From Closterium sp. NIES-65 (lineage: Eukaryota > Streptophyta > Zygnematophyceae > Desmidiales > Closteriaceae), in assembly GCA_948144175.1 (NCBI GenBank), contig CANXME010000053.1, forward strand, positions 1,798,001 through 1,862,000: DNA of 64,000 nucleotides. The letters run 5' to 3'. The number at the start of each line of letters is the position of its first letter. Position 1 is the first letter of the stretch. Position numbers and translations under genes: made by a program. The notes below the pieces were generated by a model. That model was not told the origin of the DNA and made no database searches. It saw nothing but the letters and a program-made list of their open reading frames with translations. Shown piece after piece: positions 1 through 64,000 of this stretch.

Positions 1-130
1 GGGTTTCACTATAGGTTCAAGGAACATATAGCATAGGAAACAAATGAAATTGGTGCACCACCTACAAAGCACAATAACTACACTACAACTACAAGCAGTT
101 ATAAAATATGTCAATTATATTTCGACACTG
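1..130. other. AT-rich flank, no gene seen
   Basis: AT-rich sequence without a recognisable reading frame. It ends where recognisable integrase coding of the next element begins (about position 131), so it looks like the unrelated flank of a 5'-truncated retrotransposon. Confidence 0.4.
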
Positions 131-3060
131 AGCGCCGCATTGGCTTAGTCATGGAGGTCGCTCGTACCTCCATGATCCATGCGGCTGCCCCCCATTTTCT
201 GTGGCCGTTTGCGGTCCGGTACGCCGCGCATCAACTCAACCTCTGGCCCCATGTCTCCTTGCCAGAGACCTCGCCCACACTGCGTTGGACAGGGGAGGTT
301 GGCGATGCGTCGCGTTCCGGGTCTGGGGTGCTCGTGCCTTTGTCCGCGATACGTCCGCGGATAAGCTCTCCCCTCGCGCCATTCCCTGCGTCTTCCTTGG
401 TTTCCCCCCTGACGCGCCTGGCTGGCAGTTTTACGACCCCGCCTTGAGCCGTGTCTTTGCGTCTCAGGATGTCACCTTTGACGAGTCGGTCCCCTTTCAC
501 CGTCTTTTTCCCTACCGCACTGCCTCTCTCCCCCCCCCGCCGCTCTTTCTCGCTCCAGGTCCTCCCCAGGTAGACCCTCTCCCCGCTCCAGGTCCTGCTC
601 CTTCAGGTGTGTCTCAGGTAGACCCTCCTCCCTTGACTGAGCCGGTTGAGGTCACTGGTGAATCAGGTCCTGCAGGGGGTGGTCCTGCTCGGGGTGCTGC
701 TTCTGGGGGTGCTGAGCCTGCCAGTGCGGAGCTTGGGGGTGCTGAGCCTGGGCGTGTGGAGCCTGGGGGTGCTGAGCCTAGGGGTGTGGAGCTTGGGGGT
801 GCTGAGCCTGGGGGTGCTGAGCCTGGGGGTGTGGAGCCTGGAGGTGCTGAGCCTAAGCGTGAGGAGCCTGGAGGTTCTGAGCCTTAAGGTGCGGAAACTG
901 GGGGTGCTGCGCCTGGGGGTCCTTAGTCTGGGGGTGTTGCGCCTGAGGGCATTGCGGCGCCTGTTGTGCAGTCTTCTTGGAGTGGCCGCCTCTGTAGTCG
1001 CTCCGCTGGTACCTCGCCGCAGGTCTCTCGTCGGCGTCTCCCTCTCTCCCCACAGCAGTTGCGTGAGTGGTACGTTAGCCGTCAGGGTCGCGCTGCTGGA
1101 GCTGGGGGCCCTGCTGCGACCGGCGCTGGAGTTGGAGGCACGGGAGCTGGTGACTTAGCTACTGGAGGCGCTTCTACTGGAGTTACTGGAGCCGCTGGTC
1201 CCAGAGGTGCTCGTACTGGAGGTACTGGAGCTGCTGAGGCTGGTGGTACTGCTAGTTCTCGGGGTGCTGCGGCTGGTGGCGCTGGTGCTGGAGGTGCTGG
1301 CGCTGGAGGTTCTGGAGCTACTGGAGGTTCTGGAGCTGTTGGAGGTGCTGGCGCTGAAGGCGCTGGCGTAGGAGGTTCGGGAGCTGCTGGAGGTGCTGGT
1401 ACTGGAGGTTCTGGAGCTGTTGGAGGTGCTGGCGCTGGAGGACAGGCAGGAGGACTTTGAGTGTCTTGCGGCTGTTGCGCCTAATCTCATGGCCATGCTG
1501 CTCGCCCCTGAGGGAGATCCGGATGCACTGGACATCTCGACTCCACGATCCTACGCTGACGCGATCGCGGGTCCCTACTCCTCTCAGTGGCAGACAGCCA
1601 TGGAGGCAGAGATGGCATCCTGGAAGTCCACAGGCACTTACGTCGATGAGGTTCCCCCTTCTGGGGCGAACATCGTCGATGGCATATGGATTTTCAGGGT
1701 GAAGCGGCCGCCGGGTTCTCCGCCTGTCTTCAAGGCTCGTTACGTTGCACGAGGCTTCAATCAGCGACAGGGAGTTGACTTCTTCCAGAACTTCTCCCCT
1801 ACCCTGAAGATGACCACTCTTCGGGTGCAGCTGCACGTCGCCGCTCAGCGTGACTACGAGCTTCACTCTCTTGACTTCAGCACAGCGTTCTTACAGGGCA
1901 GTCTGCACGAGGAGATCTGGCTGCGACGGCCTCCTGGCTTCACTGGGTTGTTCCTCTCTGGTACCTAGTGGAGCCTCCACCGGCCAGTCTATGGTCTCTG
2001 TCAGGCACCTCGTGAGTGGCACGACACACTGAGGACGACACTTGCGGCTCCTGGGTTTGCTCCTTCTACTGCTGACCCGTCGCTGTTTCTGCGCACTGAC
2101 ACCTCGCTGCCACCGTTCTACATCGTCGTGTACGTCGACGACTTGGTCTTTGCCACTGCTGACACTGAGGCTCTCGCTCTTGTGAAGTCGGAACTGTAGA
2201 AGAGACACACATGCACAGACGTGCGTGAGCTGCGCAGTTACCTTGGCTTGCAGATCACCCGGGACAGAGCACGCCGCACCATCTCCCTGACTCAGTCACA
2301 CATGGTGCAGCAGGTCCTTCAGCGCTTCGGCTTCCAGTTCTCCTCGTCATAGTCCACTCCTCTTGCTACTGGTCACTCGCTCTCAGCTTTGCCTTCGGAT
2401 GAGTCCATAGAGCCGAGTGGCCCGTATCCAGAGCTAGTGGGCTGCCTCATGTACCTGATGACCTGCACTCGTCCTGACCTCACATACCCTCTTGGCCTTC
2501 TGGCACGATACGTGGCTCCTGGTAGACACCAAAAGGTGCACTGGGATGCTGCGAAGAGGGTACTGCGTTTCTTGCGCAGTACATCGGGCATGTGGCTCGT
2601 GCTTGGAGGACGGGGTGACGTTCTCCTCACTGGACACTCAGACGCTTCTTGGGTCGACGACCTGGCTACGCAGCGATCGTCACAGGGTTACACGTTCAGC
2701 CTTGGCTCTGGTTCTCTCTCTTGGCGGTCTACCCGCTCGTCTTCTGTTCTCAGCTCTAGTTGTGAGGCTGAGATCTACGCCACCGCCATGGCTGCACAGG
2801 AGCTACATTGGCTCACCTACTTGCTGACTGACTTGGGAGAGCAGCCTCGTTCCCCTCCAGTTCTGTTCGTAGACAACAAGGCTGCCATTGCCTTGTGTCA
2901 GGAGCACAAACTGGAGCACAGAACGAAGCACATCGCTCTCCGTTACTTCCTGGCTCGAGAGTTGCAGCAGTGTGGTCAGCTTCGTCTCGCTCACGTGGAC
3001 ACTCGGGCCAACACTACTGGTATATTCACCAAGGCACTTCCGTCTGGTGATCATTAGCGC
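131..3060 (+). pseudogene. copia pol remnant (integrase C-terminus, RT, RNase H)
   Basis: The reading frame moves between frames in the first 450 bases (integrase C-terminal part, e.g. 'PCVFLGFPPDAPGWQFY') and again around 885-1460, in a Gly/Ala-rich linker made of degenerate short repeats. RT follows from about 1450 ('LDFSTAFLQG', then a YVDD-type box near 2130), and RNase H from about 2620 ('SSCEAEIYA', 'RTKHIALRYF'). In-frame TAG codons lie at about 1966, 2197, 2350 and 3055. At each the sister element at 60-63 kb has CAG (Gln). No functional polyprotein can be made. Confidence 0.9.
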
Positions 3061-3340
3061 TTGTGTACTCTGTTAGGCCTAGTGTCAGTTTCGTCTCACT
3101 TGCTCACCTCGTGACTGTGCTTGTATTGTGACATATATATATACCTGCATGATTGCTCTTGCTAGGTAGTGAACACTGTACTGTTGCTGTTATACATATA
3201 CCTCTGCATGTGGACTGGCCTTGTGGCCCTTTGCTTGTGCTAAGAGAGTGTGGTGACGTTGTGATCCACCCTGAGCTTGCTTTGCTTCTCTTGACTGGTC
3301 TTGTGACCCCTTGCTCTCCCCCACTTTGCCTATGGGGGTG

Positions 3341-3472
3341 TGTCAAATTATATGCATGTTATATATGTGTAGGCTGTAGTGGGGTAGCCAATATGTGGTA
3401 CAACCCCATTAGGGTTTCATTTTTGTACCAAACCCTGATCTAGTCATTTCATTCCTGCCTAGCATTCTGACA
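3341..3472 (+). repeat. 3' LTR of element A (132 bp)
   Basis: Starts TGTCA right after the purine tract and ends TTCTGACA. It has the same length and internal landmarks (TGTAGTGGGGT, ACCCCATTAGGGTTT) as the LTRs at 9471, 10805 and 60372, which run in the opposite orientation. Confidence 0.75.
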
Positions 3473-3869
3473 CCTCTCCCACCTCGGGTGTGTCCCTCTC
3501 CCACCTCGGGTGTGTCCCTCTCCCACTCCCCGTTCATGTTTGTCGCCTCTCTCTACCTCTCAGGCGAGTGCAGTAATGATTGGCATCCCATGTCTCTTTG
3601 TGGACAAAGTGAGCAGGGCCAGAGGAAATGAGGATTAGTTTGGGTGAGGGGAATTTCTTGAGCTTCCGTAAGTTTAAGGATCTACGAGGCGTTAGCCGTG
3701 GACTCCAATAACGTGGAAGAATCATAAGGAGCTGACTGAGCTTTGATGATATGAAAACAGTTGCATTTCATGAAAACCAATGTGATGGTATGTGAAAGAA
3801 GGCTTGAAGCAAAAACTCATTATAATATGCGGAGTGGTTAATTACAATGCAACTGGTTGGCTGGCCATC
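3473..3869. other. intergenic; short 23-bp repeat at its start
   Basis: Positions 3473-3535 carry about 2.5 copies of a 23-bp unit (CTCCCACCTCGGGTGTGTCC core). The rest has no recognisable feature. It lies between the retroelement LTR and the 3' end of the minus-strand SAWADEE gene, so it probably includes that gene's 3' UTR. Confidence 0.4.
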
Positions 3870-8330
<4,461 letters not shown>

Positions 8331-8811
8331 CCATAAACTGTTAGTATGGAAGCACTCAAAACCTGATTCAGGGTGAAGAACAAGAAACGCAAAAGGATAA
8401 AGGTTAATACAAACGACATGGAAAACACTGGTTGGCTTGGCATCAGGCACTACCACCACAGATTGAATCAAAAAATGAAACCCACCTGGTCGGTCTTCAA
8501 AGTTTTCTGCTGCTTGAGGCATGGCTGCTTGTCTTCAGGCCTTCCAATGGGTGTCTTGGTGTTGTAACAAAGTGCACAGCAGGGCTGCAAGGAAGGTGAG
8601 GAGTGTGACTAAACATGACAACATGAGAATGTAGAAGATGACTGTGAGGGTTGAGCAAAGTAACAAACTGCAAACAGAAATCAGCAAACATCTTCAGTTT
8701 GACAAACTAATTGGTTCAGATAGACTTGGGTTCCAAGGAGCATGAGACCTCGCCTAGAGTGTTTGGCAGAGGCGGTTTTGGAGGTCAAATTCGTGGGTAT
8801 TGGGCTTTCGT
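8331..8811. other. probable intron/5' region of the SAWADEE gene
   Basis: No further exon could be assigned with confidence. It should hold the 5' exons of the minus-strand SAWADEE gene if these lie in the window. Confidence 0.3.
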
Positions 8812-9010
8812 GCTCAGTTTTGCACAGATCTGGGATCAGCGCTCAGATCTGGGTTTGCCGCTCAGATTTGAACAGATCTAGGATCGGCGCTCAGATTTGC
8901 ACGGGTCTGCGATTGGCGCTCAGAATCGCACAGATCTGGGCTTGGGCGCTCAGGTTCGCACAGATCTAGGATTGGAGCTCATATTCGCACAGATCTGGGC
9001 GCAAAAATCT
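8812..9010 (+). repeat. degenerate ~30-bp tandem repeat (CGCTCAGAT..CACAGATCTGG)
   Basis: Six to seven imperfect units, each with GCTCAGAT/GCTCAG followed by TTGCACAGATCTRGGAT-like sequence. Non-coding. Confidence 0.75.
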
Positions 9011-9260
9011 GGGGTTGATGCTCAGGCCAGCTCTGCTGCTGGCCAAAGAAGGGATGCATACCAGAACGTTGACTTTTGTCAAGGGAAAATCCAAACATGG
9101 AGAATGGTACGTTTCACAAATGGTAGAAGAATTATTTGAAAAAAAAAACTCTAAGATGACCAACATGACCCTGTTGGGGGTTCAGCAGCAAAGATTGCAT
9201 GTTTGTGGTGAGTTCAGCAAAAGTGTAATATTTGCGGGCTTACACGAAGGGTTAATGTTA

Positions 9261-9287
9261 GAGGGCCCTACGACAATAAGGGCCCTC
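9261..9287. other. perfect 8-bp stem hairpin GAGGGCCC..GGGCCCTC
   Basis: GAGGGCCC (9261-9268) and GGGCCCTC (9280-9287) are perfect inverted repeats around an 11-base loop. There is no adjacent T-run and no gene to terminate. Function unknown. Confidence 0.5.
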
Positions 9288-9470
9288 GATGACCTTTGAC
9301 TTGGCAGGTCGGCGCCTAACGACTGAGTCTACTCGGCACCGACGCACGAGTTCGGTGGCGGTCATTAGTGACTACGGGTGACTGTGAGCTACTGCAGCGA
9401 ACTTGGCAGAATCGGTGCTAGGAATGACGAGTCTTGGGGGTCGTAGGTGCCTTGCTTGTGAGGCATGCTG

Positions 9471-9599
9471 TGACAAAATTAGAAGAAAGAAAGAGGATTG
9501 AACTAGCAAGAATGAGGATACAAATAGCAAACCCTAGAAGGGTTGTACTCGCTATAGAGCACCCCACTACAGGCTAGAACATAAGATAATATTCTGACA
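9471..9599 (-). repeat. LTR of the non-autonomous element (3' LTR in its own orientation)
   Basis: 129 bp, TGACAAAATTAG at the left edge and ATTCTGACA at the right edge on the + strand. No difference from the copy at 10805-10933 was found by eye. Confidence 0.92.
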
Positions 9600-10259
9600 C
9601 ACCCCCATAGCCAAAGTGGGGTGTAAACAGCAGAGCAGGCAAAGCAGTACAAGCTCAGGGTGGATCACAATGTCACCACACAATCTGAGCACAAGTTCAA
9701 GAAGAAATAGTTTAGAGTTCACAATTATGAGCAAAGCTAGTGGTAGTCACAACGGGCAAGTGAGGAGGAGGAGAGAGAGTGAGGGGAGAGGAGATAGGAG
9801 GCGACGGCTGAAGCTGCAGACACACGGGCAACAGGAGGCAGACTGGCACAGCGGCTACCGGACTAAGCGCCCGGACTACAGGAGTAACAGGCCCCGCGGC
9901 TAAAGTAGCGGCAGACGAGCAACGGACCCACGGGCGGCTGGCGTAGAAGTCTAGCTCACTGGGCTACCGGGACAGCGCCCCGGACTACAGGTGCTGCGGA
10001 CAACAGTACGGCAACCTCCATGCAGCTTCCCCAAACAGTCCCACCCCCCCGACACGCACCCGCTGCTACACCGCTAGCTCCACTCCCACGCACCCCCCTT
10101 AAACCCTAAACCCCAGTCTCCCACACAACCACCCCCCTCAGCGACAGCTGCAGTAGTGGGAGACGAAGGAGGAGGAGGAGCAAAGGGAGGAAGGCACACC
10201 GGCCGCAAGCGGCCCCCTCAGGTCGCCTCGACAGGCGACGGGAAAAGGGGGGGGGGAAG

Positions 10260-10735
10260 GCGGGGACGGGGCCGGGGCCGCGACGGGTAGGGCGACGGGC
10301 CGCATGTAGTGCGGCGGTAGGGCCGCAGGTAGGGCGGCTGGTGGGCCGCAGGTAGGGCGGCGAGTGGCCGCAGGTAGGGCGGCTCGCGGGCCGCAGGTAG
10401 GGCGGCGGGTGGGCTGCGAAGGTAGGGCGACGGGTGGCCGAAGGTAGGGCGGCGGGTGGGCCGCGAAGGTAGGGCGGCGGGTGGCCGCGAAGGTAGGGCG
10501 GCGGGTGGGCCGCGAAGGTAGGGCGGCGGGCGGCCGCGACGGGTCGGGCAGCGGGGCCGCGACGGGTCCCCGTCGCCCGTCGCGGCGCCTCCAGAAGGCG
10601 ACGCGACGAACGACGGGGCAGACGCCCGCCGCGCGCCTCGGGGCGCACAGCGGGCAGAGAACCGCCGCGCGCCTCGGGGCGCACGGCGGGCAGAAAACCG
10701 CCGCGCGCCTCGGGGCGCACGGCGGGAAGGAAAAG
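10260..10735. repeat. GC-rich minisatellites inside the non-autonomous element
   Basis: 10310-10540 consists of about ten imperfect units built on GGTAGGGCGGCGGGTGG plus CCGC(GAA). 10620-10730 holds three units of about 36 bp built on CGCCGCGCGCCTCGGGGCGC. Long open frames on the minus strand are by-products of the GC-rich repeats; no protein domain is seen. Confidence 0.8.
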
Positions 10736-10804
10736 TAGCAGCGGAAGCGAGGTGGTAACCCACCCACAGGATCGATCCAAGGGGATCGACCTGCTCTGAT
10801 AGCA

Positions 10805-10933
10805 TGACAAAATTAGAAGAAAGAAAGAGGATTGAACTAGCAAGAATGAGGATACAAATAGCAAACCCTAGAAGGGTTGTACTCGCTATAGAGCACCCCA
10901 CTACAGGCTAGAACATAAGATAATATTCTGACA
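10805..10933 (-). repeat. LTR of the non-autonomous element (5' LTR in its own orientation)
   Basis: Second 129-bp LTR, adjoining the primer-binding site at 10790-10804 and followed by the TSD copy TGCTG. Confidence 0.92.
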
Positions 10934-10938
10934 TGCTG

Positions 10939-11931
10939 CTCACTTGCTATGTTGGCAGGAGTAGCGTGCGCGGTGAGACATTCCGGTGCCGAGTTGGGTT
11001 GGAAATGTGCGGGGCGCGTTCACCCACCTGCACAGCACTTTCGTGTGGGTTGGGTTACTCGCAGCGCCACGCAACAATTGTGCAACTCTTGCTTGCCTAT
11101 ATATGTTTGTGTTTGCTTGTGTGTTTGATAGTTGATATTGCAATTCTACTTGGCGCAAATACTACTTCAATTCTCACAAATTCCTTAGAGGCAATCGCTA
11201 CCAATACTCTACCAAGTTGCTGGCGCAACATCATTCCCATAGCAGAGACTCTCTCGCTATCGCTACGCTCTCTAATATATTCCTTCAGTTAAAAGGCAAC
11301 CGTTTCTGAACAACCCCCGTGTTGGCCCGATGGTCTAGCACACGTTGTGCCAAAATACCAACACAACTCCTTTGTTGGAACTATGACGTTCCATGCCTTG
11401 GACCACTGAGTCAAATTGGAGGTTATTTAGAGGCAAAACGGTTGCTTTTTAACCCTTCGTGAAAGCTCTCAACCATTACAGCATTATAATGTGATTCCTT
11501 CACGTATTCCTTCCATGGCTCCCACGAAGTTTGTCTTTACGTAACATGCTGAGTTGGCGAAAATGTAGAGAACTCACCGTGGAAGGAAGAACTGAACTGC
11601 AAGGAGAAGATGCGTGATCTTGCTCGTGAAATTTGGAGACTAGACTCTCGTTTACGTGCCGTAAGTCTAGGGGATTAAAACTACACGTTCCATACAAACG
11701 AGTCGTATGAGATCTAAAACACGTAGGCACCTCGCAATGGATACGAGAAGGCTCCACTGCCATTTCGCATCCTGACTCTCCTTTGGCGTGGAAAAAACTC
11801 ATCTTCGCGCGAATCGCGAGACGAGATCGGCCTTGGTTCAAGATTTAGCTATTGGGGCATGCCACGTGTTACTCTGCATGCTTGAGTGTTCCTATGGCAC
11901 CTGGCGTGCTTCAACCTAGGAGGGATTGACT
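10939..11931. other. intergenic, nothing recognised
   Basis: About 1 kb between two retrotransposons. Short open frames occur but none resembles a known protein; no RNA gene was recognised. Confidence 0.4.
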
Positions 11932-12426
11932 TGCAAAACAAAGTAGCTTTGATGAATGGTAGGCTGGAAACTTGGCTGGAAAAGCTCAACAGAGCTGCTG
12001 GACTTGGCTTGATGAGAGAAAACTTCACTATGATCAAGATTAACAAGCCCACTAAAGCACAACTTCTTAAGCATTACAAACATGCAGATTGATAGCTCAA
12101 ACTAGGCTGCTAGACAAGGCAACTTCCTTGGGAACTTGGGCACAATTCAGATTCCATGAACCTTGAGTGACTTGAGAGCCACATGAGGTGCATGAATAAG
12201 AAATCTCTGGAATGTACTGTTATAGCTGATTCTGTTTTGTAGAAACCTGTAGAAACTGTCGACCCTTCTGTTTGAGAGCAATCCCGAACTGTATCGAGTC
12301 TTCGGCTGCAATCTGATTTTGCTGCGGAAGTTTCTGAATTTTCGCGAAGCCTTCAATCCGTCGCCGACATTCTTGCTGCTCCTTGTGTGCAAAGGGCTGG
12401 GGCGGCAGAGACTCGATTCTCCAACA
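11932..12426 (-). repeat. LTR of element C (3' LTR in element orientation)
   Basis: Minus-strand start TGTTGGAG next to the purine tract; the other end is TTTTGCA. Copy of 17601-18093 with a few substitutions. Confidence 0.9.
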
Positions 12427-12508
12427 CTCCCCCTCGCACCAGACCCGAAGCACACATACGCCCATTCTTACTCTCCTCTTACATCTCCTTGGCATACACT
12501 CCATGCTG

Positions 12509-15500
12509 CTACCCATGTTGCTTCTCCTCATTCTCCTCAAACTGCTGCACTGCTTCATGAAGTGTCATGAGACCTGCTCTTGCCTTGCACATGTTGAATG
12601 CATCATGTGGAAGAACCTTAGTCATGAAATCTGCCGCTTGGTCGAATGAACGGCAAAAGTTGACGGCGAGAACTCCCTTCTCTAGTTGCTCACGAATGAA
12701 ATGGTACTGCACCTCGATGTGTTTTGTACGCCCATGATGAACCGGATTCTTGGAGAGGGCGATAGCTGAAGTGTTGTCCACGTAGAGCGGAGTTGGTTGA
12801 GTTTGCGGCTGCCTCAAGTCCTCCAAGAGTCCACGTAACCATATTGCCTCCCTTGCTCCTTCGGTCATTGCTATGTACTCAGCTTCGGTTGTAGAAAGCG
12901 CCACACAACTTTGCTTGCGCGATTGCCAAGAAACAGCGGCACCGCACATAAGGAAGATATACCCACCGGTGGACTTGCGTGTGCTCAAATCTCCCGCCCA
13001 ATCTGCATCGGTAAAGCCTTGGAGGGAGCTTGCATGTGGGCTGGCTTGGAAGAGAAGACCATGATTAGAAGTACCTTTGAGATACCGAAGAGCTCGCTTG
13101 GCTGCATGCATATGGATAGGTGATGGGGCACTCATGTGTTGAGCGAGCTTGGATACCGTGAATGCTAGGTCGGGCCTTGTGCATAGGGCTGCATACATGA
13201 GACACCCAACCTGACTTTGGTAGAGAGCTAGGTCTTGTGGGGATACCTTGGGTGAATTCTCACCATGATGCTCACTCTCCTCAAGACACATCTCCTCAAT
13301 ACCCGTGATATCCAGGCTTGACTCTCTCTCCTCAAAGGGCTGATGTGAAGACAAAGGGACAAAGTTGGTAGGAAGTGGGGTAGGTGATGGCTTGCTATCA
13401 TCAAGACCAAACCTCTCAAGGACCTTTTGGATGTACCTTTGCTGGAATAGGAAGATGGACCGTGACTTATGATCTCTCACAATGTTCATACCAAGATAAT
13501 GACTCGGCTCACCAAGATCGGTCATTGTGAATGCACTCATGAGAATACCTTTCACCTTGTTGAGGAGATCAAGAGAACCTGAGACTAGGAGGAGATCATC
13601 GACATATACCAAGAGCCAAATGTACTCCCCCTCACTCGTGTGCATGAAGTACAACGCGTTGTCTCTCATGGACCTTGTGAAACCGTGCTTGAAGAGTACC
13701 TTCTCAAGAGCATGATACCATACCCGTGGGGACTGTTTGAGACCATAAAGGGACTTTACCAAGCGACAAACTCGACCCGTACCATCATCATAACCTTCGG
13801 GTTGTGCCATGTATACCTCTTCTTCCAAGACACCGTAGAGAAATGCGTTCTTGACATCCATTTGATGGATATGGAGACCAAGATATGCGGCTATGGCGAG
13901 GAGGACTCGTTTACCTTTACCCAAAGCCTCACTTGGCTGAGACAAATCAATGGTAGGGTTCGGTCTCACATTGGTTGGATGCGTTGACACGGTCATCTGC
14001 GGCTGAGACAATGGCTGCGACATCGGCTGCGACGGCGGCACGACTGCATGATCTTCTCCCGGCGTGGAACCCTCTCGATTATCGGTGTTGACTTGAGGAA
14101 TAGGTGTGGTGACTTGTGTCGGTGAAGCTGAAATGTTCGTCGGCATAGTTGGCTGTGAAGATTCTCTTGGTGGGGATCTTGAGACTAGAAGCTTGGGAAT
14201 TGATGATGACGCTGCGTTGTCGAAATTTGGAGACGGTTCGGTCTGATTGGCGCTGTTTCTCGGTGTTGAAGATGGCGGTAACTGATGACGGCCGATTACG
14301 GGACGTGGGGGTGAAGTTGAGAAAGGTCTTGGGTGAAGAAGTGGGCTGTTGGAGCTGGTGTTGGTGGTGATTCGCTGAAGTGATCCTCGTGCTATGAGCT
14401 GGCTTGACGTTGGAACCTGAAGTGATGAACGTGTGTGAGAACGAGATGTTGCGGTAATGGTTGTCTTGTTGGTGGGAAGAATTGTAGATGGTGCTGATGT
14501 AGGTACTTGGAGACTTGTAGCTGTAGGTTGCTGCTGCATTGGATGATGGTGAGCTTCTGTAGTTGCCTCTGAATTGACGGCTGGTGATGGGTTTGATGGT
14601 GTAGTGGTGGGCTGATCCGGGTGACGTTGAACTTGCGGGGTTGGTGTTGAAGTAGCTGGCTGGTTGGTGACGGTTGGCTGCTGCTCCTTTGGCGGTGATG
14701 TAACGGTGACTTTTTGGGGTGGATTGTCTTCATTTGACGGCTGAACCACATCTCCACTTGGTTGAGTAGCTGGTGGTGGCACTGGTGTGGCGCAGCTGGT
14801 CTCGTTGACGACGGCTTGCGGGAGATCGATGATGGGTCCGCTATGGTCAGAATTGGTGTCATCTCCGTCCTCCTCTTGTGTTGTTTCGTCAGGTGCTCTT
14901 GCTGGTTCCTGTTGGAGAGAGGGTGGTAGAGAGGAGGAAGAGGAAAACTTGTGCCAATCTGCAAGGGACATGTCTTCATAGAAGACCACATCCCTTGAAA
15001 CCACTTCTCGCTTGGTGACGGGATCCCAAAGGACCCATCCCTTGCTCTCGTTGCTCATGCCGATGAAGAGGCCCCAATGAGCTCTGCTGTCCAGCTTGAC
15101 TCTCTTTGCATCTGGAACACGGTATTGGGTCATGGAACCAAAAACACGAAGCATAGACAGATCTGGTTTAACTCCAAACCAAGCCTCATATGGCGTTACA
15201 CCATCCGGTAGGGGCCTTGTGGGTCTCCTGTTGCGAACATAGATTGCCATAGTGATTGCCTCACCCCACCAGAGCTTGTCAAGGCCCTTAAACTGAAGAA
15301 AAGTGGTAGCTATTGCTTGAATAGTGCGATGAAACCTCTCTGCAACTCCATTTTTCTGAGGACTATAGGGACAAGTGAACTGTTGTTTGATGCCCAATGC
15401 CAACAACTCCCCCTGAAATGCTTTTCCCATGTACTCACCTCCTCGGTCCGACCTCAAGGTGAGTAACTTCTTCCCTGACTCTCTCTCAACAAGTGCTAGC

Positions 15501-15935
15501 CATTGCTTGAAACACTTGTGAACTTCATCCTTGGTGTTGATGAAAAATGACTACGAGAAACGACTCTTGTCATCAATGAAAGACACCAAATATCTCTTAC
15601 CGTTTCGAGTAGGGTCTCGTATGGGGCCAAATGCATCAGTGTGGACCAACTCTAGGAGGTCCCTTGACTGAGACTTAGAAGGGAAAAATGGCTTTCTAGC
15701 TAGCTTACCCTCAACACAAGATGGACATGGAACGGAAGAAAGGGACTTGACTGCAATTTCACTCAAACTCAATCCTTCCACGCTCTTGTGATTCACCAAC
15801 TCTTTCAATGCTTGCATTCCCAAGTGCCCCAAGCGTGCATGCCATACCTCAGCTTGGGAGATACTCCCTTTGTTGGTTGAAACAGCGGGAAGCGAGACAA
15901 CGTCGTTCTTCGTATTGTTAGAACCGCGCTTGATC
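12509..15935 (-). pseudogene. copia element C integrase, RT and RNase H
   Basis: Integrase zinc-binding region ('MGHLGMQALKEL', 'CPSCVEGK') and the DDE residues ('HTDAFGP', 'SFIDDKSRF', 'NGVAERFHR') are present, but a TAG after 'KSRFS' (about 15551) splits the integrase. After a long Pro/Ser/Thr/Gln linker, RT begins only at 'AIAAYLGLHIHQMDVKNAFL': the conserved first 80-100 residues of copia RT (KWVFK, RLVAKGF boxes) are missing. YVDD ('[10 protein letters not shown]') and RNase H ('STTEAEYIAM', 'RTKHIEVQYH') are intact. Not functional as it stands. Confidence 0.88.
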
Positions 15936-15937
15936 TC

Positions 15938-16890
15938 CTACTTCATCTTGTAGAGCCGCCCGGTACGCTCACCTTCAGCCACCAAATTTCCTGCACTGTC
16001 CCACACTTTGGCTTTCCCCCCTTGCAAGAGTACAGAGGCACCTTTCTCTTCAAGTTGTCCAGCTGAGAGCAAGTTTGCTCCCAAATCAGGAACAAACAAA
16101 GCTTTATTGACACAAAATGACTTACTATCCTTTTCGAACTCAAGCTTGCCGACTCCTTTGATAGGTACTTTGCCAAGATCAGCAAGTGTCACAGCTTTTG
16201 AGTCATATGAGGGCTGAAAATCCTTGAGAATGGACTGATAGGGAGTCATGGTTTCAGAACAGCCACTATCAAGGATAAACTCCTCACTACTAGTAGAAAA
16301 AATGTGCATGCAAGTGGCGGCGTTGAAAAGGACAGGACCTTCAGAATCTTTGGACTCATTTTGACTTGTAGAATGACTTGCCATGTTTGCTATGGCTGCC
16401 TTACCCTTTTCGGATAGTAGCTGAGGTGGGGGAACCCAATTAGGAGGCTTCTTAGGACAAGCATACCACGGATGACCCCACTCATGACAACAAAAACACA
16501 CGAAATTAAACTTTTTAGCATTTGAGGCTTGGCTGAAATTATTGACTCTTGGCGTATAGACTCGTGCATTCCTAGGCTGATATTGATTGGGAATAGAAGG
16601 CCTTGGCTGGACATAGGGACTTGACTTATAGGGAGGACTTGACTGAGCAAAACGAGAGGGTTTGTATGGGTTGGAAGGTGACTGAAAATTCGTACCATAG
16701 TAAGGTTGAGGGCGGTTTGGGCTGAAATTTCCTTGCCTCTGGGATTGGTTGCCATATCTTGTAGCTGCTGCAGCACTCCACGCACCCTCGTCACTCCGCT
16801 TGTTTCGTGCAAGGTCTCGACTTTGCTGCTCGTTGACAAGGGCTTCGAAGATGAACGCACGGGTCTTCATTGATTGCGGAAGTGCTTGTA
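15938..16890 (-). pseudogene. copia element C gag C-terminus and protease
   Basis: Gln/Asn/Pro-rich linker, then a CCHC zinc knuckle (CFCCHEWGHPWYAC, spacing C-x2-C-x4-H-x4-C), then an aspartic protease with 'ILDSGCSETMT' (DSG core; the usual fourth residue Ala is Cys) and 'VPDLGANLLSAGQL'. It ends at a TAG that interrupts the path into integrase. Confidence 0.85.
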
Positions 16891-16912
16891 GTGTTGCACG
16901 GAAAGTGTCCCA

Positions 16913-17530
16913 CTACGGTGTAAGGCCGGTGAGGATGACGGTCTTGAAAAGAGACTCTGGAATCTCCAAGCCGATCGCGGCTGCTTCCTCTAGCATCGTT
17001 TCAGCTCGTTGAAGGTAGGTTTGGGCTGGTTCTTCTTCTTCCATCTTGAGACTCATGAAGCGGCTCCACATCTCGGCCTGGCTGCTCTCGGATTTTGACT
17101 GGTGCATAGACTTCAGTCGGCTCCATGCTTCCTCTGCGCTGTTTGCCTTTGTAGAGCAGGGTAGGAGCGACTTCAACTGCTGCTCGTGAATGCTATTGAG
17201 TAGGTAGAGGAAGGCCTCCTTGTTGCGCCGTTCGTAGAGTCGTTTTTCAGCTTCTGAAGCATCTACTGCTGGTTTGGCTGCTTCTCTAGTGTAGTAAGGC
17301 CAGAGATCCAGAAGGTATGCAGTGAGCTCAAACTGAGTTGCCCATGTTGGAAAATCTTTGCCGTTGAACTTGGGGAGGTGAAGCTTAGGCATGAAGGAGG
17401 TGAGTGGTGAGTATGTAGTTGAAGAACTGCCTGGTGCAACTGCTTCCACTAATCCAGTAGCTCCTGATGTTGACTCTGGAGCTCCTCCGGCTGGCTGGAG
17501 TGCAGGGCCAGATGGGTTGTCTCCCGCCAT
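16913..17530 (-). pseudogene. copia element C gag, N-terminal part
   Basis: 205 codons from ATG at 17530 with a typical copia Gag: 'LPKFNGKDFPTWATQFE' near the start, then a helical capsid-like region ending in 'EEEEPAQTYLQRAETML'. A TAG stops the frame; the same frame continues downstream ('WDTFRATLQAL') into the next segment, so the stop is a nonsense mutation. Confidence 0.85.
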
Positions 17531-17600
17531 GGATGGATTGTGCTAGGATAGGAAGGTGGTGGCGCTCTGTTGATCGAAACGACGGGCTCTGATACCAACT

Positions 17601-18093
17601 TGCAAAACAGAGTAGCTTTGATGACTGGTAGGCTGGAAACTTGGCTGGAAAAGCTCAACAGAGCTGCTGGACTTGGCTTGATGAGAGAAAACTTCACTAT
17701 GATCAAGATTAACAAGCCCACTAAAGCACAACTTCTTAAGCATTACAAACATGCAGATTGATAGCTCAAACTAGGCTGCTAGACAAGGCAACTTCCTTGG
17801 GAACTTGGGCACAATTCAGATTCCATGAACCTTGAGTGACTTGAGAGCCACATGAGGTGCATGAATAAGAAATCTCTGGAATGTACTGTTATAGCTGATT
17901 CTGTTTTGTAGAAACCTGTAGAAACTATCGACCCTTCTGTTTGAGAGCAGTCCCGAACTGTATCGAGTCTTCGGCTGCAATCTGATTGTGCTGCAGAAGT
18001 TTCTGAATTTTCGCGAAGCCTTCAATCCGTCGCCGACATTCTTGCGGCTCCTTGTGTGCAAAGGACTGGGGCGGCAGAGACTCGATTCTCCAA
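17601..18093 (-). repeat. LTR of element C (5' LTR in element orientation), outer end clipped
   Basis: Inner end TTTTGCA is followed by AGT and the tRNA-primed site. The outer end stops at CTCCAA where the partner has CTCCAACA. Confidence 0.88.
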
Positions 18094-18315
18094 TTATATA
18101 CACACGGGTGACGTCACCACATGCCGCCCCGCCCGCCCTGGCACAGATGGGATGCGAGGCAAAACGAAAAACCCGCGGAATCCCTCCGGGCCCCCGGAAA
18201 TTCCCGGCTGACCAGGCAATAAAAACCCGCAGAAACCCGCGGGTTCAATGTCGTATTCTTATGCCAATATATATGTCGGCCGTACTGTTGCAATTTCGGG
18301 GACATTTGTCGAACA

Positions 18316-18351
18316 GTGCTCGACGGACATTGGCCAATCGCCGTCGAGCAC
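18316..18351. other. 36-base quasi-palindrome with ATTGGCCAAT centre
   Basis: GTGCTCGACGG and CCGTCGAGCAC form a perfect 11-bp inverted repeat. Between them sits ATTGGCCAAT, itself a perfect palindrome containing a CCAAT box on each strand; only the two 2-base junctions break symmetry. Confidence 0.8.
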
Positions 18352-19982
18352 CGTGCACCCCCGACAACACTGGTTACACCCCGTGGCAAGTCGCCAGGGA
18401 ATCGCCTACACAGTGTTTCGTAACTCAAATATCAGCCAAGTTAAGGCCCTAAAAATAATATACGATTCTCGACGAAAGGGGTATTTCCGTCGAAAATGTG
18501 CAAAAAATTTGTTCTCGACGGAAGGGGTATTTCCGTCGAAAATTTATCAATTCTCGAAGGAAGGGCGTTAATACTTCAGTTCTGCAATTTCCTGTCTTCG
18601 ACAGAGCCTTGGTTGGCATTAAAAGGGTGTATCGCCTTCGACAACATTTCGAATTCACGGCAAATATTTTTTCTTCGACGAAAACTCAAATGTGATGTTC
18701 GACAAGAGGTGCTCCCGGGATGTTCGACAGTACTTAGGGATTCCGCTAAACGTTTCGACAAAGCACATTGAAAATCTTTGCCCCTACACTTTCACATTTT
18801 TGTCGAGACAATACTGCATTATTTTCTGTCGAACAGGGAAACTCATTCGATAAGGTTCCGATTTCACAGGCGAAATTTCCGAGACGCTGTTCGATGAAAT
18901 TGATTATCGACAGCAGAAACGGTTTCTAGATTTTGGCAAGTCAGCATCTGCATTCGACGCAGAAATAGTTGAGCTGCGTATTATCCCCAATAGTCAAAAC
19001 GAAAGATTTCGACAGACAGAGCATAGCGGTCGAGAAGTTTATTTCAATCGACCAAGCATATCTATCGCCGCCAGCACCCTGTTTCACTTCTCTTTGTAGC
19101 ATCGAGACTCACAATCACATAACTAATCAACAATGGTCGAGTTTTACTATGCTCGAGTTTCACTTCGTTTTATGTCGACGACGGGACGGTCGACGACAAA
19201 AATGCTGTCGCTGGCTCTGCTCGACGGGATCCAGTCGACGACGCCGACGTGCATTGCTAATGCACATTAGTGGTTGACGAAACCCTTCTATGGGCACTGC
19301 TCGGCGTGCTGTGCTCGACGAACTGGTCTCGGCGAATGCTGTTCGACCAAGCAGCGCCGAGCTGGTCGGTGAAAGTAACGCCTGAACCCTCGTCTTCGTA
19401 CTCGGTTGAGTCGGTCCCTGCAGCGTGCTAGAAAAGCTGGACCCAGTGGTACAATAATGCATTCTCATTAAGTTCATATTCACTTGCTCTACGGCGCACG
19501 GGTAGCGAGCGAAACCATCGACATGTGTTCTACCTGGCACCTGCGCATGAATAAGATTAAAATTGATGATTACGTATTAATGAGAATTGTCGGGAATGCC
19601 CCCTTTTTTTGTGCCTCCTATTCGTTATCAAGTTTGCCCATTGCAGTTTATGTATTTATTTGTTTAGGTATACGCTTTTATTTCAGTGTCAGCTGGTCTG
19701 TGGCGCGTTCTGCCGCGCTTTTCTCTGCACCACTTTCCGTCGGGTCGAGACGGAATCCGTCGACGGAGGCGGATTCCGAATCCCTCCGCGAAAACCCGAC
19801 GGATTTACTCGACGGACAGGGGGGTTGGTGCAGGCGGGGTTGGTGCAGACCGGGAGGAGCACGTGGGGTCAACGCCAGCTCGAGCGAGGACCACCTCGCG
19901 TCACTCCGAGCTGGCGTGGCTCGTTTCGGGCGGGCGGGTGGGCTGGCTCCCGCCCCTCGCGTGCTTCGCTAGGCGACGGCGG

Positions 19983-20044
19983 GAAAAAGGAAATCCCTCC
20001 GAGGAAAACCCGCAGGGGCGAACGGGTTTCCGCGGAGGGATTCG
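19983..20044. other. fold-back with ~20-bp arms
   Basis: AATCCCTCCG(A)GGAAAACCCG pairs with CGGGTTTCCGCGGAGGGATT around a loop of about ten bases, with one mismatch and one bulge. The arm sequence recurs near 19780. Confidence 0.6.
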
Positions 20045-20120
20045 GGCGACGTTGTGCGGATGATTTCTCGAATTGACAATTACGAGTGGGTAGTAAAATG
20101 CATTGCGCTGGAACTTCTAA

Positions 20121-20583
20121 GGGCGGGTCAGGTGGCGTTCATTTTCATAAAGTTTACAAAGCAGTAACCTGATTTTTGTTTGTAACCGAACTGATTACGC
20201 CTTCATCGACCTTGGACGCGAAACGAGCGGAGACTCAGTTCGGATACTAGAACGGCCCGATTGGTTTGAAAATACGAAATCAGTTCATCGCAGATCCGTA
20301 AGGCAGATCAAAAGCGAAGCTGTGCTTCTTAATGAACATCGTTGATTTCGCCCACACAACAAATAGAGTGCCCAAGAAACATTCTCCTTCGCGAGTGAAC
20401 CAACTGCGCGGGTGGCGCGTGGGCTGGTTACTTGGTTCGGAAAGCGGCTGGTTGTGTGCACAAACTGATTTGTGTGAGTACGCTGGGCCACCCATGACTA
20501 AATTTGACATCAACTGACTCGAAATCAGCCAAACTTACGAGGGAAAAAAAAAAAAACGAAAATGAACGCCACCTGTCTCGCCC
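20121..20583. mobile_element. MITE with ~25-bp terminal inverted repeats
   Basis: Left end GGGCGGGTCAGGTGGCGTTC and right end GAACGCCACCTGTCTCGCCC are inverted repeats with two or three mismatches, continued by ATTTTC/GAAAAT. The interior is non-coding. Flanks are TAA on the left and TAG on the right, similar to the 3-bp TWA duplications of PIF/Harbinger elements, but not identical. It lies about 0.7 kb upstream of the DIS3L-like gene's first proposed ATG. Confidence 0.65.
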
Positions 20584-21321
20584 TAGTTGTGTCTTTCCGA
20601 ATGAGATTTACTAACAGCACTCTTCCACTCGCCATGCTATAGTAGGACGGTGATGGCGGAATTAACTGTTTCACAGGCTTAGATTGACACTGGACGGCCG
20701 ACCGATATCAAATTATACGATGAGTCTCGGCAGATGGACCGCGAGATATGTAAGTTGCGCGCACATGGTGACTCGATTTTATTAGAAATGCCTGCCGGCA
20801 GAGTACGGCGTTGTGATACTACTAGCAGCGCCGGCTGGGAATAGTAGAGGCCTTTTTCCGCCATGCCGTCGTTGCAGCGGGTGGACGAGGTGGATTGCGC
20901 GCTCGTTTGGGTTGACCCAGAAAGAGTCGCTCGTGGCTACTACTAGACCGGGAGGATTTCGAGAATTCAGTTCTTTGCCAGTGAACAATGTTTAGCCGGA
21001 ATGGAGGCGGTGATAATAGCAGCTGCGACTTGGAATCCTGTCGCGAGTCCTGCAAATCCTGTTCTAATAAGAGGAGCCGCATGAGAGCTGGAGCAGGGAA
21101 GCGCGGCAAGTTCGCAAGCAGCGCGTCTCCGAGCGTCCGTCGCATTGCCACCAGTTTCCCTTCCCCAACGACTGTCTGCGAAATTTTTGTTTGCTCCTCC
21201 ATCCGCTTTCTCCTCACTCCCCGCTCCCCCCCTTCCACTGCCCCTTTCCCGTTCCCCCGCCGCTCTTTCCCCGTCCTCCCCCTCTCCCGCCGCCTCCCCC
21301 CAGGAGGACACCAACGTGCGC
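20584..21321 (+). other. 5' region of the DIS3L-like gene
   Basis: Upstream of the first exon with recognised homology. An ATG at 20988 opens a frame different from the gene's, and an ATG at 21145 is in frame with it. A pyrimidine tract ending CCCCCCAG at 21303 could be a 3' splice site, so a small upstream exon is possible. No TATA box was assigned. Confidence 0.35.
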
Positions 21322-24300
21322 ATGCGCAGGAAGCGCGGCGGGACAGCTGGCGGGCCCTCATTGGGCATCCGCGTGGGCGCGGGGGCCGCAGCGACCGTCA
21401 GCCTGCTCGGCGTTTCTGGGGGAGGCGGCATCTACGGCAGCGCTGGCGGAGGAGGCTCGGGGCGCGGAAGGGGGGGAGGGGGGGGAACGGGAGGCGGAAT
21501 AGGGGGCCCAGCAGCGGGGGGAGTGGGGGTGATGAAGCTTGTACAGGAGCACTATCTTCGGGAGGACATCAAGTGCGGGTCTGCGCTGTGCTACGCGTGC
21601 TACACGCACCTCCCCCGCCATGACCCGCTGCTCTTTGGGGATGTGCTCCCCTGCCAGCTGCTCCCCCGAGAGCTGCTCTGGCAGTTCCCTGAGGAAGGCC
21701 TGCTGCTTTACGCTGAGGCGGACCGGCCTTCTTTGTCCGCTAGTGCGAGACACTACGTGGTGAGTGAGGGAGGGAGGGAATGTGTGAGTGAATGAGGGAG
21801 GGAGTGATTGAGGTTGTGGATGAGTGAATGAGTTGACGAGTTCACACAAGAATCAGTGAGTGAGTGAGGTTATCTCTCTGCCGCAGGTCGTCTTCCAATG
21901 TTTCCCTCGGTCTCTCGTTTGCCTCTCATCATCGCCTTGCTTCCTCCTCTTCTCTTCCCGCGCCTTCTCTCCCGTGCTCCCCTATCTCAATCTCCCCTCT
22001 TCCCCTCTCTGTGCCTCGTCCACCTTCCACCTGTGAAGTCGAGGGAGAAGTGGAGGAAGAGAGGCGATGATGAGGGACAAGAGAGAGATTGCGGAGAGCA
22101 TTCGAAGACAACCTGCGGCAGAGAGATAGCCTCACTCACACATTTTCCACTTTATGTTGACAAATGCTACTAATGTTGGCCTTTGTGCCTCTTCGACCGT
22201 CCACTCTTTACCCCCTTCCCGCCCTCTCCCCCCTCCCTACTCTCCTCCCTCCCACCTTCGGCCCCCCGTTTCACCCTCTCCTGCCCTCTCCCCTCCTCTC
22301 CCCTTCCCCCCTTCATCCCCTCCCTCCCCCCAGATCCCCGATGCAGCCTCGCTGGTTGAATTCATGGAGGTGTGGGAGCTACCACCGATACGCCACACAA
22401 TCGTGCTGGGCTCCGTGCTCAAGGAGGTGTGACCAGAAAAGAGTGCCCAAGGGGAAAGAGTGGGGGAAAGTGAGGAGAAGGTGGATGGATGGTTGGTGGG
22501 TGGGCTCTGGGCTCCATGCCCAAGGAGGTGCGTGGCAGGAGAGGTTGTGGAGGGGGGGAGGGGGAGGTGGAGGGAAGTGGTAAGTTGGGTGGGTGGGCTC
22601 TGGGCTCCGTGCCCAAGGAGGTGCGTGTGTGACAAGAGCGGGTTGCCAAAAGTGGGGAGGGAGGGGGTTGTAGAAGTGGGTGGGTGGGTGGGTGGGTAGG
22701 TGGGTGGGGTCTGCGCTGTGTGCGTAAGGAGGTGCGTGGCAGGAGAGTTTGGGGGAGGAGTGCGTGGAGTGAAGGGGGAGGTGAGGGGAAGGTGGATGGA
22801 TGGGTTGGTGGGTGTGCTCTGAGCTTCGTGCCTTAAGGAAATGGATGTGTGACATGAGTGGGTTGCTGAAAGGAGCGGTGGGAAGGGTTTGAGGGAGTGG
22901 GCCGGCGGGTTGGTGGGTTGACATGGCAGCAGGAGGTAGCATAAACTGGGGGTATATGGCAGGAGGTAGCATGAGCTGGGGGTACATGGCAGGAGGTAGC
23001 ATGAGCTGGGGGTACATGGCATGGCAGGAGGTAGCATGAGCTGGAAGAATATGGAATGTGTTCTCTGTCCTGTCCCTTCTCTCCCATCCTAACCTTTCCT
23101 CCTCACATCTCCTATCATCCCACTTTCCACTTCCTTCCCATATCTCATCCCCCATCCCCTCTCCCTTCTCTCCTCGCCCCTCTCCCCCCCTGCGCGCCCC
23201 TCTCTCCCCTCCCCTCCATTCGCCTTCTCCCTCCCAGGTGCTTCACTACTCCAGCGCCTATCACGCGGGACGCATCCGGTCCGTTCCTCCCACACCCACA
23301 CCTTGCTGCCCTTGCTGCCGCCCTTGCTGCCGCCCTTGCTGCCGCCCTTGATGTCCTATTCTCCTATCTACTGCCCCGCTCCTTCTCTGTACCTCCCATG
23401 GTTGCATTGCTTAGTATACCCTGGCCTGCTTTCAATTCCCAATCCCATTCTAATTGTTTCTTGGAAAGACTAATCTCTCTCACCCCTCTCCCCTAGTCTT
23501 TCGCCCTTTCCTCGCGTTGTCCACTCAGTTGCTCCGTCTCAACAAGACTTCAAGATAAGTTCGTCCTTGACCCCCTTGGTCTCACCTACACGATGCTCCT
23601 TCCTCTCATCACTTCACCCCATCGCAGTGCTCTGTGTGAAGATGGGCGGAGGGAGAGCTCCTACTTTGACGACCGGCACTTCCTCTTCACGCACACCATG
23701 GCGGAGGAGAGGCGGGCGAGCTTGAGAGTCACACTTGGTGATGCTGCTTCTGCTGAAGGTGGGTGTGCGGGTGTTTGAGTTGAGTGTGTGACAGTCACCT
23801 CGTGACAAGGAACCTTCATTGGTTCGTCACTGCTGGGCTGAAGAAAGACACTTGGGGTGAGGTTGTGTCGGCTGAAATTGTGTGTGATGGACGCATGTGT
23901 ACGTGTGTGTGTGGGGGCATGTGTGGTGTGGTGTGGTGTGGTGTGGTGTGGTGTGGTGTGGTGTCTCTCCACAATATGCTCTCATGCCCCCTGAGCAAAG
24001 CTTCGTTCGCATGCTCTTTACCATTCCTTCTTCTCACATCGAGCTACTATGCTTCTCATCCCCTCCGTTAGGTTGACTTATGCATCATGAGTTTATCAGC
24101 TTTGCATCTCACATCAAGAGCAAGTGTGCTTCTTGACCCCTCACATCTCACCAACCCAGTGGATCTGTGTCACGTGGTGGCGGCAGCACAGTGGTTCTCA
24201 ACCCATCTGCACCGCACCATACCCATCCTCATCGTGTCGGACGAGCTGGCAGCAGCACGTGGCAGCATGCCATTGGGCGAGGTGCTGCAGGCCGTGCAGC

Positions 24301-27300
24301 GTAACGAAGTGGTGGTACGTGCGGGTTTTTGGGTGGTACGTGCGGGTTCTTGGGTGGTACGTGCGGGTTCTTGGGTGGTACGTGCGGGTTCTTGGGTGGT
24401 ACGTGCGGGTTCTTGGGTGGTACGTGCGGGTTCTTGGGTGGTACGTGCGGGTTCTTGGGTGGTACGTGCGGGTTCTTGGGTGGTACGTGCGGGTTCTTGG
24501 GTGGTACGTGCGGGTTCTTGGGTGGTACGTGCGGGTTCTTGGGTGGTACGTGCGGGTTCTTGGGTGGTACGTGCGGGTTCTTGGGTGGTACGTGCGGGTT
24601 CTTGGGTGGTACGTGCGGGTTCTTGGGTGGTACGTGCGGGTTCTTGGGTGGTACGTGCGGGTTCTTGGGTGGTACGTGCGGGTTCTTGGGTGGTACGTGC
24701 GGGTTCTTGGGTGGTACGTGCGGGTTCTTGGGTGGTACGTGCGGGTTCTTGGGTGGTACGTGCGGGTTCTTGGGTGGTACGTGCGGGTTCTTGGGTGGTA
24801 CGTGCGGGTTCTTGGGTGGTACGTGCGGGTTCTTGGGTGGTACGTGCATGCTGTGATGTAATCTCTGTTGCGTGCATCAATTTCGAGACTTCTTTGGACT
24901 TACAGGAGAGGTGTCAAGACATATGACCTCCTTACTTCGATTTCTGCAACGTCAGCCTTCTCTCTCCTTCCTCCTTTTCCTGCTCCCAACTTTCAATGCA
25001 GTTCCTTGTCTCGCCTTTTGTCTTTTTCGTAGTTGCCCCCTCTGTCCCCCATCGCCCATCTCCCATCTCCCATCTCCCTGTGCCACAGGTGATGACAAAC
25101 GAGGCATTCTTCCAGACCTACTACGGCCACTGCACCACTGTCACCACGCTCATGGACTCTCTCGTGAGCACCCTGCTCAACCTTCTATTGTACCTGGTAA
25201 CCACACGTGTTACTTGGAGCATAAAGTCACTGCTGCACCACTGTTGCCACTCATGGACTCTTTAGTAAGCACACCCAACGCTCTACCATACCATTATGGT
25301 AACCACCACTTTCACCACTCTCATGGACTCTCTTGTGAGCACACTCAAACCTCAACCTGATAACCGCGCACGTACGGTTACTCGGGATTCCGTCTTGCGT
25401 TCGCTGTTTCTGATTTTGATTCGCATTGTTTTTCCTCTACCATAGCTTCAGACTTGTGATTCAAGTCAGAGTAGGTCTTCCACTTCTTTTCAGTTACCGC
25501 AGTGCTCCTGTTTGACCAGTCCCCATCCGCATCCCCAACCCAACCCATTCTTATCCCCATCCCCATTCCTTTATGTTCTTAGCGTGAGCATCAACCAACT
25601 GTTGACCAGGACCCCCTCCACCAGCATGCCTTTGCTCCTGTCTTCCTTCCCCCCCACCAGGCCACCCAGCATGCCTTGCGCCTCTCGTCATCCTTCAAAT
25701 CCACGTCTGGCAGCGGCAGGCTCAGTGGCAGCAGGTTCGGAAGCGGCAGGCTCGGCAGTGGGAAGCAGCGCAAGGAGGTGTTCACACCGCACCTGTCAAG
25801 TGAGTGGAGAACCACTTGACATGGAGTAGGAGGAATTGACACGGTGTGCAAGGTGACTAGGTCTGTGACAGTTGCAGAGCAGGGGTGCAACAATTCTTTA
25901 GGCGCCACAAAAATAGCAGGGGTGCGGCGAGGAGTTCTGGTGCTTTGAAAAGTGACACCGAAAGGTTCCTTCCCCATGGCCACTTTCATTGACAAATGCT
26001 TTGGAATGGAAATGCAATGCTGTATGTGCTCATTCACACCGTCTCCCTGTCGTTGCCATAACCCATTTCCTATTTATCATGATCTCTGATTGGTTTCTGC
26101 ATGGTGCCAGTTCTCCAATGTCCAGGCACAGCAGTAGCAGAGGGCATCGCAGTCGGAGCTATCCGAGTGGGAGTGCTGCCTACTGCAATCACCACTGTTC
26201 CTATATCCCATTTCCCATTCGACAGGCTCAGCAGTGGCGGAGGGAGTGGCAGTTGGAGCTATCCGAGTGGGAGTGCTGCACATCACAACCACCGAGCCTT
26301 TCAAAGCCACCGTCAGACCCAAGTGAGGGAAGAGTGCTCTTGACTGGCGTTGACTTATTTTATTCGTGTGGTAGAGGGGGTGGCAGTGAGGGGCTATTTG
26401 TGTAAAAATGCTGCACGACACAACCACTGAACCTTTCAAAGCCACCGTGATGCACAGGTGAGGGCGGAGTGCTCTTGACTGCCGTTGACTGGCATTGACT
26501 TCCAATTCCTCCTGACTTTGCAGTTCTTTATCTCTTTGCTGCCTTCTTGCGCCATAGCCATTTTCGTCCCCATGCGTTCCCCTTATCCGTTTTCCCTTCC
26601 ACGCGTCCCATCCTTCCCATCCAGTCGTAAGCAGGTGCACGCCCCCACATCAACATCACCATCCCCACATCAACATCACCATCCCCACATTCTAATTTAT
26701 ATTTGAACGTCAACCACCTCAACCGCGCTTCTTCCTGAAGGCTCATCTGCTCAGCCGCTCACAGTCTGCCCCCTTCCCCATGCCCTCTGCCCCACGCACC
26801 CCCACCCCACCACTCCTCTAATACAGTCGGAAGCAAGTGCGCGCCCCCCAGAGTGACATCACCATCCCCACATGGCGCCACCGCAACCACGCTCTGCATG
26901 TCAGCCTTACTACTCCTTATCCATTTGCCCACTCCCTCCCGGCTTATCCCCTTCCCCTTGCCCCCCCCCCTCCCGTCCTTTTCTTCCAGTCGCAAGCAGG
27001 TGCACGCCCCCCAGAATGACATAACCATCATCTCATGGCGCCAGCTCAACCGCGCTCTGCCTGTCAGCCTTGCCCTTTTTTCCCACTCCCCGCCTACCCC
27101 GTTCCCCCTGCCCCTTGCTCCTTGCCCCATGCCCCATCCTTCCCTTCCAGTCGCAAGCAGGTGCACGCCCCGCAGAATGACATCACCATCCTCTCATGGC
27201 GGCAGCTCAACCGCGCTCTGCCATTCTACCTCATACCCCCTATCCCCTGCCCCCCGCCCCCTACCACTGCCCCATGCCCCGTCCTTCTCTGCCTTCCAGT

Positions 27301-30300
27301 CGCAAGCAGTTACATTCGCCACACAGCGACATCACCATCCTCTCATGGCGGCAGCTCAACCGCGCTCTGCCAGGCGACACCGTGGCTGTCAGGCTGCTGG
27401 GCAAGCGCAGGGTGGGGGACAGACAGGTGGGGGGTGGGCACATGGGGGGAGGGCACATGGGGGGCGGGAAAATGGGGAAAGGGCACATGGGGGCCGGGCA
27501 GATGGGGGGAGGCGGCGTGGAGACGAGGGATGGGAGAAGGGGTTGGGGAGAGAGTGAGAAAGAGGGGGAGGGGATGAGGGGGGGAGAGGAGGGTGTGGTG
27601 GGCGTGAGGAGGTATGAGGGTGGGCGGAGTGAGAGAACGGGAGATGGAGGTGCGGTTGTTGAGGGTGGCAGTGCCGGTGGGGAGGATGGGGATGAGGGTG
27701 CCGGCGGTGGTTGGGTTGGTGGTGGTGGTGGTGGTGGTGGTGGTGGTGGTGGTGGTGGTGGTGGTGGTGGTGGTGGTGGTGGTGGTGGTGGTGGTGGTGG
27801 TGGTGGTGGTGGTGGTGGTGGTGGTGGTGGTGGTGGTGGTGGTGGTGGTGGCGCCATTGCTGCTGCCACATCTGACGCTCACCTCCCCCCGACCCCTTCA
27901 GCCTGGGATGAGGCACCCCCTCCCCCAGCCTCTTCAGGGTGGGGGGAAGCCCCGCCCCCGCCTCCCCCTACTGGCTGGGGGGAAGCTTCGCCTACTCCAC
28001 CTCCACCCACAGGCTGGGAAGAAGCCCCCCCTCCCCCACCCCCTACTGGCTGGGGGGAGTCCCCTGCCGCCCCTCCCCCTCCCCCTACTGGCTGGGGGGA
28101 GGCTTCCGCTGCTTCCCCTACCCCTGGGTGGGGGGGTGGAGGGTGGAACGGGGGAGGGGTGAGGGATGGAGGAGGGGACGATCGCAGGGGACAGGCGGGG
28201 TGGCAGGCGAAGGAGCAGGGGCATGGAGGCTGGGGAGGGCTTGGCGATGGGCAGGGGCAGGGGGGTGGGGATGGAGATGTGTACGGACAGGGGCAGGGGG
28301 GCGGGGATGGGTATGGAGATGGGTATGGGCAGGGGCAGGGGGGTGGAGATGGGTATGGGCCGGATTACAGTGGGTGGCAGGCGGGTTGGGATGGGAATGC
28401 GCAGGGGCAGGGGGATGGAGGGGAGGAGCAGAGTGGGAGCAAGGTGGGGCAGGAGAGGTGGCACCGGAAACGACCTGCAGCCTCGCACTGGAATCAGCAC
28501 AGTGGGCGTGGGGGTGGGCATGGGGAGGACTGGGGAAACGGGGAGTATGAGGAGGGTGGGGAGGAGGAGGGGTATGAGATGGTGGGGGAGGTGGTGAGTG
28601 TGCTGCACCGAGTGAGCCGTGACTTTGTGGTTTGCCTTAAAGACCACGTGGATGAGGTGGAGGGGGGTGCTGTGGGGGCGAGAGGTGGGGCGTGGCTGTG
28701 GGGGGAGGAGGAAGAGGAGGAAGAAGAGGAGGAAGAGGAGGAGGAAGAGGAGGAGGAAGAGGAGAGTGAAGAGGAAGAGAGTGACGAAGAGGAGGGAGAG
28801 GATGAACAGGAGGAAGAGGAAGGAGAGGAGGGAGGGGAAGAGGAGGCAGAGGAGCAGCACAGGCATAGTGTGCTGTCAGCTGCACATGAGCCGGCAGAAG
28901 GAGCAGCAGTGCATGCTGTGAGAAGCTCCAGCACAACCGCATGCAGCGAGCCGGACACCACGCCGTACAGCAGTGTGCGGGGTGGCAGCAGCATGAGGAG
29001 CGAGAGCATGGGCGTGGGGAGCAGGGAGAGCAGCATGCGGATGCACAGCAGCATGGCGGCGAGCAGCACAAGAGCCAGCTCTCGCAGCAAGCTCTCCCGT
29101 GCCTCCTCCTCCAAGTGAGTGCCTCCTCCTCCAAGTGAGTGCCTCCTCCTCCAAGTGAGTGCCTCCTCCTCCAAGTGAGTGCCTCCTCCTCCAAGTGAGT
29201 GCCTCCTCCTCCAAGTGAGTGCCTCCTCCTCCAAGTGAGTGCCTCCTGCTCCAAGTGAGTGCCTCCTCCTCCAAGTGAGTGCCTCCTCCTCCAAGTGAGT
29301 GCCTCCTCCTCCAAGTGAGTGCCTCCTCCTCCAAGTGAGTGCCTCCTCCTCCAAGTGAGTGCCTCCTCCTCCAAGTCAGTGCTTGACTGTGTCACAATAA
29401 GTATTCCTGCTTTCTTGTCCTAAGTAACCTACTACTTCTCACATAGAGTCAGGTACAACACTCTCTTCTGTCTAAAGTGTACAACTAGACTAGGCTGTAC
29501 CCTGGTTGGGGTTAGAAATATTGCAGTGGTTCAGCTGATTCGCCTCCGGAGTTGGGTAGGGAGGTTGCTGAAGCTCCCATAACATTGGCTCAACATTGAC
29601 AAATGGTTTAGGAACCCTTCAGAAATACCCAACCCAAATGACTGCTGGGGGACAATGATTCCTCTAACTAGTGTTTTCAACCAAACCCTCAACCCCTTGG
29701 TTTCCCATCATTATGTGAACTCGTACTTGAGATCCTTTTTACCCCTTAGACCTGCGTGACCCTTTTTCTGCTTGTTCTGCCCCTTACCTGTCTGCCCCTT
29801 GCTTATCCGCCCCTTGCCTATCCGCCCCTTGCCTGTCCGCCCCTTGCCTATCCGCCCCTTGCCTATCCGCCCCTTGCCTATCCGCCCCTTGCCTGTCCGC
29901 CCCTTGCCTATCCGCCCCTTGCCTGTCCGCCCCTTGCCTATCCGCCCCTTGCCTATCCGCCCCTTGCCTATCTGCCCCGTGCCCATGTGTTTTCCGGCAG
30001 AGCAAGGATGGGCTTCCTCTGTGTGCCCATGGATGCTCGCCTGCCGCTGGTGAGTGTTGCTGCGTACGAGAGTCCTAACAGCGTCAGGAAGAGCTGTGTT
30101 GGAAATCAAGTGTACATGGTAGTGAGAAGGAGAGGGGGGTTGGTTTGGCCAACCGTATTGACCTCAATAAATATGCTCGGTTGAACAGCTATCGAGGGTC
30201 CCAAACATCTTGGTCAAAGATCACTAGCGGCCCACTAATCCGCAAGGAACTTTGTGGGTCAGATAATTGAATCAAGGGAAGAATACATTCCCAACCCAAC

Positions 30301-33300
30301 CCCAACAAGGATACAACCAGTTTTGGTGCTTAATTCTACCCAAGGTTAGTAATTTTTTTTAGGATACAAAAATGAGTGTGTTTTCAAAATAACACCTTAG
30401 GTTACAAAGAGCTAGAAGGCTTTGGTGGGAGAAAGAGGAAACACCTGAATCAACAGTATGGAGGGCAAGCCCCAAGAACGCTTTTGAGTCGACTCAAAAC
30501 CTGAATCAACAGTATGGAGGGCAAGCCCCAAGAACGCTTTTGAGTCGACTCAAAACCTGAATCAACAGTATGGAGGGCAAGCCCCAAGAACCAAAAACGG
30601 CAGTGTGATGTGAACAGAGCGACAAGGGGCATCGGTGAAAGTGTAGGCTGGATACGATGATAGGCATCGGAGGAGGAGTTGATCTTGCAAACGATGATAT
30701 GGCCAACCTGAATGAGGTCACTGCCGCTTGAGGCGCCTCATAAGTTCTGTACGAGGCTGTGGACGAAGTAGTGGCAGACAGACAGAGGTTGATGGGCTTG
30801 TACCGGCCATGGAAGGCAGCTCTTTTGATGCAGTGAATGGTGCTGGCGTTGTCACGCGCACCAGAGGGTGGGACAGGACGGTGGATGGAGGAGGCTTGTG
30901 CAACGAAACTCGTTCACGTATCGACTCTACTACCTACTTTCCTTCCCTTCCCCCCTCACCTTTTCCACACTCACTCCTCTTTTAGTTCCTCCTCACCTCT
31001 CAGGCTATTGACCCCATTTACCGCTCGTCTCTCTCCTCCTCCTCTCTTTTTTTCTGGCGCCCTGCCTCCACCACCTCATCAGCCTCCCCTGCTCCCTTCC
31101 TCCAGGCGCTTACCCGCTTAACTCCTCTCCTCTGTTCCACTTCGCATCCATTGCGCCTCCCCCTCCCCCTCCCCCCGCCGTTCCCCCTCCCCCTCCCCCT
31201 CTGCCTCCCCCTCCTCCCCCACCGCCGTCCCCCCCCCCCTTTCCTCAACACCGTCCTCCCCCCCAGATGTTCCTGCGCACCACTCAGGCGGACCGCCTTC
31301 GTGCCACCCGCTTTGTCGTGCGCCTGGCAGGTGAGGGGGGGGGGTGGGGAGGGGATCAGGGGTGGGAAGATGGTATGGGAGGGTGGGAGGGGGGGACGGG
31401 AGGGGAGGACGAGGGAAGGTTTGCAAGTGAGGAAAGGAGGGGAGGAGATGAGGTGAGTGTGAGAGGTGAGGGTGGGAGAAGAGTTGTTCCACGTACTACT
31501 GAAGCTGCCTCCACTGCAAGGCAGGGCAGGAGGTGAGAATTGGTGAAATTTGGTGAGGTTGTGTGGGATTTGATGAGCTTTGGAGAGGTACAGCACATTG
31601 CATTAGCATACCATTATTCTCCGCCATTCTTCAGCATGGCTCCCTGTGCCATCACCCCACCCTTTCCTCTAGCACACTTCCCCTACACCCGCTCCTCTAC
31701 GAGCGCCACCCAGAACTTGTGCCGTGCTTCGCATGGTGACCATGGTCTTGATAAACCCTCTCCTTTCCCTTCCCATCCCTTCTACTCCCTTGCTTCCCCC
31801 TTACTCCTCCCCCGCTCCTCTCCCCCCAGCGTGGGACCGCTACTCACGCCACCCAGACGTGTACCTGGTGAGGACGCTTGGGCCAATGGGAGCCCTCCAC
31901 GTGGAGCAGGCAGTGCTGCTGGACGACATGGGGCTTGCCTTCCCGCCCTTCGGTGACGGGTGGGTGATTGAGGGGACTTGAGCGTGGGTGGGTGGGCGGG
32001 TTACAAGATAAGGGTGGGTAGATAGCTGCAAGCTCTGATCACCGACTAGTAAGTTATTCAAAAGGGAAACTAATGATTGATCTAGGCTTGTTAAGAGCAT
32101 GTATAGGTAACCGTTGTAAGCTACGGGTGGGTGGGCGGGCTACAAGCTACGGGTGGTAGATAGCTGCAAGCTCTGATCTCCACTGATCACCGACTAGTAA
32201 GTAATCCAAAAGGGAAACTGATGATTGATCTAGGCTAGTTGAGAGCATGTATAAGTAACCGTAGTCATTTTAAAATGGTAGCTTACACACAGTTTAAAGC
32301 ATACGCGTGTTTCGGCTGTTAGGCCTTCATCGGTGTTCCAAATCTGCAGTGGCTAGCTAGGTAGGTAATGTGCAGGTTTAGTAGGATTCGAAACGCCAAT
32401 GAAGGCATAACAGTTGAAATGCGCGTACGCTCTGAACTGCTTGTTGGCTATCGTTTGAATATTACAACTGTTACTTTTGGCGACGGATGGTTGGATTAAG
32501 GGGACTTGATGTGTGGGTGGTGGATGGGTGGGTGGATGGGCATGGGTGGGTGGGTGCTTGTGTGGGTGGAGGGATGGTTGGATGAGTGCATGTGTCTCTG
32601 TGTCTTGTGTGTGAGGCACTCCTCTCCCACCTCGCCTCTCTCGCCTCGCTTTTCCATTCACATTCTTTCTAATCTCTCCTCTTGCCCACCACTCGCTCCG
32701 CACACCCTGCTTGCCAGAGCCCTGCAGATAGCCCAGTATGAGCTCTGTGGATACATACTACCAGAGATCCCCCCACCAGCGCCACGTAGCACCACCAGTG
32801 TGCCTCCACCCACCCTGATACCTCTCCACCCACCCTGATACCTCTCCACCCACCCTGATACCTCTCCACCTATCATGTCACTGTATTCTGGCCACCCTCA
32901 CTCACCCGCCACCCTCACTCAACCGCCACCCCCCTACTACCAGCGCTCTGCAGGAGATCCCTCAACCAGCGGCAGGGGCGGCAGCAGAGGGCGGGGAGGG
33001 GGAGTGGCAGGTGCCTGAGGAGGAGATAGCCAGGCGCAGGGACTTGCGGGATGGAGCGCACTTTATGTGCAGGTGAGAAGGTGAGGGAGGTGAGGGGGCG
33101 AGGGGGCGGGGAGTGGAGTGCTTTTCGTGTTGTTTTGTGCTCTCTTCCCTCCCTTCCCTCCCCTTCTCCAATTTTCCCCAACTTGTGTGATTACCTTTCT
33201 CTGCATTGATGCCCTCCTCCTCTCTCTCCACCTCCCCCCTTCCCACTTCCGTCCTCCTTAGCATCGACCCCCCTGGTAGCAGGGATGTGGATGATGTGCT

Positions 33301-36300
33301 CTCCACTGCTCACCTTCCCAACGGCCTCATTCAGGTGAGTCTATTCCAGGTGTTTCTTCAGGTAGGTCAGTTTCAGGTGTTTCCCAGATTCTACTGGTGG
33401 GACTCCCTGCCGGAGATGTTTCGTTTCGTTGGATCCTTCCTTCCTGCTTCCACATCCCACAGCACCACGTGCATTGAGTTGAACTTGGAGGCGCCTCAGA
33501 ATACATCCCGCAGCACCACAGTGCAAAGCAAAGGCACCGCTGCACTGCAGTTGAACTTGAGCATGCGGCATCAACAACAGAGCAGGCGCTGAGTTGATGC
33601 ACGTGCTCGTTTCCCTGTCTCCCCTGCACATCCAAACCCCCAGGTGGGAGTGCACATAGCAGACGTCGCGTTCTTCGTGCGCCCGGGTAGTCTATTGGAT
33701 GCAGAGGCGAGGGCGAGGGGCACATCCGTGTACCTGGCCAACCAGCGCAGCAACATGCTACCAGAGGCGCTCAGGTGAGCAACATGCTGCCAGAGGCGCT
33801 CAGGTGAGCAACATGCTGCCAGAGGCGCTCAGGTGAGCAACATGCTGCCAGAGGCGCTCAGGTGAGCAACATGCTGCCAGAGGCGCTCAGGTGAGCAACA
33901 TGCTGCCAGAGGCGCTCAGGTGAGCAACATGCTGCCAGAGGCGCTCAGGTGAGCAACATGCTGCCAGAGGCGCTCAGGTGAGCAACATGCTGCCAGAGGC
34001 GCTCAGGTGAGCAACATGCTGCCAGAGGCGCTCAGGTGAGCAACATGCTGCCAGAGGCGCTCAGGTGAGCAACATGCTGCCAGAGGCGCTCAGGTGAGCA
34101 ACATGCTGCCAGAGGCGCTCAGGTGAGCAACATGCTGCCAGAGGCGCTCAGGTGAGCAACATGCTGCCAGAGGCGCTCAGGTGAGCAACATGCTGCCAGA
34201 GGCGCTCAGGTGAGCAACATGCTGCCACATGGCATCATCAATTCAATCTCTATTTTCTTCCCTCACCCCTTTCCACCACCATGCTGGAGTAGGCTAGTTT
34301 TCGCTCTGTACTTTATTCTGGTCTTGCAATATTTTTTTCGGCCAGAATTGGCCTTGGTTTCATTTCAGAATCAGTATAGGTTTGTTTTAAACGTTTTTTT
34401 CCTATACTGAACATGCCCTAGGTTCAGTTGGGGTTTCACCCCAACCAACCCCATATCGTTGTACGATCATCTTCTCAATGAAAACTTTTTCGTTGCCCTC
34501 CGCTCCACTCCCCTCCTCTCTCCTCACTGCAGCGAGGGTCTCTGTTCCCTACTGGGAGGACGCACGCGGCTGGCAGTGAGTGTCATCTGGACGCTCGACC
34601 CCTCCTTTCCCTTGCCCTCCACTCCCCTTCCCACGTCTCCCCTCCCCTTCCCACGTCTCCCCTCCCCTTGTCATCCACCAGCGAGGGTCTCTGCTCATTG
34701 CTGGGCGGCCGCACGCGGCTGGCAGTGAGTGTCATCTGGACGCTCGACCCCTCCTTTCCCTTGCCCTCCACTCCCCTTCCCACGTCTCCCCTCCCCTTGT
34801 CATCCACCAGCGAGGGTCTCTGCTCATTGCTGGGCGGCCGCACGCGGCTGGCAGTGAGTGTCATCTGGACGCTCGACCCCTCCTTTCCCTTGCCCTCCAC
34901 TCCCCTTCCCACGTCTCCCCTCCCCTTGTCATCCACCAGCGAGGGTCTCTGCTCATTGCTGGGCGGCCGCACGCGGCTGGCAGTGAGTGTCATCTGGACG
35001 CTCGACCCCTCCTTTCCCTTGCCCTCCACTCCCCTTCCCACGTCTCCCCTCCCCTTGTCATCCACCAGCGAGGGTCTCTGCTCATTGCTGGGCGGCCGCA
35101 CGCGGCTGGCAGTGAGTGTCATCTGGACGCTCGACCCCTCCTTTCCCTTGCCCTCCACTCCCCTTCCCACGTCTCCCCTCCCCTTGTCATCCACCAGCGA
35201 GGGTCTCTGCTCATTGCTGGGCGGCCGCACGCGGCTGGCAGTGAGTGTCATCTGGACGCTCGACCCCTCCTTTCCCTTGCCCTCCACTCCCCTTCCCACG
35301 TCTCCCCTCCCCTTGTCATCCACCAGCGAGGGTCTCTGCTCATTGCTGGGCGGCCGCACGCGGCTGGCAGTGAGTGTCATCTGGACGCTCGACCCCTCCT
35401 TTCCCTTGCCCTCCACTCCCCTTCCCACGTCTCCCCTCCCCTTGTCATCCACCAGCGAGGGTCTCTGCTCATTGCTGGGCGGCCGCACGCGGCTGGCAGT
35501 GAGTGTCATCTGGACGCTCGACCCCTCCTTTCCCTTGCCCTCCACTCCCCTTCCCACGTCTCCCCTCCCCCTGTCATCCACCAGCGAGGGTCTCTGCTCA
35601 TTGCTGGGCGGCCGCACGCGGCTGGCAGTGAGTGTCATCTGGACGCTCGACCCCTCCTTTCCCTTGCCCTCCACTCCCCTTCCCACGTCTCCCCTCCCCT
35701 TGTCATCCACCAGCGAGGGTCTCTGCTCATTGCTGGGCGGCCGCACGCGGCTGGCAGTGAGTGTCATCTGGACGCTCGACCCCTCCTTTCCCTTGCCCTC
35801 CACTCCCCTTCCCACGTCTCCCCTCCCCTTGTCATCCACCAGCGAGGGTCTCTGCTCATTGCTGGGCGGCCGCACGCGGCTGGCAGTGAGTGTCATCTGG
35901 ACGCTCGACCCCTCCTTTCCCTTGCCCTCCACTCCCCTTCCCACGTCTCCCCTCCCCCTGTCATCCACCAGCGAGGGTCTCTGCTCATTGCTGGGCGGCC
36001 GCACGCGGCTGGCAGTGAGCGTCATCTGGACGCTCAACCCCTCCCACCACTTCGCACTCGTGGGGCCGCCTTGGTTCGGCCGAACCGTCATCCGATCCAA
36101 CCACCAGGTGACCAGTGCTGTGGAAATGGAATTGCAGTGATGATCGAAATCACCTCATGTGCTTCGTTGTCGGCATTCCACGCTCTTGACTCTCCTCTCG
36201 TGTACCAACTCTTGTTTCTTTTCTCCGTTGTGCCATGCTCTTCACCTATGTTCTCATTGCTCTGCTTGCTTGTCTTGATCTCCCCCTCACCCGTCCCTAT

Positions 36301-39300
36301 GGTCCCCACACATCCCATCCTCCTTCCTTCCACTCTCACCCTTCCCATCTGCAAATCTCTCATACATTGCTGTAGAAGCAACAACACCCTAGACAGCACA
36401 CACGTCTCCCCCATCCTGCTCCTCCTCCTTTCCCATCCTCCCTCTCACCCCTTCCTCCCCCCCCCCACTGCTCTGGTATGCACAAGCACAGGCAACACCA
36501 CAGCAGGCGGAGTGCATCCACTGCTGGAGGAGCATGGCCTGGCAGGCGGGGGGAAACACATCACACCCACACTCCCCTCACCCGTCTCCCCATCCCCCCC
36601 TCTGGCAGCTCTCGTACGCCCAGGCCATATCAGATGGAGTCATCCACTGCTGTATGAACATCGCCTGGCAGACGAGGCGAGTGAAAGAGGGAGCAGACAC
36701 ACAGTTACCCACTCAACCCTCCTCTTCCACCCCCCCTCCCACCCCCCTCTCCCCTCGCAGCTCTCGTACGTGCAGACACAGGCCATAGCACACGGAGTGC
36801 ATCCGTTGCCAGCGGAAGTGGCACAGCACACTCCGTTCTCCCCTCGTGCTCCTCTCCCTCTCTTCCTCTCCTCTCTCACAGCTCTCGTATGCCCAGGCAC
36901 AGGCCATAGCAGGCGGAGTGCACCTGCTGCCAGCGGAACACCGCCTGGCGGAGGGTTGAGAGAGGTGGCGCACAGCACACTCATGCTCCATCCTCTCCCC
37001 TCTTCCCTCCCCCACTTCCATCCCCCCGCCCCTGCCCCGCTGCACAGCTCTCATACGCACAAGCACAGGCCATAGCAGACGGAGTGCACCCGTTGCCAGC
37101 GGAGCACCAACTGGCAGGCGGGCAGAGGGAGGTGGCGCGAGCCAAGACGTGCATCGCCACTCTTACTGCTTTTGCTCGGGTCAGTACTGAAACCTACTGT
37201 CAAGGGGCATGTGGCGCTGGTTGGCTGGCTGGGTTGAGAGGCAAGGTTGAGCGCCCTCAAGGCTAACAACGCCCTCAAGGCTAACAACACCTTCAAGGCT
37301 AACAACGCCCTCAGGGCTAACAACGCCCTCAGGGCTAACAACGCCCTCAGGGCTAGCCTGAGTTGCAGGAGGAAGAAGTGATGGAGCTCAGAGGAAGGAT
37401 GCTTACAGAGAATGGGAGGAGGTGTGAGGCAGAGCGGGCTGCAGAAGCGGTGAAAATAGAGCTTCGGGAAGCGGGTGCCGCAACTGCGGCCCTGGCTCGG
37501 GAGAAGCCCGCGTTGGAAGAGCAGCTTCGGGAGATGCAGAGTCGGGAGGAGCTGGTTGAAGAGGAGAGGAGGGAGCTGGAAGAGGGTCTGAGGTGGGAGA
37601 ATGTTTCCCTCTTCCAGCTCCCTCCTCTCCTCTTTACCCCGCTCCTCCAGATTCTGCATCTCCCGAAGCTGCTCTTCCAACGCAGCCTTCTCCCAAGCCA
37701 GGGCCCCAGCTGCGGCACCTGCTTTCCGAAGCTCTATTTTCACTGCTTCCGCCACTCGCCCTGCCTCACACCTCCTCCCCTACTCTGTAAGCAACCTTCC
37801 TCTGAGCTGCACTTGAGTTCTTTTCCCACATCATTTGTATGGCTTCCTCCCTCCCCCCATCATCTGGCTACTTGCCTTCTCCCCTCCATTACTGGACTCA
37901 CTCAGTTGCAGGAGCTGAGCGGCAGGGGCAGCTGGCGGGGGCGCTGGAGCTGGCGAGTGCAAAGCAGAGCTCTGTGCCCTCCTTGCCTGGCTCTCTCTTC
38001 TTTCCTCCCCCCTTCTCATTGCTGATCCCAGGAGCTGCGGCGGCAGAGGCAGAGGGCGGGGGCGCTGGAGCTGGCGAGTGCGGCGCTGAGCTCTGTTCCC
38101 TCCCTTCTTACATGACCCCCTGCCCCCGCTACTCATCGAATCAATCTCAGGAGCTGCGGCGGCAGAGGCAGAGGGCGGGGGCGCTGGAGCTGGCGAGTGC
38201 GGCGCTGAGCTCTGTTCCCTCCCTTCTTACATGACCCCCTGCCCCCGCTACTCATCGAATCAATCCCAGGAGCTGCGGCGGCAGAGGCAGAGGGCGGGGG
38301 CGCTGGAGCTGGCGAGTGCGGAGCTGCGGTTCGAATTTGATGAGAGCAGAGGGACGCCCACACGAGTGTTTTGCAAACAGGAGATCCCGGTGGGTGGCTT
38401 GGTGTTGGTGAGTGAGTGTGAGGGGACACGGTGGTGAGAAGGCGGGTGCGCTGGGGCTTGCAGTGAAAGCTGTGGTTTGAGTTTGGTGAAAACAGAGGGG
38501 CGCCCCAACGAGTGTTCTGCAAGCAGGAGATCCCGGTGGGGTGGGCTGGGCTGGTGAGGAAGGGGAGGCGGTGGTGCGAGTGTGGGTGCGCTGGGGCTTG
38601 CCGTGAGAGCTGCGATTTGAGTTGGACGAGAGCACAGGGACGCCCAGGAGAGTGTTCTGCAAGCAGGAGATTCCGGTTAGTGACAGCCGGGATCGTGGTG
38701 AGGGGGGGGGGTACAGTTAGACTCGATATTGTTGGAGAACCACCTCATCCTTGCAACCTGCTCTTCCTCTTGTCACTCCCTTGCCTTCCTTCTCATTACG
38801 TGGTTGAAAGAGTTTCCTCCCTCACCCCGTAGGTCCTCCCATAGTAGAGTGCCACCGGATGCTAGATCTGAGGTAACAGCTTTCCACTAATATGAGAGAA
38901 TAACAGGAGAAAAGCAACGAGAGGGTGTTTGGTACTGAATTTACCTGAACCTGGCTCAGTCGCACACTTCTCGATGTGCGCCTCGAGCCAGGCCCAGTTG
39001 CTTCAGATTGGCTCGCTAGATTCCCACCCCTCGATGTTTCCTCTAACCCTTCCCAACAACTTCGCCTCAACCCCCCATACTCCCCAGCAACTCACCCACA
39101 AATTGTAATCATACAAAGACTACACCTGAACCTACACTTGCATCTACACCCGCGCACCAACTGTTATCGCATATGCACGAAGTGCATATTCGGTGACAAT
39201 ATCACCTCCAGTTTGACAAGTGCAGAGGCGCAGCCAAAAAGGTGTTCTGGAAGTAGTGAGAAGGGTTGGTGGTGAAAGGGAGGTTGTGCTCGGTTCTAAA

Positions 39301-42300
39301 AATCCACAAAACCGATCTACTGCATGCTAGGCTCGCCAGTGCCTCCTTCCACTTCCACTCGCTTGCAACTCTCCTCCCTGTTGTTGTACCACACACCCCC
39401 TTCGTCCTCCCTGTTGTTGTACCACACACCCCCTTCGTCCTCCCTGTTGTTGTACCACACACCCCCTTCGTCCTCCCTGTTGTTGTACCACACACCCCCT
39501 TCGTCCTCCCTGTTGTTGTACCACACACCCCCTTCGTCCTCCCTGTTGTTGTACCACACACCCCCTTTGTCCTCCCGGAACGGAATGCACGGCCTCCCCT
39601 CCCCCCTGCGGTGCATCACATGCTGCTTGCCAACACTGCGGTTCTGAACGTCCCCCCTGAACGTCCCCCCTCTGGTGGCAGATCTCACACTGCTCGCCAA
39701 CACCGTCCCTCACTCCTATGCAATCCTCCTCCCTCACTCTCCAGCACTCTCTCCCTCACCTCTCCATGTCCGCTGCCGGCCATCAGATCGACGCGGTGGT
39801 GTTGAGAGGGTGTTTTTGAGACGTCTCAATGAATTTTGAGTCGACTCGAAAGACGTCTCAAAAACATCCTCCCTGTCTGCTGTTGGCCATCAGATGGATG
39901 TGGTGGTGGCAGAGCTCTTGGTGCCGTGCCCTCCAATGCTGCTGTATCCCGTGCGATTCTCCTTCCTCATTCGCCAGTGCCCCTCCTCCTTCTCCACTCC
40001 CCCCTGCCCTGTGCCCACCATCAGATGAATGCGGTGGTGGCGGAGCTCATGGTGCTGGCCAATGCTGCCGTCGCCTGCAAGCTCACCCGGTGAGAACCCC
40101 AACCTGCACGCACACAACAGATTTTCTGGCACACCCAACCCACCACATAGCCCTCCAAAATGCACACGGCCCACAATCACACGGCCCACAATCACACGGC
40201 CCACAATCACATGGCAGCTTTTGGCACCTTCTTTCTGTCACTGTTGCATGCTCGTACCCTGTCTTACGCTGCAATTCGATTGCACTTTCGTTCCTTCTTC
40301 TTTCCCCACCCCCATCATGGTTTGTTGGAACGGAGGCAGGGCCTTCCCATCGACCGCCTTTCTGCGGCGCCACGCTCCTCCTCGCCCAAACGGCTTCCGC
40401 CATCTCATGCATGTGAGGGTGGTGATGGGTGGGGTGAAGAAGGTGTTCGTGCTGTGCTGTGTGATGCATGTGGATGGTGGTGGGGTGAATGTAGTGTGCG
40501 TGAGAGCTAAGGGTGCCATCTCATGCATGTGAAGGTGGTGGGGTCAAGCGGGTGCGCGTGTTGTGTGATGCATGTGGATGATGGTGGGGTGAACAAGGTC
40601 TGAGTGCTGTGTCATGTATGTGGTTGATATGGCGTGACGGCAGCATGGCATGCAGATCACCTGCTAACAAGCATCTATATAAGCCTCTGTAAACTCTACA
40701 GTGGTTTCATGTGTGTGGATGCCCTGTGTTGCACCTCTTTCTTCTATTCTTGTCTCTGTGTGCCCTCTTCTCAGTGCTGCACGGTGCGAGGCATTGCACT
40801 CGAAACGTCAACAAACAAGGTGAGCATTCATCCAGGGCGCATGGAGCAACTGAATGTTCAACCTTTCACATCGTTTCTTCCCAAGGAGTCATGCAAGCAA
40901 TCATACTAGCTTGGAATGTTTTCTACTCCCCATGCTCATCGTGCTTGCCTCCCCTTCCCTTCACTACTCTACTCTCCTTTTTATGTCCTCTCCTCTCCTT
41001 TTCCTGTCCTCTCCTCTCCTTTTCCTGTCCTCTCCTCTCCTCTCCTCTCCTCTCCTCTCCTCTCCTCTCCTCTCCTCTCCTCTCCTCTCCTCTCCTCTCC
41101 TCTCCTTCCCTCCCCTCCCCTCCCCTTCCGTAACTTCTCCTCCCCTCCCCTGCCCCCCCTTCTTCTGAGCAATAAACCATAATCATCACTCCCTATCGCC
41201 CTCCCAACAGGTGCTAGCAGCGTCGCTGGCAGCAGTGAAGCACCTGGGAGACTCCGTCCTGGATGTGAGCTCCACACCAAACCCTCCGTTGAAGTCAACT
41301 CATGAAGCTCCTTCTCTAACTCCCCTTCCGCTTGCTGCTACCTTGGATGCTCTTGATGGGCTCCCTCTTCAATTTTTCCGAACTCTTAAAACGAAAAAAT
41401 CCCCGAACTTGATGCTCATTCTCCCGTTGTGGTCCCCTGCTGCCGTGCGTTACATTTGTCTTACCCTATTCGCACATGCCCCTTTCGCACATGTCTCCTG
41501 CGTATCTTCCTGTCTCTTCCGCGCCATCATCTCATGTGGCTGTTGCTGCAGTACGGGCTCAAGGCTCTCAGCACGCGTGCACTCTCAGAGGTGAGGCATG
41601 CAGATGAGACATGGAGAGGTCAGAGGAACACTGGGGACTTACAATGAGATGTGATGGTACCATGGGAATGGGAAACATGCCATGATCATGCACGCTTGCA
41701 TCTTCATTCCTTTCCTTTGCGGATGCTCACATCTTGCAACCTTGCAACCCTGAACATGGGTGATTTGGTCTATAATTCTCTGACCACCTACACTGCAGCA
41801 CGTGATCCCACATGTCACTTCTTGCACACATTTGACTCTGATCTGCTGTGCGTTTCTCACTCTCCCTGCATGTGCATGTGACCATTTGCATTGACCTGCA
41901 TGCGTTCACATCCCCATGCCATCCCCATGCCATCCCCATGCCATCCCCATGCCATCCCCATGCCATCCCCATGCCATCCCCATGCCATCCCCATGCCATC
42001 CCCATGCCATCCCCATGCCATCCCCATGCCATCCCCATGCCATCCCCATGCCATCCCCATGCCATCCCCATGCCATCACCATGCCATCCCCATGCCATCC
42101 CCATGCCATCCACATGCACATGCACATCAGGCGGAGTACCTACCAGCATCATCGGCAGCAGCGGACGGCATCGGGGCATATCACTACGGCCTCGCAGTGG
42201 AGTGAGTAGCATGTGTCGAGGTCACTATACTTAGTGTGTGGCAGGATCAACTCAAAAGTGCTGATTATCCAGTTGGGCAAAAGAAGTACCTGGCAGCAGG

Positions 42301-42385
42301 GCAGTGGAGTGCGTGCACTCGCCCTTTAGAGTCGACTCACGAGTTACCTCGTTACAGTGCAATAGTGTCAGGCGGAGAGTATCTG

Positions 42386-42420
<35 letters not shown>

Positions 42421-45400
42421 CAGCGTCAGGACCTCTTGCTGGGCCCTCGAATTGGTGTGAGTGAGTGGCATGTGCACTCACTCTTATAGAAGTACCTGTT
42501 AAGAAGTGCAGAAGCGTCCTCCTTGCCCACCCTCCGGTCCCCCAGCCTTGACTGCCACTTCACCTCGCCCATTCTTCGCTATGGTGAATGGGAATGAGCT
42601 GAGAGCAGGTCAGAGCACTTCACTCAGAGCAGCAGTTGTGGAATGATCTCCAGCAGCAGCAGCAGCAGCAGCAGCAGCTCTGAGTTCATACAACCCTCCT
42701 TGTGGGGCCCCTCAAATGTCGTCTCTACACCCGCAAATTTGAGGCGCCTCAAAAGGCACTTCACTCAGCAGCTGCTCAATGAACCCAGCAGCACCGCTGC
42801 ATTCACTTCATAAACTCTCTCTCCTGCTTCCCTCTCCCGTCCTTCTCTCTCCCCTTGCCTCTCTGCAGCCTCTACTCCCACTTCACCTCCCCAATCTGCC
42901 GCCGATATGCTGACCTGCTGCTGCTGGTGCATCGGCAGCTGCTGGCGGCCCTGAGTTGATTCACCTTTCCTTTTTTGTTCCCTCTTCCCTCCCCTCCTTC
43001 CCCTCGTCTTTCCCATCCTTCCCCCTTCCACAACCACTTCATCCACCCTCCCTCCCTCCAGCCTCTACTCCCACTTCACCTCGCCCATTCGCCGCTATGC
43101 TGATCTGCTCGTGCACCGGCAGCTGCTGGCAGCACTGCAGCAAGAGAAGCGGGATCGTGGGGAGGCGGGCGGGAAGCAGGGAGGGAGAGGTACTGTCCAG
43201 GGGGCGGATGGGAAGGGGGCGACTGTTGAAGAGGGAAACGGGGATGGAGGGAGGGGACAGGGCGGAGCAGGGGAAGGGGGGGCAGAAAAAGGAGGGCGGT
43301 CGGGTGGGGGAGGAGGTGGGAGGAGGAAGGCGTGGGGTGCTGCAGCCAGAGTGTGGGGAGGGAAGGGAGTGAGGGAGGAGGAGGGAGTGGGGGCGGGGGT
43401 GGGGGCGGGGGTGGGGGCGGGGGTGGGGGTAGGGGAGGGGGATGCAGCGGAAGGGAGGGAGGGCAGAGCTGAGCAAAATAAAGTGGGGGTTGAGGGCGAG
43501 GAGGGAGACGGAAGGAGGGAGGAGACGGTGGAGCGAGAGTCACGAGGCGTTGACTGGGACAAGGTGAGGACATAAAAAAGGCAAAAAAATAACACAACAA
43601 AATGTCAAAATAACAAACCAACAAAACTGTAACTGAAACAAAAAAGAAAGCAAACGACCAATCCACAAACCACAAAGGAGAACGATGCACACAAAAAGAG
43701 GAAGCAACGCAGGTGTGTCACTCATATCCCACCTGGCTAGCTCCTCCCGCAGCCTTTCCCCGCTGAGCCCACATGCAGTACTCAAGTAAGCGCAAGCGAG
43801 CACAAGCACAGGCGTACTCTCGTACCATGGTGTGGTGCCATGCACAGGCGTACTCTCGTACCATGGTGTGGTGCCATGCACAGGCGTACTCTCGTACCAT
43901 GGTGTGGTGCCATGCACAGGCGTACTCTCGTACCATGGTGTGGTGCCATGCACAGGCGTACTCTCGTACCATGGTGTGGTGCCATGCACAGGCGTACTCT
44001 CGTACCATGGTGTGGTGCCATGCACAGGCGTACTCTCGTACCATGGTGTGGTGCCATGCACAGGCGTACTCTCGTACCATGGTGTGGTGCCATGCACAGG
44101 CGTACTCTCGTACCATGGTGTGGTGCCATGCACAGGCGTGCAACCCCCTCGATAGCTCCCCTCTCCCTTATTTCCTCCGCCACACCTGCTCGCTGTACAC
44201 CATCTCACACAGCATTTCCTGTGATCTCGGCTCCGTCCCTCTTCTTCCCTCCTTCCCCTCTCCTTCCCTTACCCCCCCCCCCCCAACAGATAGCGGCCCA
44301 TCTGAACAAGCAGCACTGCCTGGCAAAGCCTAGCATCAAAGGGGAACGCGGAGCTCTGTCTCCTGCTGCCTGTGCTGACTCATATCCCCTTCTCTCTTTC
44401 TCTTGCATCCTCCCCTTTCCCACTCTCTTTCTCGCCCCCCCCATTCCCACAGCTAGCGGCGCATCTGAACAAGCAGCACCGGCTGGCAAAGATGGCGTCA
44501 AAGAGAAGCTCCGAGCTCTGCCTGCTGCTGCTGCTGCGGGATCAGCCCTTGGTGGAGCGCGCTGTGGTGAGCAGAAGGGGGTGGGGGGGTAGGTTTCTTG
44601 GGGGGGCGAGGGGAGGAGGAAGAGGGGGATTTTCACTGCCAGCCGCTGCTGCTGCTGCTGCTGCGGGATCAGCCCTTGGTGGAGCGCACTGTGGTGAGGA
44701 AGGGGGCGAGGAGCATGGGAGGGGTGGTTGGTGTGGGGGAGGCAAGGGGTTGGCTTTGCTGCCATCTTCTGCTGAAGGAGGAGATTTGGTGGAGTGGGTT
44801 GTGGGGAGGAGGAGCATGGCGAGGGAGCAAGGGGAGGGGTGAATTGAAGCGATGGGTGATCCGCCACGGGAGGTGTTCCACGCCTTGAGCCGAGCCATCG
44901 AGGTTACGACCAGTTTGGTGCTCTACGCTGGTGCCCCTGTCTGTTGAGAATACCATCGCACAGTGTTTGCAATCCCTGAATTCGCTCATTTGTTTTACGC
45001 CTCTTCAACCCCCCTCCTCCTTCCCAACGTCTCCCCTCCCACCTCTCCCCCTCACCTCTCCGTCCTCCTCTCCTCCCCCACTGCGCATTCCCCCTGCCTT
45101 CACACCTGCACCCCTGCGCATCCCCCTTGCCTCCCTGCCTGCCTCGTCCCCACACCCACTCAGGTGGTCTCCATTCACAATGGCTATGTGACTCTCTTCG
45201 TGCCTCGCCTTGATGTGCAAGGCCAGGTGCTCTTTCAGGTGAGGCCAGGTGTCCTTTCAGGTGAGGTTGAACCAGGTGCTCTTTCAGAAATGGTCATTTG
45301 CCGATTCAGATGTGTTGTGGAAGCAAGAATGTCCCAGTGGGTACCTTTGGTCTTAGTGGTCGCGGGTTCAACTCTCATCGGCAGCACCTTCTCTTCTCAT

Positions 45401-48400
45401 TATGCCGAACATGACACTCCCACACTCCACCACACTCACCCACAGTGAAGTGTGGTCACAGTTGGCATTGCCATCTGTCCACCCATCCCATACTCACCTT
45501 GTTGGCTCCTATGGTGTGCCACATGCTGCCATGTAGGCTGTTGTTCCAGCCTGGCCCACATGTGCAACATGTGGCCTCAATTGCTAGCTTGGCAAGGTTG
45601 GCTAGCCCTGCCCTCAGCTTTGAGGTGCTGCAGCTAGCTTCAAGAGTTCAGCCACATAAATGTGGCTTCCCACTTCTCTAGAACTCATCCTTGGAAAGGA
45701 CATTGCTCTAGCCTTTCAGGCTTGTACCATCTTCCTACTAAGGATATATTGTTCTTCTCTCATTGTGCCTCAAGTTCACCGATCCTCATTCTACATGCTA
45801 TCAGAGCAAGGCTTCTAGCTTAGTGAACGTTGCACACTTCATGGCTCAAGTTGAAACGCCTCTCGGTCGGCACACCCTTCCCATCTTGGAACCAGATGGT
45901 TCCAACTTCATTCCATGGAAGAAAAAGATCTGCTACATCTTCAATGTCCTCGGGCTGATCTCCCTCCTTGGAGATCCCAAGGTTGCTTCGCGTCCTTCAA
46001 TCTCCTCTTCCACAACCAGCGGTGGAGAGACTACCGAAGGCAACAGCGGTGCAGCCCCTAAGACAGCCCATTCGATTGCTTCGCTGCCGGATGAAGAAAA
46101 AGAGGAGCATGCATACTATCTTCTCATGTCAGCCGTCCATCCTCAACTATCGCTCACTCTTGCTCAAGCCAACACGACAAAGGATATGTGGGGATGCATC
46201 ATGGCGCGGTTCGACTGCATGGGCAACCATGCACAAGTGGCTCTCCTCCGGGATCTCATCACTACACGGATGGACCCAACAACAAGTCTTCGCTCCTACT
46301 TTGATCGAGTTGGAAACCTTACACACCAACTCAAATCTGCCGGCTTTGAGCTACCATCATGGGTGGTGGTAATCTCCATCATCCTCAACCTTCCGGACTC
46401 GTTCAAGACCCTTACTGAAACCATTTGCACCGTGAAAGACATAAAGTCTATGACGGTTGAATACCTACAGTCACGCCTACTCGATGCCGATTGGGAGCGG
46501 TCACAATCTGGTACAAGCCGTAACATGGAGGGTGCATACAACCTCAATTCCCAGCCCTCCCACCCTCTTCGCTCCGGTTCACGCCAGTCGCCCACCTGCC
46601 GTTACTGCAAGAAAACAGGTCACACCATCGATGAATGCTTCAAATTGAAGAAGAAGAAAGAGCTTGAAGAATGCTCTAAACGGGAGAAATCCGTCTTCCA
46701 ACCCTCGGTGCATGTCTCCACCAGCTCCTCTGCTGAAGCTACTCCGACCCCCACACCACCTCCTGCCCCATCAACCCCTCAGTCCGTACCTGATTCCCGG
46801 TACGTGGACATTGCTGTCAGCACCAGCCACCACCCCATCTTCTCCACATGGACTCCTCTCGTCGCTGCTGTCTTCATTCTCACCATCCTCCTTCTCCTCC
46901 TCCTCTTCCCTTATGGGGCTCCCTACGCATCGGCATTCACGGCCTCCTCATTCAATATGGAGCGGACTTCGTCGTGGCTGGTGGACAGCGGCGCATCCTC
47001 CCATATCTGCTCGGATCGTTCGCTGTTTTCGTCTCTCAAGAAGCCCAACGAAGAGATCCTTGTTCGTTTTGGTGGAGGAGAGACTTACAAGGTCTTGGGA
47101 GTCGGCACGGTGGTGGCTACTCTTCGGTCACCAACATCGGAAACCACCATTCAGCTTGACAACGTTCTATTTCTCCCTTCATCAGTTCACAACCTGCTCT
47201 CTGTTCGTGCGCTTGGTGCTGCCGGCGTTGCCGTCTCGTTCCCCGCTGCTGGGCGCGTTGCTCTCACATCTGATGACGTTCCTATTGGCGAGGGCTACAC
47301 CCGCAACAATCTGTTTTATCTTCAACTGCATCATGGGAGCAGTGCTGCTCCTTCTATCAAGCCAACTGCATGTCCAGCCTCCACCACCACCTCCTCGTAC
47401 CTCTGGCATCGTCGTTTCGGGCATCTCAACATGCAGGCCTTGTCAACACTTCATCGGCAGCAGCTGGTCACCGGTCTTCACCTCTCCTCCACCTCGATTC
47501 CCCCCTGCATCTCGTGCTATCGTGGGAAACAAACACGTCAGCCATTTGGCGTGTCCCATTCTCGCACCACAGCCCCACTCCAACTCATTCACTCAGATAT
47601 TGCTGGACCGCTTTCATATGGAACTACCATTGGCGGCGCTCGCTACCTTCTCACCTTCATCGACGACTATTCCCGCCACATTACAGTGTATCTCCTACGC
47701 CACCGGTCGGAGGCACTTTCATGCTTCAAGGCTTACGTCACTCGGGTGCACAACATGCATTCCCCACACACCATCAAAACCTTTCGCTCTGACGGTGCCT
47801 TGGAGTTCACTTCCAAAGCCTTCACTTCATTCCTTACAGCTCATGGCATCGCCCGCCACCTCTCCACGCCATACACACCTGAGCAAAATGGAGTAGCTGA
47901 GCGGGCCAACCGGACTTTACTTGAGATGGTCCGTTCCATGCTCCATGATGCACACATGGACAAAGGCTGGTGGGGTGAAGCCGCTCTTACTGCTGCCTAT
48001 CTTCGTAATCATGCCATTAGTCGGGGTGGTTCAACTTCTAAGACTCCCATGGAACTATGGACCGGTGCACGTCCGGATGTATCACACCTCCGCATCTTCG
48101 GTTCACCCGTCTCGGTCCTCATTCCTTCCCAACGGCGTTCTAAGCTCAACGACCGAAGCACGGCCGGCATCATGGTTGGATATGGTCAGCTCGACGGCAC
48201 CAAAGCTTACCGCATCTATATCCCATCTCAGCACCGTGTCATCCTTTCTCGTGATGTCATCTTCATGGAGCCCTCTGCACCGCCTTCCGACGACTCTCGC
48301 GACCCTCCATCGTCATCTCCACCCACATCCTCCTCACTACCTCCTCCTACACACCCTTCTTCCTTGGACCCAATCTCCCCTCCCTCTCCTTCCCCCACCA

Positions 48401-51400
48401 TACCTTCCTCCACCAACCCCCACCCACAATCCCCAAACCTGCCCGCACCAGCCGCATCTTCTCCTCCTCCATTGTTTTCCAACCTTCCTCTGCCCTCGAC
48501 GCCGCAAGACTTTCACCTTCCATCCTTCTCTCCTCCCTCTTCGCCTCCCCCTCCCCATTGCACGACTCGCTCCTCCCCGCCATCCCCTTCAGCTCTTCCC
48601 GATCCTTCCCTTTTCTCCTCCCTCAAGGTCTTACCATCCCCTTCCGAACCCATTGACTTCACTCTTCCTCCTCTTTCCAACACCTCTGCCAATGCTGCCC
48701 TTCACCATCATTACGAACCTCAAACCATTCATGAGGCTCGTACCGGCCCTGATGCTGCCGAATGGATCAAGGCTGCTGATGCGGAACTCGCTGCCCTGCA
48801 CGCTAATGACACCTACAGCATTGTTCCTCGACCACCCAAGTGCAAGCCGATTCCATGCAAATGGATTTTCAAGGTCAAGGAGAACGCTGATGGTTCTATT
48901 GAACGCCGCAAAGCCCGCCTTGTTGTCAAAGGCTTCAAGCAACGTGATGGTGTTGATTTTCATGACACCTTTGCTCCTACCGTCCGCTTCGCCACCCTCC
49001 GCTTGTTTCTCACCATAGCTGCCGCTTTCAACCTGGACGTCCATCAGCTGGACATCTCCAACGCCTTCCTCAACGGCACCCTTGATGAGATTCTCTACAT
49101 GATGCAGCCTCCCGGTTATGACCTTCCGGCGGTCCATGGTGTTGAGCAAGTTTGTCTCTTGCACAAACCGCTGTACGGGTTGAAGCAAGCTCCGCGATGC
49201 TGGTACCGCAAGCTTCGTGAGGAGCTTGCTGCCTTTCACCTCTTTGCTGCTCGTGCGGACCCCGGCCTCTTCATTGCTCCTCCTCACTCACCTTATCGGC
49301 CTACAGCTGCATCCTTCTTCATGCTTCTCGTCTATGTTGACGACCTCATCATTCTCTCCTCCTCCTCCTCTCTTCTTGCCTCATTCAAGCATGCCCTTTC
49401 ATCTCGCTTCAAACTTCGTGACCTCGGACCTCTCTCCTACTACCTTGGCTTTCACATCACTCGTGATCGAACTTCCCGCACTCTCCACCTTCATCAATCC
49501 AAATTCATCACCTCCATTCTAGACACCTACTCCTTCTCTCCACTGAACCCCGCTGCCACTCCCATGGACACAAAGTTTCAGCCACCCGTGACTTCCTCCC
49601 CGCACTCCTCCTCCTTCCCTTACACCTCGTTTGTCGGCTCCATCATGTATGCCATGGTGGGGACCCGTCCCGACCTCGCATATAGCGCTGGAGTTCTTGC
49701 TCGTCACCTTCACGATTGGTCTACTCCTCACGTCTCGGCTGCCAAACGCATTGCTCGCTACTTGAAAGGGACTACCTCCCTTGGGCTTCTCCTTGGTGGC
49801 ATTCCCGACACCCTCGAACTTCATGGCTGGTGTGACGCCTCTTGGGGACCGGAGGGGGAGCTGCGTCGCTCCGTTACGTGCTACTTGTTCTTCCTCGGTC
49901 CGTCACTCATCTCTTGGCAGTCCAAACGCCAAGCCGTCGTTGCTACCTCTTCATGTGAAGCTGAATATTACTCTCTGGGCGCCGCGGTGCACGAGGCATT
50001 ATGGCTTCGTTCGCTCCTTACTGCAGTTGGACTTCCCCCTACCGGCCCCACCCGTATCTCGTGTGACAACAACAGTGCCATCATTCTCGCCAAGGACGAT
50101 GGCGTCTTTCATCCCAAGGCCAAGCACATCGACATCAAGCACCATTTCATTCGCGATCATGTTGCCGACCACTCCATCACCCTTCACTATGTTCCTACTC
50201 AAGACAACCTCGCTGACATTGGGACCAAGCCTTTGCCCCGTGACCCTTTTCTTCGCATCCGTGGTCTTCTCGGTCTCACCCATGTTTCCTCTTGAGGCAC
50301 CCTACCCCGGGGACATCCTTGAGGGGGGGTGTTGTGGAAGCAAGAATGTCCCAGTGGGTACCTTTGGTCTTAGTGGTCGCGGGTTCAACTCTCATCGGCA
50401 GCACCTTCTCTTCTCATTATGCCGAACATGACACTCCCACACTCCACCACACTCACCCACAGTGAAGTGTGGTCACAGTTGGCATTGCCATCTGTCCACC
50501 CATCCCATACTCACCTTGTTGGCTCCTATGGTGTGCCACATGCTGCCATGTAGGCTGTTGTTCCAGCCTGGCCCACATGTGCAACATGTGGCCTCAATTG
50601 CTAGCTTGGCAAGGTTGGCTAGCCCTGCCCTCAGCTTTGAGGTGCTGCAGCTAGCTTCAAGAGTTCAGCCACATAAATGTGGCTTCCCACTTCTCTAGAA
50701 CTCATCCTTGGAAAGGACATTGCTCTAGCCTTTCAGGCTTGTACCATCTTCCTACTAAGGATATATTGTTCTTCTCTCATTGTGCCTCAAGTTCACCGAT
50801 CCTCATTCTACAAGATGCGCTCAGGTGCTCCTTCAAGAGCTTGCCAGTGCCTTTTTTTGTTAGAGGGAGAGGAGAATGAACCCGGTACAGTGAGATGAAT
50901 ATTGTAGCTAATACAGTTTACAGTTTCGTCGATATGCAGTGGTTAATTTAATTGCAATTTGTGATTCACAATCTTTACCAACTATTGTACACTCCAAGTT
51001 GCAATGGCACTCTGACGGCAAGACAAGGAGGGCACAGCACAGCAAGGTTGCTCCTTGCACACGTGCCATCTGGGAGGCGCTTTCTAATTCCAAGTGACGG
51101 CAGTGCAAGGAGGGCACGGAAGGTGGAGGACGGCAGCGGCGCTTTCAGATTCTCTCTGCGCTCCTTCCCTCCTCCCATCTTTATAGGACAAGGATGGCAT
51201 GGCAGTGCTGCCTCGCAAGCACACTGACTGGGAGGCAGAGCAGGCGGAGCAGCAGCAGTTTCGCCACCGCCTGCGAGTGAGAGTGGAGACCAGCGATGGC
51301 CGGCGCGTGGCGCGGGAGAATCTGGGGGTTACTGCTGCTGCTGGTGGTGGTGGTGATGGGGATGGGGATGGGGATGAGGAGGTGGAGAAGGAGGGGGAGG

Positions 51401-54255
51401 AGGGGGAGGAGGGGGAGGAGGAGGGTCGTGAGGGGCAGAGCGGCATGGATGTGGACGCTCCTGCGTGTGTGAAGATTGTGGTGCGTGCATGTGTGGTGTG
51501 GTGTGGTGTGGTGTGGTGTGGTGTAGTGTGGTGTGGGGCACATGGCATGCGGCACATGGCAGCGGCACATGGCACAGCACATGGCACAGCACATGATCGA
51601 CCACCACATCTGATCATGCCACACCGTTCAGCACCACATGTTTTCCACTCTTTCCAGCTCTCATCTTCTCCAACCACCAAGCCGTCGCCTCCCCTCCCTT
51701 CCCCTACCCTCCCTCCCCTCCCCCCGTTCTCTGTATCCCTACCTTCTCTCGTGCTCCATGGTTTAAAGCAAGGGTCATGCCATGTCATTCCAGGCACAGC
51801 CATTCCTTCAGCATTTTGCCACAATTCACATTCTCCAAAACACACCAATTCTCCCCTCTCTTCATGCTCTTCACTCTCCCCTGCTCCCTCCCCTCCCCGT
51901 CCCCCCTTCTCAAATTCTTTTCCAGGATTTCCAGCAGGGTTTTTCTGTTGTTGAGTACTGGCTCTTCCAGACCCTCTGGGTCCAGCTGTCAGCCTCAGGT
52001 GATTTTCAGGTTCAGGTAATTTTCAGGTTCAGGTGATTTTCAGGTTCAGGTGATTTTCAGGTTCAGGTGATTTTCAGGTTCAGGTGATTTTCCAGGTTGA
52101 TGTGGATCCCAACATTAAGGTGACATTGCTTGCTTCTGAAGGTGAGCTAGCAGTCGAAACACATTTCCAATGAATGCTTTTTGTCTTGGGAGCATTATCC
52201 TGACAACTGACACCAGCACGCGCACCTCCTTCACCTCTGTCGATCCCCTTCCCTCCAGCTCCCCCTCCCTCCACCTTTTTTTCCACCTCCTTCGTTCCCA
52301 GGCTCCATCGCTCGCTTCCCCACCCTCAAGATGGCGATGCTAGCAGATGAGCCAGTCAAATTGCTTCCAATTTCTCCTCAACAACGTTTCTTCACTCTCC
52401 TTCTCCATCCCATCCCTTCCTCCCAGGCCCCAACACGCATGTCCCCACCCTCAAGATGGAAACACTAGCAGATGTGCTACTCAAACTTCTTCTCATTTCT
52501 TTCTAATCACATACCTTTCTTTCCAATTACATATCTTTCTTTCCAATCACATATCTTTCTTTCCAATCACATGTCTTTCTTTCCAATCACATATCTTTCT
52601 TTCCAATCACATATCTTTCTTTCCAATCACATATCTTTCTTTCCAATCACATATCTTTCTTTCCAATCACATGTCTTTCTTTCCAATCACATATCTTTCT
52701 TTCCAATCACATATCTTTCTTTCCAATCACATATCTTTCGTTCCAATCACATATCTTTCTTTCCAATCACATATCTTTCTTTCCAATCATATATCTTTCT
52801 TTCCAATCATATATCTTTCTTTCCAATCACATATCTTTCGTTCCAATCACATATCTTTCGTTCCAATCACATATCTTTCTTTCCAATCACATATCTTTCT
52901 TTCCAATCACATATCTTTCTTTCCAATCACATATCTTTCTTTCCAATCACATATCTTTCTTTCCAATCACATATCTTTCTTTCCAATCACATATCTTTCT
53001 TTCCAATCACATATCTTTCTTTCCAATCACATATCTTTCTTTCCAATCTCATATCTTTCTTCTCGCTCCATCGCTACCCTCAAGATGGAGATACTAGCAT
53101 CTGCAATATTTAAGTTGCTTCTGATCTCTTCTTATTCACGTTTCTTCACTCTCCTCCCTCCCTCCCTCCCTCCCTCCCTCCCTCCCTCCCTCCCTCCCTC
53201 CCTCCCTCCCTCCCTCCCTCCCTCCCTCCCTCCCTCCCTCCCTCCCAGGCTCCATCGCTCGTTTCCCCACCCTCAAGATGGAGATACTAGCAGATGCACA
53301 CCCCTCAGCCGTCACAGCGAATCTCAAGAGCCAGTCAGAGGCTGCCAGCTCAGCTCCGCGAGGGTTGATGGGCGACGAGGAGGGGGGGAGTGGAGAGGGA
53401 GCAGAGGATCCCACCGTTTCTCACTCTCACTTCGGGCCCTGGAGGGACGAGGAGGAGGAGGAGAGTGAGGAGGGGGGAGAGGGAGGGGAGGGAGGGAATG
53501 GGGAGAACAGGCAGAGGAGGGAGAAGGTGGAAAAGGGGCTCCTGGGAGCTGGAGATCAAGGGAACTTGACGCAAGGGTCAGTGTTTTCAGGAAAGAGGCT
53601 TGCAGAGGAGGGGTTTCCTGTAGATGTGGATTTTGAGGCCGATGCTGCTGCCGCTGCCACTGCCGCTGCTGTGGCTGCCGCTGTGGTGGCCGGGGAGGGG
53701 GAGGAGGAGGAGGAGGCTGAGGTGGAAGAAAGAGGGGCAGGAGGGATATGCAGGGGAGACGAGTGGGCGGGACAGAAGGGAGGAACGAAGGGGGGACTAA
53801 GAGGGAAGGGTGGGAGGAAGGGTATGGCAAGTACAGTTGAGGAGGGAGAGGAGGTTGTTGGGAGTGCGGATGGGGGTAGAGGAGTGAGTGGGCGGCGGGT
53901 GATTGGGAGGCTTGCTGTTGTGGAAGCTAGCAGTGCCAGCATCACTGCTGATGAGGGTGGTAGCAGCAAGAACACAGCTAGCAGTGGTGGCAGCACCGAC
54001 AGGATCGCAGCCAGCAGCGGTGCTGCTGGTGCTGGTGCTGCTGGTGCTGCTGGTGCTGCGGGTCAGATGGATGCGTTTCGTGGGCGGTGCGGCGTGCACG
54101 ATCTCATGGAGGCCATGCGTGCGCTGCACATGGCAGGAGGTATGTGGTGCCACGTGGCTGCAGGTTTGATGATGCCACGTGGCAGCAGATTAAGGATGCA
54201 ACGTGGCAGCATTTTAAGAATGCCACATGGCAGGGGGTGGAGCGCAACAGAGTGA
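21322..54255 (+). CDS. DIS3L: DIS3L-like RNB-family 3'-5' exoribonuclease (about 30 exons)
   Basis: Homologues are processive 3'-5' exoribonucleases; human DIS3L works on the cytoplasmic exosome. Domains in order: N-terminal '[12 protein letters not shown]' and a PIN-like region lacking the DTN endonuclease motif; cold-shock-type parts ('[13 protein letters not shown]', '[17 protein letters not shown]'); the RNB catalytic domain with all four aspartates in '[15 protein letters not shown]' and '[16 protein letters not shown]'; an S1-like part ('[15 protein letters not shown]'); and a C-terminus like DIS3L ('[14 protein letters not shown]'). Similarity across the PIN-like part ('[12 protein letters not shown]', '[13 protein letters not shown]') favours DIS3L over DIS3/RRP44. 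The exons whose ends were resolved join in frame. Protein about 2,100 residues, twice the human length, because of poly-Gly, Pro-rich, Gln/Gly and Glu tracts. The start is uncertain (ATG at 21322 or 21145). The stop is at 54253. Exon 32718-~32770 has an unresolved 3' end. Confidence 0.82.
22410..22845 (+). repeat. degenerate copies of an exon end with its donor
   Basis: The end of the exon at 22334-22426 (GGGCTCCGTGCTCAAGGAG|GTG) recurs at about 22505, 22595, 22710 and 22815 at roughly 100-bp spacing, with growing divergence. Confidence 0.65.
22924..23042 (+). repeat. 30-bp minisatellite, four copies, intronic
   Basis: Unit core GGCAGGAGGTAGCATGAGCT followed by GGGGGTACAT; four near-identical copies. 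Confidence 0.85.
23921..23963 (+). repeat. GGTGT pentanucleotide repeat
   Basis: About eight tandem GGTGT units; a similar run recurs at 51495-51535. Confidence 0.85.
24315..24850 (+). repeat. 21-bp array, each unit opening with a GTACGT splice donor
   Basis: About 25 near-perfect units beginning GTACGTGCGG and ending TTGGGTG. The array starts at the 5' splice site of the intron after exon 24160-24314. The unit is 7 codons (VVRAGSW) and open in the exon's frame, so read-through or use of any later donor would keep frame. Confidence 0.92.
25142..25345 (+). repeat. three copies of an exon end with donor
   Basis: The end of exon 25089-25163 (CTCATGGACTCTCTC|GTGAGC) recurs near 25250 (donor GTAAGC) and 25325 (donor GTGAGC). 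Confidence 0.75.
26128..26465 (+). repeat. three copies of the exon at 26226
   Basis: The functional copy (26226-26322) is flanked by a degenerate copy starting near 26130 and another near 26370. The third has a TAA inside and retains donor GTGAGG. Shared sequence includes GAGCTATCCGAGTGGGAGTG. Confidence 0.75.
26622..27365 (+). repeat. five copies of the 5' end of the giant exon with acceptor
   Basis: TTCCAGTCGCAAGCAGGTGC-like starts occur near 26625, 26827, 26990, 27150 and 27300. Copies 2-5 extend through the 'DITI..W+Q/HLNRAL' codons. Only the last continues into the complete exon. Confidence 0.85.
27300..29114 (+). other. DIS3L: DIS3L-like gene: giant low-complexity exon
   Basis: One 1,815-base exon. 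It starts with '[18 protein letters not shown]' and '[16 protein letters not shown]', passes through a Gly/Met-rich region, about 45 consecutive Gly encoded by pure GGT, Pro-rich units '[10 protein letters not shown]', 'GQGQGGGDG' units and '[18 protein letters not shown]', and ends with about 60 mostly Glu residues and a Ser-rich stretch. Only the first 40 and the '[11 protein letters not shown]' residues align with DIS3L; the rest is insertion. The Gly run is one frame of a (GGT)n microsatellite. Confidence 0.75.
27717..27851 (+). repeat. (GGT)n microsatellite, about 45 units, coding for poly-Gly
   Basis: Uninterrupted GGT triplets inside the open frame of the DIS3L-like gene. Confidence 0.95.
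29115..29394 (+). repeat. 20-bp array, each unit opening with a GTGAGT donor
   Basis: Unit GTGAGTGCCTCCTCCTCCAA; thirteen copies with intact GTGAGT and a final one decayed to GTCAGT. It starts exactly at the exon 27300-29114 boundary and duplicates the last 14 exon bases in each unit. Twenty is not a multiple of three, so successive donors shift the frame. Confidence 0.95.
29770..29988 (+). repeat. 15-bp pyrimidine-rich array before an acceptor
   Basis: About fourteen units of CCGCCCCTTGCCTAT or CCGCCCCTTGCCTGT, ending just before the TTTTCCGGCAG acceptor at 30000. It resembles an expanded polypyrimidine tract. Confidence 0.9.
30430..30600 (+). repeat. ~59-bp repeat with perfect TTTTGAGTCGACTCAAAA palindrome
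   Basis: Nearly three copies of a unit containing ACCTGAATCAACAGTATGGA and GGGCAAGCCCCAAGAAC. Two copies contain the 18-base palindrome (30482-30499 and 30538-30555). Confidence 0.9.
31989..32262 (+). repeat. ~125-bp direct duplication
   Basis: 31989-32114 and 32126-32262 share GTAGATAGCTGCAAGCTCTG, ACCGACTAGTAAGT and ATGATTGATCTAGGCT, with a few differences and a small insertion. Intronic. Confidence 0.85.
33775..34209 (+). repeat. 29-bp array, fifteen units, each exon end plus donor
   Basis: Unit starts GTGAGCAACATGCTGCC and ends AGAGGCGCTCAG, i.e. a donor followed by a copy of the last 23 bases of exon 33644-33774. Fifteen units, then a sixteenth donor at 34210. There is no sequence variation apart from the first exon copy (CTACC instead of CTGCC). 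Confidence 0.95.
34533..36053 (+). repeat. 129-bp array of an exon 5' part with its acceptor, twelve copies
   Basis: Copies start at 34533, 34682 and then every 129 bases to 35972. Each has a CCACCAG (first: CTGCAG) acceptor, the '[21 protein letters not shown]' codons and a pyrimidine-rich stretch. Only the last copy runs into the rest of the exon. The period is divisible by three and copies 2-12 form one open frame of 43-residue repeats. Each unit also contains GGCA|GTGAGT, a good donor sequence inside the exon. Confidence 0.95.
36470..37135 (+). repeat. five degenerate copies of the exon at 37048
   Basis: CTCTCGTACGCCCAGGC-like starts at about 36475, 36608, 36760, 36882 and 37048, each followed by GGAGTGCATCC and a GCGGA/GGAGGAGCA element. 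The first four are internally diverged; the last is taken as functional. Confidence 0.8.
37252..37356 (+). repeat. 18-bp array (CCCTCAGGGCTAACAACG), about six copies
   Basis: Intronic; near-perfect units. Confidence 0.9.
37371..37815. repeat. long inverted repeat, ~210-bp arms, ~20-base spacer
   Basis: Left arm about 37371-37585 and right arm about 37607-37815 are reverse complements with roughly 85-90% identity by eye. Shared stretches include GTGAAAATAGAGCTTCGG and GAAGAGCAGCTTCGGGAGAT. Read from either side an arm encodes a heptad-like coiled coil ([21 protein letters not shown]). It lies in the intron between exons 37048-37179 and 38270-38389; its transcript would fold into a long hairpin. 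Confidence 0.88.
37905..38330 (+). repeat. four copies of the first half of the exon at 38270
   Basis: CAGGAGCTGCGGCGGCAGAG-type starts near 37912, 38032, 38150 and 38270. Copies 2 and 3 are 118 bases long and nearly identical. Only the last continues into 'ELRFEFDE'. Confidence 0.9.
38330..38695 (+). repeat. three copies of the second half of the same exon with donor
   Basis: The segment from GCTGCGGTTCGAATTTGA to CAGGAGATCCCG|GTGGG recurs near 38468-38540 and 38605-38675, spaced about 135 bases. A fourth, very degenerate copy is near 39205-39255. Confidence 0.85.
39373..39570 (+). repeat. 33-bp array, six copies, intronic
   Basis: Unit TCCTCCCTGTTGTTGTACCA plus CACACCCCCTTCG; near-perfect. 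Confidence 0.93.
39785..40089 (+). repeat. three copies of the exon at 40025
   Basis: GGCCATCAGATCGACGCGGT at about 39780, GGCCATCAGATGGATGTGGT at about 39886 and the functional ACCATCAGATGAATGCGGT at about 40018. Confidence 0.7.
39811..39866. other. 16-bp perfect inverted repeat enclosing a palindrome
   Basis: TGTTTTTGAGACGTCT (39811-39826) pairs perfectly with AGACGTCTCAAAAACA (39851-39866). The 24-base loop contains TTTTGAGTCGACTCGAAA. Both arms and loop follow the GAG-core-CTC pattern found elsewhere in this gene. Confidence 0.9.
40399..40635 (+). repeat. copies of an exon end with donor (CATCTCATGCATGTGAGG)
   Basis: The donor region of exon 40340-40412 recurs near 40517, and its downstream intron sequence (GTGATGCATGTGGATG) recurs twice. 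Confidence 0.65.
41030..41110 (+). repeat. TCTCC pentanucleotide repeat in a polypyrimidine stretch
   Basis: About fifteen CTCTC/TCTCC units within a long pyrimidine tract upstream of the acceptor at 41210. Confidence 0.9.
41912..42112 (+). repeat. 11-bp array (CCATCCCCATG), about eighteen copies
   Basis: Nearly perfect; located just before the acceptor at 42130. Confidence 0.93.
42131..42470 (+). repeat. second copy of the exon at 42131, with (CAG)n expansion
   Basis: CAGGCGGAGTACCTACCAGC at 42128 and CAGGCGGAGAGTATCTGCCA near 42370. The second copy contains a run of CAG triplets and a GTGAGT donor near 42457. Confidence 0.75.
42540..43115 (+). repeat. three copies of the 5' end of the exon at 43062
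   Basis: The 'YSHFTSPI' codons recur near 42548 (CCACTTCACCTCGCCCATTC), near 42870 (CTACTCCCACTTCACCTCCC, with an extra Leu triplet and a TGA downstream) and at 43062, the functional copy. Confidence 0.85.
43808..44142 (+). repeat. 36-bp array, nine copies, intronic
   Basis: Unit with GCACAGGCGTACTCTCGTAC and CATGGTGTGGTGCCAT; essentially perfect. Period divisible by three, hence open frames on both strands without coding meaning. Confidence 0.95.
44283..44700 (+). repeat. three partial copies of the exon at 44453
   Basis: Upstream copy near 44290 (CAACAG|ATAGCGGCCCATCTGAAC), functional exon 44453-44566, and a downstream copy of its 3' half with donor near 44645-44697 (GATCAGCCCTTGGTGGAGCG). 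Confidence 0.88.
45225..45290 (+). repeat. three copies of an exon end (GGTGCTCTTTCAG|GTGAGG)
   Basis: CCAGGTGCTCTTTCAGGTGA, then CCAGGTGTCCTTTCAGGTGA, then CCAGGTGCTCTTTCAGAAAT. Confidence 0.85.
45313..45795 (+). repeat. 5' LTR of element D (483 bp)
   Basis: TG...CA termini; should contain the element's promoter. A short tRNA-like A-box/B-box pair occurs near 45350-45375 but without anticodon-arm spacing. Confidence 0.95.
45841..50295 (+). CDS. copia Gag-Pol polyprotein of element D
   Basis: 1,484 codons from the ATG at 45841 (the first ATG after the primer-binding site that starts a Gag-like protein) to TGA at 50293. Domains: Gag, CCHC zinc knuckle near residues 252-266 (C-x2-C-x4-H-x4-C), a hydrophobic segment of about 20 residues near 340-360, aspartic protease DSGA near 381, integrase HHCC and DDE ('HSDIAGP', 'FIDDYSR', 'NGVAERAN') about 520-690, an 80-residue Pro/Ser linker region after integrase, RT with '[10 protein letters not shown]' near 1165, RNase H with 'SCEAEYYSL' near 1372. 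All key residues are present, so it is a candidate autonomous element. Unusual is the hydrophobic stretch before protease. Confidence 0.96.
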   Translation: MAQVETPLGRHTLPILEPDGSNFIPWKKKICYIFNVLGLISLLGDPKVASRPSISSSTTSGGETTEGNSGAAPKTAHSIASLPDEEKEEHAYYLLMSAVHPQLSLTLAQANTTKDMWGCIMARFDCMGNHAQVALLRDLITTRMDPTTSLRSYFDRVGNLTHQLKSAGFELPSWVVVISIILNLPDSFKTLTETICTVKDIKSMTVEYLQSRLLDADWERSQSGTSRNMEGAYNLNSQPSHPLRSGSRQSPTCRYCKKTGHTIDECFKLKKKKELEECSKREKSVFQPSVHVSTSSSAEATPTPTPPPAPSTPQSVPDSRYVDIAVSTSHHPIFSTWTPLVAAVFILTILLLLLLFPYGAPYASAFTASSFNMERTSSWLVDSGASSHICSDRSLFSSLKKPNEEILVRFGGGETYKVLGVGTVVATLRSPTSETTIQLDNVLFLPSSVHNLLSVRALGAAGVAVSFPAAGRVALTSDDVPIGEGYTRNNLFYLQLHHGSSAAPSIKPTACPASTTTSSYLWHRRFGHLNMQALSTLHRQQLVTGLHLSSTSIPPCISCYRGKQTRQPFGVSHSRTTAPLQLIHSDIAGPLSYGTTIGGARYLLTFIDDYSRHITVYLLRHRSEALSCFKAYVTRVHNMHSPHTIKTFRSDGALEFTSKAFTSFLTAHGIARHLSTPYTPEQNGVAERANRTLLEMVRSMLHDAHMDKGWWGEAALTAAYLRNHAISRGGSTSKTPMELWTGARPDVSHLRIFGSPVSVLIPSQRRSKLNDRSTAGIMVGYGQLDGTKAYRIYIPSQHRVILSRDVIFMEPSAPPSDDSRDPPSSSPPTSSSLPPPTHPSSLDPISPPSPSPTIPSSTNPHPQSPNLPAPAASSPPPLFSNLPLPSTPQDFHLPSFSPPSSPPPPHCTTRSSPPSPSALPDPSLFSSLKVLPSPSEPIDFTLPPLSNTSANAALHHHYEPQTIHEARTGPDAAEWIKAADAELAALHANDTYSIVPRPPKCKPIPCKWIFKVKENADGSIERRKARLVVKGFKQRDGVDFHDTFAPTVRFATLRLFLTIAAAFNLDVHQLDISNAFLNGTLDEILYMMQPPGYDLPAVHGVEQVCLLHKPLYGLKQAPRCWYRKLREELAAFHLFAARADPGLFIAPPHSPYRPTAASFFMLLVYVDDLIILSSSSSLLASFKHALSSRFKLRDLGPLSYYLGFHITRDRTSRTLHLHQSKFITSILDTYSFSPLNPAATPMDTKFQPPVTSSPHSSSFPYTSFVGSIMYAMVGTRPDLAYSAGVLARHLHDWSTPHVSAAKRIARYLKGTTSLGLLLGGIPDTLELHGWCDASWGPEGELRRSVTCYLFFLGPSLISWQSKRQAVVATSSCEAEYYSLGAAVHEALWLRSLLTAVGLPPTGPTRISCDNNSAIILAKDDGVFHPKAKHIDIKHHFIRDHVADHSITLHYVPTQDNLADIGTKPLPRDPFLRIRGLLGLTHVSS
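50330..50812 (+). repeat. 3' LTR of element D (483 bp)
   Basis: No difference from the 5' LTR was found by eye, so insertion was recent on an evolutionary scale. Confidence 0.95.
50818..51186 (+). other. rest of the disrupted DIS3L-like intron
   Basis: Continues the intron to the TTTATAG acceptor at 51186. It begins with CGCTCAGGTGCTCCTTCAAG, possibly another decayed exon-end copy. Confidence 0.5.
51990..52092 (+). repeat. 17-bp array (GTGATTTTCAGGTTCAG) at an exon-intron boundary
   Basis: About six units, each containing both a donor-like GGTGATTT and an acceptor-like TTTTCAG, between the exon at 51926 and that at 52096. Confidence 0.9.
52497..53057 (+). repeat. 20-bp array (TTCCAATCACATATCTTTCT), about 27 copies
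   Basis: Near-perfect pyrimidine-rich intronic array with a few T or G variants. Confidence 0.95.
53149..53246 (+). repeat. (CTCC)n / (CCCT)n microsatellite forming the polypyrimidine tract
   Basis: About 24 tetranucleotide units directly before the acceptor at 53248. Confidence 0.95.
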
Positions 54256-54460
54256 GGAAACGGGCCTTCTTCTCAAACACGTAGGTATCGTGAAACACTT
54301 TCAGTCTTTCAGATTCCTTCATTCCCTCTCCCACCATTCCCTCTTACCTTTCCCTCCCACCTTCCCCTTCTACCTCCTGCCGTTTTCTCACACGAGGAAT
54401 GGCCCTCCCCTAACCGCCCCCATCCCATGCGATTCCATTTCACATTCAGATTCAACCAGC

Positions 54461-54960
54461 ATGGTCTTCTCTCCAATCGATGTTGCTTTCTCTCTCGCGC
54501 AAACACAAACTCCTCATGGCCCTACCTCCTCTTCCTCCTCTTCCAATCCTCTTCCTTTGCCGCCCGGCGTTTCCATAAGTGCCGCCCTGCCACTCTCGTT
54601 GGACGGGGAGTCGTATCCGGATGGTATCTCAACCATGCGAAAGAATCAGTTGCTGGTGAGCTTCATGTGTTGACTCTGCGTTTGTGGTCACAATGTTGTT
54701 TACCGTACCTCATCTTCAGTTTTTTATTCCTTGGGCTATGCTGCTACCGTAAGTCATTATGTGGCATCCTGTTGCTCTCAGTTATCGTATCTACACCACG
54801 CATTTCAACGTGAATCGAACTATTTTGCTGTTCTTTACAGGCAAGAGCGGCCCACACTCGGGCTATGCTGAATAAATCTGCCAAGTCGAATGCAGCTGAC
54901 AGGCAACAGAGAAGGGCTGCAAGAGAAACCCGTTTACGACTGAGAGCACAAGGTCAATAA
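54461..54960 (+). CDS. possible small basic protein, two exons
   Basis: Exon 1 54461-54655 (ATG, 65 codons) joins in phase 0 across a GTGAGC...TTCTTTACAG intron (54656-54840) to exon 2 54841-54960 (39 codons then TAA). The product is 104 residues: a Ser/Pro-rich N-terminal half and a strongly basic C-terminus ('KSNAADRQQRRAARETRLRL') that would form an Arg/Ala-rich helix. No family recognised. It could instead be the 3' part of a larger transcript, since it starts only 205 bases after the DIS3L-like stop. The in-phase canonical intron is the main support. Confidence 0.45.
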
Positions 54961-56505
54961 TATCGGAATTTGAGATTACACATTCTAAAGAGAGGCTATT
55001 CATTGTGCCTTGCAATAGCTGATGGGCCTCCGCCTCCCGTCCCGAGGCATGTCCTTCAGATAACCTGACCTCTCAATAATATTTGAAGTTAGGTTACGCA
55101 TTCTGTGAAGAGACGGTCTGCCGTTGTACCTTTCAATAGCTAATGTGCTTCCTAATAACATGTCATAAAAGAGTTACAAATGAATTCTTAATCATGTTAG
55201 AAGTTGATTTACGCAATCTAGCAATATTTACCATCCTGCATTGCCATTCAATCGCTGATAGGCTTCGCGAGGCATGTAATGAAGTGTACAGCTGGCCTTT
55301 CGTGATCCGTGAGGACGCTACCCTATGGAGCCTCCGAGACGACGCTACCCCACGGAGCTTTCAAGTGTCAATTACCTTCTCAAGTTGCGAAAGGACGAAA
55401 CCGCGTTCAGGAGGGTGTCGTTAAGAAGTAAATTCTTGTACTGTACAGCTGAACGATGTTGTGTTACAGTAGAATGCAAATCAGCAGATTCAACAATAAT
55501 ATCGCAGCCTCATTTTCGTTCTTGTGGAGTCTCGATGTTGGTGCCCCCCACCCTTCTCGAGCAACTCTGGGGGATGACTCACACCCTCCAGAAGCAAGGG
55601 CTCCAAAGAGTAACGTCTCTGTTTCCCTAGGTGTTAACACAGGGAGGCTGGGGCCGAACACGTGTCAGTCGCTACGAGGTGTGGTCTGGTCGTGAGGGCT
55701 GTGGATTTGGAGTCGCGACGCGATGCACAGCCTCCTAGGGCTTGTGTGTCCACGTCGGAGCAGCACGCATCTCGTGGGCCATCAGAATAATTTTCCCGCT
55801 GGTGGCTGCGTGTGGGCGACCTTCCACGCGCGCAAAGAACGTCTTCGCTTTTTGCCTGGGAAGGAGAGAAGTAGTCGCAATGGCAAAGTTCCCTCTCTTC
55901 CAAGCAAAGCGCTGGCCTGACAGCGCATCATCGCCACCCGCGTGTATTGATTGGCTGTCTCGACTCTATCTCGCACACCTTGAGCTTGCTTGTCGCATCT
56001 GGCGGATTATGATCGCACCGACCACCTTAGCCGCAATTTCGTAGCAATTCTCGTCTAGTTCTGAATCTGAAGCGACGTTTGGAACTTCCATGGGTTGAAG
56101 CCTCCTTTCTCCGGTCGCCTGTTAACCGCCCTCTCGGTCTTAGAAAGGGCTAGATGACTATGCTACCTCCGACTACTACCTCGTATTTGTCGACGCGCGT
56201 TTGGATGAAAGGCGACACTTGCGGGGTCCGTAAGGTCACGGAACCACCAATCTCCGAAGTGATTATCTAGGCGTCACCAATCCAGATTCATCTGAACTTA
56301 ACCCAACTTGAGTTTGTCGACGACTTACTACTCTTGATCAGCGTCCCCATTCTCTCTCACAAGACCAGTATCTCCCAGAATCGCCTTAGCTCCTCTCCGC
56401 CATATCATCACACCTGAAGCTGACCAGTTTCCACAACTCTCTCACTCAGTCGCCTGGTGCTCACTCAATCACTTTCTCGCCAAGCCATTTCCTCTTGCTT
56501 ATACG
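54961..56505. other. intergenic with degenerate 115-bp triplication
   Basis: Three degraded copies of one unit at about 54965-55030, 55080-55150 and 55190-55265 (shared: GAAGTTAGGTTACGCATTCT-like, then TGCCTTGCAATAGCTGATGG-like). A 24-bp duplication (GACGCTACCC..CGGAGC) lies at 55314-55362. No gene was recognised; the last several hundred bases probably contain the globin promoter and 5' UTR. Confidence 0.45.
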
Positions 56506-57483
56506 ATGGGTTCGCTCGGCACTGCCGCTGAATTCGTCCTTCCCACGGAGCAAGTGCAACTGATCAAAGACAGCTTCAAGGCGAAGCTCCAGCCTGATGT
56601 GCCGTATCACGCAATGTCGCTCTTCATCAAGTAAGCACCTTTCTGAAACTTTCCACGACTCCTGAAGTTTGCTGACTTCCAGTAGTTCCTGACAGAAATT
56701 CTAATCCTCCCGGCGCTTGAAGCTACTCAGATCTGTGCACCTTTGGTCCTGACCTTGTGCTGACCCGCTGAAAATGATGTCTCCCACTGGCAGTTTGTTC
56801 GAGATAGTGCCGGAAGCGAAGGCCCTCATATCCATGACCAAGGACTACACGGGCCCCATGAGAGACAACAAGGCGCTTCAGGAACACGCCACCACTGTTC
56901 TGAAGAAGGTGAGTGGGTGGGGATGAAAGTGTTGGTAGGACTGCTGTTTCAAGGAACTAGAAAATGCTCTGGAGAGAGAAAGCGAGAGGACGAAGAGTTG
57001 AGTGATTGTCATACAAAACGGCTGATTGTAATTAATGCCTTTTTTAATGCCTACTATGACGTTCGTGAGTGCAGGTGGTCAACATTGCTACGAATCTGGA
57101 CAATGAGAAGCAGGTGGAGATGTACAGGAAGAGCCTCGCAACGCTAGGCCAGAGACACATTGGATATGGGGTCAAGCTCAAGCATGCTGCGGTATGTAAT
57201 GTACCCAACAGTCTTCATATTTGCAATCAGGTTCCTGCAGTACTGTACATCACGTGCTGTATTGTGTTGCCAGGCTTCGTCTTTCCCCGTCCCCTAATAC
57301 TCTTGTCGATTCTCTGATGTTCAATTTCAGAAACTGAGGGATGCCTTCGTGATTACCATGGCTGACGCCATGGGTGATACGTGGAGTGGTGACGTGAAAG
57401 CAGCATGGATCGCTGCCTATGATGTGATTGAGGAGATGTTTGTTGTAGGATTAGTTGGGGCGGCTGCTCTGAAGCAGAGTTAG
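56506..57483 (+). CDS. PGB: phytoglobin (plant haemoglobin), four exons
   Basis: Exons 56506-56630, 56794-56908, 57075-57191 and 57331-57483 give a 169-residue globin; all introns are GT-AG. Intron phases 2, 0, 0 at the B-helix, E-helix and G-helix positions are those of plant haemoglobin genes. Landmarks: 'LFEIVPEAKAL' (B-C helices), distal His in 'LQEHATT', proximal His in 'LGQRHIGYGV', 'AWIAAYDVIEEM' (H helix). Plant globins bind haem and act mainly in NO scavenging and oxygen handling in the cytosol and nucleus. Gap-free alignment to class 1 plant globins puts Ile where CD1 Phe is expected and Leu at B10, both unusual for phytoglobins. The tail after the H helix is hydrophobic (VVGLVGAAAL). 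Introns are short and lack the arrays of the neighbouring gene. Confidence 0.93.
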
Positions 57484-57790
57484 GATGCACTGAGGAGATG
57501 ACTGACTGCATAGATGGCTGCTGACGTTGATAGGACACATATGACACGCTCTGATTGTGCTGTATTGTATAGTCAATTGTTATACAGTATAGGATGATTA
57601 TGAATACGGTAGTCTGACATTTAGGGTAAACATCAATATGGTAACCTGCTGCAGTGGCTAATGTTAGTCTAGTAATTTAGAAAGCTTGCTTTCTCTTGTG
57701 ATTTGACATCGGGGCATCGTTTACATTTCAACTGGCAGATTACAACATGCATCTCAAGCTAGGAAACAGAAGTGCTAGTACATATTATAC
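57484..57790. other. 3' flank of globin gene with a segment repeated at 59.2 kb
   Basis: 57673-57740 contains TTTAGAAAGCTTGCTTTCT, GATTTGACATCG and CATTTCAACTGG, which recur in the same order at 59163-59237. Confidence 0.6.
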
Positions 57791-58363
57791 TACCGTATTC
57801 TCCCTGACATAACACCCTAGGGTATAGCTAAAAATACAGGGAAAAAATGGGGGGGGTCTCCTCATAGGAAAAAAATACATACGGTAATACCCGGGTCTTT
57901 ACTTTACATATGGCATATCTTAGTGTTAGTGTTTTTTTAATTAGTCAATGTGGGTGTTTTGCTGGTCGTTTTAGCATCACTGCCTGAGGCGCGAATGTGA
58001 GTTTCGGCCTCGAACTTCATCGCCCCCACGAAAATGGCATGTGGCACCTCTCTTGCCACTTGCAACGGAAGATTCACTTGCACGTGGCGACAGAGAAATA
58101 GTGGGAGGGGGCAAATCTCGGCAGATTGCCTTTGAATGTACCGCGAAATTTCATTGAGGGAGAAATTCACACGACATTCTTCTGTAGTGCAGCTACTCGT
58201 TAACGACTATAATAATGAATCCGTAAGAAAAGGGGGGGTGTTATAGAAAATCAGCCAAAAAGGGGGGTATAGTAGAAACGAGGCCTATCATAACACCCAC
58301 CCCGCACAAGCTACCCGGGGGTGTACAATTATGGGGGGGTGTTTTGTCTGGGAGTATACGGTA
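57791..58363. mobile_element. TIR element 1 (573 bp), TACCGTAT ends
   Basis: Left end TACCGTATTCTCCCTGACAT followed by AACACCC; right end GGGTGTTTTG then TCTGGGAGTATACGGTA. These are inverted repeats of about 28 bases with three mismatches. The interior has no transposase. Ends beginning TA with a TA target duplication would suit Tc1/mariner/pogo-type elements, but the exact boundary cannot be fixed. Confidence 0.75.
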
Positions 58364-58387
58364 CGTATCAATCATTGTACTAGCTAT

Positions 58388-58905
58388 TACCGTCTCCCCC
58401 CGGATATAAGCGCCACCCTAGGATAAGCGCCTGGCGCTTCTAATTGGCATATGGCGCTTATATCCCCTCCTCGATTATAAGCGCACCCCTTGAAAAAACT
58501 TGTTTTATTATAAGCGCACGTAAACTTTAAAATTTGAAATGTGTTCAAAAAGCTGTAACGATTTTTACTTTAGCAGGCGGATATGTTGCAGATTCGGTTC
58601 CCTTCACATTCGGACCCTGCACTGGATGCGGGTCCAGTCAGCAGGACCTATCAGGAGCTGGATGTGAGTCAGATTGGGTGTATCTCCCAGCGCGCGCGAG
58701 AATTTCACAGACGATCCCATGTAACTTCGACTCGATTGAAAAGGCAAGCACGAGACCTACAGTTTGGTGTTAAAAGATATAAAAAATATGTATGTCATTT
58801 TATAAACGCCGGCGCTTATAAATTTACTCGATTATAAGCCCACCCCCATGAAAAAACCTGTTTTATTATTGCCCCCCATGGGGGTATATCCGGGGGGATA
58901 CGGTA
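58388..58905. mobile_element. TIR element 2 (518 bp), TACCGT ends with ATAAGCGC motifs
   Basis: Left end TTACCGTCTCCCCCCGGATA and right end TATCCGGGGGGATACGGTAA are inverted repeats. Subterminal motifs (TATAAGCGCC, GCGCTTATA, ATTATAAGCGCACCCC) recur in both orientations. It is non-autonomous and shares only the outermost bases with element 1. Confidence 0.75.
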
Positions 58906-59225
58906 ATCATTATACTCGCTATCTATTATGCTACTGGCTATCGATCTTCGTGTTCAAACAGCGTCCGTGATGTCCATCGATGTTGGGGCGGGGGGTGGGA
59001 GAGTTGTATGAGCCGTTGGAAAATGAGAGACGAGGGCGGAGGGGAATGAGCTCCAACCCACGATTTGTAGTTGGAGAAGGGCGTTTGGCACGCTTCGACG
59101 ATGCCAAAACATGCGTTACAAGCAGCTGCGCTTTCGAAATACGAAAATTTGAAAACACTTCGTGTGTTTAAAATTTATACTATTTAGAAAGCTTGCTTTC
59201 TTTTACTTATGATTTGGCATCGTTC
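58906..59225. other. intergenic, nothing recognised apart from the shared segment at 59163
   Basis: Small open frames of no recognisable family. Confidence 0.4.
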
Positions 59226-59962
59226 TCATTTCAACTGGGGACCCTGAGACATGGGTAGCAGGGGTTTTCGATGACGGATGAGTGCCTCTACGTGCTGTGC
59301 TGGAGACAGGGCGTGGTTCAGGTCCTGCAACTGGCGGGAGGCGTTGACGAGATGTTCAGCGTTAGGCGTGACATACATCTCCTTTGCTGTGTCACTACGA
59401 CATTTGCCCAGTCGTTTGAAGATTCTGTCTGGCACACCGGTGTTTGCCGCGGCAGTGGCTGCACCCTTGCGAAAGAAATGAGTTCCCAGGTGCTGTTCTC
59501 CAAGTCCGATCTTCCCGAAGGCCTAGTATTTGCACCAGTTTCGGATTGTCGGATATGAGGGTGGCTTTGCTTGGCCACCTTGGGTGGAACTGTGACCGAA
59601 GATGCGAATCAACGCCCCCCCCGACTGCTGGTCATATCCTGCGAGTTGAGTAAGTCGTCGAGTGCAGCGGACAGGGCAGAAGGGATCGTGTGTTGCAGCG
59701 ATAGGTACCCATGTGCCCTTTCCAGCTTGGTCCGTCTTGGAGTACGGAATGAGGATCCACATGACCTCGTCGTCGAACTGGATGTCTTGCCACTCGATGG
59801 CGACGAGGTCCGAATATGGCAGGAAACCGGAGTACATGAGAATGGGGATGAGCTTTTCTGGAATTCCCCGGGGTTGTCAGATTGCAGGTATCTAGAAGAC
59901 ATGTCAAGAACTTGTTGCAGCGAGACGGGCTCCTTCACTCTCGTGGGGCGAGGACAATGCAT
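59226..59962 (-). pseudogene. tyrosine recombinase remnant
   Basis: On the minus strand: 'RPTRVKEPVSLQQVLD', then after a frameshift near 59850-59870 'ILMYSGFLPYSDLVAIEW', then a TAG after 'NWCKY' (near 59523), then 'LGTHFFRKGAATAAANTGVPDRIFKRLGKCRSDTAKEMYV' in the same frame (positions about 59480-59360). This is the catalytic core of a tyrosine recombinase of the kind found in Crypton- or DIRS-like elements. The HxxR box and the final Tyr remain. The first catalytic Arg (usually SGFLRY) is Pro, and the His/Trp site (usually RHGRW) reads RLGKC. It is an inactive relic. Confidence 0.75.
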
Positions 59963-59983
59963 TTTTTCTTAGAATCTTAGGCA

Positions 59984-60371
59984 TGAAGTTGTGTGTGATT
60001 AGATGAAGGTTGGGGTACAAGACTAGAGTGTCGAGAATGTTTTTGTACCCCCTAAGGCTAGCCCCAATATAGTCTAGATAATAATATGCATATGTTTTGA
60101 CACACCCCCATAGGTGAAATGGGGGATAGCCAGAGCAAGCAATGGTCACAAGACCAGTCAAGAGAAGAAACAAAACACAGCTCAAGGTGGATCACAACGT
60201 CACCACACACACTGAGCACAAGCAAACAGCCACAAGGCCAGTCCACATGCAGAGGTATATAAGCAACAAGAACAACACAGTGATCTCTACCTACCAAGAG
60301 CAAGCATGCAGGTATATACATATAGATCACAGTATAAACAGAGACTACAGCAAGTGTGGAAACGTAGGCAA
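59984..60371 (-). mobile_element. LTR plus truncated end of a further copia-family element
   Basis: 59984-60102 is LTR-like (ends TTTTGACA on the + strand) and is followed by the purine-tract complement CACCCCCATAGG and sequence parallel to the 3' non-coding part of the neighbouring element (ACCAGTCAAG, TCAAGGTGGATCACAA, ACTGAGCACAAG). It stops where the next LTR begins, so it seems to be an older relative interrupted by the element at 60372. Confidence 0.7.
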
Positions 60372-60503
60372 TGTGAAAATGAGAACGAGAATGCATCAAC
60401 TATGAATGAAGTGAGTACATATAGGGAACCCTAAATGGGTTGTACCCCCTATGGGATACCCCACTATAGCCTACACAACAGCATAAGCTATAATGTTCTG
60501 ACA
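60372..60503 (-). repeat. 3' LTR of element B (132 bp)
   Basis: Left edge TGTGAAAATGAG, right edge GTTCTGACA on the + strand; alignable with the LTRs at 9471 and 10805 and inverted relative to 3341-3472. Confidence 0.8.
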
Positions 60504-60709
60504 CACCCCCATAGGCAAAGTGGGGGAGAACAAGGGGTCACATGACCAGTCAAGGAAAGCAAAGCAAAGCAAGCTCAGGGTGGATCACAAAGTCACCACA
60601 CAGTCTGAGCACAAGGCCACAAGGCCAGTTCACAAGCAAGAGTACACACATATATATAAAGCTAGACAAGCAAGAGCAGGTATACATATATGTGAGAGTA
60701 CAAGCAATG

Positions 60710-63700
60710 TCAAGAGGAGAGCAAGTGAGGCAAGACGGGCACAAGACCCAGCTGGGTGCAGAAGCGCTGATGATCACAAGGCGCAAGTGCCTTGGTGAAC
60801 ACATCAGCAGTGTTGGCCTCAGAGGCCACGTACGCAAGCCGCAACTGACCACGCTGCTGTAGCTCACGAGCAAGGAAGTAGTAGAGAGCAATGTGTTTTG
60901 TTCTGTGCTCCAGTCTCTGCTCTCGACACAAGGCCAGCATGGCCTTGTTGTCTACGTACAGGATTGCAGGAGAACTAGGCGGCTCTCCAAGGTCGGTCAG
61001 CAGGTAGGTGAGCCAGCGAAGCTCCTGTGCAGCCATGGCCCCGGCGTCGATCTCAGCCTCACAACTGGAGCCGAGAACAGAAGACGAGCGAGTAGCCCGC
61101 CACGAAACAGAGCCAGAACCAAGGCTGAAGGTGTAACCCTAGGACGACCGCTCCGTAGCCTGGTCGTCAGCCCAAGAAGCGTCTGCGTGCCCAGTGAGGA
61201 CCACTGGACTCCGCCCTCCAAGCACTAGCCCCATGCCCAACGTACTGCACAAGTAGCGCAACACCCTCTTCGCTGCAGCCATGTGCTCTGGTCGGTGTCT
61301 CCCAGGAGCAACATAGCGTGCAAGAATGCCAAGAGGGTATGCAAGGTCAGGTCGTGTGCAGGTCATCAGGTACATGAGGCAGCCAACAAGCTCTGGATAT
61401 GGGCCACTCGACTCTACGCACTCATCCGAAGGCAGAGCTGAGAGTGAGTGGCGAGGAGGCAGAGGAGTGGCCTGAGGCGAGGAGTACGTGAAGCCGAAGC
61501 GCTGAAGGACCTGCTGTACCATGTGTGACTGAGTCAGGGTAATGGTGCGGCGTGCTCTGTCCCGGGTGATCTGCAAGCCAAGGTAGCTGCGCAGTTCACT
61601 CAGGTCTGTGCACGTGTGTCTCTTCTGCAGCTCGGACTTCACGTAGGCGAGTCCAGCAGTGTCAGCTGTGCCAAAGACCAAGTCGTCGATGTACACGAGG
61701 ATGTTGAACGGCGGTAGAGAGGTGTCGGTGCGCAGAAACAGCGACGGGTCGGCAGTAGAAGGAGCAAACCCAAGAGCCGCAAGTGTAGTCCTTTGTGTGT
61801 CGTGCCACTCACGTGGTGCCTGGCGGAGACCGTAGACTGGCCGCCGGAGGCTCCACTGGGTGCCGGGAGGAAAAGACCCAGTGAAGCCAGGTGGGCGACG
61901 CAGCCAGATCTCCTCGTGCAGGCAACCTTGCAAGAAAGCAGTGCTGAAGTCAAGAGAGTGCAGCTTGTAGTCACGGTGAGCAGCAACGTGCAGCAGTACC
62001 TGAAGAGTGGTCATCTTCGGGGTGGGGGAGAAGGTCTGAAAGTAGTCAACTCCCTGCCGCTGACTGAAGCCACGAGCCACGTAACGCGCCTTGAAGACAG
62101 GCGGAGAACCCGGCGGCCGCTTCACCCTGAAGATCCACATGCCACTGACGATGTTCGCCCCAGAAGGGGGGACAGCATCAACGTAGGTGCCTGTGGACTT
62201 CCAGGAAGCCATCTCTGCATCCATAGCTGCCTGCCACTGAGAGGAGTAGGGACCCTCTATCGCCTCCGCGTAAGAGCGCGGAGTCGGGATGTCAAGTGCA
62301 TCCGGGTCTCCCTCAGGGGTAAGCAGTACGGACACGAGATGAGGTGAAGCAGCTGCCATACACTGGAACTCCTCCTGCCTGTCCTCAAGGACGTCCGTGC
62401 CAAGGGCACACTCACCCCCGACGGACGGAGGACAGACAAACTCAGACTCAGCGAGAAGACTAGCAGCGTAGTCTAAGCGACAGCGAGCAGCAAAGTCGAC
62501 CAGCTCAGTAGCGAGAGCAGACGCAGCAGTAGACTCGAAAGAAGGGTCAGTGACAAAAGTAGCAAGGAGACGCGTGACAGTAGAACTGGCAGCACGAAGA
62601 GAGTCCGACTCCGGGTCGGCAAGAGCAGGAAGAGAGGACTCAGGAGGAGAAGGCAAAGGGGCACGCAGAGGAGCAGTGGACGGACGCAGAGACATCGGGT
62701 GCGTGCTAGGGACAGGAGGAGGACGCTGACGCAAACTGCGACCACTAGTGCGAGCAGCACGCACAGGCGACGCAGGGCGAGACGCAGGCTCACGACGCAC
62801 AGCCAGACCTCCAGTAGGACCAGTGTAGGGAGAAGGAGCAGGCAAAGGGGAGGTGGGCTGCAACTGTAGCTGGGACGAGACAGGCTGTGGACACTCTAAG
62901 GGAGGAGGAGGATTAGTAGAAGGTGGAAGACCAAGAACCTGCTGCAGGAGTGGAACGAAGTACACTCGAGGCCGCGCGGCGACGCCAGAAGCAGCAGGGA
63001 CAGCACCAGAACCCTCAGCAGGAGCCCCCGCTCCAGTAGCACCACCAGTAGCTCCAGAACCTCCAGCAGCACCAGGAGCACCCCGAGCAGGACTGCCAGC
63101 GGTAGTCTCAGCGCCAACACCCTCAACAGCACCAGCTCCAGTCGACCCCGCATGTCCAGCAGCTCCAGTGCTCCAAGGACGAGCACCTCCGGGACCCGCG
63201 ACAGCAGCACCCTCAGCAGCCGAAGGACCTCCAGCACCAGCAGCACGCCTCCAGCGCCGGGCAAACCACTCACGCAGCTCCTGTGGAGAGAGTGGCTCCC
63301 GGCGAGACGAAGCACTCGGAGAACCTCCAGACTCAGCACCCCAAGGCGTAGCACCCCTAGGCTCAACACCCCCAGGCGTAGCACCCCCAGGCTCAGCACC
63401 CCCAGACGTAGCACCCCTAGGCTCAGCACCCCCAGGCTCAGCACCCCCAGACGTAGCATCCCCAGGCCCAGCACCCCTAGGCTCCGCACCCCCAGGTACA
63501 GCACCCCCAGCCTCAGCACCCTCAGCAGCACCAGAGTCACCAGTGACCTCGACAGGCTCGACTGCGTCTACCTGGGACACACCTGAAGGGGCAGGACCCG
63601 GAGGGGGGAGGAGGTCTACCTGGGGGGGGCCTGGTACCAGGAAGAGTGGGGGTGGGGGGAGGGACGGAGTGCGGTAGGGGAAGAGGCCGTAGTAGGGGAC

Positions 63701-63886
63701 CGACTCGTCAAACGTGACGTCATGGGAGGACAGAACACGGCGAGAGGTGGGGTGGTAAAACTGCCACCCAGGCGCGTCAGGGGGGAACCCCAGGAAGACG
63801 CAAGGAGCAGCACGAGGGGATAGCTTGTCCGCAGACAGGTCGCGGACAAACGCTCGAGATCCCCAGACCCGGAACGCCGACGCATT
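60710..63886 (-). pseudogene. element B pol: integrase C-terminus, RT, RNase H
   Basis: Integrase end ('FRVWGSRAFVRD', 'PGWQFYHP', 'HDVTFDESVPYYGLFPY'); linker of repeated 'GGAEPRGA' and Gly/Ala units, then a Pro/Ser-rich stretch; RT with 'WIFRVKRPPGSPPVFKARYV', 'LDFSTAFLQGCLHEEIW' and 'ILVYIDDLVF' (YIDD instead of YVDD); RNase H 'SSCEAEIDAGAM', 'RTKHIALYYF', 'NTADVFTKAL'. The single interruption is TAG at 61139-61141, where element A has CAG. Upstream domains are missing. Confidence 0.88.
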
Positions 63887-64000
63887 GCGAAGCGCAATTG
63901 AAACTCTGCCAGCAGGAAGCGCAGCCTGCGCGCCTCCTTCCCAGCCTCCACAGCAGCAACGTACTCAGACTCAGTGGAGGAAAGGGTGGCGCAACGAATC
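63887..64000 (-). pseudogene. RNase H fragment of a different copia element
   Basis: Minus strand reads 'ATLSSTESEYVAAVEAGKEA' then 'RRLRFLLAEF', the ending of a copia RNase H, directly joined to the integrase fragment of element B. It runs off the window edge. Confidence 0.75.

Follow-up and report, generated by a model that had tools for sequence, protein, structure and literature searches.

Tandem duplications of exonic sequence or of exon boundaries are known from scattered cases, in which they leave exon-derived sequence and splice signals within an intron and produce a new intron or a new choice of splice site. Human duplicated genes carry variable tandem repeats over exon-intron boundaries that can alter splicing, and the accessible part of that source counts 27 intron modifications in human segmental duplications (PMC2812944). 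In the green lineage, the introns of Chlamydomonas and Volvox hold repeats concentrated toward the intron ends; the accessible part of the source describes motif arrays near these ends and does not mention copied exon edges (PMC3887541). Fill-in synthesis at staggered breaks gives short (<100 bp), sequence-independent tandem duplications in human and mouse cells, according to the accessible text of PMC8355091. The literature matches listed comprise such intron-gain cases, the intron-end repeats of the two green algae and the human boundary repeats; no title among them reports exon-edge copies in Closterium, within a scope that left most subscription literature outside.

Here we analyze a window of 64,000 nucleotides (the whole stretch of DNA under study) on contig C53 of an 874-Mb, 2400-contig Closterium assembly, in which many exon edges of a DIS3L1-like gene lie beside partial copies of themselves. 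A DIS3 protein stitched from the same assembly is 100% identical to the partial protein of Closterium sp. NIES-64 over 59% of its length, 97-98% identical to the proteins of NIES-54 and Yama58-4 over 59-61%, and 92% identical to that of NIES-68 over 99%. These strain numbers point to the peracerosum-strigosum-littorale complex, to which NIES-54 and NIES-64 belong according to the accessible text of PMC10407611.

Copied exon edges in a DIS3L1-like gene

The gene was typed as DIS3L1-like by PF00773 matches and by tblastn with human DIS3L. Spliced alignment of the protein P0001 with a purpose-written aligner yields 36 exons, some of them weak; exon ends including 24314, 25163 and 29114 were placed by hand, and the exon models depend on protein similarity throughout. 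The features, in window positions on the forward strand (+), are these:

21529..53676 (+): gene for a DIS3L1-like RNB exoribonuclease, with some 28-36 exons predicted
22334..22426 (+): exon; copies of its donor end follow downstream, near 22506, 22598 and 22709
24160..24314 (+): exon with hand-set end; donor within a 21-bp x 25.6 array, 24311-24847
25089..25163 (+): exon; donor-end copies at 25250-25287 and 25320-25357
26226..26322 (+): exon; acceptor-side copy near 26122-26153, donor-side copy at 26390-26490
27300..29114 (+): long exon, taken as one by hand; three to four acceptor-side copies within 26599-27231, donor in a 20-bp x 14 array at 29099-29382
29779..29983 (+): counter-example, 15-bp intronic array that stops before the acceptor at 30001
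30443..30591 (+): counter-example, 56-bp intronic array with no predicted junction inside
33262..33334 (+): exon whose donor falls in a 27-bp x 2 repeat at 33330-33383, non-significant in the copy test
33644..33774 (+): exon whose donor falls in a 29-bp x 16.5 array at 33749-34227
34530..36107 (+): 129-bp array of about 11 copies, each holding the acceptor and roughly the first 70 bp of the exon; the array closes with the intact exon 35972-36107, and the other assembly copy has 1052 bp less
37048..37179 (+): exon with three to four decayed copies of its acceptor side upstream, within 36446-36950
38270..38389 (+): exon; a 119-bp array on the acceptor side starts at 37909, and two copies of the donor side reach 38677
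39372..39576 (+): counter-example, 33-bp intronic array with no predicted junction inside
40025..40089 (+): exon; decayed acceptor-side copy at 39886-39921
40340..40412 (+): exon; donor-end copies from 40514 (46-bp repeat 40521-40628)
42131..42201 (+): exon; decayed downstream copy at 42366-42458 with a CAG expansion
43062..43315 (+): exon, far end uncertain; two acceptor-side copies at about 42545 and 42868
43806..44139 (+): counter-example, 36-bp array that holds none of the junctions in the model used; the other assembly copy has 684 bp more
44453..44566 (+): exon; acceptor-side copy at 44282-44316, donor-side copy at 44667-44698
45164..45238 (+): exon; donor in a 22-bp repeat at 45220-45266, to which the other assembly copy adds 22 bp
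45313..50815 (+): LTR element, Copia type by our own reading of a long frame; intronic, missing here in the other assembly copy, with no repeat pairs found inside
53249..53333 (+): exon; weak, distant acceptor-side copy near 52234 (identity 0.73; coordinates for this copy counted with the LTR element removed)

A first-pass annotation had placed duplicated exon edges at 18 positions of this gene, and all 18 fall within 1-2 nt of a predicted edge, 16 of them being edges in the P0001 alignment. The edge at 25163 is found with P0003 and by hand (P0001 ends that exon at 25189), and that at 24315 by hand only (P0001 and P0004 end the exon at 24281). Copies exist as described: in a local-copy test, from which the edge at 53249 was left out, significant copies lie within 2 kb of 16 of the 17 named edges, the exception being 24315, where the 36-bp test window missed the 21-bp x 25.6 array. 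Their range from perfect to badly decayed is likewise borne out, from perfect arrays down to about 66% identity. Two generalizations went too far. Rather than nearly every exon edge, 21 of 56 in DIS3L are duplicated, and the duplicated piece does not always contain a splice site, as 21 of the 44 DIS3L families (exon-only families excluded) are wholly intronic. The gene holds 47 duplication families, of which 21 span a junction, 21 are intron-only, 2 are mixed and 3 are exon-only.

Several further features accompany the copies. The long open frame of 27300-29114 contains several low-complexity repeats, many with a period that is a multiple of three, which encode Gly-, Glu- and Trp-Gly-rich stretches. 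CAG runs lie in or beside decayed exon copies at 42387-42417 (24 bp longer in the other assembly copy) and 42651-42678 (6 bp shorter). At 42376-42378, inside the decayed copy of the 42131 exon, the other assembly copy alone has a 338-bp insertion that bears inverted repeats. Beside the 36-bp array at 43806..44139, the P0001 alignment proposes a weak exon at 43701-43777.

The other assembly copy of the DIS3L locus lies on contig C1662 and, in a comparison by block alignment, aligns through the copy-bearing regions at 95.6-99.6% identity by block, with array lengths differing. The copies are therefore not simply an artefact of assembly. From window position 20050 to 58380, the two locus copies show 27 length differences of at least 6 bp, many of them changes in array length and others LTR or short insertions. 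Closterium cells multiply in the haploid state, and gene duplication is genome-wide in the complex, as stated in the accessible text of PMC10407611; thus, the two locus copies may be duplicated segments rather than alleles. Opposite window position 24896, C1662 carries an LTR element (Copia type by our own reading) in a different intron from the element in the window, so both insertions are recent. Some 6.2 kb of unrelated sequence, apparently another insertion, splits the 20-bp donor array (window 29099-29382) on C1662.

Spread, sizes and placement of the duplications

Repeated exon edges also occur in DIS3 on contig C1810 and in MCM2, MCM3, MCM4, MCM5 and MCM6, all on contigs other than C53; the MCM genes were modelled with human proteins. 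Across the seven genes of this one genome, 72 of 172 junctions are duplicated (DIS3L 21/56, DIS3 16/38, MCM2 8/13, MCM3 6/14, MCM4 12/17, MCM5 4/22 and MCM6 5/12), in a small, non-random sample of two families (2 RNB, 5 MCM). Exons scoring <25 were dropped (<45 for MCM in the event-based test), and for DIS3 the event-based test used 19 exons, 17 agreed by P0005 and P0006 and 2 from P0005 alone. By our own count of Pfam matches, overlapping, repeated exon matches appear in 3 of 4 split RPB2-like loci and in 4 of the 8 MCM-domain loci having more than one match. The deposited DIS3L-like protein P0003 (EukProt) contains, again by our own count, a unit of about 46 residues (138 nt) around a single exon edge that is repeated several times, which suggests that the same duplication habit may occur in another source. 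One exon start is repeated in two of the four deposited predicted DIS3 proteins of Closterium compared, those of Yama58-4 and NIES-54, and the repeat is absent from those of NIES-68 and NIES-64 (partial).

Three side observations belong here. The public predicted proteins P0003, P0012 and P0042 hold repeated exon edges that are probably misannotated exons. Near-identical rpoB-like matches in both orientations on C97, C265, C411, C525, C824, C1622, C1848, C1961, C2141 and C2174 may be copies of the plastid genome within the assembly. Some 21 kb from DIS3 on C1810, the 3' part of that gene recurs as a second partial copy, which has exon-edge copies of its own:

C1810:113599-113712; C1540:40897-41010 and 192909-193028: second partial DIS3 3' copy

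Duplication sizes in the seven genes are bimodal, at 9-60 bp and 100-200 bp. With one pair retained per overlapping set, lags <60 bp comprise 10 exon-touching and 49 intron-only pairs, lags of 60-100 bp comprise 1 and 2, lags of 100-200 bp account for 47/75 exon-touching and 29/91 intron-only pairs, and lags of at least 200 bp comprise 17 and 11. Intronic minisatellites, in the sense of 10-60 bp arrays that vary in copy number, are found in the short class only; short units therefore do not explain all repeats. In the spliced models the copies sit within introns next to the edge they resemble, and donor-side copies lie downstream of the exon and acceptor-side copies, with few exceptions, upstream, the arrangement expected from tandem duplication. 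In 26 of 57 pairs, the intron stretch separating exon and copy is similar to the stretch beyond the copy; in the other 31 the intron flank has no significant similarity, though the exon part is 80-98% identical.

Almost all copies carry a single splice site. The inner edge of donor-side partial copies has an acceptor score of at least 0 in 1/44 cases, compared with a fraction of 0.11 in random introns, and that of acceptor-side partial copies has a donor score of at least 3 in 4/54 (random 0.22) and of at least 0 in 12/54 (random 0.33). Complete exon copies with both splice sites number 2, against 44 donor-side and 54 acceptor-side partial copies, and we reject tandemly duplicated (mutually exclusive or cassette) exons, or complete alternative exons, on this count. 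The rarity of a complementary splice site at inner edges, together with the two complete copies, fits removal of exon-adding duplications.

Leaving aside exon-only families (3 of 157), the seven genes hold 154 duplication families, 69 junction-spanning, 71 intron-only and 14 mixed. With random placement on the collapsed map, 42.3 junction-spanning families would be expected (P<=0.0005), so that the excess is 1.6-fold; at identities of at least 90%, 32 are observed and 19.1 expected (P=0.001). Gene by gene, the excess is significant in DIS3L (P=0.0005), DIS3 (0.008) and MCM4 (0.011) and non-significant in MCM2 (0.16), MCM3 (0.46), MCM5 (0.29) and MCM6 (0.42), and also in DIS3L families of at least 90% identity (0.12). 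A window-based test, which is length-weighted so that arrays inflate its intron figure, finds no enrichment, with 19/47 junctions duplicated, 118/300 random intron windows and 26/100 exon-interior windows. At the threshold used, 10 kb of shuffled window sequence gives zero repeat segments. Because selection keeps the exonic source constant, a junction-spanning pair may diverge as little as half as fast as an intron-intron pair and can be detected for up to twice as long, which, we infer, biases detection toward such pairs by a factor of up to about two. Shorter ancestral introns may also have raised the observed ratio.

Repeat pairs number 15-31 per 10 kb in DIS3L and DIS3, depending on the stretch, and 0 to 24 outside them in the window and C1810, where 24 is the second partial DIS3 copy. 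Sparse stretches are window 12-20 kb (0-2.5), 56-60 kb (5) and C1810 beyond DIS3 at 24-39 kb (4-10); dense ones are window 4-12 kb (17.5-20) and 60-64 kb (22.5). These comparison stretches are few and mostly unannotated, and the sparse ones include young LTR elements. The globin gene, with a plant-haemoglobin-like start near 56506 (our own reading, without a Pfam call), sits in 4 kb of sequence that holds 2 repeat pairs.

Both the junction excess, which persists among the more similar families, and the density of pairs in DIS3L and DIS3 relative to the sparse stretches would be expected if a process anchored at exon-intron junctions (R-loops, stalled forks or splicing-coupled breaks) preferentially duplicated exon edges genome-wide. 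However, the 1.6-fold excess lies within the bias deduced above and would be smaller still with shorter ancestral introns, so that anchoring is neither proven nor required. The 100-200 bp class also occurs in intron-only pairs, junction and intron windows are duplicated alike, and other stretches are dense too. The anchoring that the first-pass annotation proposed is weakly supported, by the family-level excess and not by the window-based test; we regard such a process as unlikely. The same annotation had proposed a process specific to the DIS3L-like gene. Dense as duplications are there, this claim is refuted by exon-edge copies in 7/7 modelled genes and by the repeated matches at RPB2-like and MCM-domain loci, and we give it practically no credence. 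Tandem arrays are difficult to assemble, yet an assembly artefact is very improbable, since the alignment to an independent contig runs through the copies, read errors cannot account for the decayed ones, and the DIS3 proteins of Yama58-4 and NIES-54 carry repeats of one exon start.

Divergence of the copies

Compared with their exons, the copies differ with a dN/dS of 0.176 (bootstrap 0.14-0.23) over 68 independent edges, using for each edge the nearest copy of at least 8 codons and <97% identity. In simulations, inert copies reach 0.49, a value that drops to 0.25 when exons are set to evolve 2.8 times faster. Codon positions 1/2/3 hold 217/161/602 mismatches in 2397 codons; copies of at least 97% identity are left out of the codon, replacement and dN/dS totals (9/150 in the codon-position count). 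In-frame stops occur at 2.9 per 1000 codons, against about 7 simulated, and another simulation predicts 13.1 where 5 are observed, a count on the border of the simulated 99% range. Splice dinucleotides are retained in 37/43 donor copies (31.6 expected) and 43/53 acceptor copies (38.0 expected).

Other measures resemble those of introns or of chance. The replacements that the copies carry are no less radical than random mutation would give (mean BLOSUM62 -0.63 vs -0.47, in 113 copies of at least 8 codons), and they are not significantly conservative in any identity bin. The lag modulo 3 is random (49/53/48 for 0/1/2), and on this ground we reject extended exons that read through the copies. SNP density in copies (27/4857) is close to that in introns (240/38151) in six of the seven genes, MCM4 being left out as its second assembly copy was not included. 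Copy SNPs fall 10/3/14 at codon positions 1/2/3, a weak third-position bias (P=0.036).

Faster synonymous evolution of exons was considered as the cause of the coding-like pattern, which it would explain only if the excess seen in DIS3 were general. Exon synonymous differences (29/2486) exceed intron differences (240/38151; P=0.003), driven by DIS3, and the excess vanishes when DIS3 is excluded (9/1768 vs 165/30186, P=1). Exchange between exon and copy is weakly supported: mismatches are weakly clustered (dispersion P<0.05 in 11/81 pairs, longest run P<0.05 in 9/81), and synonymous differences, which are few, are not higher in exon parts with a copy (10/848) than in others (19/1638).

The copies thus differ from their exons mainly at synonymous sites, and two readings would take this bias at face value. 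The copies may be, or may recently have been, translated alternative exon ends, as the low dN/dS, the third-position mismatches, the few stops, the splice dinucleotides kept above expectation and the positions of copy SNPs would suggest. Almost all of them, however, have one splice site only, their frame relation is random, their replacements are non-conservative and their SNP density is close to that of introns; we consider translation of the ends improbable. A broader reading, somewhat less doubtful though still unlikely, is that the copies are not inert, and that coding selection to which they are exposed, translation in the past or a diverged homologous gene serving as template keeps their divergence protein-like, in which case introns would store silently diverged half-exons.

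Probable intron growth and comparison with known systems

We favor, with a probability of roughly 60%, the reading that Closterium introns grow by recurrent local tandem duplication, that units straddling a junction are tolerated and that the copies are mostly inert and decaying. Recurrent duplication, as 9-60 bp minisatellites and 100-200 bp segments seen in all seven genes, would lengthen the introns, and arrays would change length quickly. A unit that straddles an exon-intron junction copies the exon edge and its splice site into the intron, as seen in 26/57 pairs, in which the intronic flank is duplicated too. Such an event may be tolerated because the original, exon-proximal site presumably still yields normal mRNA; retention through harmless splice-site redundancy is the best-fitting of the suggestions made in the first-pass annotation. 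Duplications within exons and complete exon copies with both splice sites would be purged by selection, as their near absence suggests, and the copies that stay would mostly be inert and decay. The 100-200 bp class probably derives from fill-in end joining of staggered breaks; adjacent nicks are also said to give tandem duplications in plants.

Intron growth with inert copies is favored by the 72/172 duplicated junctions, the bimodal lags, the one-site copies, the random frame, the radical replacements, the intron-like SNP density and the differences in array length. Weighing against it are the dN/dS of 0.176, the few stops, the 31/57 pairs with unlike flanks, the 1.6-fold junction spanning and the two-family sample.

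These observations suggest a concrete, countable route for intron lengthening in a relative of land plants. The copies are exon-derived fossils whose starting sequence is known, and they could be used to measure duplication size, rate and neutral decay inside introns. Gene predictions can mistake them for exons, as three deposited proteins appear to have done. The synonymous-biased divergence, if confirmed, would require a new explanation.

Like the scattered cases described previously, the Closterium duplications leave exon-derived sequence and splice signals in introns; unlike them, they give no evident new intron, existing introns lengthen, and 72 of 172 junctions in seven genes are affected. 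The variable boundary repeats of human segmental duplications are similar in kind, as far as the accessible text of PMC2812944 describes them, whereas in Closterium such repeats are frequent, lie in conserved housekeeping genes and include a 100-200 bp class. The repeats of Chlamydomonas and Volvox share the green-lineage setting and the position toward intron ends, and differ, by the accessible part of PMC3887541, in that Closterium copies exon edges. Staggered-break fill-in is offered here as the probable mechanism for the longer class, although the accessible account in PMC8355091 concerns insertions of <100 bp in human and mouse cells, and Closterium is an alga with a 100-200 bp class. Tandem duplication of exon boundaries is itself known; the interest of the Closterium case lies in the frequency of exon-edge copies and their coding-like divergence.
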